A program made the translations under genes and the position numbers. 64,000 bases of DNA from Treponema sp. UBA3813 (GTDB taxonomy: Bacteria; Spirochaetota; Spirochaetia; Treponematales; Treponemataceae). The notes under the pieces are model-generated. The model was not told the DNA's origin, did not search any database, and worked only from the letters and a program-made list of their open reading frames with translations. Shown in pieces: positions 1-64,000 of this stretch; position 1 is the stretch's first letter; each line of letters begins with the position of its first letter. The stretch covers positions 97,111 to 161,110 of the forward strand of contig DFEB01000019.1 of the NCBI GenBank assembly GCA_002368605.1, given 5' to 3'.

Positions 1-301
1 TAACAACTGAGTTGTCTGTCGAGCTGAATGGTGCAGGAATATATTTGTCTGCTGCCCAATCATTTTCCCAACGAGCTCCATCAAGAAGATAACGGAACTG
101 ATATTCTTTGCCAGCTTCAAGAGCGAGCTTGACTGAGAAAGAACCATCCTTTCCCTTTTTAAGCGGAGTTTCTGTTGAGCTCCAGCTATTGAAATCTCCA
201 GCAATCGTTACAGTTTTTGCTCCCTGTGCTGCTTCTGGAGAGACCGTAAAAGTTACATTACAAGTTTTTTTGTCTTTAGAATAAGATTTTTTCAAAGCCA
301 T
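1..301 (-). CDS. CBM48 / isoamylase N-terminal domain protein (3' end outside window)
   Basis: The first 100 codons of a minus-strand gene that runs off the left edge. The protein starts MALKKSYSKD and carries the beta-sandwich signature of glycogen-binding CBM48 domains: VTIAGDFNSW near residues 33-42, then a KYQFRYLLDG-like strand (EYQFRYLLDGARW) and ENDWAADKY. In this family such a domain binds alpha-glucan, either as the N-terminal part of branching or debranching enzymes or as a stand-alone AMPK-beta-like protein. A run of A and G (AAAAGGGG) lies 7-8 nt before the ATG and may be the ribosome site. Whether a catalytic domain follows cannot be seen. It fits the glgP/glgX pair at 52-57 kb. 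Confidence 0.8.
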   Translation of the reverse strand, partial: MALKKSYSKDKKTCNVTFTVSPEAAQGAKTVTIAGDFNSWSSTETPLKKGKDGSFSVKLALEAGKEYQFRYLLDGARWENDWAADKYIPAPFSSTDNSVV

Positions 302-391
302 GATAAAACCCCTTTTTTTTCAATAGTATTTATATTTTATAGTAAAAATAATTTATATGCAAGTTTTTTAAATTTTAATTAAGTTATTGTC

Positions 392-1213
392 CTATTTTTT
401 ATTCTTTGCTTTTGAAGCTTTTCCTGTTACAAGCCAGTTTTGCGTAAAGTATGTATCAGAAATTTCTTCATCAAAAACATAATCTTTTACTGTAGCCGTT
501 GTTTTTCGACCAGTGATAAGATTTGTAATACAATTTGAACGACGAAGAGGATATTCAATTCCTGTAACGCCCTTAACCATTTCAATTTTGAGGCATTCGT
601 ATAATTTTATCATCCTTTCTTTTGCATCAAAGTATTCAATATGAACAGGAATATATGTTTTTTTGTCAAACCATGAGACTTGATAAGCATATTCAACTTC
701 GCTTTTTTTGTATGGAACAGATTTGATTTTCCAGCAATTATATGTCGTTCCATTTACAGTGATTTTTACATTGTCGTCCATCATGATATTATCGTCTTCG
801 TCTTCGTTACGAATTCGCATATCATTGTATGTAAATTCAGTTCCACCAAAGGATTTGGTTCGGTCTGCCATTGGAATTCGCCGTGCCTGGCGCAGTTTTG
901 GCATATAAACATAGCGGTCATCGGCTTTTTTGATTTTTTCAAGTTGAAGAACGCGCATTCCTTTTACACTTGCCGGTGATTTAAAATCAAATGCGACATT
1001 TTTTAAACCATTGTCAACTCCGCTTCCATACTGATTGATTTCAAGAACCTCAATTTTACCATTTCTCTCGATATTTTCGAGAATTAATGTGGTATAATTG
1101 TAATCAGGAACTCGATCCAAATCACAGAAAACCTTGATAACATCTTGTGCAGACTCAGCCGAAAGCGCAAAAGAAGCGCACAAGAGCGAAAAGATAACAA
1201 AAAACTTTTTCAT
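392..1213 (-). CDS. Outer-membrane lipoprotein-sorting (LolA-like) protein
   Basis: A 273-residue protein with a Sec signal peptide (residues 1-19, cleavage after ALSA). The rest resembles the LolA-like family PF17131: the segments YMPKLRQARRI (103-113) and SFGGTEFTYNDM (121-132) match the family's conserved strand-turn pattern, and WLVTGKASK closes the fold. These periplasmic proteins have a half-barrel that holds lipid or lipoprotein acyl chains, and in many bacteria they sit beside RND exporters. No exporter gene lies next to it here, so its partner is unknown. GGAG lies 6 nt upstream of the ATG. Signal peptide and fold are well supported; the substrate is not. Confidence 0.8.
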   Translation of the reverse strand: MKKFFVIFSLLCASFALSAESAQDVIKVFCDLDRVPDYNYTTLILENIERNGKIEVLEINQYGSGVDNGLKNVAFDFKSPASVKGMRVLQLEKIKKADDRYVYMPKLRQARRIPMADRTKSFGGTEFTYNDMRIRNEDEDDNIMMDDNVKITVNGTTYNCWKIKSVPYKKSEVEYAYQVSWFDKKTYIPVHIEYFDAKERMIKLYECLKIEMVKGVTGIEYPLRRSNCITNLITGRKTTATVKDYVFDEEISDTYFTQNWLVTGKASKAKNKK

Positions 1214-1260
1214 CTAATGCTCCATACTTAAAATCTATAAGAATATTTTAATGTAAAAAA

Positions 1261-2271
1261 TTAAAATTTCAATTGGATTATTCTGTCATTCGGGCATTTT
1301 TCGAAATATTCATGCACTTTTTTTCGCGCGTCATCGTTGTCTTTTGCATTTATCATGGAAGTCTGGAAATAATGACCGAAACTGAAATTAAGGCAGTAAA
1401 AAGCAAAGAATCGCTGAAGCCGGGTTTTCCAAAATTCCTGCGGCTGAAATCTCTCCACATCATCGATAAAACGAAGAGCAAGCTCTTCCGCATCAAATGT
1501 CATTGTCGGACTTGCTCCCCCTGTCATTGTCGGGCTTGACCCGACAATCTCCCTGAAAATCCAGGGCTTTTGAGCCGCCGCCGTGGCAATCATAATGCCC
1601 TGCGCATGGGGAGCCGCTTTTTTCGCCAGCTCATAAGAATCCCGGTCTTTTACATCGCCGTTGAGAATCACAGGAATTTGAGGAAACCTGAGTGCCAAAC
1701 GCTCCACCGCCTGCCAGTCCGAGTGCCTTGAATGTTTCTGCTTTTGAGTGCGGGCATGAAGTGTAATCATCTGAACGCCTTCTTCTATTAACATGGCGCA
1801 AAATGAATGTAACTTTTCCTCAGTATATTTTTCGTCTCCCAAACGGAGTTTGACCGAAAGCCTTTTTGCCGACCTGCCGTCCTTAGCCCCGTTTTCAAGG
1901 GCCGATTTTACTGCACGAACCATAGCCTGAGTTTCTTCAATAGGCTTTAGCATCCATGCGATTCCCGCGCCGGTTTTTGCAATCTGAGGAGCCGAGCAGC
2001 CCATGTTCAAGTCAATTCCGATTCCAGACCTCTCTGCCAGAAGAGAAGCCGCCTGAGCCATTTTCTCGCCGTTTTTGTCAGTCATCTGCCAGACCAGTTT
2101 TTCAGGCTCCGGCCCTTCCAGCAAATAAAACTTCTCCCAGGCTCCACCGGCAAGCAGGGAGGAAGCGTTAATCATCTCGTTAAAATATTCGTCACAGCCG
2201 CCAAATCGCCCCACAAGATTCCTGAATGCCTGATGAGTAATGGCATCCATCGGAGCAAGAAAAAGTTTCAT
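1261..2271 (-). CDS. tRNA-dihydrouridine synthase family protein
   Basis: A 336-residue FMN-dependent TIM-barrel enzyme that reduces uridine to dihydrouridine in tRNA. The start LFLAPMDAIT is the Dus N-terminal flavin loop. NMGCSAPQIAKTGAGIAWM (89-107) contains the catalytic cysteine C92. ARTQKQKHS (173-181) and ILNGDV (202-207) are the phosphate- and flavin-binding strands. It overlaps the upstream gene by ATGA, so the two are translationally coupled, and mrp lies further upstream. Residues 241-258 are odd: the unit SSPTMT / ASPTMT is repeated and is encoded by a palindromic DNA repeat inserted in frame. The Dus subclass (A, B or C) cannot be set from the sequence. Confidence 0.9.
   Translation of the reverse strand: MKLFLAPMDAITHQAFRNLVGRFGGCDEYFNEMINASSLLAGGAWEKFYLLEGPEPEKLVWQMTDKNGEKMAQAASLLAERSGIGIDLNMGCSAPQIAKTGAGIAWMLKPIEETQAMVRAVKSALENGAKDGRSAKRLSVKLRLGDEKYTEEKLHSFCAMLIEEGVQMITLHARTQKQKHSRHSDWQAVERLALRFPQIPVILNGDVKDRDSYELAKKAAPHAQGIMIATAAAQKPWIFREIVGSSPTMTGGASPTMTFDAEELALRFIDDVERFQPQEFWKTRLQRFFAFYCLNFSFGHYFQTSMINAKDNDDARKKVHEYFEKCPNDRIIQLKF
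1498..1550. repeat. Palindromic repeat inserted in frame in dus (one full and one half copy)
   Basis: The full copy at 1522-1550 has arms ATTGTCGGG / CCCGACAAT around a CTTGA loop (TCAAG on the coding strand), with TGTC (GACA on the coding strand) flanking. A partial copy (1498-1514) lies directly next to it. The pair adds about 18 codons to the Dus reading frame without a shift. The same architecture with other stems occurs at 14801, 25349, 25493, 34488 and 37717. Confidence 0.8.
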
Positions 2272-2861
2272 TGGGTGCCACCGCCTATGGCGGTCGGGCT
2301 TTCCGCTGTTCCGCTATCCGCTTCATTGCTCCACTTCGTTCCGCAACGGCTGACGCCGCAGCTACAATCCCTGACACTTTGCTCATCTAAGAATCTTTGG
2401 AAAATTTCAGCGGCAATTCCGCATAACTCTGCACAGGGTCTTTTTTTGTAATATTCTTCAGTACGGGCTTCACTTACAGGAATATCGCTCTGTTTGGCAG
2501 CCAGGCCCAATAATTCACGGCATACGATAGAACCGTTTATCTTTCGGAATTCAGCCGCCAGTTTCTGCCCCATTGCGTAAGTCTCGTCTTTTTGAGTTTT
2601 GTCGCCGCCAAAGCCGTTGATTTTCCCGCCATTTTCCCCTTTTTTCGCATTGAACATGCCCAAAGAAAAGAGCATACCGCTCACCGTGCCACAGACTTCC
2701 CTCATGCGGCACATTCCGCCGCCAAAAGGCTGAACAAGGGCGCCAATCTGCTCCGGCGAAAAGCCAAACTTCTCGGCAAAAACCGCCGCCACCGACTGAG
2801 TACAATTCATTCCGGATTTGAAATTAGCCGTCGCCTTTTCGCGAGCCTCTTGTGGGGTCAT
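2268..2861 (-). CDS. C_GCAxxG_C_C family redox protein with repeat-derived C-terminal tail
   Basis: The first ~155 residues match the C_GCAxxG_C_C family (PF09719), small cysteine-rich proteins of anaerobes thought to act in electron transfer. Visible motifs are NCTQS, FGGGMCRMREVCGTVSGM (GGG.C...CG..sG), IVCRELLG and CAELCG. I start at the second ATG (2861; MTPQEAREK) because AAAGGAG lies 4 nt upstream; a start at 2879 has no such site. The gene lies 52 nt after mrp and overlaps dus by ATGA. The last ~35 residues (from about DCSCGVSRCG to the end) are low in family character and are encoded by a dispersed repeat (2293-2371). A paralogue at 60013 lacks this tail. Confidence 0.85.
   Translation of the reverse strand: MTPQEAREKATANFKSGMNCTQSVAAVFAEKFGFSPEQIGALVQPFGGGMCRMREVCGTVSGMLFSLGMFNAKKGENGGKINGFGGDKTQKDETYAMGQKLAAEFRKINGSIVCRELLGLAAKQSDIPVSEARTEEYYKKRPCAELCGIAAEIFQRFLDEQSVRDCSCGVSRCGTKWSNEADSGTAESPTAIGGGTQ
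2293..2371. repeat. Dispersed GC-rich repeat, family B (copy 1)
   Basis: This segment shares long blocks with 25251-25344 (reverse orientation) and 42354-42440: GGGCTTTCCGC, then GTTCCG, TTCATTGCTCC, TTCCGCAACGGC, and a GCTACAATCC end. Here it forms the 3' end of the C_GCAxxG gene, whereas the other two copies are intergenic. The spread of copies suggests a mobile or amplified element without its own gene. Confidence 0.75.
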
Positions 2862-2875
2862 AACGCTCCTTTTAA

Positions 2876-2909
2876 ACACGAATTAACACTAATTCAGTGT
2901 AATTCGTGT
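2876..2909. repeat. Intergenic inverted repeat between mrp and the C_GCAxxG gene
   Basis: The arms ACACGAATTAACACT and AGTGTAATTCGTGT are complementary apart from one extra A, around an AATTC centre. It fills most of the 52-nt gap in the operon and could form a hairpin in the transcript, either to process the mRNA or as a small dispersed palindrome. No run of U follows on either strand, so it does not look like a terminator. Confidence 0.6.
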
Positions 2910-2913
2910 CTCC

Positions 2914-3735
2914 TTACACCGCTTTTATCAAATCGACCGCCGCATCCAAAAATTCTGCATCCAGCCGCTCTACATCACCTTCATCGATTGCTTTAGAAAT
3001 ATCCTCGCTCATGGGGATTCTCGCCAGAACCGGGATTCCGTAGTCTTTTGCGATTCCGTTGATGTTGCTTTCTCCGAAGACTTTGATTTCTTCGTTACAG
3101 TGAGGACATTTTACATAGCTCATGTTTTCCACAAGGCCTACAATCGGCACTTTCATCATGTTTGCCATTTTTACGGCCTTTTCCACAATCACGCGGACAA
3201 GCTGCTGGGGAGAAGAGACGACGATAATTCCGTCAATAGGAAGGGACTGAAAAACCGTGAGGGGAACATCGCCAGTTCCGGGAGGCATATCCACAAACAT
3301 ATAATCGACATCGTTCCAGACAACATCCGTCCAGAACTGTTTGACCGCGCCCGCAATTACAGGACCGCGCCACAAAACAGGGTCGGTCTCTTTTTCGAGG
3401 AGAAAATTCATGCTCATAAGCTGGATGCCAGATTCCGTTTTGACAGGATAAATCGCACCAGACTTGTCACCCATAGCTTTCTGATCAGCAACGCCAAAAC
3501 TTGTCGGGATTGAAGGGCCCGTAATGTCAGCATCCAGAACAGCTGTTTTAAATCCGTTTTTCTTCATTTTTGAAGCCAGCAAAGCCGTCACGAGGGATTT
3601 TCCAACGCCGCCCTTTCCAGAAACAATTCCGATTACCTTTTTGACACAACTTCCCTCGCGGAGAGTCGCCCGCAAGTCCTTGGATTTACAATTTGAGCCG
3701 CAGCTTGAGCAATCGTGCGTGCATCCTTCAGCCAT
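2914..3735 (-). CDS. Mrp/NBP35 family iron-sulfur cluster carrier ATPase
   Basis: A 273-residue ParA-fold ATPase of the Mrp/ApbC/NBP35 group, which carries [4Fe-4S] clusters to apo-proteins in the cytoplasm. It has an N-terminal cysteine-rich stretch (C5, C9, C12, C16) as in NBP35, a deviant Walker A GKGGVGKS (40-47), the DADITGPS switch (67-74), VDMPPGTGD (148-155), and the cluster-binding pair C209-x-x-C212 (VKCPHC). AGAGG lies before the ATG. It is the first gene of the mrp / C_GCAxxG / dus operon, which puts a cluster carrier upstream of a cysteine-rich redox protein. Family assignment is firm; the client proteins are not known. Confidence 0.93.
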   Translation of the reverse strand: MAEGCTHDCSSCGSNCKSKDLRATLREGSCVKKVIGIVSGKGGVGKSLVTALLASKMKKNGFKTAVLDADITGPSIPTSFGVADQKAMGDKSGAIYPVKTESGIQLMSMNFLLEKETDPVLWRGPVIAGAVKQFWTDVVWNDVDYMFVDMPPGTGDVPLTVFQSLPIDGIIVVSSPQQLVRVIVEKAVKMANMMKVPIVGLVENMSYVKCPHCNEEIKVFGESNINGIAKDYGIPVLARIPMSEDISKAIDEGDVERLDAEFLDAAVDLIKAV

Positions 3736-3858
3736 TTTAATACCTCTTTAGTTTATCGGGACAAATCCGATAATGCAGATTCTTTTCTTTTATAAAGATA
3801 ATTAAACATCCGTGTTTTGACAAGAATTTTTGCAGTCAACTGTCTTTTTGCCAGCTCC

Positions 3859-3895
3859 TTGTGGCAGTTTTTTCGGATTATGTTATAATTTCAAT
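3859..3895 (+). promoter_or_regulatory. Promoter with -10 six nt before the ATG (leaderless)
   Basis: TATAAT at 3884-3889 is followed by TTCAAT and then the ATG at 3896, so transcription should start at or near the start codon. No purine-rich ribosome site lies in that gap. A weak -35 (TTGTGG) lies about 17 nt upstream. The same layout recurs at 12720, 15813, 18407, 36500 and 39242. Confidence 0.65.
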
Positions 3896-5047
3896 ATGAA
3901 ACAAAATCGTTACATCGCCGCCATCATCGGCACAGGCAGAATCGGATTCTCGCTGGGATTTGACAAAAAAAGGGAGCAGCCCGCAAGCCACACAATGGCA
4001 CTTTTAGGCAACAAGCGAATCAATCTTATTGCCGCCGCCGAATCGAACAAAGAGAATCTTGAAAACTGGCGTAAATATGTCCGAAAGCATAACGGCAAAA
4101 AAGATTTCACGCTCGTTTTTCCGACAAGCAAGGAACTCTACGAAAATGTCACCTGCCTGGATATAATCACGGTGGCGGTAAACGAAGACAACCATCTCCA
4201 AGAATGTATCAGGGCCATTGAATATAAGCCCAAACTGGTGATTCTGGAAAAGCCGGTCGCCCTCAACTCAGAAGAAGCCGAAAAAATCCGCGACAAGGCC
4301 AAAGAATGTGGAGTGCCCGTCATGGTAAACCACGAACGGCGATTTGCAAAAGACTATCTTTCGGTAGTCAAAATGATAGGGCAAATCGGAGACATCCAAT
4401 CGGTAGTAGGAGAGCTGGACTCTGGCCTGCGTATTTATGGCGAGGAATTTGAAAAAGACGGAACTTATTCGCTCTTGCACGACGGAACCCATTTGGTGGA
4501 CATAATTCAGTTTTTGCTAGGAGGGAATCTCGCCAAAGATGATAAAACTAACGACCGTTCGGAAGAAAATAAGGAATTTTCCGGCAAAGAGGCAGATTCA
4601 GCTTCAAGCAAAGAAAGTCCTTGCCAAATCCTGAAAAATCCTCTCGTCACAGGCGTTTTTAAGGACGAAAAAGGAATCGTGCGGAATTTTTCCGCTCATT
4701 ACCAATCGGTAGTCACTTCTTTCGGAACAATCCCTGAAGTCACAATCAAAATGAGCGGCCGCAGTAAATTCTTTGAATTCAGAATCGAAATTTTGGGCAC
4801 GCTAGGTAAAATCTGCATCGGAAACGGCTTCGCCGAGCTTTTTCTCCGCAAGGAATCAAAACTCTACACGGGCTTTTACTCCCTCACCAAACAAAAACTC
4901 AAGCTGCCCAAAAAGACCGGCTACTTTTCAGGCATGATTCAAAACGCGGTGGATTTTCTGGACGGTCAAAGCGAGCTTGTCTCGCCGCTTGAAGATGCAA
5001 TCAGCGATTTGCGAGCTCTGGAGGAGATTAAGGCTGGGCTAAAGTAA
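3896..5047 (+). CDS. Gfo/Idh/MocA family oxidoreductase
   Basis: An NAD(P)-dependent sugar or cyclitol dehydrogenase-type protein of 383 residues from the chosen start. The Rossmann loop is AAIIGTGRIGFSLG at the N-terminus, the family lysine sits in ILEKPVALNSEEAE, and VMVNHERRF and DGTHLVDIIQF follow as in the catalytic domain. I start at 3896 (MKQNRYIAAI) rather than 3830 because the consensus -10 TATAAT lies six nt before this ATG and the 22 residues before it show no conserved character. Between the substrate-domain strands is a charged, serine-rich insertion (about residues 210-238) unlike the family. Substrate unknown; neighbours do not help. Confidence 0.85.
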   Translation: MKQNRYIAAIIGTGRIGFSLGFDKKREQPASHTMALLGNKRINLIAAAESNKENLENWRKYVRKHNGKKDFTLVFPTSKELYENVTCLDIITVAVNEDNHLQECIRAIEYKPKLVILEKPVALNSEEAEKIRDKAKECGVPVMVNHERRFAKDYLSVVKMIGQIGDIQSVVGELDSGLRIYGEEFEKDGTYSLLHDGTHLVDIIQFLLGGNLAKDDKTNDRSEENKEFSGKEADSASSKESPCQILKNPLVTGVFKDEKGIVRNFSAHYQSVVTSFGTIPEVTIKMSGRSKFFEFRIEILGTLGKICIGNGFAELFLRKESKLYTGFYSLTKQKLKLPKKTGYFSGMIQNAVDFLDGQSELVSPLEDAISDLRALEEIKAGLK

Positions 5048-5056
5048 AATTACTGG

Positions 5057-5863
5057 CTAGTCCGCAAATTTTCCGGCTTTCGTCTGGTTCGCTGCAGCTT
5101 TAAGCATTTTGAACCGCTCCATTGTCCTTTCCAGAGACTTGCGGGCGATTTTCATTGCATCTACCAGAGCCTGGTCACAGGCTTCACGAAGTTCCTTGGG
5201 ATAAAAGGCACCGTCTTTTTTCAACGGGCACTTTACAGGAAGATAAATCCAGTTTTCATATTCGCTTTCTCTGATTTGCAATGCATTAAATCCAGAAAGG
5301 TCTTCGGCATCGAGGGGATTTTCTGTGTTCACGCTGATTGAAAAAGCATATTCGGGATGATTTTTTTCAAAATTCGGCACAAAACCGATAAAAAAGAGCA
5401 TATCAATCTGGCTTTCCCAAAAGTACCGACCGGTTCCATATTCAGAATTCTGCCCCGCCCCTTTGATAAAAAATGAATCGTCGAGAGTCTCAAGGTAAGC
5501 GGAGCAAAAATCAAGGATTTCTTTTTGTTTTGTGTCAGGCTCACTGCTGCCAAAACGAAAGGGAACGCCGTCAAAAGCAGTCTCTTCATTTTTTGGGGAT
5601 TCAGCCGCCGCACTGCCAAAATCAGGACGGGGCAAGTCCAAAGTCGTAGCATCGTCTCTGAAGACATCAAGGGAAACATTCAGGGCATCTGCAAGGGCAA
5701 GAAGGTGAAATGAATCTGGGGTGCGCGAGCCTTTTTCCCATGTGCGAATCGCATCATCGCTCACGCCAAGAATCTCGGCAAACTGCGAGCGTTTCAGCCC
5801 GCGCATTTTCCGCAAAACCGCAATTTTTTTATGTATACTTAATGATTCCATAATCTGCTCCAT
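5057..5863 (-). CDS. XRE-family HTH transcriptional regulator with C-terminal domain of unknown function
   Basis: Residues ~10-65 form a Cro/C1-type helix-turn-helix (RKMRGLKRSQFAEILGVS, then DAIRTWEKGSRTPD). The remaining ~190 residues, including ENWIYLPVKCPLKKDG and a basic C-terminal helix (ARKSLERTMERFK), match nothing I recognise. Two starts compete: ATG at 5863, eight nt after a GATAAT -10, and ATG at 5851, which has GGAG seven nt upstream. The promoter belongs to a three-member set shared with the nuclease operon and the InlB-type lipoprotein, so this protein is a candidate controller of that set. DNA binding is likely; targets are inferred. Confidence 0.8.
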   Translation of the reverse strand: MEQIMESLSIHKKIAVLRKMRGLKRSQFAEILGVSDDAIRTWEKGSRTPDSFHLLALADALNVSLDVFRDDATTLDLPRPDFGSAAAESPKNEETAFDGVPFRFGSSEPDTKQKEILDFCSAYLETLDDSFFIKGAGQNSEYGTGRYFWESQIDMLFFIGFVPNFEKNHPEYAFSISVNTENPLDAEDLSGFNALQIRESEYENWIYLPVKCPLKKDGAFYPKELREACDQALVDAMKIARKSLERTMERFKMLKAAANQTKAGKFAD

Positions 5864-5869
5864 GTGCAA

Positions 5870-5914
5870 AAATTATCGCACAATTCGGCAGCAGAAAAAA
5901 GTGACACTTGTCGG
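5870..5914 (-). promoter_or_regulatory. Shared promoter/operator, copy 1 (XRE regulator)
   Basis: Read on the minus strand: CCGACAAGTGTCACTT, 15 nt, then TTGTGCGATAATTT. GATAAT (5872-5877) serves as an extended -10 and GACA-AG-TGTC is a small dyad upstream. The same two blocks with the same 15-nt gap occur at 8135-8180 and 11596-11640. Confidence 0.7.
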
Positions 5915-5963
5915 TTTTTCGAACTGACAATTTCTTTCTGCCGCTGCTACGAATACAAAGTTT

Positions 5964-6473
5964 TTACTTTACTTCAACACAGCAACAACCTAAAAGCCTT
6001 GTCATAAGGTGGTCATCAATAAAATCGAAGCCTTGAATTGGCCTGTCGCTGGTAAAAACAAGCTGCCCCGACTTCCTATGAATCTCATCGAAAATGTAAA
6101 GAATTTCTTCCTGCAAGATTTTGCTTTTTTCAAGAAATTGAATGTCATCGAGGAGAAGGATATCAAGACTACGATATTTTTTCCGAAAGTTATCGAAAGT
6201 CTGCTCCCGGAGAGAGTCCGTAAATTCATTCATCAAAGATTCCGTCGTCGTATAAAAAATTTTTACTTCCGGATAGCTTGACTGAATATAATTTCCGATT
6301 GCATTTATCAAATGCGTTTTTCCTGAACCTGTCTGCCCGTAAAAAAGAATCGGACAGAAACGCTCGTTTTGGGGATTTTGTGCAAATTTTAAAGCAGTAT
6401 CATAGGCAATTTCATTATTGCCTGATTCAAAATTCTCAAATGTAAAATCTTTATAAAATATACAATCTTTCAC
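5964..6473 (-). CDS. DnaA-like AAA+ ATPase, truncated (no DNA-binding domain)
   Basis: 169 residues that align with the AAA+ core of the replication initiator DnaA only: YKDFTFENFESGNNEIAYD opens domain III, Walker A is GQTGSGKT (46-53), Walker B is ILLLDD (105-110) followed by IQFLEKSK, and sensor I is VFTSDRP (139-145). DnaA is normally ~450 residues; the N-terminal oligomerisation domain, the arginine-finger SRF box, the lid and the DnaA-box-binding domain IV are all missing, and the protein ends LLGCCCVEVK. The start codon is GTG with AAAGGAG upstream. It is the third gene of the 8100-5964 unit. It may be a regulator like Hda, a DnaA decoy, or a decaying paralogue. Confidence 0.75.
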   Translation of the reverse strand: MKDCIFYKDFTFENFESGNNEIAYDTALKFAQNPQNERFCPILFYGQTGSGKTHLINAIGNYIQSSYPEVKIFYTTTESLMNEFTDSLREQTFDNFRKKYRSLDILLLDDIQFLEKSKILQEEILYIFDEIHRKSGQLVFTSDRPIQGFDFIDDHLMTRLLGCCCVEVK

Positions 6474-6510
6474 TTTCTCTCTCCTTTAAGGATTAGCTTT
6501 AGAAAGCCGT

Positions 6511-7065
6511 TTATACTTTTTCAAGTACAGTCACGATGGCGTCTGCCTTTTCGGCTATGAATGAACTGATTTTCTCAGAATTTTCCTTATAGATTGGCAT
6601 AAAATCATATATAGGAAGAGCCTCCCAAATAACAAAATTATTTGTCGCTGTTGGAAAACTCGCTTCTAAAACACGGCGAATGTATTTCTCTTTGCGAGAG
6701 AACACATTTGTTTCCGTGGCAAACGATTTCACGCCATATCCAAAGATATTTCGGGGACTGAATTGATTGTTGTTAAAAATGACCGGCATTTTTTTATTCT
6801 CAATACAGAACACAATTCGAAAATTATCCCAGTTCTTCTTATAGAAATAAAACTTAAATGATGACTCCAGCTTTTCTGATGTAAAAATGAGCTTCCGCGC
6901 CTCAGCAAAATCTTTAAGCACAGGAACAACATATTTTTCAAGCACACTTTGCTCCGCCTTATGAAATAAATCCTGAAAAACAAGCATATTTCCCAAAAGA
7001 TTTTGCGTCTCTTTATCCTCTAATAAGGAAATCAATTCATCCTGTGTCATAAACTTTATAATCAC
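6511..7065 (-). CDS. Hypothetical protein, middle gene of the PD-(D/E)XK / DnaA-like unit
   Basis: 184 residues, mixed helix and strand, rich in aromatic residues (FKFYFYKKNWDNFRIVFCI; IWEALPIYDFMPIY). I recognise no family. The pattern of beta strands followed by FGYGVKSF and a C-terminal helix resembles the part that follows the nuclease core in PDDEXK_4 proteins, such as the gene just upstream, but this is weak. The start is GTG at 7065 or ATG at 7050; neither has a convincing ribosome site. It follows the nuclease gene by 24 nt and precedes the DnaA-like gene by 37 nt on the same strand, so the three are probably co-transcribed. Confidence 0.6.
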   Translation of the reverse strand: MIIKFMTQDELISLLEDKETQNLLGNMLVFQDLFHKAEQSVLEKYVVPVLKDFAEARKLIFTSEKLESSFKFYFYKKNWDNFRIVFCIENKKMPVIFNNNQFSPRNIFGYGVKSFATETNVFSRKEKYIRRVLEASFPTATNNFVIWEALPIYDFMPIYKENSEKISSFIAEKADAIVTVLEKV

Positions 7066-7089
7066 AATAATTTATAGGGCTTAATCCCG

Positions 7090-8100
7090 CTACTCGTTAA
7101 TCAAGTTGTAGGATTCTGCGAGGATTTCACCAACATGATTCTCTTTCAGCCAATCAGAAAAAATTTTTGCCTGCCCTTCCGCTGTCTTTTCTTTTTGAAT
7201 TTCTGAGATAAGAATTCTTGCAAAAATACGATTCCCATATTTTGATGTAAAAAATATGCCAGGTTTCAGGACTTTTCCTAATTTCTTTGATAGTTTCTCT
7301 GTATTCTCAGCATAACTCTCAACGACAATTTCATCAGGACTTTCATTATAGCAGCCAACCCAAATATACGGCTTTTTATCGTACATGATGTTAAATCCAA
7401 AATAATCAGAGTTTCCGTCAAAAACAACAGCTTTATACCCATGCTCACCCGCAAAATCCGTCAAATTTTCTGACAAGAATTTGTAAAGCACATAAAAATT
7501 TTTCAACCCGCCTTCCGATAATTCCAAAGATTTTCTTTCTGCCATATTGTTTTCCTCCAAAAAGTTCAAAAAGTTTTGTATGATAAGATTTTCTTCCGAA
7601 TTAAATTTCGTTTTCTTGAAAAGACCGTAAATCTGCCGCCAAAACACTGTGTTTTCAGAAGAAAAATTTTTCGAATGGGTCGAAATCGCATATTTTGAAA
7701 GAATGCGGATTCCTTTGTTTATCTCGCCATTTTCACATTGGATTTTTTCATAAAGCTCAATTTGGTCAAAACTTCCGTGCCAAGCGATTTCTGCCTCAAT
7801 TTTGTTTTCAATAAAATACACATCCTTTCCATGTAGCGTGATTTTTATGTCCGGGCGGGCGGTATAGTCATAACAATTGACATAATACGAGCACTGTGTT
7901 TCAACTTTCGTGTCGCAAAAATCTTTTTCAGAGAAAGAAATATGAAAATAATCGTTCAGCAAAGTAACAGCCGCGGGATTTTTATTTTGAATAAGCTCAT
8001 CAAGGATATAGGCAAACAATTCCGTTAAATAGTTTTCAAGCGGCGATTGCCCTGCCTTTTCCTTGTATTTGAAAAGATTAGTAAAAAGTGCATAGTTCAT
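7090..8100 (-). CDS. PD-(D/E)XK nuclease superfamily protein (PDDEXK_4 type)
   Basis: 336 residues. The nuclease core is visible as RPDIKI (D84), VYFIENKIEAE (E98-N-K100) and a following Q113 in FDQIELYEK, which is the D...ExK...Q order of the superfamily. NYALFTNLFKYKEK and NYLTELFAYILDEL at the N-terminus match the PF14281 family, whose members are often found in defence or mobile regions. AAAGGAG precedes the ATG. The gene is transcribed from the shared promoter at 8135-8180 and heads a unit with an unknown protein and the DnaA-like ATPase. Nuclease fold likely; activity and substrate untested. Confidence 0.8.
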   Translation of the reverse strand: MNYALFTNLFKYKEKAGQSPLENYLTELFAYILDELIQNKNPAAVTLLNDYFHISFSEKDFCDTKVETQCSYYVNCYDYTARPDIKITLHGKDVYFIENKIEAEIAWHGSFDQIELYEKIQCENGEINKGIRILSKYAISTHSKNFSSENTVFWRQIYGLFKKTKFNSEENLIIQNFLNFLEENNMAERKSLELSEGGLKNFYVLYKFLSENLTDFAGEHGYKAVVFDGNSDYFGFNIMYDKKPYIWVGCYNESPDEIVVESYAENTEKLSKKLGKVLKPGIFFTSKYGNRIFARILISEIQKEKTAEGQAKIFSDWLKENHVGEILAESYNLINE

Positions 8101-8134
8101 TGGTTTCCAGCTCCTTTAATTTATTTAACAAGTA

Positions 8135-8180
8135 AAATTATCGCACAAGAAATTCGCTCGGATAAGTGACAACTGGCGGG
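8135..8180 (-). promoter_or_regulatory. Shared promoter/operator, copy 2 (nuclease operon)
   Basis: On the minus strand: CCGCCAGTTGTCACTT, 15 nt, TTGTGCGATAATTTTA. The -10 (8137-8142) lies 36 nt before the nuclease start, leaving room for an AAAGGAG ribosome site. Spacing between the two conserved blocks equals that of the other copies. Confidence 0.7.
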
Positions 8181-8211
8181 GTTTTGGGGAAAATGCTTTT
8201 TTCGATTATTG

Positions 8212-9360
8212 CTATAACGCATACCAGTCATGACATCCACCATTAGGACACCCCAAAGACGATGGTATACCAATTGTCTCTACCTCAATGCCACATTTTT
8301 TACACTGATAAGGATTTTCTCCAACTTCGCCAACATTATACCAGTCATGACATCCAGCATCAGGACACCCCAAAGACGATGGTATCCTGCATTTCTTTAC
8401 TCTAGTAGCACATTTTTTACATATATACCAATATAATTTGGGTCTATTGCTTGCGTGATAAGAACTACTTCTATTAGATGAATTATAATCACTTTCTCTG
8501 CCTCTTTCTGAATATGTCGCACCACCAGATGAGGAACTATCTCCAGAATAATTACTTTCACTAGAAGATGTTCCTACCAACCGACAGAAAGCATCTAATA
8601 AAGTAAATGGCAGTTTCAAAACGAAAAGCAAAATCTTGAAAAGGTATTTTATACTTAGCAACGAAAATTTGAAAAGATATTTTATTGCTTTAAAATAATA
8701 TGGGGCAAAAGTAATCAGAAAGAAATATACTTTTGCAGTATAACTTACAGTCCAAGTCCATGGATTTAATTTTACAGGAAGATTTTTTGTTTTTCGTATT
8801 CTGTTTTTAAAACCAATGGTAAGTAAAACCGCAAGAAAACTTATATACCAAATAATAAATCTTGTCCCATTACTTAAAAATGGGAAATAGTCTGTTTTAA
8901 TGTTAAAAATAAATATTTCCCATTCACACAACAATGGTATCCATGGAAGTTCTATTAATAAAATCCAGCGAACAATACCACACTGCGAAGCTTTATATAA
9001 TTTTACAAACTTTTTGATTTGCTTTTTTATCCATTTTTCAAAATTTATATTTGGTTTTAAATTGCATAAACTTTGAATTCTGTTACCAGAAGAATCTTCC
9101 TTAGAAAGGCAACAATCCGTTATTTCAGTGCGATTATCCGATAAAACACCGAAAATAAGTTTAGATTCATAGACTTCATCTTCTAAAAACCCCGCAAAAA
9201 AAGTAAATTCTTCTTTTGCTATTTTTGCGGTGAATAAAACACCAATTGTATTATTAGATTCATATATCTGATGTGTTTTTAATTCATATTTTTTATTGAA
9301 AACATGGGTAATTGCATCATCCAAAGAATTAGAGATTGATTGTTTTACTTGATAGTCCAT
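8212..9360 (-). CDS. Membrane protein with two tandem C-terminal zinc ribbons
   Basis: About 382 residues from the chosen ATG (MDYQVKQSI), with GGAGG and AAGGGG upstream. The N-terminal ~130 residues are soluble and unrecognised. Three to four hydrophobic segments follow (WILLIELPWIPLLCEW; RFIIWYISFLAVLLTIGF; VYFFLITFAPYYF and a stretch near LLFVLKLPFTLL), then a serine-rich linker. At the C-terminus are two copies of a CxxC...CP..GCHDWY module (YICKKCATRV...GCPDAGCHDWY and YQCKKCGIEV...GCPNGGCHDWY), presumably each binding zinc. The two modules are nearly identical at DNA level. Function unknown. Confidence 0.7.
   Translation of the reverse strand: MDYQVKQSISNSLDDAITHVFNKKYELKTHQIYESNNTIGVLFTAKIAKEEFTFFAGFLEDEVYESKLIFGVLSDNRTEITDCCLSKEDSSGNRIQSLCNLKPNINFEKWIKKQIKKFVKLYKASQCGIVRWILLIELPWIPLLCEWEIFIFNIKTDYFPFLSNGTRFIIWYISFLAVLLTIGFKNRIRKTKNLPVKLNPWTWTVSYTAKVYFFLITFAPYYFKAIKYLFKFSLLSIKYLFKILLFVLKLPFTLLDAFCRLVGTSSSESNYSGDSSSSGGATYSERGRESDYNSSNRSSSYHASNRPKLYWYICKKCATRVKKCRIPSSLGCPDAGCHDWYNVGEVGENPYQCKKCGIEVETIGIPSSLGCPNGGCHDWYAL
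8222..8430. repeat. Tandem direct repeat encoding duplicated zinc ribbons
   Basis: The 47-nt block at 8222-8268 recurs at 8339-8385 with only two or three changes, and the flanking CACATTTTTTACA also recurs, giving a unit of about 117 nt present twice. Near identity at silent sites points to recent duplication. Confidence 0.8.
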
Positions 9361-9452
9361 AACCCCTTCAGCCTCCATATATCGTGCCTAAAATAGTCGT
9401 ATATGCCTATTTTTCTAAAATCTGATAGGACTAGGAGAAGTGACAACAGGCG

Positions 9453-9749
9453 TTAATCACTCCATGCAAGTTCTCCGTCTGGTTTTACGAATACAGTCGC
9501 AACCATTCCTGCCTCATCATCTCTTTTTTCTGCCTTCAATTGGTCAAAAATACTTCTGATAAGATGATAAGTTCCTCTTTTGCCATCATACATTTCACCT
9601 GACTCTGTAAAATACTCATTGAAATTCAACAATTCCGCAAGCATTGGAACAGACATTTTAGCACCGCTTTCATCAAGAAGCCCTGCAAGCCCCACGATAA
9701 ATTCTCTCTTTTCCGGTTTTATAAATTCTTCCTCGTTATTTACCATCAT
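9453..9749 (-). CDS. Hypothetical small protein
   Basis: 98 residues, acidic, predicted mostly helical (EEFIKPEKREFIVGLAGLLDE; VPMLAELLNFNEY; GTYHLIRSIFDQLKAE) with a final strand VFVKPDGELAWSD. The middle resembles small winged-helix-like folds but no family is recognised. AAAAAGGAG lies directly before two adjacent ATG codons; the first is taken. No conserved partner is seen. A piece similar to the upstream box of the shared promoter (AAGTGACAACAGGCG) overlaps its 3' end at 9438-9452, but without the matching -10. Confidence 0.6.
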   Translation of the reverse strand: MMVNNEEEFIKPEKREFIVGLAGLLDESGAKMSVPMLAELLNFNEYFTESGEMYDGKRGTYHLIRSIFDQLKAEKRDDEAGMVATVFVKPDGELAWSD

Positions 9750-9836
9750 TTTCTCCTTTTTAACAACAATATTCTGTTTTTATTTAAAACTATATTACAT
9801 CATTTTATAACGGTCAAACAAAATTTTACCGTACTT

Positions 9837-11567
9837 TTATTGTCCACTCTTTTTCCATGCATATTTGCAATATCCCTGCCACCCCTTTCCTGTAAATTCG
9901 TCCGCAGCTTCTTTGCTTTCGTTAAAAATAAAACCTCCTTGAGTCCAATACTCTCCTGTAGCCACATACCATGAAGTTTCTGTGTCTTCAAAAAACAAAT
10001 CTGTCATGTTCTCACATCCATAAAATACATACTTGCCAATAAATGTGACATTTTTAGGAACTGTAAATGTCTTTAAGCCACATTTTGCGAATGCATGCCC
10101 GCCTATATACGTACAAGATTCGGGGATAACGACAGATTCAAGATTCGTACATCCATAAAAGTCTCCACCTATCGAGTCCCCTCCTCCTGTAGTTGACAAT
10201 CCTAACAGATCAGTGAGTCCATCAGGGAGAATCACGCTTGAAAGACAAGTGCAATTTAAAAATGCATCGTACGACATATGATAACTGGTGGTGCCATTAG
10301 CAAACTTTGTCTCATAAACTTTTACACGAGATAAATCCAAATCTATACGCACATCGGGATAATTTTCTGAAAGTTCTCTAAGCCAGCTAGCAACCTTGCC
10401 TATATTCACTTCACCTGACGAGCCTGAATAATCTCCTCCAAGAATCAGCCGCCTTGACTCCCTTATTCCTGCAATGATTTCTCCTATTTCACTTGGCCCG
10501 TATGGAGTGACCTCCCACTTTGCAGTGAAAATAACATCTTCTGTGACAGTGTAGGTCGATTCTACAATATCCTGATTATTTGCAATCCATCCGCCAAAAG
10601 CATAATTTGTTTCCGAGAGCGAAGGAAAGTTTGATTCGTCCAAGACAGTTCCATAGTCCACTTCCATTGAATTAGGTACAATTCCAAATTGCGACTCGTA
10701 TTTGACGGTGTGAATATTTGCCTTCCATTTTGCAACTAGCGTTACATCGTGGGTGACAACATAATCAATATCGTTTACGAGAGTGTCACCATCATACCAA
10801 CCTTCAAACTGATAACCTTCCGCTTCCAAAGGGGGAATTTCATAATCACGGAATTTCAGACCGTAATACATAGACAATGGTTTAGGGGCTGTCGCATGGT
10901 CTGTCTCAAATTTCACTGAATACTCAGCCAGCTCCCACTCTGCATACAAATATGTATAACTCTGAACGACTGTATACTTTCCTGCAATTACAGGGATGTT
11001 CGAGTCATACCAGCCTTTAAAAATCATGCCTTCCTTATTTAATTCTGGAAGCTGCTCTGCCGTAAGAACTGTGTCGTAAGGAACTCGCAATATATCAGGA
11101 ACATTTTCTTTATCATAAACAGAAGAGTACATAACGATACATTTGTTTTTTGAATCATCTGCCTGCGAATTGGTGTTCGTATTTGTGTTTGTTCCATCGG
11201 TCGTACTACCGTCACTGTCTCCGCTTCCAGCAGCAGAATTTTCCTCTGTCTTTGCCGCACTCCACTTCGCCGTCAATGTGATGTTCGCCGTAATAGCCGT
11301 AGAAAAACTGAATATCGTGTTTTCATTATACCAGTCACTAAAAGTGTATCCGGCACGAGCAGGGTCTGCGGGCTTTACCGCTTTCTTTCCACTTTCCACA
11401 AGTTGAGCCTCGATGAAAGTTCCACCATTGCTATTGAAGGAGACAGTGTAATAAGTCGGCTTGGAATTTTTCCCTTCATCCCCACCTTCCGCCTGACATG
11501 CTGAAAATCCGAACAAAAGTCCGCATACGGCCAAAATCGAAAACAGTCTCAAAAATTTCACTTTCAT
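9837..11567 (-). CDS. Surface lipoprotein with InlB-type (Flg_new) repeats and BspA-like leucine-rich repeats
   Basis: About 576 residues from the ATG preceded by GGGAGG (11567). The signal peptide ends in the lipobox FSAC, so the mature protein is probably lipid-anchored. Four Listeria-Bacteroides (InlB B-type) repeats follow, each ending in a W..KW-like strand (for example YTVSFNSNGGTF...AGYTFSDWY...LTAKW), split by an acidic Ser/Thr/Asn linker. The C-terminal third has LRR_5/BspA-type repeats (CTCLSSVILPDGL, CTNLESVVIPESC, GLKTFTVPKNVTFIGKYVF). Such proteins act in adhesion or host contact. Its promoter is shared with the nuclease operon and the XRE gene. Confidence 0.85.
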   Translation of the reverse strand: MKVKFLRLFSILAVCGLLFGFSACQAEGGDEGKNSKPTYYTVSFNSNGGTFIEAQLVESGKKAVKPADPARAGYTFSDWYNENTIFSFSTAITANITLTAKWSAAKTEENSAAGSGDSDGSTTDGTNTNTNTNSQADDSKNKCIVMYSSVYDKENVPDILRVPYDTVLTAEQLPELNKEGMIFKGWYDSNIPVIAGKYTVVQSYTYLYAEWELAEYSVKFETDHATAPKPLSMYYGLKFRDYEIPPLEAEGYQFEGWYDGDTLVNDIDYVVTHDVTLVAKWKANIHTVKYESQFGIVPNSMEVDYGTVLDESNFPSLSETNYAFGGWIANNQDIVESTYTVTEDVIFTAKWEVTPYGPSEIGEIIAGIRESRRLILGGDYSGSSGEVNIGKVASWLRELSENYPDVRIDLDLSRVKVYETKFANGTTSYHMSYDAFLNCTCLSSVILPDGLTDLLGLSTTGGGDSIGGDFYGCTNLESVVIPESCTYIGGHAFAKCGLKTFTVPKNVTFIGKYVFYGCENMTDLFFEDTETSWYVATGEYWTQGGFIFNESKEAADEFTGKGWQGYCKYAWKKSGQ

Positions 11568-11595
11568 AAAAAGCCTCCCTATTTGTTTAACTGGA

Positions 11596-11640
11596 AAATT
11601 ATCGCACAAGCAATTCACCAGGAAAAGTGACAGTTGTCGG
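11596..11640 (-). promoter_or_regulatory. Shared promoter/operator, copy 3 (InlB/BspA lipoprotein)
   Basis: On the minus strand: CCGACAACTGTCACTT, 15 nt, TTGTGCGATAATTTTC. The dyad GACA-AC-TGTC is perfect. The -10 lies about 31 nt before the start codon. The leader next to it (GTTAAACAAAT) also resembles that of copy 2, so similarity extends into the transcript. Confidence 0.7.
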
Positions 11641-11649
11641 GTTTTAACA

Positions 11650-11769
11650 TCATACTGTCAGATTTTGCGTATCTTCATACAGTATAATGTTCTATTTTAA
11701 AATAGTATTCCAAATAACTGTAAAAATCAATTACAAAATAACAGTATTTTGCTAATTTCTTCTATAAAT
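11650..11769. promoter_or_regulatory. Operator-like repeats upstream of the XRE gene
   Basis: CATACAGTATAAT (near 11675), AATAACTGTAAAA (near 11714) and AATAACAGTATTTT (near 11737) share an ACWGTA core, and CATACTGTC lies at 11650. TATTTTAAAATA is a further palindrome. Such clusters are usual for autoregulating Cro-like proteins. The exact promoter cannot be fixed, though TATAAA at 11764 abuts the ATG. Confidence 0.45.
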
Positions 11770-12093
11770 ATGGATTTTAGGGAACGATTAAGAGAAGAAA
11801 TCGCATTTTCGGGCTTGTCTTACAAAGAACTTTCCTCACAAACAGGCATTTCACATCGGACTATAATCAGTTATGTAAGCGGGCAGGCCTGTATGCCCTC
11901 CGCCGATGCCGCTGTTAAACTTGCGAAAGTCCTGAACACGAGCGTTGAATATCTGATTATGGGCGATAAAAATTCATTTCCTCACGAAGACGACAAAGAA
12001 TCAAGGGAATTGCTCCATATTTTCAAGAAATTGCCCGCCGCACAAAAAAAGCTTTTACTCGCCATCGCCGAAGACATCGGAAAGATGAGCTGA
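11770..12093 (+). CDS. XRE-family HTH regulator
   Basis: 107 residues from the ATG at 11770 (MDFRERLREE). A Cro/C1-type helix-turn-helix fills residues ~10-60: LSYKELSSQTGISHRTIISYVSG then PSADAAVKLAKVLNTSVEYLI. The rest is a short charged helix. It has the same size and domain plan as the XRE genes at 50100 and 61310, which each control a divergent operon. Here the divergent neighbour across the 200-nt gap is the InlB-type lipoprotein gene, so control of that gene is possible but not shown. Downstream is a convergent DUF4160 pair. Confidence 0.8.
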   Translation: MDFRERLREEIAFSGLSYKELSSQTGISHRTIISYVSGQACMPSADAAVKLAKVLNTSVEYLIMGDKNSFPHEDDKESRELLHIFKKLPAAQKKLLLAIAEDIGKMS

Positions 12094-12112
12094 GGGGACA
12101 GTCCTTATTTTT

Positions 12113-12391
12113 TTAACAATAAAATTTGATTGTCTCAACCGCAAATGCTTTCATCCATCGTTGGCAAATATAAAAAAACTGGGCTTGAATAGCCTCAAGC
12201 AAATCATTCAATTTATTCTGCGGTATCTGACTCTTGTTATGAGCAACGACACATCCACCTTTTGAGGTCAACCAAATTTTCGTTGCATTTGGCATCGGCT
12301 GTCCTGTGCTAATATGAACATGTATTGGTTCATTATTTTCATTAGACCAAAAATAAATCTGATACCCTTTGATTGCAAAAAGATTAGGCAC
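12113..12391 (-). CDS. DUF4160 domain protein
   Basis: About 92 residues from GTG at 12391, which has AGGGGGA four nt upstream; this is preferred to a TTG at 12412. The segment YQIYFWSNENNEPIHVHIS is the signature of DUF4160 (PF13711), small proteins often paired with DUF2442 in toxin-antitoxin-like gene pairs. The rest has one helix (QNKLNDLLEAIQAQFF). It overlaps the end of the upstream 88-residue gene by eight nt, so the two are coupled. The upstream partner is not a clear DUF2442 protein. Function of DUF4160 is not established. Confidence 0.75.
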   Translation of the reverse strand: MPNLFAIKGYQIYFWSNENNEPIHVHISTGQPMPNATKIWLTSKGGCVVAHNKSQIPQNKLNDLLEAIQAQFFYICQRWMKAFAVETIKFYC

Positions 12392-12650
12392 AAATTCCCC
12401 CTGATTTTGCAAAGCGGAAAATAAGATGAGCGTTGTTTTTTAAAAATTCCAAAAATTCAGCAATTTCTTCATCAGAATACCCAGTTCGTTCAATCCATCG
12501 ATATGAAGGAAGCTCGCAACGAGCAGAATCAAAACCATGCGGTGTGGGGCGTTCAAAGTTCACCTCTACAGTAGGATTTGTATTTTCATTTAAAATTTGA
12601 GTATGTACAACTTCTGTTCCATCAGGGAAACTCATGTATTCATAAACCAT
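12384..12650 (-). CDS. Hypothetical protein, upstream partner of DUF4160 gene
   Basis: 88 residues (MVYEYMSFPDGTEVVHTQI...). The N-terminal half looks like a small beta sheet (PTVEVNFERPTPHGFDSARC), followed by YSDEEIAEFLEFLKNN, a helix often seen in short antitoxin-like or DUF2442-like partners. A clean promoter is present upstream: TGTGCTATAAT (about 12669-12679), and AGAGG precedes the ATG. The overlap with the DUF4160 gene suggests a two-gene cassette. No family assignment. Confidence 0.6.
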   Translation of the reverse strand: MVYEYMSFPDGTEVVHTQILNENTNPTVEVNFERPTPHGFDSARCELPSYRWIERTGYSDEEIAEFLEFLKNNAHLIFRFAKSGGICA

Positions 12651-12719
12651 AAGCGCACCTCTTATATATTATAGCACAGAAAACGGTAAAATAGAAATAA
12701 CATTACTCTCATTTTCTGC

Positions 12720-12732
12720 TATACTGTCTTCT
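12720..12732 (+). promoter_or_regulatory. -10 element directly before the radical SAM ATG (leaderless)
   Basis: TATACT (12720-12725) followed by GTCTTCT and the ATG at 12733. There is no ribosome site in the seven-nt gap, so the mRNA should begin at the start codon. Confidence 0.6.
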
Positions 12733-14970
12733 ATGAATATTCTGATTCTCCAGCCGCCAATAGTTCAGCTGAACACGGCTTACCCCAGCGGTGCCTATCT
12801 CTCTGCCTTTTTCAAGTCTCTCGGTCACAAGACCCGCTGGCTCGATTTAAGCCTTGAGCTTTACTACGAGATTTTTTCCCGTGCGGGGCTGACCAGGCTT
12901 TTTTCCCTCTGCTCAGAAAACGCCCTTAAACTTGCGGACAAGGCGGAGCAAGCTGGAGATGAGGCGACGGCCTTTAACTTACGCCGTTATGTCGCACAAA
13001 AGGATTTATGGATTAACTGGATTGATTTTATCACGGCGATTTTGCGTCCGGGCAAGCACGATTCCTTTTCTTCGGGCTACGAGAATGCCCACCGCTTTGT
13101 CTTTGGTGCCCATGTTCCCCGCGGCTCTCGAATGGAAAATTACCTCGCAAATCTTACCCACGATTTGACCACCGACGATGCCCGCTCTCTGGCCAGTTTT
13201 GCCCTTGCCGACCTTGCGGATTTTATCGCCGTAGCCTTTGACAAGAATTTTTCTCTGGTGCGCTATGCCGAAAGCCTTACCGTAAGCGAGTCCAGTTTTT
13301 CGGAGGTCGAAAAAGGAGCGGATTCCCCGATTCTAAAAGAGTTTTATGAGCCATTGTTGCAGCGATTTTTTATGAAAGGGGAAAGTCTTCCCCTCGCTAC
13401 AGCCGCTTTCGCGTCTTCCGCTACCCCTTCTGCGGGGGAATCCCCCGCAACACCCCCAAAAACTCTCGTCCTTATTTCAATTCCTTTTGCGGGAACATTT
13501 GCGGCCGCCCTTGCCACCGGGCGATTTTTCAAAAATCATTTTAAAGATTCAGTCTATGTCAGCTTCGGCGGCGGCTTCGTGAACACGGAATTACGAGATA
13601 CAAACGAACGAAAGTTAGTTGATTATTGTGACGCGATTTGCTATGACAGAGGCTACGCTTCCTACAGACAATTGTTAATGCAAAATGCTGACTGCATAAT
13701 TAAAGATAAACCTATTTACAAACTCCGGCAGTTTATCAGACTAACGAGCGGTAGCACATCTATCATCGAGCCGCTTTCCGACGAGTCTTCCGAAGAATAC
13801 AAACGAGCGTTAGCTTACGAAAGAGAAATCACCTCTTCTTTAATTCCAGATTTTTCGGACATCGATTTTTCCCAATATCCTCGGCTTATTGACGACACGA
13901 ATCCCATGCACAGGCTCTGGTCTGACGGCAGCTGGATTAAGGCTTACATGGCTCACGGCTGCTACTGGCACAAGTGTGCCTTCTGCGATGTCACTCTGGA
14001 TTATGTAAAAGGATATTGCCCAACGAACGTTAGTAAGTTATATGAAGGTTTACTAGCCCAGTGCAAGGAAAAGGGCATTTATGGAATCCACTTTGTTGAT
14101 GAAGCCATGCCTCCTGCCATGATGATTGCCTTTGCCAGGGAGAACATCGCCCACGGCTCGCCAATTACCTGGTGGGGAAACGTGCGCTTTGAAAAATCCT
14201 TTACCCGCGATGTGGCGGACTTCCTCGCTTACGGCGGCTTAATCGGAGTCTCGGCCGGGCTTGAATCTGCCACAGGAAACGGCCTAAATGCCATCCATAA
14301 AGGAACGGATCTGGAATCAATCGTTGGAGCCTGCTGTGCCTTCAAGGAAGCGGGCATTCTCGTCCATGCCTACATGATTTACGGCTACTGGTGGGAAAAG
14401 CCGGAAGATTTAATCAACTCCATGGAAACCCTGCGCCAGTTCTACGCCAACGGCCTGCTCGATTCCTGCTTCTGGCACAAATTCGTCCTCACCCGCCATT
14501 CCCGCGTCTACAAAGAATGGACCGAAGGCAAAATCCCCGATTTAAAGCCCATCGACCCCCAGGAAAAACAGAACGCCCCTCTTTTTGCCAAAAACGGACT
14601 TCACTTCGAGGGCGAGAAAAAGAGCGAGAAATACGGAGCCGCCCTGGATTTTTCCCTCAACCAATGGATGCACGGCGAAGGTCTGGAAAAGCCTGTTCAA
14701 AAATGGTTTGATTTTTCAGTTCCTCACCCGACCGTGCCAAAAAACTTCATCGAAAATCTGATTGCCAAATACGAAGCAAAACGGGATCAAGAATTCAAAG
14801 AGATTCCCGCGTCAAATCACGGGAATGACAAATCTTACTGGCTGGGCGGCGAAAAAATCCCCCTGAGTGACGGCAAAATCGGCTGGTTCTACATGGGCGA
14901 ATTCCACACGGCCAAAAAAAATGCCCCGGAATCAGCTTTCCGAGGCAAAGGATTGTGTATTTTACCGTAA
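12733..14970 (+). CDS. B12-binding-type radical SAM protein
   Basis: 745 residues. The N-terminus (MNILILQPPIVQLNTAYPSGA) matches cobalamin-binding-type domains of radical SAM enzymes, and VYVSFGGGFVNTELRD gives the later Rossmann strand. The 4Fe-4S cluster motif is C410-x4-C415-x2-C418 (HGCYWHKCAFCDVTLDY), with four rather than the usual three residues in the first gap. GIHFVDEAMPP and VSAGLESATGNGL are further barrel strands. Two stretches are foreign: residues ~218-245, encoded by a GC-rich repeat also found inside the ABC-F gene at 57 kb, and ~690-700, encoded by a palindromic repeat. Its 3' end overlaps the convergent gene by 9 nt. Reaction unknown. Confidence 0.85.
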   Translation: MNILILQPPIVQLNTAYPSGAYLSAFFKSLGHKTRWLDLSLELYYEIFSRAGLTRLFSLCSENALKLADKAEQAGDEATAFNLRRYVAQKDLWINWIDFITAILRPGKHDSFSSGYENAHRFVFGAHVPRGSRMENYLANLTHDLTTDDARSLASFALADLADFIAVAFDKNFSLVRYAESLTVSESSFSEVEKGADSPILKEFYEPLLQRFFMKGESLPLATAAFASSATPSAGESPATPPKTLVLISIPFAGTFAAALATGRFFKNHFKDSVYVSFGGGFVNTELRDTNERKLVDYCDAICYDRGYASYRQLLMQNADCIIKDKPIYKLRQFIRLTSGSTSIIEPLSDESSEEYKRALAYEREITSSLIPDFSDIDFSQYPRLIDDTNPMHRLWSDGSWIKAYMAHGCYWHKCAFCDVTLDYVKGYCPTNVSKLYEGLLAQCKEKGIYGIHFVDEAMPPAMMIAFARENIAHGSPITWWGNVRFEKSFTRDVADFLAYGGLIGVSAGLESATGNGLNAIHKGTDLESIVGACCAFKEAGILVHAYMIYGYWWEKPEDLINSMETLRQFYANGLLDSCFWHKFVLTRHSRVYKEWTEGKIPDLKPIDPQEKQNAPLFAKNGLHFEGEKKSEKYGAALDFSLNQWMHGEGLEKPVQKWFDFSVPHPTVPKNFIENLIAKYEAKRDQEFKEIPASNHGNDKSYWLGGEKIPLSDGKIGWFYMGEFHTAKKNAPESAFRGKGLCILP
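13384..13466. repeat. Dispersed GC-rich repeat, family C, in frame in the radical SAM gene
   Basis: Shares CCCCTCGCTACA, then TTCCGCTACCCC and TCTGCGGGG, in the same order with 57215-57294. Here it is read as an Ala/Ser/Pro/Thr-rich stretch (FASSATPSAGESPATPP). The other copy is read from the opposite strand. Confidence 0.75.
14801..14830. repeat. Palindromic repeat in frame in the radical SAM gene
   Basis: AGATTCCCG, then CGTCAAATC, then ACGGGAATGACA: an imperfect hairpin with arms ATTCCCG / CGGGAAT, a TCAAA centre and the ATGACA tail typical of this repeat family. It adds EIPASNHGND to the protein. Confidence 0.65.
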
Positions 14971-15744
14971 GTTAACATGCATCGAAAAACCGGTTTCTGC
15001 GGTTGTGAAGTTAAATTTTGTTCCTTCAAAAATAAGCTTGCCTTTTTGTAAAAAAGCTTTTTTGGTAACAAAAAAAAGTGTCAGTGAAACCGGATGTGTA
15101 TCGGTTATTAATTCAAATCCGTAATTTATAAACTGCATTTTACTCTTGCTGTAATTTTCAAAGACAATCGGTGAATATGAGAAAAAAACAACCTGAGAAA
15201 ATTGCTTATTTATTTGATGCTGTAAACTCAAACCAACGACCATACTGTTATACATGACATCTTTCGATGTTGTTTCCAAATTTTTATCATCGTAGGCATA
15301 ATTAATAAAAGAATAGCCTACATAAGGTGAAATCGTAAATGAAAAAAACAAACGATATGGGAACATACTCTGTATATCAAATTCAATGCACTCCAAATTT
15401 TTATTTAAATTTGATTCGTCATAAAAGAAATTAGGATTCTCCGTCCATAAAAAATTCGTTCTTTGATTAAATCCAAGATTCAACTGAGATTTTAAAGTCT
15501 GAATTCCATGCCAAAACGAGTGAAACAATATTCCCTTGAAATTTAAGCCTTTCTGTACCTGCGAACTTCCGCCATCCTCTTTAGAAACAAGCACATTCGT
15601 AATATTCTGCCAGCCGCTTGTTGTCTCTAAAGTCCAAGTAATATCATCAGTAACAGAAATTGGCTTCAATTCAAGAGAAAAGGCAACGCTTGAACATAAA
15701 AAGAGAAGTACTGAAAAAAACAATTTTATCACAAGCCGTTTCAC
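14962..15744 (-). CDS. Exported hypothetical protein, probable outer-membrane beta-barrel
   Basis: 260 residues with a clear signal peptide (residues 1-23, LLFLCSSVAFS). The mature part alternates polar and hydrophobic residues in many short strands with aromatic ends (LFFSFTISPYVGYSFINYAYDD; MVVGLSLQHQINKQFSQVVFFSYSP; VSLTLFFVTKKAF), as in small outer-membrane barrels, and it ends in a strand (FSMHVNLR). No family is recognised. The start is GTG (VKRLVIKLFF) without a clear ribosome site. It is convergent with the radical SAM gene and overlaps its end. Confidence 0.65.
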   Translation of the reverse strand: MKRLVIKLFFSVLLFLCSSVAFSLELKPISVTDDITWTLETTSGWQNITNVLVSKEDGGSSQVQKGLNFKGILFHSFWHGIQTLKSQLNLGFNQRTNFLWTENPNFFYDESNLNKNLECIEFDIQSMFPYRLFFSFTISPYVGYSFINYAYDDKNLETTSKDVMYNSMVVGLSLQHQINKQFSQVVFFSYSPIVFENYSKSKMQFINYGFELITDTHPVSLTLFFVTKKAFLQKGKLIFEGTKFNFTTAETGFSMHVNLR

Positions 15745-15789
15745 TACTTTTTAAGTCTAACACATTTTTATCTGAAAGTCTTTCGAATA

Positions 15790-15824
15790 AAGACAAACTC
15801 TCATATCTACTATATAATTAAGCC
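15790..15824 (+). promoter_or_regulatory. Promoter of ettA, -10 six nt before the ATG (leaderless)
   Basis: AAGACA (15790-15795), 17 nt, TATAAT (15813-15818), TAAGCC, then the ATG at 15825. The hexamers and spacing fit a housekeeping promoter, and the gap is too short for a leader. Confidence 0.7.
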
Positions 15825-17588
15825 ATGGCAAAGACATTCGACGACAAAAAAATCATTTACACTATGGATCGCGTTTCCCGCGCGTATGGAACAAAAGTTG
15901 TTTTAAAAGACATTTCCATTTCTTACTATTACGGAGCAAAAATCGGAGTTATCGGTGAAAACGGTGCCGGTAAATCCTCACTTTTCAAGATTTTTGCAGG
16001 AATCGACAAAGACTACACTGGCGAAACAAAACTTCTTCCGGGCTATTCAATGGGATACCTTGAGCAGGAGCCATATTTGGAGCCGGGCAAAACCGTTCTC
16101 GAAGTTGTAAAAGAGGGCGTTAAGCCAATCACAGACCTTTTGGCCGAATTTGACAAGGTAAACGAAGCTTTCGGTGACCCGGATGCCGATTTCGACAAAC
16201 TCTGCGCTCGTCAGGCAGAGATTCAGGAAAAGCTGGACGCGGCCGACGCATGGAATTTGGACGCAAACCTAGAACTTGCAATGGACGCTCTCCGCTGTCC
16301 TCCTGGCGACCAGGTTGTGGATGTTCTTTCCGGAGGTGAGCGCCGCCGTGTGGCATTGTGCCGCCTTCTTTTGCAGAAGCCTGACATTCTTCTTTTGGAC
16401 GAGCCAACCAACCACCTTGACGCAGAGACCGTAGCCTGGCTTGAGCGGCATCTCAAAGATTATCCGGGCACAATCATCGCTATCACTCACGACCGCTACT
16501 TTTTGGACAATGTTGCGGGCTGGATTCTGGAAATGGACAGGGGCGAAGGCTATCCTTTCAAAGGAAACTACTCAGAATGGCTTGAAGCAAAGGAAAAACG
16601 ACTTGCCCTTGAAGAAAAACAGGCTTCAACACGCCGCCGCGAAATGCAGGAAGAGTTGGAATGGATTCATGCGGGCGCAAAAGGCCGTCAGGCAAAGCAC
16701 AAGGAACACATCACCAAGTATGAGACCTTGCTTGCAGAAGAGAGCAAGCGAATCCAGCTTAAAGACACACAGATTTCAATTCCGGCAGGTCCCCGCTTGG
16801 GAAGCCTCGTAATTGATGCAGAAAAGCTCACCAAGTCATTTGACGACAAACTTCTTTTTGAGAACCTTGACTTCCACATTCCGGCAGGAAGCGTAGTGGG
16901 AATCGTCGGCCCCAACGGTGCCGGTAAAACAACACTCTTTAAGATGATTGCTTCTGCCGCAGGTCAAGAAATTGAGCTTCCAGACGGAAAAATGGGCAAG
17001 GAAGTTCCTGATTCAGGAAGCATTAAAGTTGGCGACACAGTTAAGCTGGTTTATGTCGATCAGATGCGAAGCAAACTTGACCCCAACAAAACGATTTACG
17101 AAATGCTTTCTGGCGGAAGTGATTTGGTTAAGCTTGGCGCGGTGGACGAAAAAGGCCGCCCTGTGAACGGTGCCGTCCGCGAAATCAACGCCCACGCCTA
17201 CTGCTCTTGGTTTAACTTTAACTCAGCCGAGCAGAACAAAAAAATCTCAGTCCTTTCCGGTGGAGAAAAGAACCGTCTCAACATGGGCATGATGTTCAAG
17301 GAAGCCGGAAACGTGCTCCTCCTTGACGAGCCGACCAACGATTTGGACATCACAACGACCCGCTCTCTCGAAGAGGCAATCAACAGCTTTGCAGGAGTTG
17401 TCATGGTAATCAGCCACGACCGCTACTTCCTCGACCGAATCTGCACCCACATTCTGGCCTTCGAGAACAACTCGGAAGTTCACTTCGTTGAGGGCAGCTG
17501 GTCTGATTATGTCGAGTGGAGAAAAAATGTTCTTGGAATCGACGACGATGTACCGCACAAGACAGTTTATCGCAAGTTGACGCGCTAG
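15825..17588 (+). CDS. ettA: Energy-dependent translational throttle protein EttA (ABC-F)
   Basis: 587 residues, two ATP-binding cassettes without membrane segments. Cassette 1 has GENGAGKSS, LSGGERRRVALCRLLL and LLLDEPTNHLDAETVAWLE; cassette 2 has GPNGAGKTT, VLSGGEKNRLNMGMM and LLLDEPTNDLDITTTRSLE. PTNDLD in the second cassette and the short arm insertion place it with EttA, which binds the ribosomal E site and adjusts elongation to the ATP/ADP ratio. It is about 30 residues longer than the E. coli protein, mainly through the insertion near GAVDEKGRPVNGA. The gene is leaderless and followed by an unusual run of hairpins. Confidence 0.93.
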   Translation: MAKTFDDKKIIYTMDRVSRAYGTKVVLKDISISYYYGAKIGVIGENGAGKSSLFKIFAGIDKDYTGETKLLPGYSMGYLEQEPYLEPGKTVLEVVKEGVKPITDLLAEFDKVNEAFGDPDADFDKLCARQAEIQEKLDAADAWNLDANLELAMDALRCPPGDQVVDVLSGGERRRVALCRLLLQKPDILLLDEPTNHLDAETVAWLERHLKDYPGTIIAITHDRYFLDNVAGWILEMDRGEGYPFKGNYSEWLEAKEKRLALEEKQASTRRREMQEELEWIHAGAKGRQAKHKEHITKYETLLAEESKRIQLKDTQISIPAGPRLGSLVIDAEKLTKSFDDKLLFENLDFHIPAGSVVGIVGPNGAGKTTLFKMIASAAGQEIELPDGKMGKEVPDSGSIKVGDTVKLVYVDQMRSKLDPNKTIYEMLSGGSDLVKLGAVDEKGRPVNGAVREINAHAYCSWFNFNSAEQNKKISVLSGGEKNRLNMGMMFKEAGNVLLLDEPTNDLDITTTRSLEEAINSFAGVVMVISHDRYFLDRICTHILAFENNSEVHFVEGSWSDYVEWRKNVLGIDDDVPHKTVYRKLTR

Positions 17589-17746
17589 GGGGTGTAGCCC
17601 CGAAGTTGCCAGCTTGCTGGCAATGAGCGTGAGCGTAGGGAGCGACCCACATAGGGGCAAAACCTGTGAGACAGGTTTTGAGCGATTCTCCGAACAGCTT
17701 TGCTGTGAAGGCGTAAGGGCGAAAGACCCGACCCCGCTTGCGGGGT
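17589..17746 (+). other. Intergenic array of perfect hairpins after ettA
   Basis: Five short inverted repeats in 158 nt: GGGG-tgtag-CCCC (17589-17601), TTGCCAGC-tt-GCTGGCAA (17606-17623), AAAACCTGT-gag-ACAGGTTTT (17659-17679), ACAGC-ttt-GCTGT (17694-17706) and ACCCCGC-tt-GCGGGGT (17731-17746). Linkers carry repeated GAGCG / GGCG words. It contains no supported reading frame. It may be the structured 3' UTR of ettA, a separate RNA, or a composite of dispersed repeats. Confidence 0.6.
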
Positions 17747-17764
17747 AGCGCCCGATTTAAAAAC

Positions 17765-17803
17765 AAAAATCCCGCCTGCTTTTTTAACAGACGGGATTTT
17801 TTA
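17765..17803. terminator. Bidirectional rho-independent terminator
   Basis: Stem AAAAATCCCG-C-CTG / CAG-A-CGGGATTTTTT with a T-rich loop, flanked by A-rich and T-rich runs, so it can serve both ettA (plus) and the convergent membrane protein gene (minus). Confidence 0.8.
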
Positions 17804-17822
17804 TGCCTTTGGCAGATTATGC

Positions 17823-18329
17823 TTAGGCAGCAGCTTTTACCTGACTTGGATGCTGAATATGAGCAGCACCAAGAATTGAACCAACAACCGCAACAATAAG
17901 ACCAATCAAAACCATGTATCCACCGACAGTTGTATATCCAAAGAACGGAGTAACAGGAGTCTGATAGAAACTTGCATAAGCGCCCATGAAATTGGTAAGA
18001 GAAGGCGCAATACTTACGATTGAAGCCAATTCAAATGCCAAACCAAGCAAAGTAACGAGGATATCACCAATGATTGTTTTTGTGATAAAGAAAAGTGCGA
18101 TTCCTGCGATTGAGCAGAGCCAAACAGCAACCATAAATGTGGCATTATACGCGCTTGGTGCTTTATTGAAATACACGGCAGCTCCGAAAATGTTTTTAAG
18201 AACTGTTCCAGATGCGTCTTTTACGAAAACAGTTGGAACAAGGAAACCAATGAACACAATAACCATTCCAGCAAGGAAGATAATGCGGTCAATTGAGCGT
18301 TCTTTTTTGAGTTTGTCTAAATATTGCAT
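17823..18329 (-). CDS. Four-helix membrane protein of unknown function
   Basis: About 168 residues from the ATG at 18329 (MQYLDKLKKE), which has GAGGAG seven nt upstream; a start at 18359 has none. Four hydrophobic segments are visible: IIFLAGMVIVFIGFLVPTV, ATFMVAVWLCSIAGIALFFI, IIGDILVTLLGLAFELASIV and GGYMVLIGLIVAVVGSIL. The tail AAHIQHPSQVKAAA is cytoplasmic. No motif gives a function. It is monocistronic, convergent with ettA, and divergent from the malic enzyme gene. Confidence 0.7.
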   Translation of the reverse strand: MQYLDKLKKERSIDRIIFLAGMVIVFIGFLVPTVFVKDASGTVLKNIFGAAVYFNKAPSAYNATFMVAVWLCSIAGIALFFITKTIIGDILVTLLGLAFELASIVSIAPSLTNFMGAYASFYQTPVTPFFGYTTVGGYMVLIGLIVAVVGSILGAAHIQHPSQVKAAA

Positions 18330-18384
18330 TTGTTTCTCCTCTATATAAAACAATAACACTTCTATTATACACTATTTCAGCCAT

Positions 18385-18419
18385 TTATCAAGAAAAGATT
18401 TTGTATTATAATGTCCTTT
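18385..18419 (+). promoter_or_regulatory. Promoter of malic enzyme gene, -10 seven nt before ATG (leaderless)
   Basis: TTATCA (18385-18390), 16 nt, TATAAT (18407-18412), GTCCTTT, ATG at 18420. The in-frame ATG at 18411 lies inside the -10 box, so it cannot be the true start. Confidence 0.65.
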
Positions 18420-19598
18420 ATGAGTACTATTTACGAAAAAGCATTGGAAAAACACAGTGAATGGCAGGGCAAGATTTCTACTGAACTGAAAATGCCCCTT
18501 GAAAATAGAAATGATTTGTCTGTGGCATACACTCCGGGAGTTGCCGAGCCATGCCGACAGATTCATAAAAATCCCGACGATGTTTACAAGTACACCTGGA
18601 AGGGAAACACTATCGCCGTCGTTTCTGACGGAACGGCCGTTTTGGGCTTGGGTGACATCGGGCCAGCCGCAGGACTTCCCGTTATGGAAGGAAAATGCGT
18701 TCTTTTCAAAAAATTCGCAGGAGTTGACGCAGTTCCCCTTTGCATCGACACAAAAGCCCCCCAAGAAATCATAAAATTCTGCAAGCAGATTGCCCCCACT
18801 TTTGGCGGAATCAACCTCGAAGACATTTCCGCTCCCCGCTGCGTGGAAATCGAGCGCACGCTGATTAAAGAACTGGACATTCCGGTTTTCCACGATGACC
18901 AGCACGGAACGGCAATCGTCGTAACAGCCGCAATCATGAATGCCCTTAAAGTCGCAGGAAAAAAGGCTCAAGACTGCACTCTTGTTGTGAGCGGTGCGGG
19001 CGCAGCAGGAAGTTCAATCATCCGTATGCTCCACAAATTCGGTATCGGAAAAATCTACGCATTCAACATCAACGGAATCATTATTAAGGAAGATTACGAC
19101 AAGTACGACTTTTTGACAAAAGAGCTTACTGAAATTACAAATCCAGACAACCGCCGAATCACCATGAAAGAAGCAATGGTTGGCGCGGACATTTTCGTGG
19201 GCGTTTCTGCCCCGAATCTGGTGAGCGAAGAAATGGTCAAGTCAATGGCACCAAAATCAATTCTCTTTGCCATGGCAAACCCTGAACCGGAAATCACCTA
19301 CGAAAAAGCAAAGGCGGCGGGAGCCTACATCATCGGGACTGGCCGAAGCGACTACCCCAACCAAATCAACAACATCCTCGCTTTCCCAGGCCTTTTCCGC
19401 GGAGCCTTGGATTGCCGTGCAAGCAAAATCACCGAAGAAATGAAAATCGCCGCCGCCCGTGGTCTTGCAAGTCTTGTCTCTGAAAGCGAACTCGGCCCTG
19501 ATATGATTATCCCCAACCCCTTTGACCCACGCGTGGCAAAAACAGTGGCAAAAGCCGTTGCAGAAGAAGCGCGAAAGGCTGGATTAGCAAGGGCGTAG
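18420..19598 (+). CDS. NAD(P)-dependent malic enzyme
   Basis: 392 residues from the ATG at 18420. It oxidatively decarboxylates malate to pyruvate in the cytoplasm. N-terminal domain: YTPGVAEPCRQI (substrate tyrosine), VVSDGTAVLGLGDIGP, GKCVLFKKFAGVDA with the catalytic lysine, and NLEDISAPRC and PVFHDDQHGTAIV for divalent metal. The NAD domain carries VVSGAGAAGSS. ANPEPEI and the ending FDPRVAKTVAKAVAEEA are typical of the short bacterial form. It lies in a monocistronic unit with a leaderless promoter. Confidence 0.93.
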   Translation: MSTIYEKALEKHSEWQGKISTELKMPLENRNDLSVAYTPGVAEPCRQIHKNPDDVYKYTWKGNTIAVVSDGTAVLGLGDIGPAAGLPVMEGKCVLFKKFAGVDAVPLCIDTKAPQEIIKFCKQIAPTFGGINLEDISAPRCVEIERTLIKELDIPVFHDDQHGTAIVVTAAIMNALKVAGKKAQDCTLVVSGAGAAGSSIIRMLHKFGIGKIYAFNINGIIIKEDYDKYDFLTKELTEITNPDNRRITMKEAMVGADIFVGVSAPNLVSEEMVKSMAPKSILFAMANPEPEITYEKAKAAGAYIIGTGRSDYPNQINNILAFPGLFRGALDCRASKITEEMKIAAARGLASLVSESELGPDMIIPNPFDPRVAKTVAKAVAEEARKAGLARA

Positions 19599-19625
19599 TT
19601 TTATTTAATTTTCTTCTCTATGCCA

Positions 19626-22118
19626 TTATTTTGTTTGGAATACGATTGCTTCGTCCGCAGGAATCGGCTTAGAGAAGAAATATCCCTGAATTGTATCTGC
19701 ACCGAATTCACGCAAACGATTAAACTGCCATTCTTCCTCAACGCCCTCAATTATCATTTCTTTGTCCAAATCATGCATAAGATGAATAATGTTCTTAATA
19801 AATGAATCTTTTCCATCAACAAGATAAGTATCAACTAGGGATTTGTCTAATTTGATTACATCGACAGGAATGTAGGTTAGATATCCAAGTGAAGAATAAC
19901 CTGTACCAAAATCATCCATAAGGAGTCGAATTCCCAAATCTTTGAAACGCCTAAAAATCTCATCTGCAAGTGCACTTTTTTCGAGGAACAAACCTTCTGT
20001 GATTTCAATCTCAAGCAAGTATGGTGGAATATCATATTTTTTGAGCAAATCTTCGACAAATCCAACATATCCGTGATCGTTGAGCTGATTGCTCGAATAA
20101 TTTACAGAAACCGGGTGCAATTCCTTGCCTCCATCGCGCCACGCGGCCAGTTGTTTAATGACAAGTTCTGTCGTAATTCGGCCGATTCTCCAAATCCATC
20201 CGCTTCGTTCCGCAACAGGAATAAACTGTCCAGGATAAATTCCGGGTTCTTTCATTCGTACAAGAGCTTCGTATCCGGAAACTTTTTTTGTCTGAGAGTC
20301 GATTTGTGGCTGATAAAGCATAAAGAAGCCGTCGTTATCAAATGCATGCTGTAATTTTTCTTTAATGACGATTTCTTCCTGAGCCTTTTTCTTCATGTCA
20401 TCATCATAGATGACAAGTCCGTTCTTTCCCCGCACTTTCGCTTCGTACATTGCGCCTTCAGCGTTGATAATATGCTGATCTGGTGCAGTAATTTCATCTG
20501 AGCAGGAAGCGCCCATACTTGCCGTAATTGCAAGAGTCTCATCTCCAAGCGGAATTGGACTTCGGAGAACATCGAACAACGCTTTTATACTTTCACAATC
20601 CATCGATATTCTTTCATTTGGAATAACAATAAGGAATTCATCACCTCCAAAGCGTGCAAGCTTCCAACCGCCATCTTCTGCCAACCCACGAATCATGGCA
20701 ACAAGATACTGCAAAATGCTATCAGCAAGCGAGTGACCGTAATTTTCGTTGAGCATTTTGAAATTGTCGATATCAATTATTATGACGGAATAAACATCGC
20801 CTTTACCCATTGTGTTGTGAAGCCACTCTGTTATCGTTCGGCGATTGTAAATATCAAGGACTTCGTCATATTTTGCCTGATGCTGCAATTCTTCTTCCCG
20901 CTGAATAAGCCGATTTCTTGACTCCTGCAAAGATCTTGCCAACTCTGTCGCAATTTTTCTGCTGATGTTTGAAGAGATGAGGAACAAAAGCATTGCCAAG
21001 ATAAGCATTCCGACCGCTGGCAAAAATTTACCGTACTGTTCCCAAAATGTTACGGGCCGATTATATAAAACTGTATCCGACGGCAAAATTGAAAAATCAA
21101 GGTTATAATGCTTCATTAAATTGTAATCAAATGTCGTTCGACTCGGAATTTGCTCAACAAAAGGAATCGACTCGATTTTAGATCCATTCAAAATTTCTGC
21201 GAGGATTTCTCCGGCCTTTTCACACTGCTCCTCAACATCAATGTGGACTCCACCTAAAATTCCCATTCCTTCTCCGCCTACATAATTCCGAAAAATCGGA
21301 ACACTTGCGGAACGAACAACCGTACTCGTACGAGAGAGCATAGAATACACATTTCTTGATTTGTCAGAGTAGCATGTCATGTAAAAAAGAATAGAATCAT
21401 TTGGAAGCGACTCAAGCAATAAAATCAAATCATTCTGAGAAAAAAGTGTCGCATCCAAATCAACGAATGCATATTCCTTATATTTTTCACGAAGAGACCA
21501 GAAAATCTCAATATCAGAAAGACCAGCTGAACTTTGATCATGAAGAGCAACCAATGTTTTTCGCTTTGGGAAAAGCTGCATGGCAAGATTGATTGTTTCT
21601 TCGAGATAATCATTTTCATAAAAACCAATCATGTTTGGTCTTTCGGAAGCCTTTCGCGCTAATTCATAATCATTAATTCCAAAATACACCATAGGCATTT
21701 TTGGAAACATTTCATTTTGATGGTCAATCGCAAATTTGAGAGCGTCATCATCGCCGAGCAAAATTGCTTCGTATTTTTTTTGATCTTTTAACTTTGCCTT
21801 TAGAAAGTTGTAAAACATGTCAATGCCAGCCTGCCCTCGCTCATCCGCATACATGTAAACGACATCATATTCAATTCCACGAGGATAAAGGCTTTTTTCG
21901 AGACCGCGGACTTGAGATTCATAAGTAAAATAAAGAGGATTGTAAGAACTAATAAATAAAACTCGATGTGAAACTTCAACAGGTGCTTGAACGGCTTTAG
22001 GTTTTTCGATTCCTAAAACTATAAAGCGTAAAAAAAGAACAGCTGCAAAAATCAAAGAAGGCACGCTTAAGATAAGAGTAATATTTCTTAATAAAGTATA
22101 TGTCTCTCGTTTTTTCAT
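19626..22118 (-). CDS. Membrane sensor with GGDEF and EAL domains (c-di-GMP turnover)
   Basis: 830 residues. An N-terminal membrane helix (12-36) is followed by a periplasmic domain (~50-345) of the ABC-substrate-binding type (VLFISSYNPLYFTYESQVRG; AILLGDDDALKFA), then a second helix (365-383). Inside the cell a GGDEF domain follows with intact RFGGDEF (489-495), then an EAL domain with YEALVRM (616-622), NYSSNQL, EITE and DDFGTG (735-740). Both domains keep their catalytic residues, so it may make and break c-di-GMP in response to a small ligand. Spirochaetes use this messenger for motility and host adaptation. The ribosome site (AGG) is weak. Confidence 0.9.
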   Translation of the reverse strand: MKKRETYTLLRNITLILSVPSLIFAAVLFLRFIVLGIEKPKAVQAPVEVSHRVLFISSYNPLYFTYESQVRGLEKSLYPRGIEYDVVYMYADERGQAGIDMFYNFLKAKLKDQKKYEAILLGDDDALKFAIDHQNEMFPKMPMVYFGINDYELARKASERPNMIGFYENDYLEETINLAMQLFPKRKTLVALHDQSSAGLSDIEIFWSLREKYKEYAFVDLDATLFSQNDLILLLESLPNDSILFYMTCYSDKSRNVYSMLSRTSTVVRSASVPIFRNYVGGEGMGILGGVHIDVEEQCEKAGEILAEILNGSKIESIPFVEQIPSRTTFDYNLMKHYNLDFSILPSDTVLYNRPVTFWEQYGKFLPAVGMLILAMLLFLISSNISRKIATELARSLQESRNRLIQREEELQHQAKYDEVLDIYNRRTITEWLHNTMGKGDVYSVIIIDIDNFKMLNENYGHSLADSILQYLVAMIRGLAEDGGWKLARFGGDEFLIVIPNERISMDCESIKALFDVLRSPIPLGDETLAITASMGASCSDEITAPDQHIINAEGAMYEAKVRGKNGLVIYDDDMKKKAQEEIVIKEKLQHAFDNDGFFMLYQPQIDSQTKKVSGYEALVRMKEPGIYPGQFIPVAERSGWIWRIGRITTELVIKQLAAWRDGGKELHPVSVNYSSNQLNDHGYVGFVEDLLKKYDIPPYLLEIEITEGLFLEKSALADEIFRRFKDLGIRLLMDDFGTGYSSLGYLTYIPVDVIKLDKSLVDTYLVDGKDSFIKNIIHLMHDLDKEMIIEGVEEEWQFNRLREFGADTIQGYFFSKPIPADEAIVFQTK

Positions 22119-22222
22119 AATTTGCCTATTTAAATAGAAAAATTCGTATTAATTAATATTATAAACTAGATTTACAGGAATTCTCAAGAAAATTTTTATT
22201 TTATTTATAGGTTTTTACTCGT

Positions 22223-22248
22223 CCTATATATATATATATATATATAGG
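22223..22248. repeat. (TA)11 microsatellite within a perfect palindrome
   Basis: CC, eleven TA units (22225-22246), GG. It lies 90 nt before nadE and 105 nt after the divergent GGDEF-EAL start, in the space where both promoters should be. Dinucleotide runs of this length change by slippage, so the spacing of promoter parts could vary between cells. Confidence 0.75.
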
Positions 22249-22338
22249 AGTGTGTATAGTAAAGGCGAAAAACTCTCGACATATCTTAAAATTCTGAGTA
22301 AGATTCATAAGATTTAATAATCAAAAAAGGAGCTTGAA

Positions 22339-23124
22339 ATGAGCGAATACAATTTTGATGTAAAAAAAGTCACGGCAGAAGTCATCGAATGGATTCAAAA
22401 ATGGATTTCAGAAAACGGAAACGAACGAACGAAAGTTATTATTGGCGTCTCAGGTGGCAAGGATTCATCCGTAGTTTCCGCCCTTATGGTCAAAGCACTG
22501 GGAAAAGACCGGGTTATCGGCGTGATGATGCCCAATGGCCAGCAAAAAGACATCTCTGATTCCCAAACGCTCGTTAGTCATCTTGGGATAAAAAACTACA
22601 CCGTGAACATCGCAAAAGCCTACGAAGGAATTCAAAGTGCATTTGCTGACGCAGGAATTATCCAAACTAACGATAGTTTCTCATCTGTCTTTAAGACCAA
22701 CACTCCTGCCAGATTACGCATGGCCACCCTTTACGGAATAGGCGCGCAAATCGGAAACTGTCGCATTGTCAACACCTGCAATTTAAGTGAGGATTTAGTC
22801 GGATATTCTACATTCTATGGTGATGCTGCCGGAGACTTTGCACCAATCAACAAACTTACAACTGAAGAAGTCGTTGCAATCGGGGACTATCTCGGTCTTC
22901 CATCTTCTCTCACTCACAAAGCTCCAAGTGACGGAATGTGTGGCAAAACTGACGAAGACAACCTGGGCTTCACTTATCACGAAGTCAATGAAATTGCCCG
23001 CAAAAACGAAAAGGGGCCGAATTACGAGAAAATCATCGCAAAATATAAGGCAAACCTTTTCAAAGTAAAGATTATTGCCCTTCCATGCTACCGCCCAGAA
23101 TTGCCGCTTTTTCTGGAAATTTAG
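22339..23124 (+). CDS. nadE: NAD(+) synthase, ammonia-dependent type
   Basis: 261 residues, a single N-type ATP pyrophosphatase domain that amidates nicotinate adenine dinucleotide to NAD. VSGGKDSS (37-44) is the P-loop; NTCNLSEDLVGYSTFYGDAAGDFAPI and KAPSDGMCGKTDEDNLGFTY are the deamido-NAD-binding segments. There is no glutaminase domain, so it should use free ammonia. AAAGGAG lies seven nt before the ATG. The gene stands alone, 158 nt before trxA, and behind the TA repeat. Confidence 0.93.
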   Translation: MSEYNFDVKKVTAEVIEWIQKWISENGNERTKVIIGVSGGKDSSVVSALMVKALGKDRVIGVMMPNGQQKDISDSQTLVSHLGIKNYTVNIAKAYEGIQSAFADAGIIQTNDSFSSVFKTNTPARLRMATLYGIGAQIGNCRIVNTCNLSEDLVGYSTFYGDAAGDFAPINKLTTEEVVAIGDYLGLPSSLTHKAPSDGMCGKTDEDNLGFTYHEVNEIARKNEKGPNYEKIIAKYKANLFKVKIIALPCYRPELPLFLEI

Positions 23125-23203
23125 AAAAATTGTAAGAAATTATATTGTATCCTATAGATTTTTCTTTCCTTTTTTCTTTTTCTGTGTTATCTTTAATTAC
23201 AGG

Positions 23204-23247
23204 AAGGGGGAACGCAACCTTTTAGGAAAAGGCTTTCTTTCCCCCTT
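23204..23247 (+). other. Nested hairpin in the trxA leader
   Basis: Outer arms AAGGGGGAA / TTCCCCCTT (23204-23212 with 23239-23247) enclose inner arms CCTTTT / AAAAGG (23218-23223 with 23227-23232). It ends 34 nt before the trxA ATG and does not cover the ribosome site (CAGGAG). It may be a regulatory leader, a weak terminator for nadE, or one copy of a dispersed repeat. Confidence 0.5.
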
Positions 23248-23281
23248 GAACCCCTAATCTTCCAAAACAGGAGACTCGATT

Positions 23282-23587
23282 ATGGAAATTACACTCACAG
23301 AATCAAACTTTGAGGCTGAAGTCCTCAAATCAGAAAAACCAGTGCTCGTAGATTTTTGGGCAAGCTGGTGCGGTCCTTGCAAAATGCTTGCGCCTACAAT
23401 TGAGCAGATTGCCAATGAGAATGATACAATCAAAGTCGGAAAAGTAAATGTCGATGATGAGCCGGATTTGGCACAAAAATACGGAATCGTAAGCATTCCG
23501 ACCGTAATTCTTTTCAAGAATGGCGAGCCTGTTAAAACTTCGACCGGCTTCGTTCCGAAAGAAACACTAGAGGCTATGTTCAAATAA
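23282..23587 (+). CDS. trxA: Thioredoxin
   Basis: 101 residues with the classical fold: VLVDFWASWCGPCKML (active-site C30 and C33), the KVNVDDEPDLAQKYGI strand-turn, the cis-proline segment SIPTVILFKNG, and the final helix KETLEAMF. It reduces cytoplasmic disulfides using thioredoxin reductase, which is not in the window. CAGGAG lies before the ATG. Its stop codon shares a base with the start of the next gene (TAATG), so the two are coupled. Confidence 0.95.
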   Translation: MEITLTESNFEAEVLKSEKPVLVDFWASWCGPCKMLAPTIEQIANENDTIKVGKVNVDDEPDLAQKYGIVSIPTVILFKNGEPVKTSTGFVPKETLEAMFK

Positions 23588-23853
23588 TGCAGTACCGAAG
23601 AAAGGAAACTGTCGAAGCCATTCAGTGGAACGGCTCAAATCAGGCAGAAATAAAAGCTATGGCCGGGCAGTTCGCGATGTTTGACTATGCGGACACAAAC
23701 CATGACGGAAAAACTTTTGACGCTGTTCTAAAAGTAAAAACTTCCGAAAAAATAATTCCTGCTCAAATTGGGGATTATGTGGTTCGCGGCGAAAAAGGCG
23801 ATTTTTTCATAAGCAAAAAAACTGCTTTTGAAGCTCTGTACGAGCCGCTTTAA
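23587..23853 (+). CDS. Small phage-type conserved protein
   Basis: 88 residues: MQYRRKETVEAIQWNG at the start and GDYVVRGEKGDFFISKK...FEALYEPL at the end. This pattern (RRK..VEAIQW ... GD.V.RG..G.f ... F...YEP) is common in small prophage-borne proteins of unknown function. It is coupled to trxA by TAATG, and no other phage gene is nearby, so it is either a lone remnant or a resident gene. A strong terminator follows directly. Confidence 0.7.
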   Translation: MQYRRKETVEAIQWNGSNQAEIKAMAGQFAMFDYADTNHDGKTFDAVLKVKTSEKIIPAQIGDYVVRGEKGDFFISKKTAFEALYEPL

Positions 23854-23857
23854 AAGT

Positions 23858-23890
23858 AAAAACTTCCACAATTTATGTGGAAGTTTTTTT
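23858..23890 (+). terminator. Rho-independent terminator of the trxA unit
   Basis: AAAAACTTCCACA, a six-nt loop, TGTGGAAGTTTTTTT. Long stem followed by a T run, just after the stop codon of the second gene and before the convergent tRNA. Confidence 0.9.
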
Positions 23891-23894
23891 GTTT

Positions 23895-23968
23895 TGGAGA
23901 CGATCGGACTTGAACCGACTACCTCTACAATGCCATTGTAGCGCTCTAGCCAGGTGAGCTACGCCCCC
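23895..23968 (-). tRNA. tRNA-Ala (anticodon GGC)
   Basis: On the minus strand the sequence folds as a complete cloverleaf: acceptor GGGGGCG / CGTCTCC (with two G-T pairs), D arm beginning TAGCTCA, anticodon arm CTACA-ATGGCAT-TGTAG with GGC in the loop, variable loop AGGTA, and T arm GTCGG-TTCAAGT-CCGAT. The discriminator is A and CCA is not encoded. It is transcribed towards the trxA terminator. Confidence 0.95.
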
Positions 23969-24095
23969 GAATATGCAGAGTATGACAGATTATCGAAAAA
24001 ATTTCTAGATGGCTGATATGTGGAAAGATAAGATTTATTGAATTTTCGTGCAAATCTAATTAGACTAAAAGTAAATTGTATTATCATTAAAATCA

Positions 24096-24140
24096 TCATA
24101 ACATCATCAGGAATAAAATCAGTGTGAGTATTCTTTTCAT
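24096..24140 (-). pseudogene. Truncated signal-peptide reading frame
   Basis: AAAAAAGGAG followed after seven T by an ATG opening a 14-codon frame (MKRILTLILFLMML) that then meets TGA. It has the shape of the first half of a signal peptide with an excellent ribosome site, and no mature part follows. It lies directly downstream of the 24206 gene. Probably the start of a deleted exported-protein gene; a real membrane micropeptide cannot be excluded. Confidence 0.35.
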
Positions 24141-24205
24141 AAAAAAACTCCTTTTTTGTGCTCAAAAAACTGCGGAGAAAAAAATAATCTCCGCTCATAA
24201 TTGTT

Positions 24206-25060
24206 TTATTCAACAACAAAATAAATTTCTGTTTTCAGCATACGATATTTAATATTTTTGATTTTTGCATTGCATGAAAATTCAGAGTCTTTTTTGGCTT
24301 TGCTAAATGCTGAAGTATTTGTAAATCCCCAAAGATAAGCGTTTCCGTTTTTGCCGTAAATTTTTGTTGCATACACATCTGGTGTATATCCTTCAACTTC
24401 CATATTATTTTTACTTGCATCGAATACTTTTAATTCAATTTTTGTATCGATATTATACAAATCATTTTCTCGTACAAAATCATCCAGCATTAATTCTGTC
24501 ATGTTTGGAACAACCGAAACCAAAAAATTGATATTTGATGCAACTTCTTTTTTGTTTCTTAAATATTCTTCATCAGAAACTGCAATGTATTTCATTACAT
24601 CATCAGTCGCCATTTTTTCAATCTGTTTTCCGTTTAAAATCTTTGATTTTTGGAATTTTGAGGAAGATGTCCAATTACCATTTTTATCTACAACAGATGT
24701 CAACGCATTGTTCAATTTTAATGAAATATTTCCATTGTCATTTTTAATTGTCCAGTCAAACACATGTAATGTATAACTCAGCAAAACTTTGTCTATTTGA
24801 GTTGTCAATATTCTATATTCATCAGCTGCTATATCGAAACTATTTCCCTTTTCAAAATCAAATGACTTTTCGTAAGTTCTTTCACCTGTTTTGATGTTGA
24901 TTTTAGTATCCTTTAGAATCTCATTTTTCAAAAACTTTTCAATTTGCTTACTGTACTTGCTGACATTTTGATAATTATTTTCCTCAGCAAATTTCCATAC
25001 TCCAACATACAAATCTCTGTTTTCTGGAATTTCCTGCGAAAACAAGAAACTTGACAACAA
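24206..25060 (-). CDS. Exported hypothetical protein with damaged 5' end
   Basis: 284 residues. The start (TTG at 25060) falls in the last part of a signal peptide (LLSSFLFSQ, cleavage before EIPENRD), and no ATG or ribosome site lies upstream before a stop, so the first part of the gene appears lost. The mature part has FEKGNSFDIAADEYRIL and lipocalin-like strands (YTLHVFDWTIKNDNGNISLKLNN) but no known family. Immediately upstream, on the other strand, is a helix-turn-helix gene that is also missing its start. It may no longer be expressed. Confidence 0.5.
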   Translation of the reverse strand: MLSSFLFSQEIPENRDLYVGVWKFAEENNYQNVSKYSKQIEKFLKNEILKDTKINIKTGERTYEKSFDFEKGNSFDIAADEYRILTTQIDKVLLSYTLHVFDWTIKNDNGNISLKLNNALTSVVDKNGNWTSSSKFQKSKILNGKQIEKMATDDVMKYIAVSDEEYLRNKKEVASNINFLVSVVPNMTELMLDDFVRENDLYNIDTKIELKVFDASKNNMEVEGYTPDVYATKIYGKNGNAYLWGFTNTSAFSKAKKDSEFSCNAKIKNIKYRMLKTEIYFVVE

Positions 25061-25246
25061 GTTATAGACAAAATTCGCACCTTTAGAATTGAAAGAAAAA
25101 TTTCAATCGTTCAGCTCTCTGTTGATTCGGGAATTTCACGCAGCCACCTTTTTTATATAGAATCCAAAAAGACAATACCTTCCCTTGAAACACTTTCTAA
25201 AATTGCAAAGGCGATGAACCTTCATTTACGGGATTTTTTTGTATAG
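25055..25246 (+). pseudogene. XRE helix-turn-helix gene without a start codon
   Basis: A frame running from a TGA at 25052 to TAG at 25244 encodes about 60 residues of a Cro/C1-type domain: DKIRTFRIERKISIVQLS, then DSGISRSHLFYIE, then PSLETLSKIAKAMNLHLRDFF. This is a full-length small XRE protein apart from the first residues, but no ATG, GTG or TTG lies in frame. The lost start coincides with the lost start of the divergent exported-protein gene, so one deletion probably removed both along with their shared promoter region. Confidence 0.65.
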
Positions 25247-25250
25247 CCTG

Positions 25251-25344
25251 TGCGTTAAGGATTGTAGGGGCGGCGAAGCCGTTGCGGAACATAGTGGAGC
25301 AATGGAGCCGTGAGGCGGAACCCCGAAAAGCCTGACCCGAAGCG
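25251..25344. repeat. Dispersed GC-rich repeat, family B (copy 2, reversed)
   Basis: Reverse-complement similarity to 42354-42440 along its whole length: TGCG(T/C)TAAGGATTGTAG at one end, TTGCGGAAC and GGAGCAATG inside, and AAGCCTGACCCGAAG at the other end. Copy 1 (2293-2371) aligns to the same blocks. Confidence 0.75.
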
Positions 25345-25348
25345 ATGG

Positions 25349-25376
25349 GATTGCCGTGTCTCGCACGGCAATGACA
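25349..25376. repeat. Palindromic repeat with covarying stem
   Basis: GATTGCCGTG-TCTCG-CACGGCAATGACA: same GATT ... AATGACA frame as the copies in dus and hrpB but with a different, still perfect stem. A further hairpin (GGTAACGCC / GGCGTTACC) follows at about 25385-25413. Confidence 0.75.
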
Positions 25377-25492
25377 GAGCGTAGGGTAACGCCATTCGTT
25401 TTCGGCGTTACCTTTTAACGCCCGTCGTTTTAAAAATCCCGAAAAAAATTCTTTGCCGATTCAGCGAAATTTTATTATCTTTATAGAAAATA

Positions 25493-25518
25493 GATGCCGA
25501 ATCAAGTTCGGCATGACA
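25493..25518. repeat. Palindromic repeat just upstream of htpG
   Basis: GATGCCGAA-TCAAG-TTCGGCATGACA, a perfect hairpin ending 18 nt before the htpG ATG, in its probable leader. The same stem recurs at 34488-34512 with an ATAAA loop. Confidence 0.75.
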
Positions 25519-25536
25519 TCAGAGGTATAAAAAATC

Positions 25537-27510
25537 ATGGCGGAATACCAGTTTCAAACAGAAGTAAACCAGCTTCTTAAACTTATCATTCATTCAATGT
25601 ATTCAAACAAGGACATTTTCCTTCGCGAAATCGTTTCTAATGCTTCGGACGCTTTGGACAAGCTCAACTACCTCAAAGTTTCGGACGAGGCTTACAAAGG
25701 CGTTAAGAGCGAGCCTAGAATCGACATCACTTTTGATGACCCGAATAAGGTTCTGACGGTGCAGGATTCGGGAATCGGTATGAACGAGGAGGACTTGAAC
25801 GCAAACCTCGGAACAATCGCACGGAGCGGCACGAAAGCGTTCATCGAAAAAATTGCGGAAGACAAAAATGCGGGCGAGTCAAATCTCATCGGTCAGTTCG
25901 GCGTTGGATTCTATTCGGCATTTATGGCGGCAAAACGAATCAATGTCTACACCCGAAAAGCCGCGACCGACAAAATCTTCAAATGGTCGAGCGACGGCAC
26001 AAACAGCTACACGATTGAGGAAATCAAGGCCGACAGCGATGAGGCTAAAAAGTACGGATTCGACAAGGCCGAAACTTGCGGTTCTGCAATCGAAATGCTC
26101 TTGAACGATGACTCAAAAGAGTACGCTTCACGATGGAAGATTGAAGAGCTTATCAAACGCTACAGTGACCACATCGCATTCCCGATTTACCTTCACTACA
26201 CACAGAACAAATACGACGACAAAGGAAACATCACTGGAAGCGAGGACAAGGTTGACCAGGTAAACTCAGCTTCTGCCCTCTGGAAACGAAGCAAGAGTGA
26301 GCTTAAAAAGGAAGATTACGACAACTTCTACAAGACAATCAGCCACGACGGTCAGGAGCCTCTGCACTATGTTCACACACACGCAGAAGGAACTCAGGAA
26401 TACACAACACTTTTCTATGTTCCACAGAACGCTCCTTTCGACATGTATCAGGCTGACTATCAGAGCGGAGTCAAGCTCTATGTAAAACGAGTTTTCATCA
26501 CTGACGATGACCGCGAGCTTTTGCCGGCTTACCTCAGATTCGTCCGCGGTATCATCGACAGTGAGGATTTGCCTCTCAATGTAAGCCGTGAGATTTTGCA
26601 GCAGAACCGAATCCTTGAGACAATCAAGAGCGCATCTGTAAAAAAACTCCTGAGCGAATTCAAAAAGATGGGAGAAGCCGCTGACAAGGCAAAGAAAACT
26701 GAGGAAAGCAAGCGAAGCGACGAGGAAAAGGCCACAATCACAAAGTGGAACACATTCGTCAAGAATTTCAATCGCCCGATGAAGGAAGGTCTTTACTCAG
26801 ACTACGCAAACCGCGAGGAAATTTCAGAAATCGTCCGCTTCAAGAGCACGGACGCAGCTGGAACTGGCGACGACAACTGGACAAGCTTTGCCGACTATGT
26901 TCAGCGCATGAAGCCTGAGCAGAAAGCAATCTACTATATTACAGGAACCGACGAGAAAAATTTGCGCGCTTCACCACTCCTCGAAGCATACAAGAAGAAG
27001 GGATTTGAAGTCCTGATTATGGCAGATGAAATCGACGACATCGTAATTCCAAGCCTGATGAAATACAAGGACTTCGACCTCAAAGCAGTCAACCGCGCGG
27101 GCAGCGACGACGAGCTTGGAGTAGATAAGGACGAAGCCAAAAAGAAGGAAGAAGCCTTCAAGCCAGTCCAGGAAAAAATCAAGAAGGCATTGGGCGACCG
27201 TGTTAAGGATGTCGTCCTTTCAAAACGACTTTCTGACTCACCGAGCTGTATCGTAGTTGACGAGAACGACCCCGGAATCCAGATGGAGCGCATGATGCGG
27301 GCAATGGGTCAGGCAGGACCTGGAATCAAGCCGATTCTCGAAATCAACGGAGACCACGCAATCGTTAAGACGCTGGAATCTTGCAGTGACGAAAGCTACA
27401 TTGCAGATGTGAGCGAAGTTTTGTTCGACCAGGCACTGCTTGTGAGCGGAGCCGAGCTTAAGGACCCGATGGAGTTCGTTAAGGCTGTGAATAAACTGTT
27501 GAGCAAGTAA
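25537..27510 (+). CDS. htpG: Molecular chaperone HtpG (Hsp90)
   Basis: 657 residues. The N-terminal GHKL ATPase is intact: SNASDALDKLNYL, DSGIGMNEEDL, GTIARSGTKAFIEK and GQFGVGFYSAFM. The middle domain has the catalytic-loop region VRGIIDSEDLPLNVSREILQQN, and the C-terminal dimerisation domain ends near EFVKAVNKLLSK. It lacks the eukaryotic MEEVD tail, as expected. AGAGG lies about 12 nt upstream of the ATG, and a palindromic repeat occupies the leader. A rho-independent terminator follows. Confidence 0.96.
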   Translation: MAEYQFQTEVNQLLKLIIHSMYSNKDIFLREIVSNASDALDKLNYLKVSDEAYKGVKSEPRIDITFDDPNKVLTVQDSGIGMNEEDLNANLGTIARSGTKAFIEKIAEDKNAGESNLIGQFGVGFYSAFMAAKRINVYTRKAATDKIFKWSSDGTNSYTIEEIKADSDEAKKYGFDKAETCGSAIEMLLNDDSKEYASRWKIEELIKRYSDHIAFPIYLHYTQNKYDDKGNITGSEDKVDQVNSASALWKRSKSELKKEDYDNFYKTISHDGQEPLHYVHTHAEGTQEYTTLFYVPQNAPFDMYQADYQSGVKLYVKRVFITDDDRELLPAYLRFVRGIIDSEDLPLNVSREILQQNRILETIKSASVKKLLSEFKKMGEAADKAKKTEESKRSDEEKATITKWNTFVKNFNRPMKEGLYSDYANREEISEIVRFKSTDAAGTGDDNWTSFADYVQRMKPEQKAIYYITGTDEKNLRASPLLEAYKKKGFEVLIMADEIDDIVIPSLMKYKDFDLKAVNRAGSDDELGVDKDEAKKKEEAFKPVQEKIKKALGDRVKDVVLSKRLSDSPSCIVVDENDPGIQMERMMRAMGQAGPGIKPILEINGDHAIVKTLESCSDESYIADVSEVLFDQALLVSGAELKDPMEFVKAVNKLLSK

Positions 27511-27609
27511 GGTGTCACACGGATAATCTCGTCGGGGAAGTTCTGCTAACGCTACGCGTCTAACGACGCTGTGGGGAAGTTGCCTGATGATTCGATGATA
27601 AAATTTGTG

Positions 27610-27650
27610 CAAGCCGCTTCTTCCTTTGTTGGGAGAGGCGGCTTGTTTTG
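27610..27650 (+). terminator. Terminator of htpG
   Basis: CAAGCCGCTTCTTCC, TTTGTT loop, GGGAGAGGCGGCTTG, then TTTTG TTAT. The 100 nt between the htpG stop and this hairpin hold two GGGGAAGTT direct repeats and no gene. Confidence 0.8.
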
Positions 27651-27726
27651 TTATATATTCTCCTTCTCCCCACACATTTTCTCCTGTAAAAATCTCAAAG
27701 TCGCCTGAAAGTTGACCAAATTCAAA

Positions 27727-28752
27727 TTATTTTAACGCCATCTTATTCACCTTTTCAAGCCGTTCTTTCCAGTCGTCCACCAGCTCTTTTGGCGCAAGGG
27801 GATAGGCCTCATCCGCCCACTGCCAGACCCACCTTCTGATTGAAAAAAGCTGATTGCTCCTAAAACTGAGGATGATTCCGTCTCCGTCAGGCCTGAGATT
27901 TTGGGAATCGGCCTCGACTTTCTGGTTTTCGCCCCAGATTCTGTTCTTGGCGTAGCGGGCGGCGTAACCATGCAGGTGAATCTTGAAATCAAGTTTTGTA
28001 TCGTGGCACATGCAGCCGAAAGAGCCCAGCGTCATCTTCCTGAAATCATAGTCTTTTGGCAGAATGAAGACTTCATTCGTAAGTTTGAGATTTTTGATTT
28101 CGCTTAAAGTGTAGCGGCGGCGGCCATTTTTGACTACATCAAGGGCGTGAAGGTTCCAGTTTCCGTTGTCATAAATCAGTTGCCAGGGCTGAACACGGCG
28201 GGGATGGCTCTCAGTGTCAGTGAGGGACTGATAATCAAAAGTGATGACAAGATTTTCCCTCAGAGCCTTGTCAATCAGCCGCCAGTTTTCGGCAGGAACT
28301 TCCTTACTGGGAGCACCGACGAAAATAATCCGATCATTGTCAGACCTCTTACTGATTCGGATATTTTCCAGCGCAAGGTCGTGATTTTCGATGGAAAGAG
28401 ACTCAAAGACTTCCTGGGCTTCCTTGTAGAGGGGATTTTCTTTCACCATGTCCATGAGAGTCTTGATAAGCTTGGCAGCCTTTGCCGCATTCTCGTCAGT
28501 GTAAAATCTGGGAAGGCGGTACTTGGGATCAGTGTAAAAGTAGCCGCTGCTTTCAAAATCCGTGTCGATTGGGGCTGCATACTTTTCCTGCAATTCCTCA
28601 ATGTCCCGGAAAAATGAAGTGCGGCTGGTCTTGATTCCGTATTTTGAGCCAAGCTCCGAGATGATTTCCCTCCATTTGAGTTTGCGCCCCGAAGCGATAA
28701 TCTCGTCAATGGCCTGATAGCGTTTTGCTTTTTCGGTAAAGTCTACGGACAT
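27727..28752 (-). CDS. WYL-domain transcriptional regulator
   Basis: 341 residues. Residues ~10-70 form a winged helix (RYQAIDEIIASGRKLKWREIISEL then TSRTSFFRDIEELQEKY). A WYL domain spans ~160-240: RENLVITFDYQSL, HPRRVQPWQLIYDNGNWNLHAL (the YDNGNWNLHA core corresponds to the W-Y-L strand) and RRYTLSEIKNL. A C-terminal WCX-like part follows. These proteins sense nucleic acid or small ligands and often govern DNA repair or defence genes. GGGGAGA lies before the ATG. The divergent neighbour is the ankyrin gene; no link is shown. Confidence 0.88.
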   Translation of the reverse strand: MSVDFTEKAKRYQAIDEIIASGRKLKWREIISELGSKYGIKTSRTSFFRDIEELQEKYAAPIDTDFESSGYFYTDPKYRLPRFYTDENAAKAAKLIKTLMDMVKENPLYKEAQEVFESLSIENHDLALENIRISKRSDNDRIIFVGAPSKEVPAENWRLIDKALRENLVITFDYQSLTDTESHPRRVQPWQLIYDNGNWNLHALDVVKNGRRRYTLSEIKNLKLTNEVFILPKDYDFRKMTLGSFGCMCHDTKLDFKIHLHGYAARYAKNRIWGENQKVEADSQNLRPDGDGIILSFRSNQLFSIRRWVWQWADEAYPLAPKELVDDWKERLEKVNKMALK

Positions 28753-28820
28753 AAATCTCCCCTCCCCATCTCCAAAAATTTACCACTCAGAAATTAAACT
28801 GCACTATTTTTGCAACAAAA

Positions 28821-28843
28821 TCATTCCCGTGACTTGGGAATAG
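28821..28843. repeat. ATTCCC palindrome, copy 1
   Basis: TCATTCCCGTGACTTGGGAATAG. Arms ATTCCC / GGGAAT. Copies recur at the 3' end of the ankyrin gene (30300) and before the 34615 gene (34523). It fits the wider palindromic family (…ACGGGAATGA on the other strand). Confidence 0.65.
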
Positions 28844-28938
28844 CTTTAAATTATATTTTACGGCAAGAATGAGGAAAGTCAACTGCGAGTTGACCGCAAG
28901 CCAGCGATTTTCTCATACAGTGTATTCGGGAGATAAAT

Positions 28939-30327
28939 ATGGTAAATAATCACAGGATTGACATCAACCTTTCTGAAAAGGGTTTTTTTATTGACGGACA
29001 AAGACTTAACATGCTTAATTACCGATTTCATGAAATCCTCAATCGGAGCGGCATGTCGCATATTGGAAACAAGAAAAAATCTGCTCCTGATTCAAACTGT
29101 GCTATTTTCTATGTCTATCACTCTGACGCCATGGCCTATATCAGCCTGATGGACATTTGGTTCACGCCGGATGAATCTCCTATAACTCAAAAAGATTTTG
29201 ACAGGCTTGAAAAATTCTACGAGGAGACTGACTCAAGATTCAATGAGCAGAATTACAAATATAAGCTTTCCGCAAAGATAAATCTGGATATTCTCGAAAA
29301 AATCGGGCGAGGCGAAGAATTTACCATTCCCACAGGCATTGACGAAACGACCTACACAGCAGCCTTTTATTCTCCGTCAAAGACAGGGCTTTATTGCTTC
29401 CATTTGGATATCAATCCAATTTTTACTGAAGAATTTTGGGAAAGTGACAAATACAAGACAGAAGCCAGGCTTTTTGAGTCTGTAAACAACGGAGACTTGG
29501 AGAAAATTAAACTTTATGCAAAAAAAGGGGCGAATTTAAAATTCCATGCAAAATACACGCTTGCATCTTTACTTGATATTGCCATCGTTAACAACAATCC
29601 TCAAATGTGCGAATTTTTGATTAGACAGGGGCTGGATGTGAATTACACAAACGGTTACGGGCCTGATTTTTCTTCATTAAATCTTGCCAAATCGGAAAAA
29701 GCACTGGAAGCAGGGAAAGTTCTTGTGAAATACGGGGCAAGATATGATTTGTTTAACCTTATCGAGGCAGGCACATTCTCCTCTGAGGACTGTAATCGCT
29801 TGTATATGGAAGAACTTGAATTTCTTCTGCAATGCGGCTCAGATGCCAACAAGGGCTTGAAAAACAATCTCTTTACCCCTCTCATGTGGGCGGTCTTTAA
29901 CAATAATATTCAGGCGGCGGAACTTCTGATTAAGTACGGAGCGGACATAAATGCAAAGACAATTTCTGATGGGACAGCCCTTCGCATAGCCGTTTTAAAT
30001 AATAATGTCAAAATGGCTTCATTTCTGATTGAGCATGGTGCAGAGGTGAATTCAATAACTGACGGCAAAAGCAACTTGCTTGAGGCTCTTATACAGCAAA
30101 ATCCGGACAGGGAGATGATTTCTCTTTTATCCCTCTGTGGCGGAAAGATAAACGCAAGCTTGCCGGTACCTGTTGAAGTATATAACAAAAAACTAAATGT
30201 GACTTTCGTGATAAAAGAAGCCTTCGTCCCTTATTTTCTAAAAGAAGATGAAGAAGCCCTTCTGTTTTTGTGGAAATTATTTTTGCTCTGTGACACAGCC
30301 ATTCCCGTGCATTGGGAACGGGTATGA
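28939..30327 (+). CDS. Ankyrin-repeat protein
   Basis: 462 residues. The first ~175 residues form an unrecognised domain. Ankyrin repeats follow from about residue 180: EARLFESVNNGDLEKIKLYAKKGANL, TLASLLDIAIVNNNPQMCEFLIRQGLDVNY, FTPLMWAVFNNNIQAAELLIKYGADINA, GTALRIAVLNNNVKMASFLIEHGAEVN. No signal peptide is present, so it should be cytoplasmic. CGGGAG lies six nt before the ATG. The last residues (TAIPVHWERV) are encoded by a palindromic repeat, so the original C-terminus has probably been replaced. An ankyrin remnant also lies at 33.9 kb. Confidence 0.85.
   Translation: MVNNHRIDINLSEKGFFIDGQRLNMLNYRFHEILNRSGMSHIGNKKKSAPDSNCAIFYVYHSDAMAYISLMDIWFTPDESPITQKDFDRLEKFYEETDSRFNEQNYKYKLSAKINLDILEKIGRGEEFTIPTGIDETTYTAAFYSPSKTGLYCFHLDINPIFTEEFWESDKYKTEARLFESVNNGDLEKIKLYAKKGANLKFHAKYTLASLLDIAIVNNNPQMCEFLIRQGLDVNYTNGYGPDFSSLNLAKSEKALEAGKVLVKYGARYDLFNLIEAGTFSSEDCNRLYMEELEFLLQCGSDANKGLKNNLFTPLMWAVFNNNIQAAELLIKYGADINAKTISDGTALRIAVLNNNVKMASFLIEHGAEVNSITDGKSNLLEALIQQNPDREMISLLSLCGGKINASLPVPVEVYNKKLNVTFVIKEAFVPYFLKEDEEALLFLWKLFLLCDTAIPVHWERV
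30300..30319. repeat. ATTCCC palindrome, copy 2 (end of ankyrin gene)
   Basis: CATTCCCGTGCATTGGGAAC overlaps the last codons of the ankyrin gene and supplies its stop region. Confidence 0.6.
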
Positions 30328-30373
30328 ATTATGCTAAAGATAATGAGATTAAGGCTCAGCGAAGGAGGACTTT

Positions 30374-30550
30374 ATGGAAATGTTTATAGGACTTATTTTT
30401 ATGATGGTGATTGTAGCCGTCTTTTTGATGGTCGTCTTGAACGAGCCATTCTGGCAAGGGTACAGGAATTCCAAATTCATTGATGAAATGATGAAGGAAG
30501 AAGATGAAGAATTTTTAGATTTCCGAGAAATAGAAAGAAATCAAGGATGA
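30374..30550 (+). CDS. Small single-pass membrane protein
   Basis: A 58-codon frame with a strong ribosome site (GAAGGAGG, four nt before the ATG). The product has one hydrophobic helix (MFIGLIFMMVIVAVFLMVV), then a charged tail rich in Glu, Asp and Lys (EEDEEFLDFREIERNQ). It is followed after 51 nt by another small membrane protein with an equally strong ribosome site, so the two form a likely operon. No family recognised. Confidence 0.6.
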   Translation: MEMFIGLIFMMVIVAVFLMVVLNEPFWQGYRNSKFIDEMMKEEDEEFLDFREIERNQG

Positions 30551-30601
30551 CACGAATAAAAAAGCCGAAAATTCGAGTCGTTTTTTTTCAGGAGGAAAAT
30601 T

Positions 30602-30961
30602 ATGGAGCAAGAGATGAAAATCATCACAAGGCAGGAAACATTCACCGACCTCGCTGTCCGCGAACTGGGAAAAACCAGGGCAGCATGTTTCTGCAAAGTT
30701 CAGTTCAAAAGATGCGGCAAGGAAAGGTGTGCCCGTTGCCCTCAGCATATCAATCTGGAAAACTGCCGCCATTCAATGAGCGATTATGACCGACTGAGAC
30801 TGGACTCCTATACCGCCGAATACTACGCCGAGTTCAGCAAAAATCCCATGGCTTGGATGAACCACAAAGAATATGTGCGTCATTTTGCCCGCTTCATCCT
30901 AGTTTTTATGTTTTTTTTCATTCTGATTCTGGGGATTCCTTGTTTCTTTGCGTTTTTATGA
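30602..30961 (+). CDS. Small cysteine-rich membrane protein
   Basis: 119 residues. The N-terminal half carries clustered cysteines (ACFCKVQFKRCGKERCARC, then NC) that could bind zinc or an Fe-S cluster; the C-terminal half has one strong membrane helix (FARFILVFMFFFILILGIPCFFAFL). TCAGGAGG lies seven nt before the ATG. It is the second gene of a two-gene unit with the 58-residue protein. Function unknown. Confidence 0.65.
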   Translation: MEQEMKIITRQETFTDLAVRELGKTRAACFCKVQFKRCGKERCARCPQHINLENCRHSMSDYDRLRLDSYTAEYYAEFSKNPMAWMNHKEYVRHFARFILVFMFFFILILGIPCFFAFL

Positions 30962-31258
30962 TGATGAGGAGATGGGGGGACTCTGTATAAAATATAGGAG
31001 ATTCCCCTTCCCTGGCAAACAGAGTGCCGAATATGGAGGAATGTTTAGGAATGAAATAGTCAAGAAATTGCTGGGTAAAATTTGGCCTTGCCCATATAAG
31101 AGCTTCGTGAATGGGGCTACAATGCGTGTAAGTTCTGCCGGCTGGCTTTTTTTTAGACGATAGATTATTTTGTTTAAATATGGGAGATAGTATGGTATGG
31201 TATGGTATGGTATGATATAACCGTTTTTTAAATGCCTTGATTTATAGGAATATGCTTT
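30962..31258. other. Gene-free stretch with possible decayed frame
   Basis: A 71-codon frame beginning TTG at 30948 crosses this stretch but has no ribosome site or family match. Fragments such as CKFCRLAFF in another frame hint at a broken zinc ribbon. The only clear structure is the pentanucleotide run at 31191. Confidence 0.3.
31191..31214. repeat. (TATGG)4 pentanucleotide microsatellite
   Basis: Four perfect TATGG units followed by TATGA, 45 nt before the ATG at 31259. Five-base units shift both spacing and frame when the number changes, so this is a candidate for phase variation of the downstream operon. Confidence 0.75.
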
Positions 31259-31660
31259 ATGGGTATAGATAATGTACGATGTCCAAAATGTAATGGAAAA
31301 GTGAAAATTGAATTTTTAACATTTGATCAAACATGTTATGAATGCTCAAGATGTGGTTATATCTTTGAAGCAACCGATAAATGTTTATCTGATGAAGAAT
31401 TGGAACGATTCGAAGATAATATTTTTGATTCCGATAAAAAAAATAGAAGGAAGAACATAAATCCTATAACAGATTTTAGAAATGATTTTACAAGAAAATT
31501 AAAAAGGGCTGACGAACATTATCATAAGAGCGAACTTGAAAATAAAAATCTTAAGGATGAGAAACTTGATAATTGTAATTCTCCAGTTAATAAGAGCGTC
31601 TTAAAGGGAATCCTTCACAAGAAGAATGGAGAAAATATTGAAATTAGAGGAAAAAGATAA
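31259..31660 (+). CDS. Zinc-ribbon protein with charged C-terminal region
   Basis: 133 residues. VRCPKCNGKVKIEF and CYECSRCGYIFEA form a four-cysteine zinc ribbon (C8, C11, C27/C30, C33); the rest is a long, strongly charged and probably disordered or helical region (DSDKKNRRKNINPITDF; HYHKSELENKNLKDEK). No Shine-Dalgarno site is clear. It ends 64 nt before a YoeB-type toxin gene that lacks a normal antitoxin, so it is a candidate for that role, but nothing in its sequence proves this. Confidence 0.65.
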   Translation: MGIDNVRCPKCNGKVKIEFLTFDQTCYECSRCGYIFEATDKCLSDEELERFEDNIFDSDKKNRRKNINPITDFRNDFTRKLKRADEHYHKSELENKNLKDEKLDNCNSPVNKSVLKGILHKKNGENIEIRGKR

Positions 31661-31724
31661 GGCAAAATAATGATTTTCTTTTTAGTAATGCAAATTTACT
31701 GGAAGAAAAATCGATGAGGTATTT

Positions 31725-32060
31725 ATGAAATACACTGTATTTGATACTACAGGTTTTGATGATTACAAAAGCTGGCTACATGATGATAAATCAAAATATG
31801 AAAAAATCAACAGTTTGATTATGTCTATCCAGCGTGATGGTCCACTAAAAGGGATGGGCAAGCCAGAAGTTTTGAAAGGAAACTATAAGGGAAATTATTC
31901 AAGGCGGATTGACGATAAGAATCGCTTGATATATCAATATCAGACAAATGATAAAACTGGAGACTCAAATACAATCATTATCGGTTGTAAAGAGCATTAT
32001 AAGGGAAATGAACAAACACAAAAGCAAATGCTTATAAGCATGCTTAATCTGTCAGAATAA
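31725..32060 (+). CDS. Txe/YoeB-family toxin (no canonical antitoxin)
   Basis: 111 residues of the RelE/YoeB ribosome-dependent endoribonuclease fold. Typical signatures are GKPEVLKGNYKG, SRRIDDKNRLIYQ (catalytic Glu and Arg positions) and CKEHYKG (terminal His-Tyr). Unlike the usual 84-90 residues, it carries about 20 extra residues after the HY (NEQTQKQMLISMLNLSE), which could mask or alter the active site. TGAGG precedes the ATG. It leads a tight operon (gaps of 11 and 13 nt) with an unknown protein and a PD-(D/E)XK protein, rather than following a YefM/RelB gene. Confidence 0.8.
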   Translation: MKYTVFDTTGFDDYKSWLHDDKSKYEKINSLIMSIQRDGPLKGMGKPEVLKGNYKGNYSRRIDDKNRLIYQYQTNDKTGDSNTIIIGCKEHYKGNEQTQKQMLISMLNLSE

Positions 32061-32071
32061 TAGGGAGCAAA

Positions 32072-32653
32072 ATGAAAATGAATAAAGACGAAAGCATGAA
32101 AAACTACAAAGATGAACTGCAAAAGAAAACTTCAAATTATATGAGCATAATGGAAGAATGGGGAACAACTGTCTTCTACGAAAAACATATAGTCGAACGA
32201 GAAAAATTGCATTATCTTGCAATGGAATGTATAAATAAGATTCTTCCACTGGAATTAAAAATTTTTGTGAGGAATTTATGTGCAAACACGCTGGGCTATC
32301 CTGACGAACCAATCTTTTACAAGGCATTTGGAGATAATCCAAAAATCGGGAATCGAATCAGCAAAACTGAATTAGAGCAAAAAGGAATTGATATAAAAGA
32401 ATTTGATGAAATGATAGAAATTTGGGGGTTAGAGGGAACTTTTGTAGAAAAACAATATGTAGATAGCGAAGAATTTTACTATCTGGAAGACTTGTGTAAA
32501 AGAGAAGATTTTACTTCAACAGAAGAACTTAGACGCTTGAATGCTTCTGTTGAATTAAAGAACGCAATCTTTCAGCGAACAGACATGTCTATTGACGAGC
32601 AGGATAAATATATTCAGTATATTGACACATTGTTATTTTCAAGAAATGTTTAA
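32072..32653 (+). CDS. Hypothetical protein in the YoeB / PD-(D/E)XK operon
   Basis: 193 residues, largely helical and acidic (KDELQKKTSNYMSIMEEW; REKLHYLAMECINKIL; DKYIQYIDTLLF). No family is recognised. GGGAG precedes the ATG. Eleven nt separate it from the toxin gene before it and thirteen from the nuclease-like gene after it, so the three are almost certainly made together. An antitoxin or specificity role is conceivable but inferred only from position. Confidence 0.6.
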   Translation: MKMNKDESMKNYKDELQKKTSNYMSIMEEWGTTVFYEKHIVEREKLHYLAMECINKILPLELKIFVRNLCANTLGYPDEPIFYKAFGDNPKIGNRISKTELEQKGIDIKEFDEMIEIWGLEGTFVEKQYVDSEEFYYLEDLCKREDFTSTEELRRLNASVELKNAIFQRTDMSIDEQDKYIQYIDTLLFSRNV

Positions 32654-32666
32654 TTTGGAGTAGAAC

Positions 32667-33713
32667 ATGTCCTACACATCATCATGGAACAAAATCGTAG
32701 CACAATATAATAAGAATCTCTCGGCAAAAGAAGAAATCATACAAACTTCGTGGGAACTGTTATTTTCTACGATTTTTGATTATTCTGATTTTGAAATTGT
32801 CTCTCAATTTTCTGTAAAAATGGGAGTTGAGACAAAGCGAGCAGATATTCTCATAAAAAAAGACAATACAGATTTATTTGTCGTCGAATTAAAACGTCAT
32901 ACTTTGCATGAAGGACAGGAGCAACTTTTCAGCTACCTGAACCAATTAAAAATGGATTTAGGAATTCTTGTCTGCGACAATCTTTATATTTACGATTATG
33001 ATTTTACCCAAAAAGAGAACTCTTATTCAGTTCTAGAAATTCCTTTTGAACAGGACAATTCCAACGGAACAAAATTTGTAGAATTATTCTCAAAAGAGAA
33101 CTTCGACAAGCTGAAGATTAAAGATTTCATAAAAGAAAGCAACAGCAAAAAAGAATCAGAAAAAAATATTAGAAATGAACTTTCAGCAGCACTTATTACG
33201 AATTTGCTAAAAAATCATTTTTCTGAAAAATATCCCAAAATAGATGTTGATAAAATTCTTGACGAATACGATATTTCTGTAACAAAAAAATCTGAAATGC
33301 AAACAACCATAAGTTCAGCTTCCCCTGTTTCAAATTATGTATATTCGGCAACTTCATATTCTGGAAACAAAGACAGCACACAATTCATGGTAAATGGAAA
33401 TCCGACAGTCGGAAAAGGTAAAACTGTGTATGCTACAGTAAAATTATATGTTGACTCACACAATGGAATTTCTCTTGTCGAATTACAGAATGCTTTTCCT
33501 GATTCTTTGGGAAAACCCGGATTTGGAAAAATGATTCGCCGCGTAGAAGATGTAACACGTAATGAATGGTCTGGCAGTCGATTTAGTAAACATCCAATTC
33601 TTCTTGCGGATGGCACAAAAATAACAGTTTCTACACAATGGAACCCTGACAATATGCACAACTTTATTGAAGGGGTACAAAGATTGGGAATTCATGTAGA
33701 GCCTATCCAATAA
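32667..33713 (+). CDS. PD-(D/E)XK nuclease-fold protein (HsdR N-terminal-like)
   Basis: 348 residues. The N-terminal third has a nuclease core like that of type I restriction subunits: KRADILIKK (D60), DLFVVELKRH (E74-x-K76) and GQEQLFSYL (Q84). A linker of ~90 residues follows, then a distinct C-terminal domain (about 250-348) with the pattern GISLVELQNAFP ... RFSKHPILLADGTKITVSTQW ... FIEGVQRLGIHVEPI, which I have seen described only as a tail of restriction-like proteins. GGAG precedes the ATG. No helicase or methyltransferase accompanies it. Last gene of the YoeB operon. Confidence 0.75.
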   Translation: MSYTSSWNKIVAQYNKNLSAKEEIIQTSWELLFSTIFDYSDFEIVSQFSVKMGVETKRADILIKKDNTDLFVVELKRHTLHEGQEQLFSYLNQLKMDLGILVCDNLYIYDYDFTQKENSYSVLEIPFEQDNSNGTKFVELFSKENFDKLKIKDFIKESNSKKESEKNIRNELSAALITNLLKNHFSEKYPKIDVDKILDEYDISVTKKSEMQTTISSASPVSNYVYSATSYSGNKDSTQFMVNGNPTVGKGKTVYATVKLYVDSHNGISLVELQNAFPDSLGKPGFGKMIRRVEDVTRNEWSGSRFSKHPILLADGTKITVSTQWNPDNMHNFIEGVQRLGIHVEPIQ

Positions 33714-33848
33714 AAAGAATATGGCAATTCAACCTCAAGTCATGCTCAAATCTTCCAATTCGTCAAATCGGTTAACAAGAGACTAGTACACAAAACTGCT
33801 TTAGTATTAAAAAATAAATACATAAAACCTATTTTGTGTTGTTGATAA

Positions 33849-33932
33849 AAAAATTATGATGAAATTGAAGTTTTACTTAACAATGGAGTTGATATAAATG
33901 CAAATACAATCATGTATTATAACGGAAAATGA
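33849..33932 (+). pseudogene. Ankyrin-repeat gene remnant
   Basis: A 27-codon open piece between two stops reads YDEIEVLLNNGVDINANTI, a perfect second half of an ankyrin repeat, with no start or further repeats. It is debris of an ankyrin gene similar to the one at 28939. Confidence 0.6.
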
Positions 33933-34200
33933 ATTAAAAATTTTCTTAGAAAAATATACTCTTGATTATATGCAAAAAAGCCCGCATAAAAGAAAACAAG
34001 AGTTAAATGAGTTTTTATCAGGTAAACAATTAGATGAAAAGTGTGAAAATCTTGTTAGAGAAAAAATAAAATGGCTTGATTTTTATATTACTTATAACAA
34101 AAAAGAAAATGATAATTTTCATCAGAATAAGACTATTCATCGAAGATGTTTTGGTTCTGATGATGTAATGGATCATTGCCCACTTGGAGGATTTAGATAA
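33898..34200 (+). CDS. Hypothetical small protein (doubtful)
   Basis: 100 residues, helical and lysine-rich in the first part (ELKIFLEKYTLDYMQKSPHKRKQELNEFL), ending FGSDDVMDHCPLGGFR. Its ATG sits within the ankyrin remnant, nine nt after GGAG, so the start may be secondary. No family recognised and the surroundings are decayed DNA. It may be a real gene or the intact middle of a broken one. Confidence 0.4.
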   Translation: MQIQSCIITENELKIFLEKYTLDYMQKSPHKRKQELNEFLSGKQLDEKCENLVREKIKWLDFYITYNKKENDNFHQNKTIHRRCFGSDDVMDHCPLGGFR

Positions 34201-34252
34201 TAAAGCATTGTGAAATGTTTTTATGTTATTTAATACGAACATGGGCGTATAA

Positions 34253-34366
34253 CACGGCGTACCTAAAATTGTCGGTGCGTATGGACGTGACGCAATCAGA
34301 ATTGAAAAGAATTTCATTATTGTGACGATTCCATTCAACAGAATTAATGCAGTTTTTTTGAGCTAA
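34253..34366 (+). pseudogene. Fragment of an AlbA_2 / RecG-like putative DNA-binding protein
   Basis: A 37-codon frame bounded by stops reads HGVPKIVGAYGRDAIRIE then FIIVTIPFNR. The order GVPKI...YG..AI.IE....IVTIPF is the end of the ATPase-like part in AlbA_2 (AAA_4/Schlafen-type) proteins. The helix-turn-helix that should follow is missing here, and a piece of just that kind lies on the other strand at 36571. Confidence 0.55.
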
Positions 34367-34487
34367 ATGACTACTGACAAATCAAAGCAACAGTAAAATT
34401 ATAAACTGACTGCTTATCCTCATCCCCCTAACACAATCAATGTCACCCTGCCCCGCATGACATTCTTTTTGATTCCGTAAAAATCTA

Positions 34488-34512
34488 GATGCCGAAATAA
34501 ATTCGGCATGAC
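34488..34512. repeat. Palindromic repeat (same stem as upstream of htpG)
   Basis: GATGCCGAA-ATAAA-TTCGGCATGACGG. Confidence 0.7.
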
Positions 34513-34522
34513 GGCACAGACT

Positions 34523-34543
34523 TCATTCCCGTGCCTTGGGAAT
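34523..34543. repeat. ATTCCC palindrome, copy 3
   Basis: TCATTCCCGTGCC-TTGGGAAT, eleven nt after the previous palindrome and about 70 nt before the 34615 gene. Confidence 0.65.
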
Positions 34544-34614
34544 AAACCTCCGTTAAACTCACTCCCGTAAATTGCAGGGCTTCCCCGCCCTTCCCGCACT
34601 TTCAGGAGGTTTTC

Positions 34615-35628
34615 ATGAAAAAACTCATCGCAGTCTTCTTTGCCCTGGCTTTTCTTACTGCGGCCATTTTTGCGCAGACGGCAAAACCAAAAATCTCACC
34701 TCGCACTAATACGCACACTAATACTCGCATTAACGAAATGATTATCGCGACGATTATCGAGGCTCAGGAAAATGTCTATGACTATGACGGTGACGGCCAG
34801 ATTAATTGCCTTGACTATTCCTGTGTCTTCAAACTGACTTGGGACAAGAATTTTCCCCGGGAAAAATACCGTTGCAGTCTCGTGAGGAACTATCAGCCGG
34901 ATGTGATGAATCATCTTTTTGCCCAGGTTCAAGATGAAAAATTCCGCAATATCGAGATTGAGACCTGGACAGACAATCCCTATCACTATCTTCTGACAGA
35001 AATCTGGCCGACTGACAGATACAATCCGGCTTTCAATCGTTACGGCGAAACTGAACGCTGGCTTTCGGAGGGAAATAGGTCGCTAAAGCCAAAAAAGGCC
35101 GAAGTCAGGATTGCAAAATCATATTCTTCTGGCTCATCAGGCTCTTATTTTCATGATTACTCTTCATTCAGCGCGTCCGACACAGGATATTTTTCTGTGG
35201 GCTATACGACAAGCATTTTTTCACCGAATTCCGGAAAATCCGGCAAATCCTCTTTCATAAACTCTCAAAAATTCGGAATCGAAGTCTCCACCGAAACGGC
35301 TTTCCGCTATGGTGAGCGATTCGCGGTCCTTGTTTTTGATTATCTTCTTGACCACACGGAAGAAAAATCCGCCGATTCATGGCTTTTGGGATTTGACTGG
35401 GGCTACTGTTTGATTTCATTTTTCCAGCCATATTTTGGCCTTTCAGCCGGAATGAAGTGGCAGGACTCTTTTTCTTGGGAAAATCTCGGCTTTGCATGGA
35501 AAGTCAGCAACGGTTTCAGGTGCAGTTTTTCATCAATCAGCTTGCGGGCAGAAGTCTCCTATGGCACGATTCTGGGACTCGCGGGAACAGTGGCGGCGGG
35601 ATTTTCCTTGAAAGAAGCACAAAGATAA
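34615..35628 (+). CDS. Exported protein with a dockerin-like calcium loop and probable beta-barrel
   Basis: 337 residues with a signal peptide (1-20, AAIFAQ). Residues ~54-70 (YDYDGDGQINCLDYSCV) form one EF-hand-like loop of the dockerin kind (D.D.DG.iN..D). The C-terminal half is built of amphipathic strands ending in aromatic residues (AFRYGERFAVLVFDYLL; LLGFDWGYCLISFFQPYFGLSAGM; SLRAEVSYGTILGLAGTVAAGFSL), consistent with an outer-membrane barrel. TCAGGAGG precedes the ATG. A single dockerin repeat is not enough for cohesin binding, so calcium may only be structural. Function unknown. Confidence 0.7.
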   Translation: MKKLIAVFFALAFLTAAIFAQTAKPKISPRTNTHTNTRINEMIIATIIEAQENVYDYDGDGQINCLDYSCVFKLTWDKNFPREKYRCSLVRNYQPDVMNHLFAQVQDEKFRNIEIETWTDNPYHYLLTEIWPTDRYNPAFNRYGETERWLSEGNRSLKPKKAEVRIAKSYSSGSSGSYFHDYSSFSASDTGYFSVGYTTSIFSPNSGKSGKSSFINSQKFGIEVSTETAFRYGERFAVLVFDYLLDHTEEKSADSWLLGFDWGYCLISFFQPYFGLSAGMKWQDSFSWENLGFAWKVSNGFRCSFSSISLRAEVSYGTILGLAGTVAAGFSLKEAQR

Positions 35629-35688
35629 ATGAAGAAATCTGGAAAGAAACAGGAAAATCATTTCTGCGGGAAGAAAAGTAAGCATTGC

Positions 35689-36099
35689 TCAAATCAATTT
35701 TTCTATCTCGCTGGCAAAATTCCTAAAATCATCCAAATGGCTGGTTATGATTGCGTAGATGATTTTGCAGTCAAGATTTTCATATTGATGAACGGCGATA
35801 TTCCGGAAACCTACCGCGCGACTTAAATTATCAGCCACAGACTGAGGAATCAGTTTGTTTTGGGCAAGCTTTCGGAAAGTCTCTGCCATTGTCGCCGGAG
35901 TTTCAGTGTCATAATCAAGAAGAATATGATTTCCGATATCAACGCAAATCTGAACAGCCCTCTGCAAGTTCAGAATTATAATATCCTGCTTGTCTATGTT
36001 TTTTTCCAAATCTTCAAGGCTCAAAATCCCCTGACTTTTGACACGGTGGACGCAACGGATGAGAGCCGCAATCTTTGCTTCAAGGACTTCTTTATCCAT
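35689..36099 (-). CDS. hepT: HepT-like ribonuclease toxin
   Basis: 136 residues, all helical, HEPN fold. The catalytic R-x4-H-x-Y motif is intact (R99, H104, Y106 in RNIAVHQY). In the HepT/MntA (type VII) system this RNase is silenced when the partner nucleotidyltransferase adds AMP to the tyrosine. It overlaps the partner gene by eight nt and follows it, the usual order for the MntA-first arrangement. The ending (DDFRNFASEIEKLI) is complete. Confidence 0.9.
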   Translation of the reverse strand: MDKEVLEAKIAALIRCVHRVKSQGILSLEDLEKNIDKQDIIILNLQRAVQICVDIGNHILLDYDTETPATMAETFRKLAQNKLIPQSVADNLSRAVGFRNIAVHQYENLDCKIIYAIITSHLDDFRNFASEIEKLI

Positions 36100-36493
36100 T
36101 TATAAACCTCTTTATTTTTTGCCTGTTCATGTATTCAATCGTAGGAAGAAAATCTTCTTTAAAACAAAGAGCTTTTGTCAGATAAGGGACAAAAATGCTT
36201 TTTGAAATCTTGATTTTTATGCCTGTCGTCATAATCTGATAAAGAAAAATACCTTCTGCCTGAGATAAATCCGCAAGGTCGATTTCCCGCTTGCAAAGAA
36301 GAGCTAAATCGCACTGGATTTTTGAAAGCTCCTCATAGCCGAGGGAATTCTTAGAATGAAGGGCAATGTCGATGTCACTGTGGGAATTAAAAGTGCCTTT
36401 AGCAAAGGAGCCGAACAATAAGACGGTATCTATTTCATCTTTTTGAGAAAAATAATCCTGAATTTTTTGCTTTACCTGCTCCGCTTCATTCAT
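36092..36493 (-). CDS. mntA: MntA-like nucleotidyltransferase antitoxin
   Basis: 133 residues. The polymerase-beta-type motif G28-S29-x10-D40-x-D42 (GSFAKGTFNSHSDIDIAL) is complete, and the basic C-terminus (EYMNRQKIKRFING) is typical. It should transfer AMP to the HepT tyrosine and so neutralise it. The ATG lies six nt after TACAAT, so the module is probably transcribed as a leaderless mRNA. Confidence 0.9.
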   Translation of the reverse strand: MNEAEQVKQKIQDYFSQKDEIDTVLLFGSFAKGTFNSHSDIDIALHSKNSLGYEELSKIQCDLALLCKREIDLADLSQAEGIFLYQIMTTGIKIKISKSIFVPYLTKALCFKEDFLPTIEYMNRQKIKRFING

Positions 36494-36510
36494 GGATTTA
36501 TTGTAGCATA
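36494..36510 (-). promoter_or_regulatory. Extended -10 directly before mntA (leaderless)
   Basis: On the minus strand TGCTACAAT (-10 TACAAT at 36500-36505), AAATCC, ATG. Confidence 0.6.
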
Positions 36511-36570
36511 AAAAATCAATCAGATAAATATTTTTATTTTTTCAAAAGTCGACTGAAAAGAACGACAGAT

Positions 36571-36690
36571 TTATTTTACAATCCACCTGCCATCTTTCTT
36601 GCTTCCAATTCGTTCTATAAGATTTCGTTCCTGCAAATCCCTAAAAGATTCGCGATTGTTGTTGCCAGAATATTCCAAGCCCCCACGGCG
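36571..36690 (-). pseudogene. Winged-helix C-terminal fragment of an AlbA_2-type protein
   Basis: A minus-strand frame ending TAA at 36571 reads EYSGNNNRESFRDLQERNLIERIGSKKDGRWIVK in two stretches (key parts: RESFRDLQERNLIERIG and GRWIVK). This is the last winged helix of Fic- or AlbA_2-type proteins. Upstream the frame degenerates near CGGAGCCGC. It complements the fragment at 34253 but lies in opposite orientation. Confidence 0.5.
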
Positions 36691-36720
36691 GAGCCGCAAA
36701 ATACTACAAAGAAAAGGGAA

Positions 36721-39234
36721 TTATTCAGTAAGCACCCGATAATCCCACTTGTGCTTGGGGTAGCGGCCTTTCATTTCCTTGCAGATTTCAAGCCATGCCC
36801 CAGTCCAGAAATTTTCCAGGTCGTCCGTAATTTGAAGGGGGCGGCTTGCGGGAGACAGAAGTTTCAAAAGGACGGGAATGCCAAGAATCCTTGGAGTTTC
36901 AAAGCAACCGAAAATCTGCTGAATTATGGTTTCCAGCGTGGGCTGTATGCTTCCGTCCGCTTTTTTTTCATAGACGATTTTTCGCTTCCGTCCGTTAGCC
37001 AAAGTGATTTGCAAGGGAACTTTTTCATCAATTTTGCTTCCATCAAGATACCAATAAAGAGCGTCATAAATATCCTGAGCGTTGATTTTTTGTGACTTAA
37101 CGAACGGTCGTAACCATTCCTGTGCATTTTGAGCCAGAGAATCAAACTTTTTCTGTAATTCTGATACTGAAACAAGCCCTGTTTGACCATTTTGAGGCTG
37201 TTTTTTGATATAAAATTCCACCCTGAGCAAAAAATTCTCAATTTTACTATCGAGCGGTAGGGATTTTAAGCCTTTTTTTGCCACGAGGTCACAAAGTGCC
37301 AACGCAAAATCCTCACTTTCAGCAGGCATTTTCTTTTCTTTCAGGACAATGGCGCCATAAGAGAGAATTTCCTTTTTCTGAACAGAAAGATTCTTAAAAT
37401 CGCTTCCATTCGTTAGTTCAACAAATTCCGTTTTGATTTGACTTTTTGCGTGCTTTTTCAAAAAGACTTCTGCCTGCCCGTCACTTATCGCCTCAAATGA
37501 ATAGATTTTTCCAGTTCTCTCACCAGCGTCAACTTCCGGAGCGACAAGCCAGGTCGGAAAGCTGGGAATCCGTGCCTGAGACAGAAGCTCCCGGTTAAGC
37601 CAGGCCTTTCGCCCGCTGGGAAACTGGTATTCGCCGCGATCAGCGTTTGGCTGAGTCTCCGGGGAAAGGCTGGCAAGTCGGTCGGGATAGCCGTCGAGAA
37701 CAAAACTTTCACTGTCTGTCGTTGTCGCCATTGCTTTGCCCCGACAATCTCTTAATCGCCTCTTCAAGTCATCTACGAAAATTTTCTGCCGCTCAGGGCT
37801 GGCTTGAGCATATTCGGAATAAGGCAGAACGGCTTCCGCGCCTCCAGCCAAAGCCACGCAAGCCAGTCTAGGATGCAGTCCAAGGCGAAGGACGGCTTTT
37901 CCTTTTTCAGTGATTTTTGCCGACCTTCCTTTTGAGTCTTCGTGAAATTCTATGCAGTCCAGTTTTTCTAGCAAATCGCTGGCGACATTCCATGCAGAAA
38001 GTGACGGCGGAGTAAGCCAGTCCAGCTTTTCGACTTCACCAGCTCCCCACTGGGCACATTCAAGCACAAGACCTGTCAAATCAGCCCGCAAAATTTCCGG
38101 GGGATTTTGCTCCACCCGCGCGTCATGCTCGCTCCACAGGCGGACGCATCTTCCCGCCGCCAAACGACCAGCCCGACCAGCCCTTTGTGCTGCACTGAAA
38201 AGGCTTTCATTTTCGGTCACGAGATGTTCCATTCCCAAAGCGACATTCATTTTATTGACCCGGCATAAGCCTGAATCAATGACCAGCGTGACGCCTGGCA
38301 CCGTAAGAGAAGTTTCCGCAATGGCAGAAGAAAGAATCACACGGCGGGAAGAATCCGATGAACAAGGGCGAAGAACCTTTCGCTGCTCGGAAACCGGCAC
38401 AGAAGAATGTAAAATCAGAATTTCGCAGTCAAAATCTACTTCCGAAAGGTAGTTTTCAAGCTCAGATTTTGTCTTTTTGATTTCAGAGATTCCAGGCAAG
38501 AACGCCAGAATCGTGTCGCATCTTTGATTATCTATATAACTATCGTTAGTTTTATTTGCTTCTTTCTTGCGTCCATGCTGAGAATCTTTCCCCAATTCTT
38601 CAAAAATCGCCCTGGCTACGCTTACATTCGGCTTATATTCAATCTCAACCGGGAACTGTCTTCCCGGAATCTGCATAACTGGAGCAGGATTTTCTTTACT
38701 CCCCAAATACTCAGCTATCGAGCGGTAGTCTATAGTCGCACTCATAACGATAACGAACAAATCATCCCGAAGAAGCATAGTCTCTTTTAAGAAAGCAAGC
38801 GCCAAATCAGAATGAATCGACCGCTCGTGAAACTCGTCCAGCACAATCACATTCACATCTTCAAGGAGAGGATCCGCCTGAAGCCGGCGAGTCAAAATCG
38901 CCTCGGTAATCACTTCAAGCCGCGTTTTTTCCGAAACTTTTGAATCAAGATGAAGCCTGTAGCCAACAGTTCCGCCAGTTTCCTCACCCAGCAAATCCGA
39001 AAGCCTGTCCGCAATCGCACTTGCAGCAAGGCGACGAGGCTCCAGCATAAGGATTTTTCCCTCAAAATGCTCCAGCAAGGCAATCGGTACGGCAGTAGAT
39101 TTTCCGGCAGCAGTCTCAGCGGTCAGCACGAGAAAGCGGGATTCTGAAGATTTGAGAGAAGAGCAGATTTCTGGCAGAAAAGGCGAAATCGGGAGAGAAG
39201 AAAGTTTTTCGTAAGCGCGGGAAAATTCAGGCAT
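36721..39234 (-). CDS. hrpB: ATP-dependent helicase HrpB
   Basis: 837 residues, DEAH-box helicase of the HrpA/HrpB group. Motifs: AETAAGKSTAVP (I), VLDEFHERSIHSDL (II), MSATID (III), ILAFLPGISEI, ILHSSVP and SAQRAGRAGRLAAGRCVRLW (VI), followed by the HrpB-specific C-terminal domain. HrpB is thought to act on structured RNA, but its exact role is unclear. A palindromic DNA repeat is inserted in frame at ~495-507 (CRGKAMATTTD), in a variable part of the protein. The ATG lies seven nt after TATACT, so the gene is likely leaderless. Confidence 0.9.
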   Translation of the reverse strand: MPEFSRAYEKLSSLPISPFLPEICSSLKSSESRFLVLTAETAAGKSTAVPIALLEHFEGKILMLEPRRLAASAIADRLSDLLGEETGGTVGYRLHLDSKVSEKTRLEVITEAILTRRLQADPLLEDVNVIVLDEFHERSIHSDLALAFLKETMLLRDDLFVIVMSATIDYRSIAEYLGSKENPAPVMQIPGRQFPVEIEYKPNVSVARAIFEELGKDSQHGRKKEANKTNDSYIDNQRCDTILAFLPGISEIKKTKSELENYLSEVDFDCEILILHSSVPVSEQRKVLRPCSSDSSRRVILSSAIAETSLTVPGVTLVIDSGLCRVNKMNVALGMEHLVTENESLFSAAQRAGRAGRLAAGRCVRLWSEHDARVEQNPPEILRADLTGLVLECAQWGAGEVEKLDWLTPPSLSAWNVASDLLEKLDCIEFHEDSKGRSAKITEKGKAVLRLGLHPRLACVALAGGAEAVLPYSEYAQASPERQKIFVDDLKRRLRDCRGKAMATTTDSESFVLDGYPDRLASLSPETQPNADRGEYQFPSGRKAWLNRELLSQARIPSFPTWLVAPEVDAGERTGKIYSFEAISDGQAEVFLKKHAKSQIKTEFVELTNGSDFKNLSVQKKEILSYGAIVLKEKKMPAESEDFALALCDLVAKKGLKSLPLDSKIENFLLRVEFYIKKQPQNGQTGLVSVSELQKKFDSLAQNAQEWLRPFVKSQKINAQDIYDALYWYLDGSKIDEKVPLQITLANGRKRKIVYEKKADGSIQPTLETIIQQIFGCFETPRILGIPVLLKLLSPASRPLQITDDLENFWTGAWLEICKEMKGRYPKHKWDYRVLTE
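37717..37750. repeat. Palindromic repeat in frame in hrpB
   Basis: On the coding strand: GATTGTCGGGGCAAAGC then AATGGCGACAACGACA, an imperfect relative of the dus copy (GATTGTCGGG-TCAAG-CCCGACAATGACA). It is read in another frame than in dus, giving different amino acids from the same repeat. Confidence 0.6.
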
Positions 39235-39252
39235 GGAGAAAAGTATAGCACA
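39235..39252 (-). promoter_or_regulatory. -10 directly before hrpB (leaderless)
   Basis: On the minus strand TGTGCTATACT (TATACT at 39242-39247), TTTCTCC, ATG. Confidence 0.6.
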
Positions 39253-39320
39253 GACGAGAAATTTTTGATATTCTGCGATTCAAACTCGCGATTTAACCTA
39301 TAAAACGCATCATAAAATTC

Positions 39321-39349
39321 TTGACGGAATTATGTTATTACATAATAAT
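39321..39349 (+). promoter_or_regulatory. Promoter and operator of mazEF
   Basis: TTGACG (39321-39326), 17 nt, AATAAT (39344-39349). The palindrome TTATGT-TATT-ACATAA (39330-39345) fills the spacer, where a MazE-type antitoxin would block polymerase. Confidence 0.65.
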
Positions 39350-39370
39350 TACATTATAAGGAGGCATACA

Positions 39371-39613
39371 ATGTTAGTTCCTGTAGTTCCTATCGGAAAT
39401 TCTCGTGGAATACGATTCCCTAAGCTTGTATTGGACAAATTTCTCGTCAAAGATAAAATGAATATGGAAGTTACCGAGAAAGGCATCCTTCTTACTCCTG
39501 TGAAAGATATTCCCCGTGCTGATTGGGCAGAGGCCTTTTGTTCTATGCACGAAAACAAAGAGGATATTTTGGAAGAAATTCCTGAATCAGGAGATTTTGA
39601 ATGGGAATGGTAG
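39371..39613 (+). CDS. mazE: MazE/AbrB-type antitoxin
   Basis: 80 residues from the ATG at 39371, which has AAGGAGG five to six nt upstream. The swapped-hairpin DNA-binding domain is clear: VVPIGNSRGIRFPKLVLDKF ... MNMEVTEKGILLTPV. The acidic C-terminus (ENKEDILEEIPESGDFEWEW) should thread into the toxin. Its last codons overlap the start of mazF, as in classic mazEF operons. A palindromic operator lies in its promoter. Confidence 0.88.
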   Translation: MLVPVVPIGNSRGIRFPKLVLDKFLVKDKMNMEVTEKGILLTPVKDIPRADWAEAFCSMHENKEDILEEIPESGDFEWEW

Positions 39614-39930
39614 TAAATCAGTACAATGTCTATCTTGTGAACCTTGACCCGACCGTAGGGCATGAAATAAAGAAGTCTCGCCCATGCCTTGTTATTTCTC
39701 CAGATGAGATGAACCATAATATAGATACAATCATTGTTGCTCCAATGACGACAAAATCGCACTCATATCCAACAAGAATTCCAGTAAAATTTGAAGGAAA
39801 GCAAGGTTGGATAGTCTTGGATCAGATAAGAACTGTAGATAGCATTCGACTTGTAAAACATTTGGGAAAAATAACAAAAAAAGAAGTTTCAGAGGTAAAA
39901 AGAGTTATAAAAGAAATGCTGGTTGACTAA
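39601..39930 (+). CDS. mazF: MazF/PemK-family endoribonuclease toxin
   Basis: 109 residues. NQYNVYLVNLDPTVGHEIKKSRPCLVIS is the family start with the conserved RP..VIS, followed by TIIVAPMTTKSH and GWIVLDQIRTVD, which form the RNA-binding face with the catalytic Arg/Thr. It cuts mRNA at short sequence motifs that cannot be predicted here. AGGAG seven nt upstream supports the first of two ATGs. It overlaps mazE by 13 nt. Confidence 0.92.
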   Translation: MGMVVNQYNVYLVNLDPTVGHEIKKSRPCLVISPDEMNHNIDTIIVAPMTTKSHSYPTRIPVKFEGKQGWIVLDQIRTVDSIRLVKHLGKITKKEVSEVKRVIKEMLVD

Positions 39931-39978
39931 GTTGGGAAATACAGCCTCACGCAATTCAATTTTTACAGGAGATTCACC

Positions 39979-40404
39979 ATGTTTCACTACATCTGGCCAC
40001 TTGCCGTCATCGTTTTTTCAAACACACTTTATCAGATTTGCGCCAAGGGAATTCCGCCGCAGATGAACACCTACGCTTCCATGACCGTGACTTACGGCGT
40101 GGCGACGCTTTTTTCTGCGCTTGCTTTTTTCGTCACCTCAAAGGGCGGGAATCTTCTCAAGGAATTCAGCCTGGCAAACTGGGCGACCGTCGTTCTTGGA
40201 ATTGTCATCACCGGGCTTGAAGTGGGCTTTATCTTCGCCTACAAGGCCGGCTGGAAAGTAAGCACTCTTTCAACTGTGGCAAACGGGCTTGTCGCCATCG
40301 CGCTGATTTTTGTGGCCATGATTGGCTATCACGAGGCAATTTCTCTGACTAAAATCGCGGGAATCCTTCTCTGCCTGGCGGGGCTTTGGCTTATCAACAA
40401 GTAG
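39979..40404 (+). CDS. EamA/SMR-type small multidrug or metabolite transporter
   Basis: 141 residues with four membrane helices (YIWPLAVIVFSNTLYQICA; TYGVATLFSALAFFV; VVLGIVITGLEVGFIFAY; VANGLVAIALIFVAMIGY and a final AGILLCLAGLWLIN). It is half the size of usual EamA proteins, so it should dimerise like EmrE. The end matches EamA (IGYHEAISLTKIAGILLCLAGLWLI). CAGGAG precedes the ATG. It overlaps the convergent ECF-like gene by 11 nt at its 3' end. Substrate unknown. Confidence 0.8.
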   Translation: MFHYIWPLAVIVFSNTLYQICAKGIPPQMNTYASMTVTYGVATLFSALAFFVTSKGGNLLKEFSLANWATVVLGIVITGLEVGFIFAYKAGWKVSTLSTVANGLVAIALIFVAMIGYHEAISLTKIAGILLCLAGLWLINK

Positions 40405-40825
40405 TAGATTCCTTTTCCCAGATTTCACAAAGTCTCTCGTCTATAGCTTCGATAATATGTCCTTTTTTGAAGCTGATTTTCTTTTCGGTCAGCAGATTAA
40501 GATAAAAGAAAACTTCCGTTAGTTTGTTTCCCACTTTTCCTTTTACTTTCACTTGGGGATTTATAATCAAGCGCGAGAGGAAAACCATTCCAACCAAGAT
40601 TCCGCTCCTTCGTAAGCCAAGCAAAAGTGAGTCCGAAGTGATTCTAAAACTACCGATTGATAGCAAAACTTCCCCCGACGGTGCCAAAAGTGCAAAAAAT
40701 GTAACAAAAATTACGATAAAGAGCGAAGGCAAAAGCCGAATCCGGCGACCTTTCACACAGGCAAGAATGAAAAAAATCAGCACGAAAAGCCAGACAGCGG
40801 CTGTCAAAAGTATTTCAGATTTCAT
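40394..40825 (-). CDS. Small membrane protein, possibly EcfT/CbiQ-like
   Basis: About 143 residues from the ATG at 40825, which has GGAG eight nt upstream and overlaps the previous gene by 11 nt. Three hydrophobic segments (LLTAAVWLFVLIFFILAC; LPSLFIVIFVTFFALLAP; SGILVGMVFLSRLII) are followed by a soluble tail. The order LLSIGSFRITSDSLLLGLRRSGILVG resembles the T component of ECF transporters, although it is far shorter. Directly upstream is an S-component-like membrane protein. The similarity is weak and no ATPase gene is near. Confidence 0.5.
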   Translation of the reverse strand: MKSEILLTAAVWLFVLIFFILACVKGRRIRLLPSLFIVIFVTFFALLAPSGEVLLSIGSFRITSDSLLLGLRRSGILVGMVFLSRLIINPQVKVKGKVGNKLTEVFFYLNLLTEKKISFKKGHIIEAIDERLCEIWEKESTTC

Positions 40826-41399
40826 CAGATTTCTCCACATCAGATTTTGTGGCAGTCTCGGAAAAATCCGTCAAAAGCCCCTTAAACCAATTCGACTTCT
40901 GCATAAAAAGTTCGGCGAAAATCCCCAGAAGAAGACCTGTAATCAAACCTGATACAAGCAGAATCGGCGCGATATACTTTGCATTTTCTCCAAACAAAAT
41001 AAATCTAGCCAAAAAAAGCTGGGCAAAAGTGCTTGCAAGCGAACCGAAAAGAGTTATTCCCACAGCGGAAATAGAAAATAACTTCCGTTCGTTAGTTTCA
41101 TTCCTACGGTGATTTCCGCACAAAGCATACAATCCCATCATCGCAAGAGCGGAAGCAAATGACCCGCCCGAAGAAAACAAAAAAACATAGGTAAAAAGCG
41201 TTCCCGAAATAATTCCCTGAGCCAAGACTTTAAATAAAACCAAAAGCAAAATCTTTCTTGATGGAAGAAAAAAAAGCGCAAGGATTACAGGAAGATTCGC
41301 AAGTCCCAGTCGCAAAAACGGCAGAGGCTTGGGAATCGCGTTTTCAATCGCGGCGAGGAAAAGGCAAAGCGCGGCAAGAAAAGAAACAAGTTTTTTCAT
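40815..41399 (-). CDS. Gx transporter / heptaprenyl diphosphate synthase component I family membrane protein
   Basis: 194 residues with five or six membrane helices. The start (LAALCLFLAAIENAIPKPLPFLRLGLANLPVI) is the signature of PF07456, where PxPFLRLGLAN lies in the first loop; the family resembles ECF S components and is often seen beside FMN- or quinone-related genes. The C-terminus (TDFSETATKSDVEKSDEI) is soluble. It lies two nt after a lipoprotein gene and overlaps the EcfT-like gene, so the three are one operon. Substrate unknown. Confidence 0.8.
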   Translation of the reverse strand: MKKLVSFLAALCLFLAAIENAIPKPLPFLRLGLANLPVILALFFLPSRKILLLVLFKVLAQGIISGTLFTYVFLFSSGGSFASALAMMGLYALCGNHRRNETNERKLFSISAVGITLFGSLASTFAQLFLARFILFGENAKYIAPILLVSGLITGLLLGIFAELFMQKSNWFKGLLTDFSETATKSDVEKSDEI

Positions 41400-41401
41400 T
41401 A

Positions 41402-42307
41402 TTACTTGAAAGGATCTTTAGATTGGTCTACGGTCAAAAGTTCATCCACATTCACGCCAAAAGACATTCTTTGCATCGATTTTAGCACTTCCTGATAACT
41501 GTTCGTCTGAGTTTCAGTTTTTTGCGCGTTCAGGGCTGCCAGAACTTTCTGACAAGGCTTATACTTCGCCGCTCTCGCAAAGAGTTCATTTCGGGGAACT
41601 GCCCGCTTCGTAACTTTCAATTCCTCGGCAATCTGGCTTACAACAATATCATCAATTTTTGTACTGATTGAAGCCGAGGAAACAAAAGCCTGGCGAACGG
41701 AGTTTTCAGCCGAATCATAAAAAAAGACTTTTATGGCATTTTGATTTTCAGAAGGATTTTCCCCTTGAGATTTTGAGACTGCAATAAGTGAGGCAAATTT
41801 TAGAGGACTCTGGGGGCTGCTCATTTTTTCGGTCAAAGCCGGATCAGCATACAAAAAGGCTTTTTCAATGGCCACTGCATTTTCGCAATTCAGGGCAAAA
41901 ACTGACTTATCGAGCCAAAAATCCATATTCTCATGCACAACATGCACATAGCCTGTGCCCTTTTGGGAAGTTTGAGCGCTTTTGTCTGCGTTTTCAGTTG
42001 AATCAGAACTATCGTTAGTTTGTTCTAGTCCAACCTCCCCCTTTTCTGGAATAAATTTTTCATCAATCAAGCCGTCTATTTCGAGAACAGAAATTTCTGC
42101 GCCGGCAGAAAGTTTAATCACGGGATGCATTTCAAAATCTCGCCCATAAAGACAAAGTTCGCCCTTTTTGGCAAGAATTTTTCCTTCAACGAAAGTCTCA
42201 ACGGGAATCGGCTCAACGGCTTCAGAATCTTCTGTAAGTGCAGATTTTTCACAAGAAATAAAAATGCTTAATATAGCCGCAAAAAAAATAAATGCATACG
42301 ATTTCAT
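41402..42307 (-). CDS. Lipoprotein with SH3-like domain, first gene of a membrane operon
   Basis: 301 residues. Signal peptide with lipobox SIFISC (C19). Two strand-rich regions with an SH3-like look follow (GELCLYGRDFEMHPVIKLSAGAEISVLE; TGYVHVVHENMDFWLDKS), separated by a Ser/Asp/Glu-rich linker, then AVAIEKAFLYADPALTEKM as in bacterial SH3-type domains. No Shine-Dalgarno site is visible. Its coupling with the Gx-transporter-family gene suggests that the lipoprotein serves the same envelope function. Family not firmly assigned. Confidence 0.65.
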   Translation of the reverse strand: MKSYAFIFFAAILSIFISCEKSALTEDSEAVEPIPVETFVEGKILAKKGELCLYGRDFEMHPVIKLSAGAEISVLEIDGLIDEKFIPEKGEVGLEQTNDSSDSTENADKSAQTSQKGTGYVHVVHENMDFWLDKSVFALNCENAVAIEKAFLYADPALTEKMSSPQSPLKFASLIAVSKSQGENPSENQNAIKVFFYDSAENSVRQAFVSSASISTKIDDIVVSQIAEELKVTKRAVPRNELFARAAKYKPCQKVLAALNAQKTETQTNSYQEVLKSMQRMSFGVNVDELLTVDQSKDPFK

Positions 42308-42353
42308 GCTATTATTTTCGGCATTTTAAAAAGAATTGTGAATAAAAGGGCGC

Positions 42354-42440
42354 TCCCCTTCGGGTCAGGCTTTCCGCCGTTCCGTGCTAACGCACTTCAT
42401 TCCTCCGGAACGCCTGCGGCGCGGCTACAATCCTTAGCGC
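42354..42440. repeat. Dispersed GC-rich repeat, family B (copy 3)
   Basis: From CCCCTTCGGGTCAGGCTTTC to CTACAATCCTTAGCGC. It fills the gap between the lipoprotein gene and the purA terminator and aligns with 2293-2371 and, reversed, 25251-25344. Confidence 0.75.
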
Positions 42441-42470
42441 AAAAAAAACGCACCCCGATTGAGGTGCGTT
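42441..42470 (-). terminator. Terminator of purA
   Basis: On the minus strand AACGCACC, loop, GGTGCGTT followed by a run of T. Confidence 0.85.
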
Positions 42471-42506
42471 CTTGCCGTCCGCATTCTTGCAGACAATTTT
42501 CTTAAT

Positions 42507-43733
42507 TTATTTGCTCCAAGGGTTCTTACGGATGAATGTCTCGTTGCGCTCGTAGCCTACTGAGATGATGCCGACTTCGGTTTTTGTGTAGTCTTCGATG
42601 AATTCTACATAGTCGCGAGCTTCTTTTGGAAGCTCTTCGTAAGAACGGCATTCCTTGAGGCTCTTCTTCCAGCCCTTGAACTTTTTGAGGACAGGTTTTG
42701 CCTTTTCCATTGCAGGAACGCTTGCCGGGAAGTCAGTGACGATTTTGCCGTCGATTTCGTAAGAAACGCAGGCTTCGATTTCGTCAAATGTGTCGTAAAT
42801 GTCAAGATGGGTAAGAACCAAAGAATCGATTGAGTTTGTGATGCAGGCATAGCGGAGAGCAACCAGGTCAAGATAACCGCAGCGGCGGGCGCGGCCGGTC
42901 GTTACACCGTATTCACGGCCAGTTTTGCGCACATACTCGCAAAGCTCGCCTTCGCTCTCATTGTTGAACTCTGTCGGCATTGGGCCGTTTCCAACTCGTG
43001 TCTGATAAGCTTTGAAAACACCGAGGATTTTATCCAAATCTTTAGGGCCGATTCCGCAGCCAGTTGCAGCGCCTGCTGAACAAGAAGCACCTGAAGAAAC
43101 ATAAGGATATGTTCCCGAATCGATGTCCAGCATTGCGCCCTGAGCGCCCTCAAAGAGGATATTCTCGTTGCGGTATTCGTACATCTTAGCTGTCAAATCG
43201 ACGCGCATTTCAATGAGTTTGTCTTTGTATTTGTTGAGATATTCGAGATTTTCGCCCTCGAACTCAGCCATTTTCTCCGGCCAGTCAAGGTCTGCCAGGC
43301 GGAGACCATCTCGGTGTGCTTTTTCTGAGTATGCGATGCCGATTCCGCGGCCAGTTGTTCCGATTGGGCGTTTGCGGCTTGCGTCCCGGTCTTTGTCCAT
43401 CTGGCGGTAGCCCGGAAGAATGATGTGGGCACGGTCAGAAATGAAAACACGGCCTTCCCAGTTGATGCCATTGTCTTTGAGCATCTGAAGCTCGTTGAAA
43501 AGTGCCTCCGGGTCGATAACCATGCCGGCTCCGAGGAAAACTGATTTGTTCGGGTAAAGGATTCCAGACGGAACCTGATGAAGAGCAAACTGCTTGCCAT
43601 CTACGACGATTGTGTGGCCAGCGTTTGGACCGCCTGCATAGCGGACGACATATTTAGCGTCTTCTGCCAAGTAATCAACAATCTTTCCTTTTCCTTCGTC
43701 GCCCCACTGAGCACCGATTACAACGACCTTCAT
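42507..43733 (-). CDS. purA: Adenylosuccinate synthetase
   Basis: 408 residues from the ATG at 43733 (MKVVVIGAQWGDEGKGKIVD); GGGGG lies six nt upstream. It joins IMP and aspartate with GTP in AMP synthesis. GDEGKGK is the P-loop, GPNAGHTI the IMP loop, SDRAHIILPGYRQMD and GTTGRGIGIAYSEK the switch segments, and TTGRARRCGYLDL the aspartate/GTP loop. All active-site motifs are present. Monocistronic with its own terminator. Confidence 0.97.
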   Translation of the reverse strand: MKVVVIGAQWGDEGKGKIVDYLAEDAKYVVRYAGGPNAGHTIVVDGKQFALHQVPSGILYPNKSVFLGAGMVIDPEALFNELQMLKDNGINWEGRVFISDRAHIILPGYRQMDKDRDASRKRPIGTTGRGIGIAYSEKAHRDGLRLADLDWPEKMAEFEGENLEYLNKYKDKLIEMRVDLTAKMYEYRNENILFEGAQGAMLDIDSGTYPYVSSGASCSAGAATGCGIGPKDLDKILGVFKAYQTRVGNGPMPTEFNNESEGELCEYVRKTGREYGVTTGRARRCGYLDLVALRYACITNSIDSLVLTHLDIYDTFDEIEACVSYEIDGKIVTDFPASVPAMEKAKPVLKKFKGWKKSLKECRSYEELPKEARDYVEFIEDYTKTEVGIISVGYERNETFIRKNPWSK

Positions 43734-43834
43734 AAAAGCCCCCAAAATGGATTAGCCGAGCAAAAATTCTCAGCACAAAATACAGAAGATTTTAGCACAA
43801 AGAGCATTTTGTTTCAATGAAGCTATATACAAGC

Positions 43835-43872
43835 AAAAAAAATCCCCCGCAAATTCATATTTCACGGGGGAT
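43835..43872 (-). terminator. Terminator of the SGNH hydrolase gene
   Basis: On the minus strand ATCCCCCG, 15-nt loop, CGGGGGAT then eight T. Confidence 0.85.
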
Positions 43873-43901
43873 TATAAGGCGCAATTCACTTCGCCCTAAT
43901 T

Positions 43902-45602
43902 TTATTTAGTGTTCTTTTTCTTTTTGAGAACGATAAAACAAAGTGCCGCAAGAACAAAAACGATAATCACGATAATGATTGCTTTCGAAGCTCCTGCGCC
44001 ACCTGCTGAACCAGAACCCGCATAGCTGAGAGAAAGGTTTGTAAATTCAACATAACAGTTGCGTGATGTAAATGCACCGACATACATGTTTTCTTTATCG
44101 AATTCACCCAAGTTGATTTCGTATGTAACAGGCTCTTCTTTTCCGTATTTGACAGTAAATTCAGAACCCTTCTTTACAATTGAAAGATCAACGACTGTAT
44201 CTTTAACAGGAACTGACTCAACAACATGCTCATTTTCATTCAAAGCCGCATCGATTCGGGCATATCCTGCAGACCAGTTCTCATTTTTTACTTTAAGAGG
44301 CGCTGCTGCAACATAGTTGCTGTTAAAACCTGCTACATTGTCATCGATGAGAACATTATCTCTAGCCATAAGACCGAATGAAACCTGATTGTTTGATTTA
44401 AAGTTGAGAACTTTTGCAGTTGCTTTAATTGTGAAGTCTTTATCAATTGGCAATTTCTGGAAATAGAACAAGATTCCGTCTTCTGAAGAAGCAATTTTAC
44501 CAACATCTTTACTTCCGTCTTTTTTACCAGAGTGCATGATAACTCCGGTTTCTGTTTCTTCAATTCCGAAATATTCAGGATTAGAAGCGTTTGTTGCACC
44601 ACCAATGTTACCAAATGCAGAACCCCACCACGGATCTTTTGTTACAAAGACTGAACTCTTTTCTGAAGGAGCTCCAAAGCCAGGCTCTACATAAGATGGA
44701 TTTTTGAGTGCTTCAAGATTGTAAGTTGGCTCTGGAAGATTTGCAACGAGGAAACCTTTGAAAGTCGCATCTTTTGAGGCGATATCTTCAACAAGCATTT
44801 TAGCAACAACTGCGGCACCATAAGCATTCAAGTGTGTTGTATCAAGAGATGCTTCTTTTGAGCCAGTCATAGCATGAAACTTCTTCGCATCTGCACCAAC
44901 TTTTTCATAAAGAGCTTTTGTGTTTTCAGTCTGATCGGCAACAATGATTTTAAGTTCTGCTCCCAAATCACGGATTGCTTCTGGATAATCACCGCCTGGG
45001 AATTTTTCATCACCAGTTGTGACATGAACGACCGAACCTGTGTACTCACCAGTTTTGCTCATGCGAACGATTGGTGTTACAAGAATTGGAGTTGCGCCTG
45101 CATCCTGTGCAAGTTTTACATAGTTATAATAAAGAGAATTCTGGAATGAACCGGCATCATCTTTTCCAGCGTTTGGATCTGTATAGCGCTCTGCCTCAAG
45201 TTTTTCGTCGTTGTGACCGAAAGCAATGATGAGATAGTCCCCCTTACGAATATTCTTTTTGAGAAGATCATAATTTTTTGCTGAGCCAGGGTCTGAGATA
45301 AAACTTGTTGAAGAACGACCGCTGACAGCCAAGTTTACAACAGCGGCTTTTGATGAATCGAGATAATCCTGAACTTTTGTACCAAATCCAAAGCGAGGAA
45401 TATAATACGGATCATTGAAAGGTGAAGCAGTTGAATCACCAACAATAAAGATTCGTGAAAGACCACTTGCATCAGGTACAGCAATTTCTGTAGCAACGAC
45501 AGCTTCTGTTTTTTCAAGTTTAGCTGTTGCGGCATCCTGTGCGAATGAAGAGAAAGAAAGTCCTGCAATCAAAGCAAGACTAGCGAAAAGAAGTTTTTTC
45601 AT
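43902..45602 (-). CDS. Membrane-anchored SGNH/GDSL hydrolase (rhamnogalacturonan acetylesterase-like)
   Basis: 566 residues. A signal peptide (1-21, SFSSFAQ) is followed by an SGNH hydrolase domain (~50-290): IFIVGDSTAS (nucleophile Ser), NLAVSGRSS, IIAFGHND and LDTTHLNAYGA (Asp/His), the order of rhamnogalacturonan acetylesterases that deacetylate pectin. A beta-sandwich of ~200 residues follows (FYFQKLPIDKDFTIKAT ... YVGAFTSRNCYVEFTNLSLSY), similar to carbohydrate-binding or concanavalin-like domains. The end is a Gly/Ser/Ala linker, a membrane helix (AIIIVIIVFVLAALCFIVL) and KKKKNTK. The C-terminal anchor is unusual for such enzymes in a diderm. Confidence 0.85.
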   Translation of the reverse strand: MKKLLFASLALIAGLSFSSFAQDAATAKLEKTEAVVATEIAVPDASGLSRIFIVGDSTASPFNDPYYIPRFGFGTKVQDYLDSSKAAVVNLAVSGRSSTSFISDPGSAKNYDLLKKNIRKGDYLIIAFGHNDEKLEAERYTDPNAGKDDAGSFQNSLYYNYVKLAQDAGATPILVTPIVRMSKTGEYTGSVVHVTTGDEKFPGGDYPEAIRDLGAELKIIVADQTENTKALYEKVGADAKKFHAMTGSKEASLDTTHLNAYGAAVVAKMLVEDIASKDATFKGFLVANLPEPTYNLEALKNPSYVEPGFGAPSEKSSVFVTKDPWWGSAFGNIGGATNASNPEYFGIEETETGVIMHSGKKDGSKDVGKIASSEDGILFYFQKLPIDKDFTIKATAKVLNFKSNNQVSFGLMARDNVLIDDNVAGFNSNYVAAAPLKVKNENWSAGYARIDAALNENEHVVESVPVKDTVVDLSIVKKGSEFTVKYGKEEPVTYEINLGEFDKENMYVGAFTSRNCYVEFTNLSLSYAGSGSAGGAGASKAIIIVIIVFVLAALCFIVLKKKKNTK

Positions 45603-45744
45603 TTCTGTGTCTCCTGATTTTAAAATATACTTCTATTATACAATTCTTGATTTTTAAAAGAAAGACATAAATTTGTCTCTTCCCTTTAAAATCTTCGTAA
45701 TTTCCGATAAAATCTCTTTCAAAATAAAAAGTTAGGAGAAAAAA

Positions 45745-47313
45745 ATGGATTCAGCATTAATCGCAAAAATCATCGCGTTCGTTTTGTATCTCGGATTTAT
45801 GATTTACATCGGACTGCGCAACGCGAGCAAAAACAACAACTCATCGGACTTTTTCTTGGGCGGCCGCAAGGTCGGTCCCTGGGTCACGGCTCTTTCGGCA
45901 GAGGCTTCGGATTCTTCGGCCTGGCTTTTGATGGGCTTGCCCGGCTTGTGTTACCTGGGCGGCGTCAAAGAGACTTTCTGGACGGCTCTGGGTCTTATCG
46001 TGGGAACTTACCTCAACTGGCTTTTCGTGGCAAAACCCCTGCGCAAATGCTCTATTTCTTTCGGTGACTCTATCACGATTCCGGAATTCTTCACCAACCG
46101 ATTCAAGGACAAATCACATGTTCTTTCTGTTCTGTCGGTGATTTTCATCGTTTTCTTCTTTACGATTTACACGGCTTCGGGCTTCGTTGCCTGCGCAAAG
46201 CTCTTCAATTCCGTTTTCGGCCTTCCCTATCATGCGGGGCTTGCAATCGGGCTTCTGGTAATCCTCTGCTATACGATTACTGGCGGCTACACTGCGGTCT
46301 GTACCACGGACTTCGTTCAGGGAACTCTGATTTTCGTCGCTTTCGTGATTTCCGCAACAATCGCGGTTTTCGCTTTGGGCGGACCTAGCGAGGCAATCGC
46401 TCATGTTCAGTCATTCGATGCCCGCGCCCTTGCGAACGACTTCGGCGAGAATATCCGCAAGGCTTTTGAGGGCAACGCTTCTTACAAGGGAATGTCCATC
46501 GCTTCGGCTCTCGCCTGGGGCTTGGGCTACTTCGGAATGCCCCATATCATTGTCCGTTTCATGGGAATCCGCTCAAATGACGAAATAAAAAAAGCCCGCC
46601 GAATCGGCACGGTCTGGATGGTCATTTCTTACATCGGAACTTTCCTCATCGGAACTTTGGGAACGGCCTACCTCTTGAAGCACGGCGTTCTTTTGGGAAC
46701 AGGAGCTGAAAATGTGGTCGTAGAGGGCGTTACTGAATTTGGAGACGCGGAGACTGTATTCAGCGCGACAATGCTCAAAATGTACCCGGCTTTCATCGGC
46801 GGAATCTTCCTCTGCGCGATTCTTGCGGCTTCAATGTCAACGGCAGACAGTCAGCTTTTGGCGGCTTCCAGCGCGGTTGGTCAGGATATTTACAAGGGAA
46901 TCATCAACAAAAACGCGGACGAAAAAACGGTCTTGAATGTAAGCCGCTTCACTGTCTTCATCATCGCCTTGGTTGCCCTTTTCCTTTCACTCAATCCGAA
47001 TTCTTCAATTTTCGGTCTCGTCTCTTATGCTTGGGCAGGATTCGGCGCGACTTTCGGCCCGCTCGTTTTGCTGGCCCTTTACTGGCGGGGCATGACGGCA
47101 AAAGGAGCCATTGCGGGTCTCGTCACGGGATTTGCGGCGGTTGTTTTGTGGCACAATCTTTCTGCAAGCGTACACCCGATTTTCGGCCTTTACGAAATTC
47201 TTCCGGGCTTCGTTATTTGTCTGGTTTTCAGCGTACTGGTTTCAATCCTAGACAAAAACAAAGACGAAAAAATGCTTGAAGAATACGACCGATACAAGGC
47301 TTGGAAACACTAA
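45745..47313 (+). CDS. putP: Sodium/proline symporter
   Basis: 522 residues, SSS family, about 13 membrane helices. DFFLGGRKVGPWVTALSAEASDSSAWLLMGLPG is the N-terminal signature of PutP with the Na+-binding Ser/Ala positions; SITIPEFFTNRF, GGYTAVCTTDFVQG and AASMSTADSQLLAASSA are further family motifs. It takes up proline with sodium. TTAGGAG precedes the ATG. It is divergent from the SGNH hydrolase gene. Confidence 0.93.
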   Translation: MDSALIAKIIAFVLYLGFMIYIGLRNASKNNNSSDFFLGGRKVGPWVTALSAEASDSSAWLLMGLPGLCYLGGVKETFWTALGLIVGTYLNWLFVAKPLRKCSISFGDSITIPEFFTNRFKDKSHVLSVLSVIFIVFFFTIYTASGFVACAKLFNSVFGLPYHAGLAIGLLVILCYTITGGYTAVCTTDFVQGTLIFVAFVISATIAVFALGGPSEAIAHVQSFDARALANDFGENIRKAFEGNASYKGMSIASALAWGLGYFGMPHIIVRFMGIRSNDEIKKARRIGTVWMVISYIGTFLIGTLGTAYLLKHGVLLGTGAENVVVEGVTEFGDAETVFSATMLKMYPAFIGGIFLCAILAASMSTADSQLLAASSAVGQDIYKGIINKNADEKTVLNVSRFTVFIIALVALFLSLNPNSSIFGLVSYAWAGFGATFGPLVLLALYWRGMTAKGAIAGLVTGFAAVVLWHNLSASVHPIFGLYEILPGFVICLVFSVLVSILDKNKDEKMLEEYDRYKAWKH

Positions 47314-47353
47314 GCTGAATTTCTAAAAGCGATTAAAACATACATAAAAACAC

Positions 47354-47421
47354 AATTTGAGATTCGTTCTCATATTGACAAAATCATCGCTCTCGTGTAA
47401 TTTGAGATTCGTTCTCAAATT
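47354..47421 (+). promoter_or_regulatory. Promoter with two Fur/Zur-type operators
   Basis: TTGACA (47375-47380), 17 nt, TAATTT (47398-47403). Two identical dyads TGAGATTCGTTCTCA lie at 47358-47372 and 47403-47417, the second extended to AATTTGAG / CTCAAATT. One sits just upstream of the -35 and one covers the -10/+1 region, as expected for repression by a Fur-family protein when metal is plentiful. Confidence 0.8.
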
Positions 47422-47438
47422 TGAGGCGGTGAGGTTGC

Positions 47439-47744
47439 ATGAAATTCATTTTAAAAGGACAGAAGGAAAAAGTTTCGCTTTGGCTGGCGCTCCTGCTGCT
47501 TGCGTCTCTTTGCCTTTCTGTCTTTTTTGTTCATGCGGATTTTGACCATGACTGCTCAGGTGAGGATTGCCCGGTTTGCGCGGTCATTCAGATGGCAAGG
47601 ACGAATTTCCAGAATCTCAATCCCGCACCTCAAATTTCACTTCAAAATAACACTTTCTTTTTTGCCGTAGTCTCGCGTTTTGCAGTGAATGCGATTCGTG
47701 TATCAAAAACGCCGGTTTCAGAAAAAACCCGTCTCAATAACTGA
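47439..47744 (+). CDS. Small membrane protein of the zinc-uptake unit
   Basis: 101 residues. After a basic start (KFILKGQKEKVS) comes one hydrophobic helix (LWLALLLLASLCLSVFFVHA), then DFDHDCSGEDCPVCAVIQM, a His/Cys cluster suited to metal binding, and a second hydrophobic stretch. It lies directly behind a strong promoter with two Fur/Zur-type operators and before a znuA-like gene, so a part in zinc handling is likely. No family name is known to me. Confidence 0.65.
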   Translation: MKFILKGQKEKVSLWLALLLLASLCLSVFFVHADFDHDCSGEDCPVCAVIQMARTNFQNLNPAPQISLQNNTFFFAVVSRFAVNAIRVSKTPVSEKTRLNN

Positions 47745-47759
47745 TGATTCCCGATTTTA

Positions 47760-47845
47760 CAGATAATGCCGCGCCCGCCGTGTAGCAGTGGCGAAGCCAG
47801 TCGCCTGCGGTAGCAGGGGACCGAGGGCTACTGAGCTGCGGAAGG
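47760..47845. repeat. GC-rich hairpin segment between the small membrane gene and znuA
   Basis: Contains TGGC-gaa-GCCA and CCTGC-ggta-GCAGG hairpins in a GC-rich stretch unlike the surrounding DNA. It may be another dispersed element; it separates the two genes of the zinc unit without a terminator run. Confidence 0.45.
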
Positions 47846-47891
47846 GCGGTTGCCAATAAAACTGCGCCAAAAAAAAATCGAGGAAATGAAT

Positions 47892-48911
47892 ATGAAAAAA
47901 TTACTTGCATTTGCGGGCATTTTGCTTGCCCTTGGAATGGGTTCGGCTTTTGCGAAAAAGGCTTCGAACGAGAATAAAGTTAAAGTCGTGACTACGATTT
48001 TCCCGGAATATGACTGGGTAAAGGAAATCGTCGGTGAAAAGGCTGACGATGTGGATCTTACCCTGCTTTTGAACAACGGCGTGGATTTGCATTCTTACCA
48101 GCCCAGCGTAAAGGACATCGCAAAGATTCAGGACGCGGATATTTTTGTTTATGTCGGCGGTGAAAGCGATGAATGGGTGGACGATGTTCTGAAGAATGTC
48201 AAATCCCCAAATCAGAAAGTAATCAATTTGCTTGAAGTTCTGGGCGACCGGGTTAAGGCAGAGGAAATTGTTGAGGGAATGGAGCATGAACACCATCACG
48301 ATGATGATGAGCATGAGCACGGACATGAGCATGACGGAGATCATCACGATGAACACGACCACGATGACGAGGAAGAACTTGATGAGCATGTCTGGCTTTC
48401 CCTCAAAAATGCCCAGATTCTCACTAGTGCGATTTGTGACGCTCTCTGTCAGGCTAATTCTAAAAATGCAGACATCTATAAGAAAAATTTCGTTTCTTAC
48501 AATAAAAAGCTCGCTGATTTGGACGCAAAATATGAGGCGGCTGTAAAGGCAGCAAGCAAAAATACCCTCCTGTTCGGCGATCGCTTCCCATTCCGCTACC
48601 TCGTGGACGATTACGGCCTTAAATATTACGCGGCATTCAGCGGATGTTCTGCCGAAAGCGAGGCCAGCTTCAAGACAATCGTTTTCCTTTCTGAGAAAGT
48701 GAATGAGCTTGACTTGCAGCGGGTCTGCCAGATTGAAAGCGGTAACGGCAAAATCGCAAAGACCGTGATTTCAAACAGCAAGAACAAAAAGGCGAAAGTG
48801 CTTATTTTTGATTCGCTCCAGTCAACGACGGCCAAGCAGATTAAAAAAGGCGCGACCTATCTCGGCGCAATGGAAAAGAATCTTGAAGTTTTGAAAGAGG
48901 CCTTAAGATAA
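47892..48911 (+). CDS. Zinc ABC transporter substrate-binding protein (ZnuA-like)
   Basis: 339 residues from the ATG at 47892, with GAGG eight nt upstream. Signal peptide 1-21 (LGMGSAFA). Cluster A-I solute-binding fold: VVTTIFPEYDWVKEIVG, HSYQPSVKDI (metal His), DIFVYVGGESDEWVDD, ELDEHVWLSLKN (metal His), LLFGDRFPFRYLVDDYGLKYYAAFSGCSAESEAS. Between the second and third metal ligands is a long His/Asp/Glu loop (HEHHHDDDEHEHGHEHDG and on), characteristic of zinc-specific members. No ATPase or permease gene follows in the window. Confidence 0.92.
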   Translation: MKKLLAFAGILLALGMGSAFAKKASNENKVKVVTTIFPEYDWVKEIVGEKADDVDLTLLLNNGVDLHSYQPSVKDIAKIQDADIFVYVGGESDEWVDDVLKNVKSPNQKVINLLEVLGDRVKAEEIVEGMEHEHHHDDDEHEHGHEHDGDHHDEHDHDDEEELDEHVWLSLKNAQILTSAICDALCQANSKNADIYKKNFVSYNKKLADLDAKYEAAVKAASKNTLLFGDRFPFRYLVDDYGLKYYAAFSGCSAESEASFKTIVFLSEKVNELDLQRVCQIESGNGKIAKTVISNSKNKKAKVLIFDSLQSTTAKQIKKGATYLGAMEKNLEVLKEALR

Positions 48912-48939
48912 ATCTTAAAGACTGACTGAAAGTCTTCCA

Positions 48940-49500
48940 TTAAATCCCGTGATTCAAGCCATGCGTAATCATGTGGAGGATTATGTCGCAAACAAACAAT
49001 GCCGCGAGCGAGCAGGAAATTATTCTGAATGCCGTTCGCGGCAATTTTTTTTGAATCATAAGAATCACAGGAATCACGCCGTAAAAAAGCAAAAATCCAA
49101 AAATCCCGAAAATTCCCACCGAGCGTAAGCAGACATAACCGCCGATATTTCCGAAATTCCAGGGTTCTGTGTAATAATCCCAGAGACGAAGTCCGTCAAA
49201 ACAATGAAAAAGCACAAATCCGACTAAAAATTCCAAAATTCCTGTCACAAAGAAACTGATTAAAAAAATCGCCAGAGGATTTTTGTGGAATCGCCAGACA
49301 GAAACCGCCATAAAAATCGCGCCCACGCCGTAAATCGGAATCCATGGGCCGAAAGTAGTTCCCCGCTTGACGAAATAGCCCCAGGCAAGCCGATAAAAAA
49401 CGGTCTCATACAAAAATCCACCGATTGCGCCAAACACGCCAATCAAAAGCGCGACAAAGAAAAAATCATCAAGCTCAGAAAATCTTTTTGGAAGATTCAT
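48940..49500 (-). CDS. Putative ABC transporter permease, PF06541 family
   Basis: 186 residues, five or six membrane helices. GGFLYETVFYR, TTFGPWIPIYGVGAI and LRLWDYYTEPWNFGNIGGYVCLR match the PF06541 (CmpB-type) pattern GP..PIYG and R.WDY...N..G.iCl. Despite the family name, no ATPase partner is known or present here. AGGAGG precedes the ATG. Convergent with znuA. Confidence 0.8.
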   Translation of the reverse strand: MNLPKRFSELDDFFFVALLIGVFGAIGGFLYETVFYRLAWGYFVKRGTTFGPWIPIYGVGAIFMAVSVWRFHKNPLAIFLISFFVTGILEFLVGFVLFHCFDGLRLWDYYTEPWNFGNIGGYVCLRSVGIFGIFGFLLFYGVIPVILMIQKKLPRTAFRIISCSLAALFVCDIILHMITHGLNHGI

Positions 49501-49526
49501 GTCGACCTCCTATATTGGATAGTTTA

Positions 49527-49784
49527 TTATTTGTGATAGTGAGTTCCACAATAAGCTATATAAACACTTCCGTCTTCAATTTTATACACAATTCTGTGGT
49601 AGTCATCGATTCGTCGACTCCAAAATCCAGAAAATTCACCTTTTAAAGGTTCTGGTTTTCCAAGCCCTGTATAGCCATTGCGATCAATATCTTTTAAAAG
49701 TTCATTTGCTTTTTTTAAAAGTTTTTTATCTGATTGAAGTGAAAGATAATCTTCCCATGCGATATCTGACCAGTTTTTATTCAT
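49527..49784 (-). CDS. YoeB-type ribosome-dependent endoribonuclease toxin
   Basis: 85 residues, the standard length. WSDIAWEDYLSLQ, GLGKPEPLKGEFSGFWSRRIDDYHRIVYK (catalytic Glu and Arg) and the final THYHK are all YoeB signatures. It starts two nt after the antitoxin gene. Unlike the toxin at 31725 it has a proper partner and no C-terminal extension. Confidence 0.9.
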   Translation of the reverse strand: MNKNWSDIAWEDYLSLQSDKKLLKKANELLKDIDRNGYTGLGKPEPLKGEFSGFWSRRIDDYHRIVYKIEDGSVYIAYCGTHYHK

Positions 49785-49786
49785 AA

Positions 49787-50035
49787 TTATTCCTCAATCA
49801 AATCATGTTGAGAAAACTTCCCTTCATCAAACTGCTTTATCGACTCCCTAAGCCGCTCCTGATTTTCCTCGCTCCAAAACGGGTCGGCCCTAACCTCGAA
49901 AGGAATGCGGCTTTCTCTGAGACAGGCTGCCATAAACATGTTCACTGCGGCTGTCACCGTAATTCCGATAGACTCACAGAATCCTTCAAAAGAATATTTT
50001 CGCTCATCATTTGTTCTAATGCTCATTGTTGCCAT
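49787..50035 (-). CDS. RelB/DinJ-type antitoxin
   Basis: 82 residues from the ATG at 50035 (MATMSIRTND), which has AGGAG seven nt upstream; the longer frame to 50125 has no ribosome site and crosses the operator. SIRTNDERKYSFEGFCESIGITVTAAVNMFM is a ribbon-helix-helix DNA-binding domain of the RelB/DinJ family; the acidic tail (EGKFSQHDLIEE) would bind the toxin. Confidence 0.85.
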   Translation of the reverse strand: MATMSIRTNDERKYSFEGFCESIGITVTAAVNMFMAACLRESRIPFEVRADPFWSEENQERLRESIKQFDEGKFSQHDLIEE

Positions 50036-50065
50036 ATATTGACTCCTAAATGCTTGATATATGAA

Positions 50066-50084
50066 TACAATGTAACACACTGTA
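50066..50084 (-). promoter_or_regulatory. Palindromic operator of the relB/yoeB module
   Basis: TACAATGTAACACACTGTA: nested dyads TACA / TGTA and TGT / ACA around AAC, about 30 nt before the antitoxin ATG, as for ribbon-helix-helix autoregulation. Confidence 0.6.
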
Positions 50085-50099
50085 TGAGAAAAAGCAAAT

Positions 50100-50447
50100 T
50101 TAAGCTTGTTCTGGAGTATTCTCAATTAACATAAAAAGAGCTTTTTTGTACTGTGCGGGCATTTTCTCAATTTTCATGATGTAGGGAAGATAAATAGAAA
50201 ATAATTTCTTCTGCTTTTCAAAATTCGTTTTATCGATTGATGAGATTTCGGTCTCCATTCCAAGCAGCGTTTCAATCGGAATGTCGAGGACTTTTGAAAT
50301 TCTTACCGCTAAATCCGCTTCAGGCATTCCATCTCGCTTGATTCCTGAAGATATCGTGTTTACCGAAAAATGGGCAGCATTTGCCAGTTCTTTGCGACTT
50401 ATTCCCAAATACTCACATTCATTATCAACATTCTGCCAAAATCCCAT
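50100..50447 (-). CDS. XRE-family regulator of the divergent 50.6-52.2 kb operon
   Basis: 115 residues. GFWQNVDNECEYLGISRKELANAAHFSVNTISSGIKRDG is a Cro/C1 helix-turn-helix, followed by PEADLAVRISKVLDIPIETLL and a helical tail (FSIYLPYIMKIEKMPAQYKKALFMLI). It is a clear relative of the regulator at 61310 (FWENVDEELKFLGMERKEL), which sits in the same place relative to a restriction-like operon. Three operator copies lie between it and the divergent genes. Confidence 0.82.
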   Translation of the reverse strand: MGFWQNVDNECEYLGISRKELANAAHFSVNTISSGIKRDGMPEADLAVRISKVLDIPIETLLGMETEISSIDKTNFEKQKKLFSIYLPYIMKIEKMPAQYKKALFMLIENTPEQA

Positions 50448-50457
50448 GAATTGACTT

Positions 50458-50544
50458 TATCACAGTTGCGATTTTACCATGTAAATTTATTGCACTTGCA
50501 TTATTAGCGATTTTTGGTAAAATAGATTTATTGCAGTTGCAATA
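50458..50544. promoter_or_regulatory. Three operator copies between XRE gene and divergent operon
   Basis: TATTGCAGTTGCAATA (50529-50544, perfect palindrome), TATTGCACTTGCATTA (50488-50503) and TATCACAGTTGCGATT (50458-50473). Each fits TATNGCANTTGCNNTA. They cover the divergent promoter region, including a TAAAAT -10-like hexamer at 50517. Confidence 0.7.
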
Positions 50545-50590
50545 TTTTTAATGAGAGAATATTGTCTATGCGAAATTTAAAGAAGGAAAA

Positions 50591-50947
50591 ATGAAAATGT
50601 TGTCAAAAGATGAATTAGTTAAACTAATCACCAAAATTAGCCACGAAACTGTGCAAAAACCAAAATCAACATGCCAATTACTAGGAATGTTATCAAAAAA
50701 CGGTGAAGCAGCCCTTGCTTATAACTTGCCTAGTACAATAAAGAAAGTCACAATAACCGAATTTTATGAGGCATATAAAGAGTTGAACAGTTCTTTGTCT
50801 ATAAATCATACCTGGTATACGCAAACATTCCCTGTATATGACAGTTCTTCTCCTTGTAATTTTACTACAATCGGAGCAGTTTTTGTGCGGCTGGAATTCG
50901 CTGAATATAAATGCAACAAATATGTAAAGATAAATAAGGAGATATAA
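50591..50947 (+). CDS. Hypothetical protein, first gene of XRE-controlled operon
   Basis: 118 residues with a short helical start (SKDELVKLITKIS) and a strand-rich second half (TWYTQTFPVYDSSSPCNFTTIGAVFVRLEF). No family recognised. AAGGAAAA precedes the ATG. Four nt separate it from the next gene, so both belong to one unit under the three-operator control region. Confidence 0.6.
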   Translation: MKMLSKDELVKLITKISHETVQKPKSTCQLLGMLSKNGEAALAYNLPSTIKKVTITEFYEAYKELNSSLSINHTWYTQTFPVYDSSSPCNFTTIGAVFVRLEFAEYKCNKYVKINKEI

Positions 50948-50951
50948 CCAA

Positions 50952-52190
50952 ATGTCTGATTTTCTTGAAATGCAACGAGATTTCGCTGTTCTTGATATTC
51001 GTAAGTTACAACAAGAATCTCTTTGGCTTCAGCAACGAAGCCTCGGTGTTGCTGAAGCAGGTCTTGATATAGACACAAAAAAACTTCTCGCTACAAAAAG
51101 GAATGCTTTTCTGCTACAAGAAGTCAAAGAAACTCTACAACAAGGTTTTATAGGACTTTCACAACAAATTGACTATCAAATATCATATCTCGGTTTGCAA
51201 TTAGAAAGTTTTTCTAATCTAGTAATCAAAAAGATTTCAAACGATGAACGTGAAAATTTTGCCCGTGATGTTATCTTCAACTTAAAAAAGATTAACGAAT
51301 CGCTTTCCCAAAAAAAAGATAAAAAATTTATTGCTCTTGAGGCAAAAAAACTGCTTTCACAAATAGATACTTTTAAAATCAATACACAAAGTTTTACTCA
51401 AATTCAAGACAAGGAATATTTTTTATCAACACTAGAAAGTATCCAAGTAAAATACAATGATATACCAGATGATGAAAAAAAAGAAATTGAAAATTTTTAC
51501 GATGTTTACTTTTCGGTTAAAGCTGGTTTGAAAAAGCTTGAAGAAATTGAAAAAATTAAGCTTGCGAACTTTCCAGAAAAGATTGAGGAAAAAGAAAAAC
51601 CAAACTGGGACGGAATTCTACTAATTGAAGGCGAACTACTCCAAGAATTAAAAAATCCGTATCGAACTTTGGAATTGCGAGGACCACAACTAAAAAATTT
51701 TATTTCTAAAGTTGATGAGCTTCCAGATTTATTTGAAAAATTCTTTGATGCAAAACAAAAATATACAATCCAAAATTATGAATATACAGTTTATCAGGAA
51801 ATTAAGAAATTACAGGAAAAAGCAAAACTATATGCAGAGTTCTTAACAAACTTGCAAAAGTGCATTAATGCTTCAAACGATTACATTCAAAAAAATCCAG
51901 CGTTTGCGGAGTCATATTCGCGTTTTGATTTCGATGAACTAGAAGCAAAAATTGTTGACTATGAATCATTGCAAACGGAAGCAGAAAAGAAAAAATCACA
52001 ACTAAAAAATGAAGTGAACAATCAATATCTGAAATACAAGGCGATATTATCTGAAAAAATGAATGGAATTCTTCCACCAACACCAAACAATGAGAAATCT
52101 AAGACTGAAAACAAGATTCTACCATTGATTATCATTTTTGGTATAGTTATCTTAGTAAGTTTTTTAGCGTATAAGTTTAGCAGTATTTAA
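50952..52190 (+). CDS. Coiled-coil protein with C-terminal membrane anchor
   Basis: 412 residues, almost all helical. Long amphipathic stretches with Leu, Lys and Glu heptads (QQESLWLQQRSLGVAEAGL; LQEVKETLQQGFIGL; YQEIKKLQEKAKLYAEFLTNL; LQTEAEKKKSQLKNEV) precede a Pro-rich linker and one membrane helix (ILPLIIIFGIVILVSFLAY) right at the end. The body therefore faces the cytoplasm as a tail-anchored protein. No enzyme motif is visible. With its small partner and the XRE regulator it looks like a cassette of unknown purpose, possibly membrane-associated defence. Confidence 0.65.
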   Translation: MSDFLEMQRDFAVLDIRKLQQESLWLQQRSLGVAEAGLDIDTKKLLATKRNAFLLQEVKETLQQGFIGLSQQIDYQISYLGLQLESFSNLVIKKISNDERENFARDVIFNLKKINESLSQKKDKKFIALEAKKLLSQIDTFKINTQSFTQIQDKEYFLSTLESIQVKYNDIPDDEKKEIENFYDVYFSVKAGLKKLEEIEKIKLANFPEKIEEKEKPNWDGILLIEGELLQELKNPYRTLELRGPQLKNFISKVDELPDLFEKFFDAKQKYTIQNYEYTVYQEIKKLQEKAKLYAEFLTNLQKCINASNDYIQKNPAFAESYSRFDFDELEAKIVDYESLQTEAEKKKSQLKNEVNNQYLKYKAILSEKMNGILPPTPNNEKSKTENKILPLIIIFGIVILVSFLAYKFSSI

Positions 52191-52195
52191 CACAA

Positions 52196-52239
52196 CAAAA
52201 AACGCCCGCAATGTCGGGAAAATCTCCGAATTGCGGGCG
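52196..52239 (-). terminator. Terminator of glgP
   Basis: On the minus strand CGCCCGCAAT, 17-nt loop, ATTGCGGGCG followed by TTTTTTG. Confidence 0.85.
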
Positions 52240-52264
52240 AAAATTGTGCGTTATGAATTAGGCA

Positions 52265-54733
52265 CTAGGCATTCTTAATCTCGCTGTCTTCAACAACTAC
52301 TTTCTTCAAGTGCCAAATGTCGCGGACATAATCTTCGATTGTGCGGTCTGACGAGAATTTACCTGAATTAGCAATGTTGATAAGAGTTTTCTTTGCCCAA
52401 CCTTTTTTGTCTGTGTAGGCTTTTGCAAGCTCTTCCTGAGCCTTACAATATTTGTCGAAATCGGCGAGGACATAGTAAACATCCGGGCGCTGACCTTCAA
52501 CACCGTAGACCAAAGAATCATGAATCTCTTTGAAAATCTGTCGGCTTGGGTCATAAGTGCCGTCAACGAGCTGCTCAATGACCTTTTCAAGGGCAGGATT
52601 TCGTTCAAGATACTGCTGCGGGTTGTAAGAATGTTCTTCTTCCATTTTGAGAATTTCTGGAGTGGTGAGACCGAAGACAAATCCGTTCTCTTTGCCTGCT
52701 TCCTCGAAAATCTCGATGTTTGCACCGTCCAGTGTACCCATTGTGAGTGCGCCGTTGACCATGAACTTCATGTTTGATGTACCAGAAGCTTCTTTACCGG
52801 CGGTCGAAATCTGCTCAGAAACATCTGCTGCCGGGAAGATTTTTTCTGCTACAGAAACACGGTAGTTCTCGATGAAGACAACACGGAGTTTGCCACCGAT
52901 TCGGCGGTCGTTGTTTACGCGCTCAGCAACAGTGTTAATCAATTTGATGATTGCCTTTGCCCGGCGATAGCCTGAAGCCGATTTTGCGCCAAAAATGAAT
53001 GTTCGGTTTGGTGCGTTATAGCTTGGGTCTTCAATGATTTTGTTGTAGAGATACATGATGTGAAGCACATTGAGAAGCTGTCGTTTGTACTCATGGAGTC
53101 GCTTGACCTGAACATCAAAAATCGAATCCGGGTCAAGGAATTCGTTCTGCTTGTGCTTGAGGAATTCCACGAGGGCTTCCTTGTTGTGGCGTTTGATTGT
53201 GATAAGCTCGTTCAAAGATGCGTCATCATCAGCGAATTTTTCAAGTTCCTTGAGCTTGGTCAAATCCTTTTCCCAGCCATGACCGATTCGTTTTGTGATG
53301 AATTCAGAAAGTTCCGGGTTTGCGTTCAAGAGCCAGCGTCGCTGTGTGATACCGTTGGTCTTGTTGTTGAATTTCTTTGGATAAAGTTCGTACCAGTCTT
53401 TGAGCTCCTGATTTTTGAGAAGCTCTGTATGCAAGGCAGCAACACCGTTTACGCTGAATCCTGCATGAATTGCGAGCCATGCCATGTAGACTTTTCCATC
53501 GTGGATGATAGACATGTGATTCTGCTTCTGATAGTCGCTTGGGAATTTTGCACGAAGCTCAATCATGAAGCGGCGGTTGATTTCCTCGACAATCTGGTAA
53601 ATTCGCGGGAGCAAGCCCTGGAAGATTGAGATATCCCATTTTTCAAGAGCTTCTGCCAGAATCGTGTGGTTGGTGTAAGCGAATGTTTTCTGAACGATGT
53701 CCCAAGATGCGTTCCAGCCCAAGCCGTATTCGTCCATGAGAATGCGCATAAGCTCAGGAATTGCCACAACCGGGTGAGTATCGTTAAGCTGGATAACATG
53801 GAATTCCGGGAATTTTGAGAAATCCGTGCCGTAATTTGCAACGAAGTGATGAACCAAATCCTGCAATGAAGCCGAACAGAAGAAATACTGCTGCTTAAGT
53901 CGGAGAACTTTTCCCTGTGGCCCGTTGTCGTTAGGATAAAGAACTCGCGTAACATTCTCTGCGTCATTCTGGCGGACAACTGCCTCGTGATAGCGCATGT
54001 CGTTGAAGAGCTGTAAGTCGAATCCGTCTGGAGAAGAAGCCTGCCACAAGCGGAGGGTATTCACAGTGTTTGTGTCAAAACCGACCACCGGCATATCGTA
54101 AGGAGTTGCGGTGACTTCTTCTGCATTTTCGATGTAGAAGCGATCTTGTCCGTCTGGAGTTTTGCCATATTTGATTTCGCCGCCGAATTTAACGGTTACA
54201 GCCAAGTCAGAGCGTTTGATTTCCCAAGGATCGCGGTGTTTGAGCCAGTTGTCAGGATATTCAACCTGATAGCCGTTTTCGATTTTCTGTTCGAACATTC
54301 CGTACTGATAGCGGATTCCGTAGCCGTGTCCAGGATAGTCCAAAGTTGCGAGAGAATCCAAGAAACAAGCCGCCAATCGTCCCAAGCCGCCGTTTCCCAA
54401 ACCTGCGTCCGGCTCTTCGTCTTCGATAAGATTGATATTGATGTTCATGTCATCGAGGACTTTTTTGACTTCTTCTTTGATTCCGAGGTTGATAAGGTTG
54501 TTGCTCAAAGCGCGTCCCATCAAGAATTCAGCAGAAAGATAGTACAACTGCTTTGTAGGCTTTTTCTCGTAGGCGTTTCGTGTTGCCATCCAGGCAGGCA
54601 TAATCAATTCCTGAACTGAAGCAGAAACTGCGTCGAACAAGTCATGGCTGTTTGCCTGAGAAATGTCCTTTCCATACTGTCGGCGAAGACGAGCGGAAAG
54701 ATTCTCTCTGAATTTCTCTGCATCAAATTTCAT
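52265..54733 (-). CDS. glgP: Glycogen/alpha-glucan phosphorylase
   Basis: 822 residues, close to the usual ~815. It releases glucose-1-phosphate from glycogen ends, using pyridoxal phosphate. AEFLMGRALSNNLINLG and EDEEPDAGLGNGGLGRLAACFLDS are N-terminal signatures; EKIFPAADVSEQISTAGKE and ASGTSNMKFMVNGALTMGT hold the PLP lysine region, and GTLDGANIEI follows. AAAAGGAG precedes the ATG. It follows glgX by 34 nt on the same strand, so debranching enzyme and phosphorylase are made together. Confidence 0.96.
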   Translation of the reverse strand: MKFDAEKFRENLSARLRRQYGKDISQANSHDLFDAVSASVQELIMPAWMATRNAYEKKPTKQLYYLSAEFLMGRALSNNLINLGIKEEVKKVLDDMNININLIEDEEPDAGLGNGGLGRLAACFLDSLATLDYPGHGYGIRYQYGMFEQKIENGYQVEYPDNWLKHRDPWEIKRSDLAVTVKFGGEIKYGKTPDGQDRFYIENAEEVTATPYDMPVVGFDTNTVNTLRLWQASSPDGFDLQLFNDMRYHEAVVRQNDAENVTRVLYPNDNGPQGKVLRLKQQYFFCSASLQDLVHHFVANYGTDFSKFPEFHVIQLNDTHPVVAIPELMRILMDEYGLGWNASWDIVQKTFAYTNHTILAEALEKWDISIFQGLLPRIYQIVEEINRRFMIELRAKFPSDYQKQNHMSIIHDGKVYMAWLAIHAGFSVNGVAALHTELLKNQELKDWYELYPKKFNNKTNGITQRRWLLNANPELSEFITKRIGHGWEKDLTKLKELEKFADDDASLNELITIKRHNKEALVEFLKHKQNEFLDPDSIFDVQVKRLHEYKRQLLNVLHIMYLYNKIIEDPSYNAPNRTFIFGAKSASGYRRAKAIIKLINTVAERVNNDRRIGGKLRVVFIENYRVSVAEKIFPAADVSEQISTAGKEASGTSNMKFMVNGALTMGTLDGANIEIFEEAGKENGFVFGLTTPEILKMEEEHSYNPQQYLERNPALEKVIEQLVDGTYDPSRQIFKEIHDSLVYGVEGQRPDVYYVLADFDKYCKAQEELAKAYTDKKGWAKKTLINIANSGKFSSDRTIEDYVRDIWHLKKVVVEDSEIKNA

Positions 54734-54767
54734 ATAAAACTCCTTTTTCGGTCTTGCACCGACCGTT

Positions 54768-56870
54768 TTATTTGCTTATTAAAACCAAGATGCTGTTTGC
54801 CAAAATGACATAGTGCTCTTGGGAATTTAAAGTTTCTTCATCCCCGCCCAGCAGGATACTCGTTTTGTTTTCGATTGAAGTATCGATTGCCCGGTACCAT
54901 GTGCGCCCTGCTGAAGGTTTCGGAATCGTAATCGTCAAATCGTGGATATCCATATTCATGGCGACAAAAAAATCATTGTCGTCTCGCGGAAGACCGTTAG
55001 CCTTGCCACCCAAGCGGAATCCAAGATAGCGGTTCATTTTCTTCCAGTCAGGAACGGTTCCGTCAAAATTAAACCAGCTGATGTCCGGCGGATTATCAAA
55101 CTGACTTGTGGCAGCTCCACCGAAGAAATTGCGCCGCTGAAATACCGGGTGCTGGCTTCGGAGAGTAATCAATTTCTGCACGAAATCGAACATCGTGGAA
55201 TTATTTTTAACATCGTCCCAGTTGAACCATGAAAGCTCATTGTCCTGACAGTAGGCATTGTTGTTGCCGTTCTGCGTTCTGCGGACTTCATCGCCCGCAA
55301 CGAACATTGGCGTTCCCTGAGAAATCAAAAGCGTGGTGAAGAAATTTTTGATTTGCCGGGCACGGACTTTTTCGATTTTTGGATTGATGACCGGGCCTTC
55401 GTAACCATAATTGTAACTCAAATTATTGTCGTTACCATCACGGTTTTCTTCGCCGTTGTCTTCGTTGTGCTTGCTGTTGTAAGTGACCAAATCGTTAAGT
55501 GTGAAGCCGTCATGAGCAGTGACAAAATTGATTGAGTGAATCGGGCCGCGTCCGCTCAAAGCATACAAATCGTTTGAGCCTGCGATTCTAGTCGCCGCCT
55601 CGTTTGAAGTGTGCTCGTCACCGCGAATAAAGCGGCGGATTCCGTCACGGTAATGATCGTTCCATTCGCACCATCTGCCGCCGGGAAAATTTCCGATTTG
55701 GTATGCACCGCCGCAATCCCAGGGCTCAGCGATAATTTTTGTGTTCCGTAGGATTGAATCTTCGGAAATACGCTTTGTGAGGGGCGCGATGTCTGAAGGA
55801 AAGCCATTTTCATCGCGAGTGAGTTCACTTGCCAAATCAAAACGGAAACCGTCCACATGCATTTCAAGAACCCAATAGTGCAGGCAGTCCATGATAAAAT
55901 CCTGCACAACAGGATGATTTGCATTTACCGCGTTACCACAGCCAGAATAGTTCATGTAGTATTCTTTGTGGTCATGGACAAGGTGATAGAAAATTGAATT
56001 GTCAAAGCCCCGGAAATTGAGGGAGATGCCGTTTTCGTTACCCTCGGCTGTATGATTGAAGACTACATCAAGAAGAACTTCGATTCCCGCATTGTGAAGA
56101 GCCTTTACCATATCTTTGAATTCACGGACACAGCCGCCCGGACTTCTATCGCTGGCATAAGAACATTTTGGAGCAAAGAAACCGATTGTGCTGTAGCCCC
56201 AGTAATTTTTCATTCGCGCGCCAGTGCGGGGATTTACATTCGTGTTTTCGTATTCGTCAAATTCCATGACAGGAAGCAATTCCACCGCAGAAACTCCAAG
56301 CGACTGGAGATAAGGGATTTTTTCGATTACGCCGCGGTAAGTTCCAGGATGCTCAACCCCTGATGAAGGAGAAGCCGTAAATCCTTTGACATGCATTTCG
56401 TAGATGATTGATTTTTCAAGGGGGATTGAAAGCGGCTTATCATCTTCCCAATCATAATCTTCATCATCGACAATGACACATTTAGGATATTTTTCCATAT
56501 ATTTATCTTTTCCGGGAAGCATGTATTTAAAAACCGAGCCTTCAGAAAAAGCCTTTGCCCTGGGGTCGAAAAGAGACTGATTCTTGTCAAAACGATGCCC
56601 GCGCCCCGGCGTAAAAGGACCATCAACACGGTAAAGATACAAATCGCCCGGCTTTAAGCCTTCGACAAAAACATGCCACAAATCGCCAGTGCGGTTAGTC
56701 TCTGGATTCAGCTCAATCGTGTGATAAGGCTTTGCGTCTTCTGGAGATGAGTACAAATCGAGAAAAACTTTTTTTGCATTTCTGCTGAACACAGAAAAAT
56801 AAACGCCCTTTGCCGTTACCGTAGTTCCAGGCCTCAGAGCCTTGCCAGCTGAAATCCGAATAGAGTCCAT
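54768..56870 (-). CDS. glgX: Glycogen debranching enzyme (isoamylase type)
   Basis: 700 residues. N-terminal CBM48 (TVTAKGVYFSVFSRNAKKVFLDLY), then a GH13 barrel: LLDVVFNHTAEG (region I), VDGFRFDLASEL (II, nucleophile Asp), KIIAEPWDCGG (III, acid Glu) and NFVTAHDGFTLNDL (IV). It cuts alpha-1,6 branches of phosphorylase limit dextrin. The ATG lies nine nt after TAAAAT and has no ribosome site, so the leader is at most a few bases. Together with glgP it forms a glycogen breakdown operon. Confidence 0.95.
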   Translation of the reverse strand: MDSIRISAGKALRPGTTVTAKGVYFSVFSRNAKKVFLDLYSSPEDAKPYHTIELNPETNRTGDLWHVFVEGLKPGDLYLYRVDGPFTPGRGHRFDKNQSLFDPRAKAFSEGSVFKYMLPGKDKYMEKYPKCVIVDDEDYDWEDDKPLSIPLEKSIIYEMHVKGFTASPSSGVEHPGTYRGVIEKIPYLQSLGVSAVELLPVMEFDEYENTNVNPRTGARMKNYWGYSTIGFFAPKCSYASDRSPGGCVREFKDMVKALHNAGIEVLLDVVFNHTAEGNENGISLNFRGFDNSIFYHLVHDHKEYYMNYSGCGNAVNANHPVVQDFIMDCLHYWVLEMHVDGFRFDLASELTRDENGFPSDIAPLTKRISEDSILRNTKIIAEPWDCGGAYQIGNFPGGRWCEWNDHYRDGIRRFIRGDEHTSNEAATRIAGSNDLYALSGRGPIHSINFVTAHDGFTLNDLVTYNSKHNEDNGEENRDGNDNNLSYNYGYEGPVINPKIEKVRARQIKNFFTTLLISQGTPMFVAGDEVRRTQNGNNNAYCQDNELSWFNWDDVKNNSTMFDFVQKLITLRSQHPVFQRRNFFGGAATSQFDNPPDISWFNFDGTVPDWKKMNRYLGFRLGGKANGLPRDDNDFFVAMNMDIHDLTITIPKPSAGRTWYRAIDTSIENKTSILLGGDEETLNSQEHYVILANSILVLISK

Positions 56871-56979
56871 ATTGGAAAGATTTTAACACAAAAGCCGCGG
56901 AATTTAAAGATAATTTTAGAATACTGATAAAGAAAGAATTATATTTTCGACAGCCGTGCCTTTTTCCAAGAAAGGCAGC

Positions 56980-58986
56980 TCACCCCAATTCCGCAAGCAC
57001 TTCCCAGCGGGCATAGTCGGAGTTTAGTTTTTCTTCGACGGACTTGTATTCTTCGCCAGCCTTTTGCGCCAGAGTAAAATCTGAGGAAGCCATCTGCTCT
57101 TCAAGGGCAGATTTTTTTTCTTCCAACTCCATGATTTCATTTTCAAGATTTTCAAATTCTTTCTGTTCTTTGAAGGTCTTTTTTCTAGCCTTGGGTTTTG
57201 TTCCGTTAGAGGGGGAAGTCTCCCCCTCGCTACAAGCGTTCGCTACGCTACCGTTTTCCGCTACCCCCTCTGCGGGGACACCCCGCAGCGCCCCGTTTAA
57301 AAGACACGGTTCAGGCACAGCATTGTTTAGCTTTTTAGAACTATCGTTCGTATGTTTATTCTGCTCCACTTCAGCTTTTTTTGATTCAAGATAGTCAATG
57401 TATTCCGAGCATTTTCCCACAAAGCCGGAAATTCCGCCGTCTTCTTCCATAATAAACATGGTGTCGGCGATTTTGTCCATGAAATAGCGGTCGTGACTAA
57501 CGATGAGTAGGCAACCTTTGTAGCCCAAGAGGAATTCTTCGAGGATATTCATGGTGAAGATGTCGAAGTCGTTGGTCGGCTCGTCCAGAATCAGGAAGTT
57601 GGGGTTGGAAATCAGAAGGCGCACCAGGAAAACCCGCTTTCGCTCGCCGCCGCTCAATGTGGAGAGCATGGAGTGCTGGATTTTTCCTTCAAAGCCGAAG
57701 TGATTCAAAAACAGGCTTGCACTCAGCGTCTTCCCGTCGTTCATGTGCACGATGTCGGCGGCTTCCTTGATGTATTCCAGGACGGTAAGGCTCAAATCTT
57801 TGAAGACCGGGTTCTGCTGGTAGTAGCCGAAGAAAGTGTTCTCGCCCTTTATAACTTCGCCTGAGTCCGGCGGTAAGTTGCCGGTAATGATGTTGAGGAG
57901 AGTGGATTTTCCGCTGCCGTTCCCGCCGAAAATGCCGATTTTCTCGCCCTTGCTGAAAGTGTAAGAGAAGTTTCGGATGACCGGCGCATTGTCCGAAGTT
58001 TTCAAGAAATTCTTGCTGATTCCGTGCAGCTCCAGAATCTTCCCGCCCAGTCGGCGGCCGGCCACTTCAAACTGAAAGCCCTTGTCCTTGGCGAATTTTT
58101 CCCGATTTATGAGCTGCATGTCCCGCTGAATCCGGGCCTTTGCCTTTGTCCCGCGGGCGCAGGGACCGCGGCGGAGCCAGTCCCGCTCAAAACGGAGCAC
58201 GCTTTCAATCCGCCGCTCGGTGTTCTCTTCGATTTCCGCCTCGATTTCCTTTTTTTCAAGGTAAGTGGAATAGTTTCCCTGATAAAGCTTGAGTCGGGCG
58301 CGGAAAAGCTCAAAAATGTTGTTGCAGACCGCGTCCAGAAAATAGCGGTCGTGAGTGACCATGAGAACTGTGCGGTCTGTGTCGTGAAGATAATTCTGCA
58401 GCCAGTAAATCGTCTGAATGTCCAGGTGATTAGTCGGCTCGTCCAGAAGAAGAAGTTTTGTATCCTCCACCAGAACCTGCGCCAGCGCGACTTTTTTGAC
58501 CATGCCGCCTGAAAGCTCGTTCATTTTGCGGCTCAAGTCGTTGATGCCGAGAACTCCCAGAATCGAGCGGATTTGGCTTTCATAGTTCCAGAGATTGCCT
58601 TTGTCCATTTCAAGGGTGAGTTCGTCGAAGCGTTTCTGCTGACCGTTAGTTAGTCCATCGGCCATTTTATCGCATAAATCTTCGTATTCTCTGATGATTT
58701 TGAGTTTGGGGCTTTCTGATTTGAAAATATGCTCGCGGATTGTGTTTTTTCCGTCAAATTCAGGATTCTGGGAAAGATAACTAACTCCCGATAGTTTGTT
58801 TATCGTAATCTGACCGTCATCAGCTGGCAGGACTCCCGCAATTACATTCAAAAGCGTGGATTTGCCGGTTCCGTTTCGTCCGATAATGGCGGCTTTGTCG
58901 CCTTCGTTAAGGCCAAAAGTGACATCCTTAAAAAGAGGAGCTTCACGCCCCATTTTAGAAAGTCCATTTACAGAAAGTATGTTCAT
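56980..58986 (-). CDS. ABC-F family ATPase, Uup-like
   Basis: 668 residues, two ABC cassettes without membrane segments: GRNGTGKST, ELSGGMVKKVALAQVL, LLLLDEPTNHLD and GGNGSGKST, LSGGERKRVFLVRLL, LILDEPTNDFD. A long C-terminal region with a coiled coil (FENLENEIMELEEKKSALEEQM) is as in Uup, which protects DNA or ribosomes. The first signature is SGGM rather than SGGE. Residues ~565-591 (GALRGVPAEGVAENGSVAN and on) are encoded by a dispersed repeat inserted in the linker. No ribosome site is obvious. Confidence 0.88.
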   Translation of the reverse strand: MNILSVNGLSKMGREAPLFKDVTFGLNEGDKAAIIGRNGTGKSTLLNVIAGVLPADDGQITINKLSGVSYLSQNPEFDGKNTIREHIFKSESPKLKIIREYEDLCDKMADGLTNGQQKRFDELTLEMDKGNLWNYESQIRSILGVLGINDLSRKMNELSGGMVKKVALAQVLVEDTKLLLLDEPTNHLDIQTIYWLQNYLHDTDRTVLMVTHDRYFLDAVCNNIFELFRARLKLYQGNYSTYLEKKEIEAEIEENTERRIESVLRFERDWLRRGPCARGTKAKARIQRDMQLINREKFAKDKGFQFEVAGRRLGGKILELHGISKNFLKTSDNAPVIRNFSYTFSKGEKIGIFGGNGSGKSTLLNIITGNLPPDSGEVIKGENTFFGYYQQNPVFKDLSLTVLEYIKEAADIVHMNDGKTLSASLFLNHFGFEGKIQHSMLSTLSGGERKRVFLVRLLISNPNFLILDEPTNDFDIFTMNILEEFLLGYKGCLLIVSHDRYFMDKIADTMFIMEEDGGISGFVGKCSEYIDYLESKKAEVEQNKHTNDSSKKLNNAVPEPCLLNGALRGVPAEGVAENGSVANACSEGETSPSNGTKPKARKKTFKEQKEFENLENEIMELEEKKSALEEQMASSDFTLAQKAGEEYKSVEEKLNSDYARWEVLAELG
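57215..57294. repeat. Dispersed GC-rich repeat, family C, in frame in the Uup-like gene
   Basis: AAGTCTCCCCCTCGCTACA, a 20-nt variable part, TTCCGCTACCCC, TCTGCGGGG and a GC-rich end. It matches 13384-13466, but here the gene reads the opposite strand, so one element encodes two unrelated peptides. Confidence 0.75.
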
Positions 58987-59023
58987 AATTCACAGCGCGA
59001 CAAGGAGGGGTCGCGATTCTCCA

Positions 59024-59593
59024 TTATTTTTCAGACTTTGGGAAGATTGTGATTCCCAAAAGCTGATATGATTTTGTTATCGGATAAGGGGAGAAAAGAA
59101 TTGCAAGAATTCCTTCTGTTAATTTATGCCCCTTGCTTTTCTGCTCGTGAGATTTTAAATTTTCGCACTTCTGTTGTACAAAATCGCGAGCAATTTCAAA
59201 GGCTTTTTCATAATCAGCAGTCAAAATCCAAAGCTGAATGGAAAAAGTCGTTGAAAGAAGATTTGATGTTCCTGAGCCATAAATCGAATTAAAATGCTCA
59301 TGCTCCCTATGAGACGGCACGCCTTGTGATGCAAACAGACTTTGAATCATGGTGCAATCCTGTAATGATGCTACTTTCAAAAACAGCTGGTGTGATTCAC
59401 CTTTCTGACAGCGTTCAAAATATTTTTCATCAAATTCTTCAGGTATTTCATTTTCATTTGTCATTTCAGAAGACGTATCCCTTAAATCGGCAAAGGAATT
59501 TTCAATATTTTTGTCGGCTGTCATTCTGCTTAAAATTTTACTGATAAAAGCGATTAGTAAAATAACTACACCAAGGATAAAAAGATTGTTCAT
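59024..59593 (-). CDS. Membrane-anchored protein with DUF2007-like domain
   Basis: 189 residues. An N-terminal helix (LFILGVVILLIAFISKIL) is followed by an acidic linker, then HQLFLKVASLQDCTMIQSLFASQGVPSHRE ... FSIQLWILTADYEKAFEIARDFV. This strand-helix-strand with LWI...DYEKA is the pattern of DUF2007 (putative signal-transducing) domains. It overlaps the upstream gene by ATGA. The family's function is not known. Confidence 0.65.
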   Translation of the reverse strand: MNNLFILGVVILLIAFISKILSRMTADKNIENSFADLRDTSSEMTNENEIPEEFDEKYFERCQKGESHQLFLKVASLQDCTMIQSLFASQGVPSHREHEHFNSIYGSGTSNLLSTTFSIQLWILTADYEKAFEIARDFVQQKCENLKSHEQKSKGHKLTEGILAILFSPYPITKSYQLLGITIFPKSEK

Positions 59594-59913
59594 TTTTTTA
59601 TGTTTTTTTCTTCCTGCCAGTCTTTACAACTTATAAAAAAATGGTCGCCAGAACGGCCGTCGATTCCCGTGGCAAATTCAATTCCGTCTTCTGGGCGCTG
59701 GTCTTTGTAGTTTGAAACCGAGTACCAGTAAGTACACTCAACATCGTTATCATCATTATCCACATATTCAGAGGCAAGCTCGAAAAAAAAGAAATAATTA
59801 CAGCCTTCCCTTTCGATTAAGGAATTTTCATCGATTGGAAGTTTGATTCCGCAATAATATTTAGCAAAATTTTTTGACGCTTTTATAAATTCTTCTTTTG
59901 TCATTTTTATCAC
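59590..59913 (-). CDS. Hypothetical small acidic protein
   Basis: 107 residues, start GTG with AGGA six nt upstream (an in-frame ATG follows three codons later). FIKASKNFAKYYCGIKL, NYFFFFELASEYVDNDDND and CTYWYSVSNYKDQRPEDGI suggest a compact alpha/beta protein. No family recognised. TATGCTATAAT upstream is a good extended -10 (about 59939-59949). Coupled to the DUF2007-like gene by ATGA. Confidence 0.6.
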   Translation of the reverse strand: MIKMTKEEFIKASKNFAKYYCGIKLPIDENSLIEREGCNYFFFFELASEYVDNDDNDVECTYWYSVSNYKDQRPEDGIEFATGIDGRSGDHFFISCKDWQEEKNIKK

Positions 59914-60012
59914 ACAAATTCCTGTTTTTCTAAAAAATTATAGCATAAAGTCAGAAAAGATAGAATCTATGTGAGATGTAAGGCTTATAGGTGAATAAGG
60001 TTTTGTAGTTTT

Positions 60013-60402
60013 TTATTCTCCAGTAACTTCCCCAAGGGCAAGAACGGCATTCCGAACGCAATCCGCGCACTCGCAGAGGACTTTTCCGCTTTCCGCGCCT
60101 TTCAAATCCTTGCAGGTTACGGCTCCGCACTTTTCCCGGAATTTTGAGAGAAGTTCCCGGCTCTGGCGGACTGTGCCGTTTCCGTCGGTGCGAAGTCCTA
60201 AAATCATGTTGGCTCCAATCAGCGCGCCGCAAGTGGCTTCCATGCAGCCCATTCCGGCCGCAAAGCCAGCGGACATTTTCTGCAAAGTCGCCTCGTCTAC
60301 GCCTGTCGTATCGGCAAGAACTTTCGTGACCGCCTGGCAGCAATTACACTGCCCGGTCGCCTTAAGGTTTGCGGCAATATCCGCCCTTTCCCGAATCGTC
60401 AT
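60013..60402 (-). CDS. C_GCAxxG_C_C family redox protein
   Basis: 129 residues of PF09719. Cysteine motifs: CNCCQAV, GMGCMEATCGALIGANMILGL (the GCA..G core), AVTCKDL and CECADCV. The family is found in anaerobes next to Fe-S proteins and is thought to pass electrons, but no reaction is proven. It is the third gene of an operon with a 2[4Fe-4S] ferredoxin and a polytopic Fe-S membrane protein (ATGA overlaps at both joints). AGAGG precedes its start as well. A paralogue lies beside mrp at 2.3 kb. Confidence 0.9.
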   Translation of the reverse strand: MTIRERADIAANLKATGQCNCCQAVTKVLADTTGVDEATLQKMSAGFAAGMGCMEATCGALIGANMILGLRTDGNGTVRQSRELLSKFREKCGAVTCKDLKGAESGKVLCECADCVRNAVLALGEVTGE

Positions 60403-61001
60403 TTTAGTACCTCTTTAATCTTCAATTTGCAGATGCCCTGCGTCATTGTTCCCATGGGGCAGAACGTGCACCATGAGCGGGGCTTGTACAAAAGCATCAC
60501 AATCAGGCCAATCAGCGTCGATGTGAGCATGAGACTGTAAAAGCCGTAACTGAATTGTACCACCCAATCAAAATTTTCGGGAAGTAGTCCAGGCGTATAA
60601 GCCCATTTCCATGGAAGTCTAAAAGTCCAGAAAAGCTTAACCGCCTGCCGAAGATTCTCTGCCCCGCTGGCCACAAGCCAAGTCTGAAAAACTATATTTC
60701 CGAACATAGTCAGAAAGAAAATCAAAAATCCCCAGCGGAAATATTTTGAAGAAAGGGCGCGGGGTGTGGTCTTGTTGCGGGAAAGCCGGAGTTTGCTCCC
60801 CAGTAAATTGAAAAGCTGCCCCCGCCCGCAGAAATTGTTGCAGAAGTTTTTGTTTCCGCCAAAAATCGCAAATCCCAGCGGAAGAAGAAAATCAATCATG
60901 CCCAGCCAAGCAAAGAGTATGTTAAAAAATCCCAATGAAAAATAGATAATCGACCATATCCAAAGATAGTTGTACCAGTGTTTTTGATTTAATGACTTCA
61001 T
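60399..61001 (-). CDS. Polytopic membrane protein with Fe-S motifs (NapH/YccM-like)
   Basis: 200 residues with four or five membrane helices (YLWIWSIIYFSLGFFNILFAWLG; FLIFFLTMFGNIVFQTWLVA; FSYGFYSLMLTSTLIGLIVMLLY). FCNNFCGRGQLF and WCTFCPMGTMTQ are the paired C..C-G-rG and CxxCPxG.m motifs seen in NapH-type membrane proteins that pass electrons to soluble ferredoxins. The ordinary 4Fe-4S domain of NapH is absent but is supplied by the upstream ferredoxin gene. A membrane-bound electron entry point for the C_GCAxxG protein is likely. Confidence 0.8.
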   Translation of the reverse strand: MKSLNQKHWYNYLWIWSIIYFSLGFFNILFAWLGMIDFLLPLGFAIFGGNKNFCNNFCGRGQLFNLLGSKLRLSRNKTTPRALSSKYFRWGFLIFFLTMFGNIVFQTWLVASGAENLRQAVKLFWTFRLPWKWAYTPGLLPENFDWVVQFSYGFYSLMLTSTLIGLIVMLLYKPRSWCTFCPMGTMTQGICKLKIKEVLK

Positions 61002-61207
61002 GCGCTGGCCTCCCGCTCAACAGGAGCAATACAGCCCACAGGACAGGTTTTTCCGCATAAGCCGCAGCCGACGCACAAGTCAATATCGACCTTCGCATAA
61101 CAGCCGCGAAAGACCGAAATCGCACCCCGCGGGCACACATTCCCGCAAGCTCCGCAGGCCACGCAGCGAGACTTATCCACGCCCGCATATTTTTTTGATT
61201 TTGCCAT
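60998..61207 (-). CDS. 2[4Fe-4S] ferredoxin
   Basis: 69 residues with two intact cluster motifs, CVACGACGNVCP and CVGCGLCGKTCP, each CxxCxxCxxxCP. First gene of the redox operon; it overlaps the membrane protein gene by ATGA. The ribosome site (GAGAGG, four nt before the ATG) lies in one arm of a perfect nine-bp hairpin, and a Crp/Fnr-type palindrome lies about 65 nt upstream, so expression is probably controlled at two levels. Confidence 0.92.
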   Translation of the reverse strand: MAKSKKYAGVDKSRCVACGACGNVCPRGAISVFRGCYAKVDIDLCVGCGLCGKTCPVGCIAPVEREASA

Positions 61208-61211
61208 AGTA

Positions 61212-61244
61212 CCTCTCAGACACAGATTTTTTGCATCTGAGAGG
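61212..61244 (-). promoter_or_regulatory. Leader hairpin covering the ribosome site of the Fe-S operon
   Basis: CCTCTCAGA (61212-61220) and TCTGAGAGG (61236-61244) are perfectly complementary with a 15-nt loop. In the mRNA the GAGAGG next to the ATG pairs with the upstream arm, hiding the ribosome site unless the hairpin is opened. Confidence 0.65.
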
Positions 61245-61270
61245 AAATTTAACAGGAAAAAAATGATTTG

Positions 61271-61289
61271 TATGTGATGATGTCACATA
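61271..61289 (-). promoter_or_regulatory. Crp/Fnr-type palindrome upstream of the Fe-S operon
   Basis: TATGTGATGATGTCACATA, a perfect seven-bp dyad with a five-nt centre (TGTGA-N5-TCACA). It lies between the XRE gene end and the Fe-S operon. A Crp-family gene fragment lies at the right edge of the window. Confidence 0.65.
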
Positions 61290-61309
61290 AATAGAGAAAA
61301 GTTGGAAAA

Positions 61310-61654
61310 CTACTTAGCGAATTTATCTAAAAAATCGACAAGAAGTTTTTCTTTTTCGGAAGAAAGCTCTTCACATTTTTTTATGATTTCTGAGTGTTTA
61401 CGGTAAAGACGAAGTTGATTTTGTTCCTCATCATAGTTTTTTACTGAATTGATTCCTTCACTTCCGTTCACAAGATATTCTACAGAAACTTCCAAAACAG
61501 AAGCGATTTTTATTGCCAAATCTGCCTGAGGGCAACTTTTTCGAGAAATTCCTTTTGAAATGTAAGACTCTGGGAAACCTGCTTTTTTGCCAAGTTCTTT
61601 CCTCTCCATTCCTAAAAATTTTAGTTCTTCATCTACATTTTCCCAAAAAGTCAT
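61310..61654 (-). CDS. XRE-family controller of the restriction-like operon
   Basis: 114 residues. FWENVDEELKFLGMERKELGKKAGFPESYISKGISRKS is the helix-turn-helix; PQADLAIKIASVLEVSVEYLV follows, then a charged helical tail. TATAAA lies seven nt before the ATG with the operator ACCAATTGGT overlapping it, so the gene is probably leaderless and self-repressed. Controller (C) proteins of restriction-modification systems have just this layout. It is divergent from the methyltransferase gene and a relative of the XRE at 50100. Confidence 0.82.
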   Translation of the reverse strand: MTFWENVDEELKFLGMERKELGKKAGFPESYISKGISRKSCPQADLAIKIASVLEVSVEYLVNGSEGINSVKNYDEEQNQLRLYRKHSEIIKKCEELSSEKEKLLVDFLDKFAK

Positions 61655-61661
61655 AGTTTAT

Positions 61662-61772
61662 TTTATAACCAATTGGTACTCATCTCTTTATTAAAATTCC
61701 AATGGGTATTATTATATCAATAAAAATACCAAAAGGGATTTTTTATATAATTTAAAACCTTTTGGAAGTATT
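61662..61772. promoter_or_regulatory. Four operator copies and divergent promoters of the RM-like system
   Basis: ACCAATTGGT (61668-61677), TTCCAATGGGTATT (61697-61710), AATACCAAAAGGGATT (61725-61740) and ACCTTTTGGAAGTATT (61757-61772) share a WACC-N4-GGW-like core in either direction. TATAAT for the methyltransferase operon is at 61746-61751 and TATAAA for the XRE gene at 61662-61667. Confidence 0.7.
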
Positions 61773-61790
61773 GGAGTTCAATAAATTTTT

Positions 61791-62765
61791 ATGGCAAAAA
61801 ACGCGAGTCTCGGAAAAGCCAGGGATGCAAAAGAAGATGAGTTCTACACTCAGTTAAATGATATTTCTAACGAGCTTAAATATTATAAAGAACACTTCAA
61901 AGGTAAAACTGTACTGTGCAACTGCGATGACCCGCGAGTAAGCAATTTCTTTCATTACTTTTCCTACAATTTTGAAACGCTGGGCTTGAAAAAACTGATT
62001 ACAACCTGCTATAAAAATCAGGAGCGGGATTTGTTCAGCCAGAACAACAGCGAAAAAGCAATCAGCCTTGAATATTGCGGTGAGAAAAATGGTAGCAAAA
62101 TTCCAACTGTAGAAGAAATTGGAATCAGAGAACTACAGGGTGACGGAGACTTCAGAAGCAAGGAATGTATTGAACTTCTAAAAGAAGCCGACATTGTGGT
62201 AACAAATCCTCCATTCAGCCTTTTCAGAGAGTATGTTGCGCAACTGATTGAGTACAATAAAAAGTTTTTGATAATCGGAAGTCAGAACAATATAACCTAC
62301 AAAGATATATTTCAACTTTTCAAAGAAAACAAACTATGGCTGGGATATAAGGCCGGTGACATGGCATTTAAAGTTCCAGAATACTACGCTCCACGAGAAA
62401 CAAGATATTGGCAGGATGAAACAGGTCAGAAATGGCGGAGTATGGGAAACATCTGCTGGTATACAAATCTTGATATTGCAAAGCGTCATGAAGATTTGAT
62501 TTTATATAAGTCTTATTCAGCAGAAGAATATCCGAAATTTGATAATTATGATTGTATCAGTATTCCGAAAGTTGCAGAAATACCAATGGACTATTATGGA
62601 AAAATGGGCGTTCCAATTACATTTTTGGATAAATATAATCCAGAACAGTTTGAGATAATTGGTCTTGACCGTTATACAGTTCCAAAAGAATTTTTAGTTG
62701 GTGGCAGGCTTGCCATAAACGGTAAGTCAAAATTTGCAAGAATCATAATTCAGCGGAGAAAATAA
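61791..62765 (+). CDS. EcoRI-type adenine-specific DNA methyltransferase
   Basis: 324 residues, the same length as M.EcoRI. KTVLCNCDDPRVSNF is the SAM-binding strand and loop of this family, ADIVVTNPPFSLFREYV (catalytic NPPF, 139-142) the amino-methyltransferase motif, and WRSMGNICWYTNLD, ISIPKVAEIPMDYYGKMGVPITFLDKYNPEQFEIIG the family-specific C-terminal half. It should transfer a methyl group to N6 of adenine. GGAG lies 13 nt upstream. The last A of its stop is the first of the next gene's ATG (TAATG), so the two are coupled. Confidence 0.9.
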   Translation: MAKNASLGKARDAKEDEFYTQLNDISNELKYYKEHFKGKTVLCNCDDPRVSNFFHYFSYNFETLGLKKLITTCYKNQERDLFSQNNSEKAISLEYCGEKNGSKIPTVEEIGIRELQGDGDFRSKECIELLKEADIVVTNPPFSLFREYVAQLIEYNKKFLIIGSQNNITYKDIFQLFKENKLWLGYKAGDMAFKVPEYYAPRETRYWQDETGQKWRSMGNICWYTNLDIAKRHEDLILYKSYSAEEYPKFDNYDCISIPKVAEIPMDYYGKMGVPITFLDKYNPEQFEIIGLDRYTVPKEFLVGGRLAINGKSKFARIIIQRRK

Positions 62766-63850
62766 TGGAAATAAAACAGACAGAAATAACAATTCGGGAA
62801 CTTACAAACGGCTTTTCAGACAATGCGGAAGGCGGCGTTGTGGCATACGGTGGAAAGCTTGACGTGCGCCCGCCCTATCAGAGAGAATTCGTCTACAAAG
62901 AAAAACAGCGCGATGCCGTAATAGATTCTGTCGTACAGAATTTTCCGCTCAATGTAATGTATTGGGCAGACCGTGGCGACGGAACTTTTGAAGTAATTGA
63001 CGGTCAGCAAAGGACAATTTCAATCTGCCAGTATGTGAACGGCGACTTCGCGCATATAATGCGTTTCTTCAACAACCTGCAGGACGACGAGCAGAAAAAA
63101 ATCCTGGATTATAAACTCAATGTTTACATCTGTAGCGGAACGAACAGCGAAAAATTAAAATGGTTCGAGCGCATAAATATTGCAGGGGAAAAATTAACTC
63201 CGCAAGAGTTGAGAAATGCAGTTTACTGCGGTTCATGGGTTTCGGATGCTAAAAAGTATTTCTCAAAAATCGGTTGTCCTGCTGTTTCGCTCGGTGGCGA
63301 TTATGTAAGCGGAACTGCAAACCGTCAGGAAATCTTGGAGACAGCCATTGACTGGATTTCAAACGGTCAGATTGACGAGTACATGGGAATTCATCAGCAT
63401 GATGAAAACGCTTCCGCTCTGTGGGTATATTTTCAGAAAGTAATCGCATGGGTAAAAGCTGTGTTTCCTACAAAACGACCTAAATATACAAAAGGTATAA
63501 ACTGGGGCGAACTGTACAACAAATATAAGGATGCGGAATTCGATACAGTAAAATTGGAAGATGAAATCAAAAAACTGATACTCGACGACGATGTGACGAA
63601 AAAATCGGGAATTTATCCCTATGTACTTACAAGAAATGAGAAGTATCTTTCAATCCGTGCCTTTTCGGATAATGAAAAGTTGCAGGCATATACAAAGCAG
63701 AACGGAATTTGTAAAATCTGTGGTAAACATTTCGAGCTTGAAGAAATGGAAGCCGACCATATAACTCCGTGGAGTCAGGGAGGTAAAACAAATCTTGAAA
63801 ACTGTCAGATGCTTTGTAGGGAATGTAATAGAAGAAAATCTGACAAATAG
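62765..63850 (+). CDS. DUF262-HNH nuclease (probable restriction partner)
   Basis: 361 residues. The N-terminal DUF262 (GmrS/ParB-like NTPase) domain has PPYQREFVYKEKQRDAVIDS and VIDGQQRTISI (DGQQR at 79-83), then NVYICSGTNSEKLKWFERIN and GEKLTPQELRNAVY. A middle helical part follows. The C-terminus is an HNH nuclease (312-361): CKICGKHF, EADHITPWSQGG, NLENCQMLCRECNRRK, with both zinc CxxC pairs. DUF262 with a C-terminal nuclease occurs in modification-dependent type IV enzymes, but here it is coupled to a methyltransferase, which suggests a restriction-modification pair. Confidence 0.88.
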   Translation: MEIKQTEITIRELTNGFSDNAEGGVVAYGGKLDVRPPYQREFVYKEKQRDAVIDSVVQNFPLNVMYWADRGDGTFEVIDGQQRTISICQYVNGDFAHIMRFFNNLQDDEQKKILDYKLNVYICSGTNSEKLKWFERINIAGEKLTPQELRNAVYCGSWVSDAKKYFSKIGCPAVSLGGDYVSGTANRQEILETAIDWISNGQIDEYMGIHQHDENASALWVYFQKVIAWVKAVFPTKRPKYTKGINWGELYNKYKDAEFDTVKLEDEIKKLILDDDVTKKSGIYPYVLTRNEKYLSIRAFSDNEKLQAYTKQNGICKICGKHFELEEMEADHITPWSQGGKTNLENCQMLCRECNRRKSDK

Positions 63851-63861
63851 CGTTAAGCCTC

Positions 63862-64000
63862 TTATTTCAGAATCTCAATCTTTCCGCGCCCCAAAGAAAC
63901 TTTGCCTTCTTCTGCCAGATACTTTAGCGTTTTGGTGACGACTTCCCGCACGCTGCCGATTTCCTTTGCCAATTCCTCGTGGGTAATGGAAAGCGTCCTG
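63862..64000 (-). CDS. Crp/Fnr-family regulator, C-terminal end only
   Basis: The last 45 codons of a minus-strand gene that enters from beyond the right edge. SITHEELAKEIGSVREVVTKTLKYLAEEGKVSLGRGKIEIL is the winged helix of the Crp/Fnr family, with the recognition helix SVREVVTKTLKYL. The sensor domain is outside the window. It is convergent with the DUF262 gene. A Crp/Fnr-type palindrome lies 2.6 kb away, before the Fe-S operon. Confidence 0.85.
   Translation of the reverse strand, partial: RTLSITHEELAKEIGSVREVVTKTLKYLAEEGKVSLGRGKIEILK

Follow-up and report, generated by a model that had tools for sequence, protein, structure and literature searches.

A family of CGTC-type REP hairpins in rumen Treponema, with copies inside conserved genes

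Introduction

A 64,000-nt stretch of a Treponema sp. UBA3813 contig, hereafter the window, had been predicted to hold six copies of a palindromic repeat with covarying stems, three of them within dus, hrpB and a radical SAM gene. What kind of element is this, and how does it come to lie in conserved genes? Judged from its sequence, the 26–30 nt hairpin repeat of rumen Treponema is a CGTC-type REP. According to the parts of Di Nocera et al. 2013 (PMC3733652) used here, the CGTC superfamily includes the Rickettsia palindromic elements RPE-4 and RPE-6, which bears out the predicted likeness to that group, as well as Neisseria dRS3. The same text describes CGTC REPs without a mobilising enzyme. 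Searches of open-licence PMC literature turned up no title or abstract on this Treponema family. Rumen Treponema is a tractable case for asking what moves such repeats, and extends beyond Rickettsia the lengthening of conserved enzymes by short mobile hairpins.

Results

Copies in the window

Copies in the window were scored with a covariance model, R1. They lie, with the genes that carry them, as follows.

1261..2271, minus strand: dus (tRNA dihydrouridine synthase), carrying an insert.
1498..1521, minus strand: head-to-tail part-copy of 24 nt, TGTCATTGTCGGACTTGCTCCCCC on the plus strand; abuts the tag of the dus copy at 1522..1549; missing from the sister species.
1522..1549, minus strand: CGTC-type REP, 28-nt consensus copy inside dus, read EIVGSSPTMT; 48.7 bits, E 1.4e-10; the orthologous copy in the sister has a decayed stem.
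3751..3777, plus strand: degenerate REP, E 0.001; no ORF of at least 60 aa spans it.
12733..14970, plus strand: radical SAM gene, carrying an insert; it matches no Pfam family, and among NCBIfam models weakly resembles B12-type radical SAM proteins, PhpK included.
13737..13738, no strand: radical SAM gene, unoccupied site; the sister has a 30-nt in-frame REP at this point.
14802..14830, plus strand: REP of 29 nt within the radical SAM gene, read EIPASNHGND; E 1.1e-6; also present in the sister.
25349..25376, plus strand: REP, 28 nt, intergenic, adjoining another dispersed repeat; E 2.2e-8.
25493..25518, plus strand: REP of the 26-nt class, directly upstream of htpG; E 6.6e-8.
34488..34513, plus strand: REP of the 26-nt class, E 3.5e-5; no ORF of at least 60 aa spans it.
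36721..39234, minus strand: hrpB-type helicase gene.
37717..37749, minus strand: possible old, decayed REP in hrpB; 16.9 bits, E 0.046; outer stem, long loop.

Of the six predicted copies, five stand out clearly (E 1e-10 to 4e-5), including the one placed at 14801, which is real and starts at 14802 in the model; these E-values are favoured by construction, since the same five are among the 14 copies used to build R1. A model-free scan for perfect stems recovered four of the five, and gave 0 or 1 hit per shuffle in ten shuffles. The sixth copy, in hrpB, is degenerate (E 0.046), and the sister hrpB has an equally degenerate, length-variable palindrome at the REP-like site. The three genic copies were also said to be read in different frames; those in dus and the radical SAM gene share a codon phase, and the hrpB match does have another. 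The window copies reach no Rfam family's gathering score, one tRNA being the only gathering-threshold match in the window.

Structure of the repeat unit

The genome as a whole holds about 47 copies (R1, E<=0.1; scoring covered 150 of 1843 first-look candidates), so the repeat is not confined to the few seen in the window. This count was reached from 58 matches by dropping 11, namely eight opposite-strand palindrome readings, hrpB and two weak ones. The 28-mer is identical at 4 places and found at 17 with up to 3 mismatches, against 0 for a reversed-pattern control.

Each unit consists of a TGTC/CGTC tag, a stem of 8–9 bp beginning AT, and a loop of about 5 nt. Most of the 47 copies are 28 nt long (33/47); eight are of the 26-nt class, with an 8 bp stem, and six are of other sizes. 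Tags are TGTC in 34/47, CGTC in 7/47, AGTC in three, and TGTT, TGCC and TGCA in one each, a count that is not independent of the model, as R1 itself includes the tag. AT follows the tag length in 45/47 copies, and the stem is 8–9 bp, as in CGTC REPs. Among 80 titled loci, A precedes GATT (tail CT..) in 68 of 72 spirochaete copies, and TG precedes it (tail C.A, usually CCAG once the stem's C is counted) in 11 of 13 from other phyla.

Set against the CGTC REPs in the parts of PMC3733652 used here, the Treponema family agrees in its tag, stem length, AT start, 5 nt loop and matched-arm subtypes (CGTC-2 has an 8 bp stem and CGTC-3/4 a 9 bp stem, each with a 5 nt loop), and also in its intragenic copies, in the lack of a linked transposase, and in having a host in the Spirochaetes. 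It seems to differ in its tail, where, in the spirochaete copies, C is followed mostly by T/C (AATCTCT, AATCTCC) rather than CCA; it does differ in its high genic share (21/47 in ORFs of at least 195 aa); and in having one subtype within a MITE. Pair orientation differs too. The HH predominance and TT rarity expected of CGTC REPs, TT being rare in that paper, were not found among 118 loci: close pairs (<=120 bp apart) numbered 38 HH, 48 TT and 3 HT, counting well-formed units alone in loci selected for the exact 28-mer.

Other known systems are less close. Rickettsia palindromic elements (RPE-4, RPE-6 and the longer RPE-1) are likewise present in frame in unrelated conserved genes; they measure about 150 bp in the part of PMC10969869 used here, against 26–30 nt for the Treponema units, whose host is a spirochaete, the window's closest named relative being a Treponema MAG. 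Neisseria dRS3 belongs to the same superfamily as CGTC-1 and, by the same parts of PMC3733652, has an 8 bp stem and a 4 nt loop, with most Neisseria copies in large clusters; in Treponema the units are single or paired. REPINs and RAYT-linked GTAG REPs share the inverted doublets of short tagged hairpins but not the tag, which is TGTC/CGTC in Treponema, where Y1 is absent from the own genome and the nine highest-copy genomes.

Copies in genes and empty sites

In the own genome, 21/47 copies lie in 18 ORFs of at least 195 aa, of which 16 match a Pfam family, and 26/47 lie outside such ORFs. The carriers include dus, a hisH-like gene (2 copies), oligopeptidase F, carA (2 copies), a GyrB-family gene, a uvrD-type helicase, a ygiQ-like gene, an EcoEI-R-type restriction subunit, glutamate synthase and thiamin pyrophosphokinase. 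Genic units are read in several open frames, with 11 copies sense and 10 antisense; two of the 21 fall within the opening 3% of the ORF, perhaps ahead of its true start.

The original prediction had suggested looking for empty sites in close relatives, and empty sites exist. At carA, the insert comprises 21 extra residues, about 10 of them from a full unit, and nothing stands there in 19 of 21 aligned relatives (24 other genomes gave a match and 21 of these loci were aligned; the remaining three are weak matches to a paralogue-like protein). Against the sister species, empty sites are seen at radical SAM position 13738 and at the first carA site. For dus, the alignment with relatives is by itself no proof of insertion, because the insert sits in a loop of varying length; it is the exact 28-mer that shows the insertion.

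Between own and sister genomes, entire units are present or absent, either alone or as inverted pairs, with empty sites, extra copies and one scar (a comparison of few orthologous sites in draft genomes). All five copy-related length differences in genes are multiples of 3 (24, 30, 39, 48 and 63 nt). The sister radical SAM gene is longer by 30 nt and by 39 nt, the latter through a second, inverted REP beside the shared copy at 14802..14830; the own genome is longer by 63 nt in carA and by 24 nt in dus; and the sister is longer by 48 nt in ygiQ, where the own gene has a 9 nt scar, GATTGTCGG, and looks like a deletion. In view of this deletion-like state, some of the differences may reflect loss instead of gain, and at radical SAM 14830 and dus 1498 the change may have gone either way. 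A dimer at loci L057 and L076 shows a whole-unit difference, with flanks 93–96% identical. In the sister, the region upstream of htpG has diverged and has no REP at the corresponding place. The two clean empty sites show no visible sign of a target-site duplication.

Covariation and decay of stems

Covariation between the arms, as predicted, is real. Over the inner six positions, pairing is 0.879 in both the own-loci and the wider-loci set, whereas shuffled arms average 0.592 and 0.588 (2000 shuffles; largest values 0.773 and 0.707), among copies chosen by loop and 3′ end and then by a 5′ arm starting ATT (11/15 own distinct sequences, 29/40 wider loci), the shuffle test leaving out the 4/15 and 11/40 with non-ATT 5′ arms. 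Orthologous genic stems, in contrast, differ by one-arm changes in dus, the radical SAM gene and the second carA site; by hand count, the sister dus stem keeps 6/9 pairs and the own radical SAM stem 8/9. Pairing had been attributed either to selection on the hairpin or to copying through it. Since arms covary between copies yet orthologous sites show one-sided decay only, these few sites favour the latter, with pairing belonging to the copying stage and not to upkeep in place.

Discussion

What, then, spreads these hairpins? We regard it as probable that they are a CGTC-type REP family of non-autonomous mobile DNA hairpins, copied as folded units by a trans-acting enzyme that is neither Y1 nor, as a general rule, IS110. 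The unit, single-stranded or cruciform, would be copied by an enzyme that reads hairpin and tag; subtypes with matching arms would arise because copying acts on the folded unit. No such enzyme was found. Between flanking copies, the 118 loci hold nine ORFs, no two of them homologous. One subtype appears to be carried instead within a MITE of a DDE transposon, and copies would be removed through short-homology deletions, of which one case was seen.

Ordinary protein loops might contain chance palindromes, perfected by quasi-palindrome template switching, and the variable dus loop and poor hrpB palindrome would fit this; for the family, the idea is extremely improbable, being refuted by the recurrence of the 28-mer (identical at 4 places, 17 within 3 mismatches, control 0), by the empty sites and by the presence of the same 28-mer in distant phyla, and it may hold for hrpB. 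Nor is it at all likely that the hairpins are functional RNAs, terminators or mRNA stabilisers, with pairing kept by selection. Covarying arms and the 26/47 copies outside ORFs of at least 195 aa would suit such a role, but 21/47 lie within these ORFs, genic orthologous sites show one-arm changes, 6/36 same-genus genomes are matchless, and the window copies fall short of every Rfam gathering score.

Several known enzymes come to mind as movers. Small hairpins with an unpaired tag, in inverted doublets, look REPIN-like, and a Y1_Tnp match occurs in 8/36 same-genus genomes (one below the curated cut-off), so a genome-encoded RAYT (Y1 HUH) transposase might move them as it does classical REPs and REPINs. 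We reject this as very improbable after a PF01797 search of 59 genomes, own included: the domain is absent from the own genome and from 9/9 same-genus genomes with >50 element matches (all drafts), the eight Y1-matching genomes hold 0–37 matches (Fisher p 0.16, not significant alone), and the tag is not GTAG. IS110-family recombinases, which might amplify or home to the elements, do show an association: PF01548 is over its cut-off in 7/9 same-genus genomes with >50 matches versus 4/27 with fewer (Fisher p 0.001), and an element (E<0.01) lies about 300 bp or less from an IS110 frame in 4/13 loci. That association is not universal. IS110 is missing from the own genome (42–47 copies) and from genome G001 (at least 127 matches, 97% complete, 6 contigs); larger genomes also tend to have more copies (Spearman 0.56), which confounds the association; and the proteins start with clearly different sequences, hence are of several types. 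IS110 as the mover is accordingly unlikely. A DDE (IS1182-like) transposon is probably involved for one subtype: GATTTTCGGG lies in a unit whose inverted ends measure 17 nt, and this end sequence also adjoins a DDE transposase frame in locus L310. Within 45 nt of left flank, such ends are found at only 6 of the listed places in the own genome, 4 with both ends, and at 7 of 10 sister places; copies in dus, carA, hisH, the peptidase, the radical SAM gene and elsewhere do not show them there. That all copies spread within such MITEs is thus scarcely credible, the MITE being confined to a single subtype of the own genome.

Copying of the folded unit by an enzyme in trans, the reading we prefer, may have a wider reach. 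One could speculate, quite tentatively, that an undescribed hairpin-reading machinery shared or exchanged among Spirochaetota, Chloroflexota, Rickettsiales and Paceibacterota writes whole 26–30 nt units without target duplication, and is a steady source of 8–20 residue in-frame inserts in conserved enzymes. Across the 36 same-genus genomes, the number of matches varies between 0 and at least 127 (127 candidates per genome were scored, under stricter filters by which the own genome gives 42 rather than 47), and 22 of 23 genomes from other genera of the order have none. The exact 28-mer does not occur in the viral_contigs set, so phage carriage is not supported. An identical 28-mer is found in Dehalococcoidia, Rickettsiales (on two MAG contigs) and Paceibacterota, and, within the genus, the record of Treponema bryantii NK4A124 carries the element at two loci (L066 and L084).

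Element structure and relation to known repeats

Here, we show that five of the six palindromic copies originally predicted to form one family do so by covariance-model scoring of the window; the sixth, in hrpB, is doubtful. Read along the tag strand, the family consensus is TGTC, ATTGTCGGG, CTTGA, CCCGACAAT, C, giving a 9 bp stem and a 5 nt loop, and a shorter class with an 8 bp stem reads TGTC, ATGCCGAA, CTTGA, TTCGGCAT, C. Searched genome-wide, as had been proposed, a covariance model built from 14 distinct copies recovers 47 copies from this 2.60 Mb genome at E≤0.1. A pattern search finds 17 places with ≤3 mismatches, versus 0 for the reversed pattern. Another copy in the window, at 3751, is degenerate. 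The copy at 25349 is directly preceded by a different dispersed repeat of ~90 bp (window 25252-25344), which recurs many times in the sister genome described below.

CGTC REPs, as defined by Di Nocera et al., apparently lack a dedicated transposase; that account places them in five phyla, Spirochaetes included, and counts RPE-4, RPE-6 and dRS3 among them (PMC3733652). The words Treponema and Dehalococcoid are absent from the main text searched. The present element resembles CGTC REPs in tag, stem, loop, genic copies and absence of a transposase. The CCA tail of CGTC REPs is matched better by non-spirochaete copies than by spirochaete ones and, unlike CGTC REPs, where tail-to-tail pairs are rare, the element shows no such rarity (PMC3733652). 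From these shared and unshared features, we file the Treponema element as a new member of the CGTC REP superfamily, one that works like Rickettsia palindromic elements (RPEs). The likeness to RPEs noticed at the outset is borne out, two of them being CGTC REPs in that account (PMC3733652).

Copies within genes

Twenty-one of the 47 copies lie within 18 open frames of ≥195 aa, 16 of which have a Pfam match at E≤0.001 (one of these, Sir2, under its cut-off).

Frames bearing copies
dus
class-I glutamine amidotransferase, taken for hisH: inverted pair
oligopeptidase F
carA: copies at two sites
DNA gyrase B-family protein: copy in first 3% of frame
UvrD-type helicase
tetrapyrrole methylase
FAD protein
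Radical_SAM_N/DUF3362 protein, which we take to be ygiQ
EcoEI-R-type restriction subunit
glutamate synthase
thiamin pyrophosphokinase: copy in first 3% of frame
esterase
periplasmic binding protein
Sir2
MgsA-like frame: two copies, outside its known domains
195 aa frame, without Pfam match
the window's radical SAM gene, without Pfam match (weak NCBIfam likenesses)

The gyrase-family and thiamin pyrophosphokinase copies may lie upstream of the real start codon. Genic copies are read in several phases, 11 in sense and 10 in antisense. In carA, the insert splits the glutamine amidotransferase domain; among 21 aligned relatives, 19 have nothing at this place, while G015 carries an insert of another kind and G014 about 10 residues.

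Comparison with a sister species

The genome of Treponema sp. RGIG4455, a roe deer omasum MAG found via locus L035, is referred to here as the sister species. Its alignments, most of them to a single contig, span ~35.5 kb of the 64 kb window by a hand-made sum, with nucleotide identities of 72-97%, and the source of the window is therefore a close relative of a rumen Treponema. The copies at 25349, 3751 and 34488 are not alignable between the two genomes.

Both species carry the copies in dus, the radical SAM gene (14802), the hisH pair, carA site 2 and ygiQ, as well as the degenerate hrpB site. Found in the window's genome only are carA site 1 (63 nt), a 24 nt part-copy abutting the dus copy, a copy upstream of htpG, where the sister region has diverged, and probably the esterase copy, where the sister is shorter and diverged. 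The sister alone has a 30 nt copy at radical SAM 13738, a second, inverted copy in the same gene (39 nt), an intergenic copy opposite window 17605, and an extra ygiQ copy (48 nt). At this last site, the window's genome retains the nine-base scar GATTGTCGG, so its state resembles what a deletion between short CGG repeats would leave. Empty sites of the kind proposed as a check exist, a clean one in the window at 13738 and others in most relatives at carA.

The five length differences tied to copies within genes are each a multiple of three. The radical SAM gene has two further differences, of 3 and 91 nt, that do not stem from this element, and the sister frame is open throughout; the 91 nt difference (window 13441, sister contig C11 about 29065-29165) lies in a palindrome-rich stretch, with frames open in both. 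In the sister, carA has an additional shortening beside site 2. Elsewhere, window 35844-36639 is 97% identical to sister contig C23, with neighbouring stretches matching C11 at 72-95%, and is possibly mobile or recently transferred. Opposite window 3750-3880, C11 (locus L234) has extra sequence that by eye resembles an antitoxin and PIN-domain toxin cassette.

Arm pairing and part-copies

As noticed at the outset, the two arms change together between copies, pairing being far above that of shuffled arms. At orthologous genic sites in the two species, we saw no two-arm change (few sites; pairs counted by hand). The dus copy retains 6 of 9 paired stem positions in the sister; the radical SAM copy has 8/9 in the window and 9/9 in the sister; at carA site 2, each species shows one-sided changes; the ygiQ copies differ in the loop alone; and the hisH units are identical. 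Hybrid units, with one arm from each of two subtypes, also exist, and in the species pair L057/L076 the two genomes agree in one dimer partner and in most of the flanks but differ in the subtype of the second partner. We read these patterns as pairing that copying imposes on a unit and that drift in genes later removes, a reading based on few orthologous sites, nearly all genic.

TGTC or CGTC stands exactly 24 nt ahead of the tag in 8 of the 47 copies, six of them genic (including dus, hisH and the methylase gene); between 10 and 59, every other offset occurs at most three times. A similar 24 nt stretch in carA starts TGTT. Across the 118 loci with an exact 28-mer, the signal is wider, about 18 to 31. 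Shrunken head-to-tail neighbours would explain the 24-nt offset.

Distribution and mobilization

Among 36 same-genus genomes, this one included, matches at E≤0.01 range from 0 (six genomes) to at least 127 (three genomes, all at the scoring cap). In other genera of the order, 22 of 23 genomes have no match, the remaining one matching once at E 0.003. Across the genome collection, at least 118 stretches contain the exact 28-mer, with 0 matches in viral_contigs. The 80 titled rows among the matches listed comprise 67 Treponema or other spirochaetes, 9 Dehalococcoidia or Dehalococcoidales, 2 Rickettsiales, 1 Paceibacterota and 1 Oribacterium. Base context varies with lineage: A precedes GATT in 68/72 spirochaete copies, and TG in 11/13 others. 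Given its spirochaete context, the Oribacterium contig may be misbinned. Loci L049 (Dehalococcoidia) and L122 are homologous and share the palindrome GATACCAGCC, with extra palindromic sequence in the loop in L122.

The Y1 transposase (PF01797) is found in 0 of the nine same-genus genomes with >50 matches (Fisher p 0.16 for the contrast), and we found no gene recurring between two flanking copies. IS110 is commoner in high-copy genomes (7/9 vs 4/27, p 0.001), with genome size a confounder; it was found neither in this genome nor in G001, a 97% complete genome with at least 127 matches. An element (E<0.01) lies within ~300 bp of the frame in 4 of 13 IS110 loci (L277, L280, L283, L287), once 29 nt past the frame end.

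One subtype, GATTTTCGGGTCAAGCCCGAAAATGACA, mostly forms a head-to-head pair with another subtype across a conserved spacer, enclosed by inverted ends GGGGCTGTCCAATAAGT or the variant GGGGATGACC. Such units occur at six places in this genome (both ends at four) and, in the sister, at 7 of the 10 places retrieved for this subtype. In the 11 two-ended units, the 12 nt inner ends that were scanned for lie 89-165 bp apart, 111 in seven.

MITEs with 17 nt inverted ends holding CGTC REP units
this genome: L007, L008, L012, L016
sister: L293-L299

On a viral contig, the same 17 nt end adjoins an open frame encoding DUF772 and DDE transposase domains, a domain pair of the IS1182 type. The GATTTTCGGGTCAAGCCCGAAAATGACA subtype has therefore either been captured by a MITE or moves as one.
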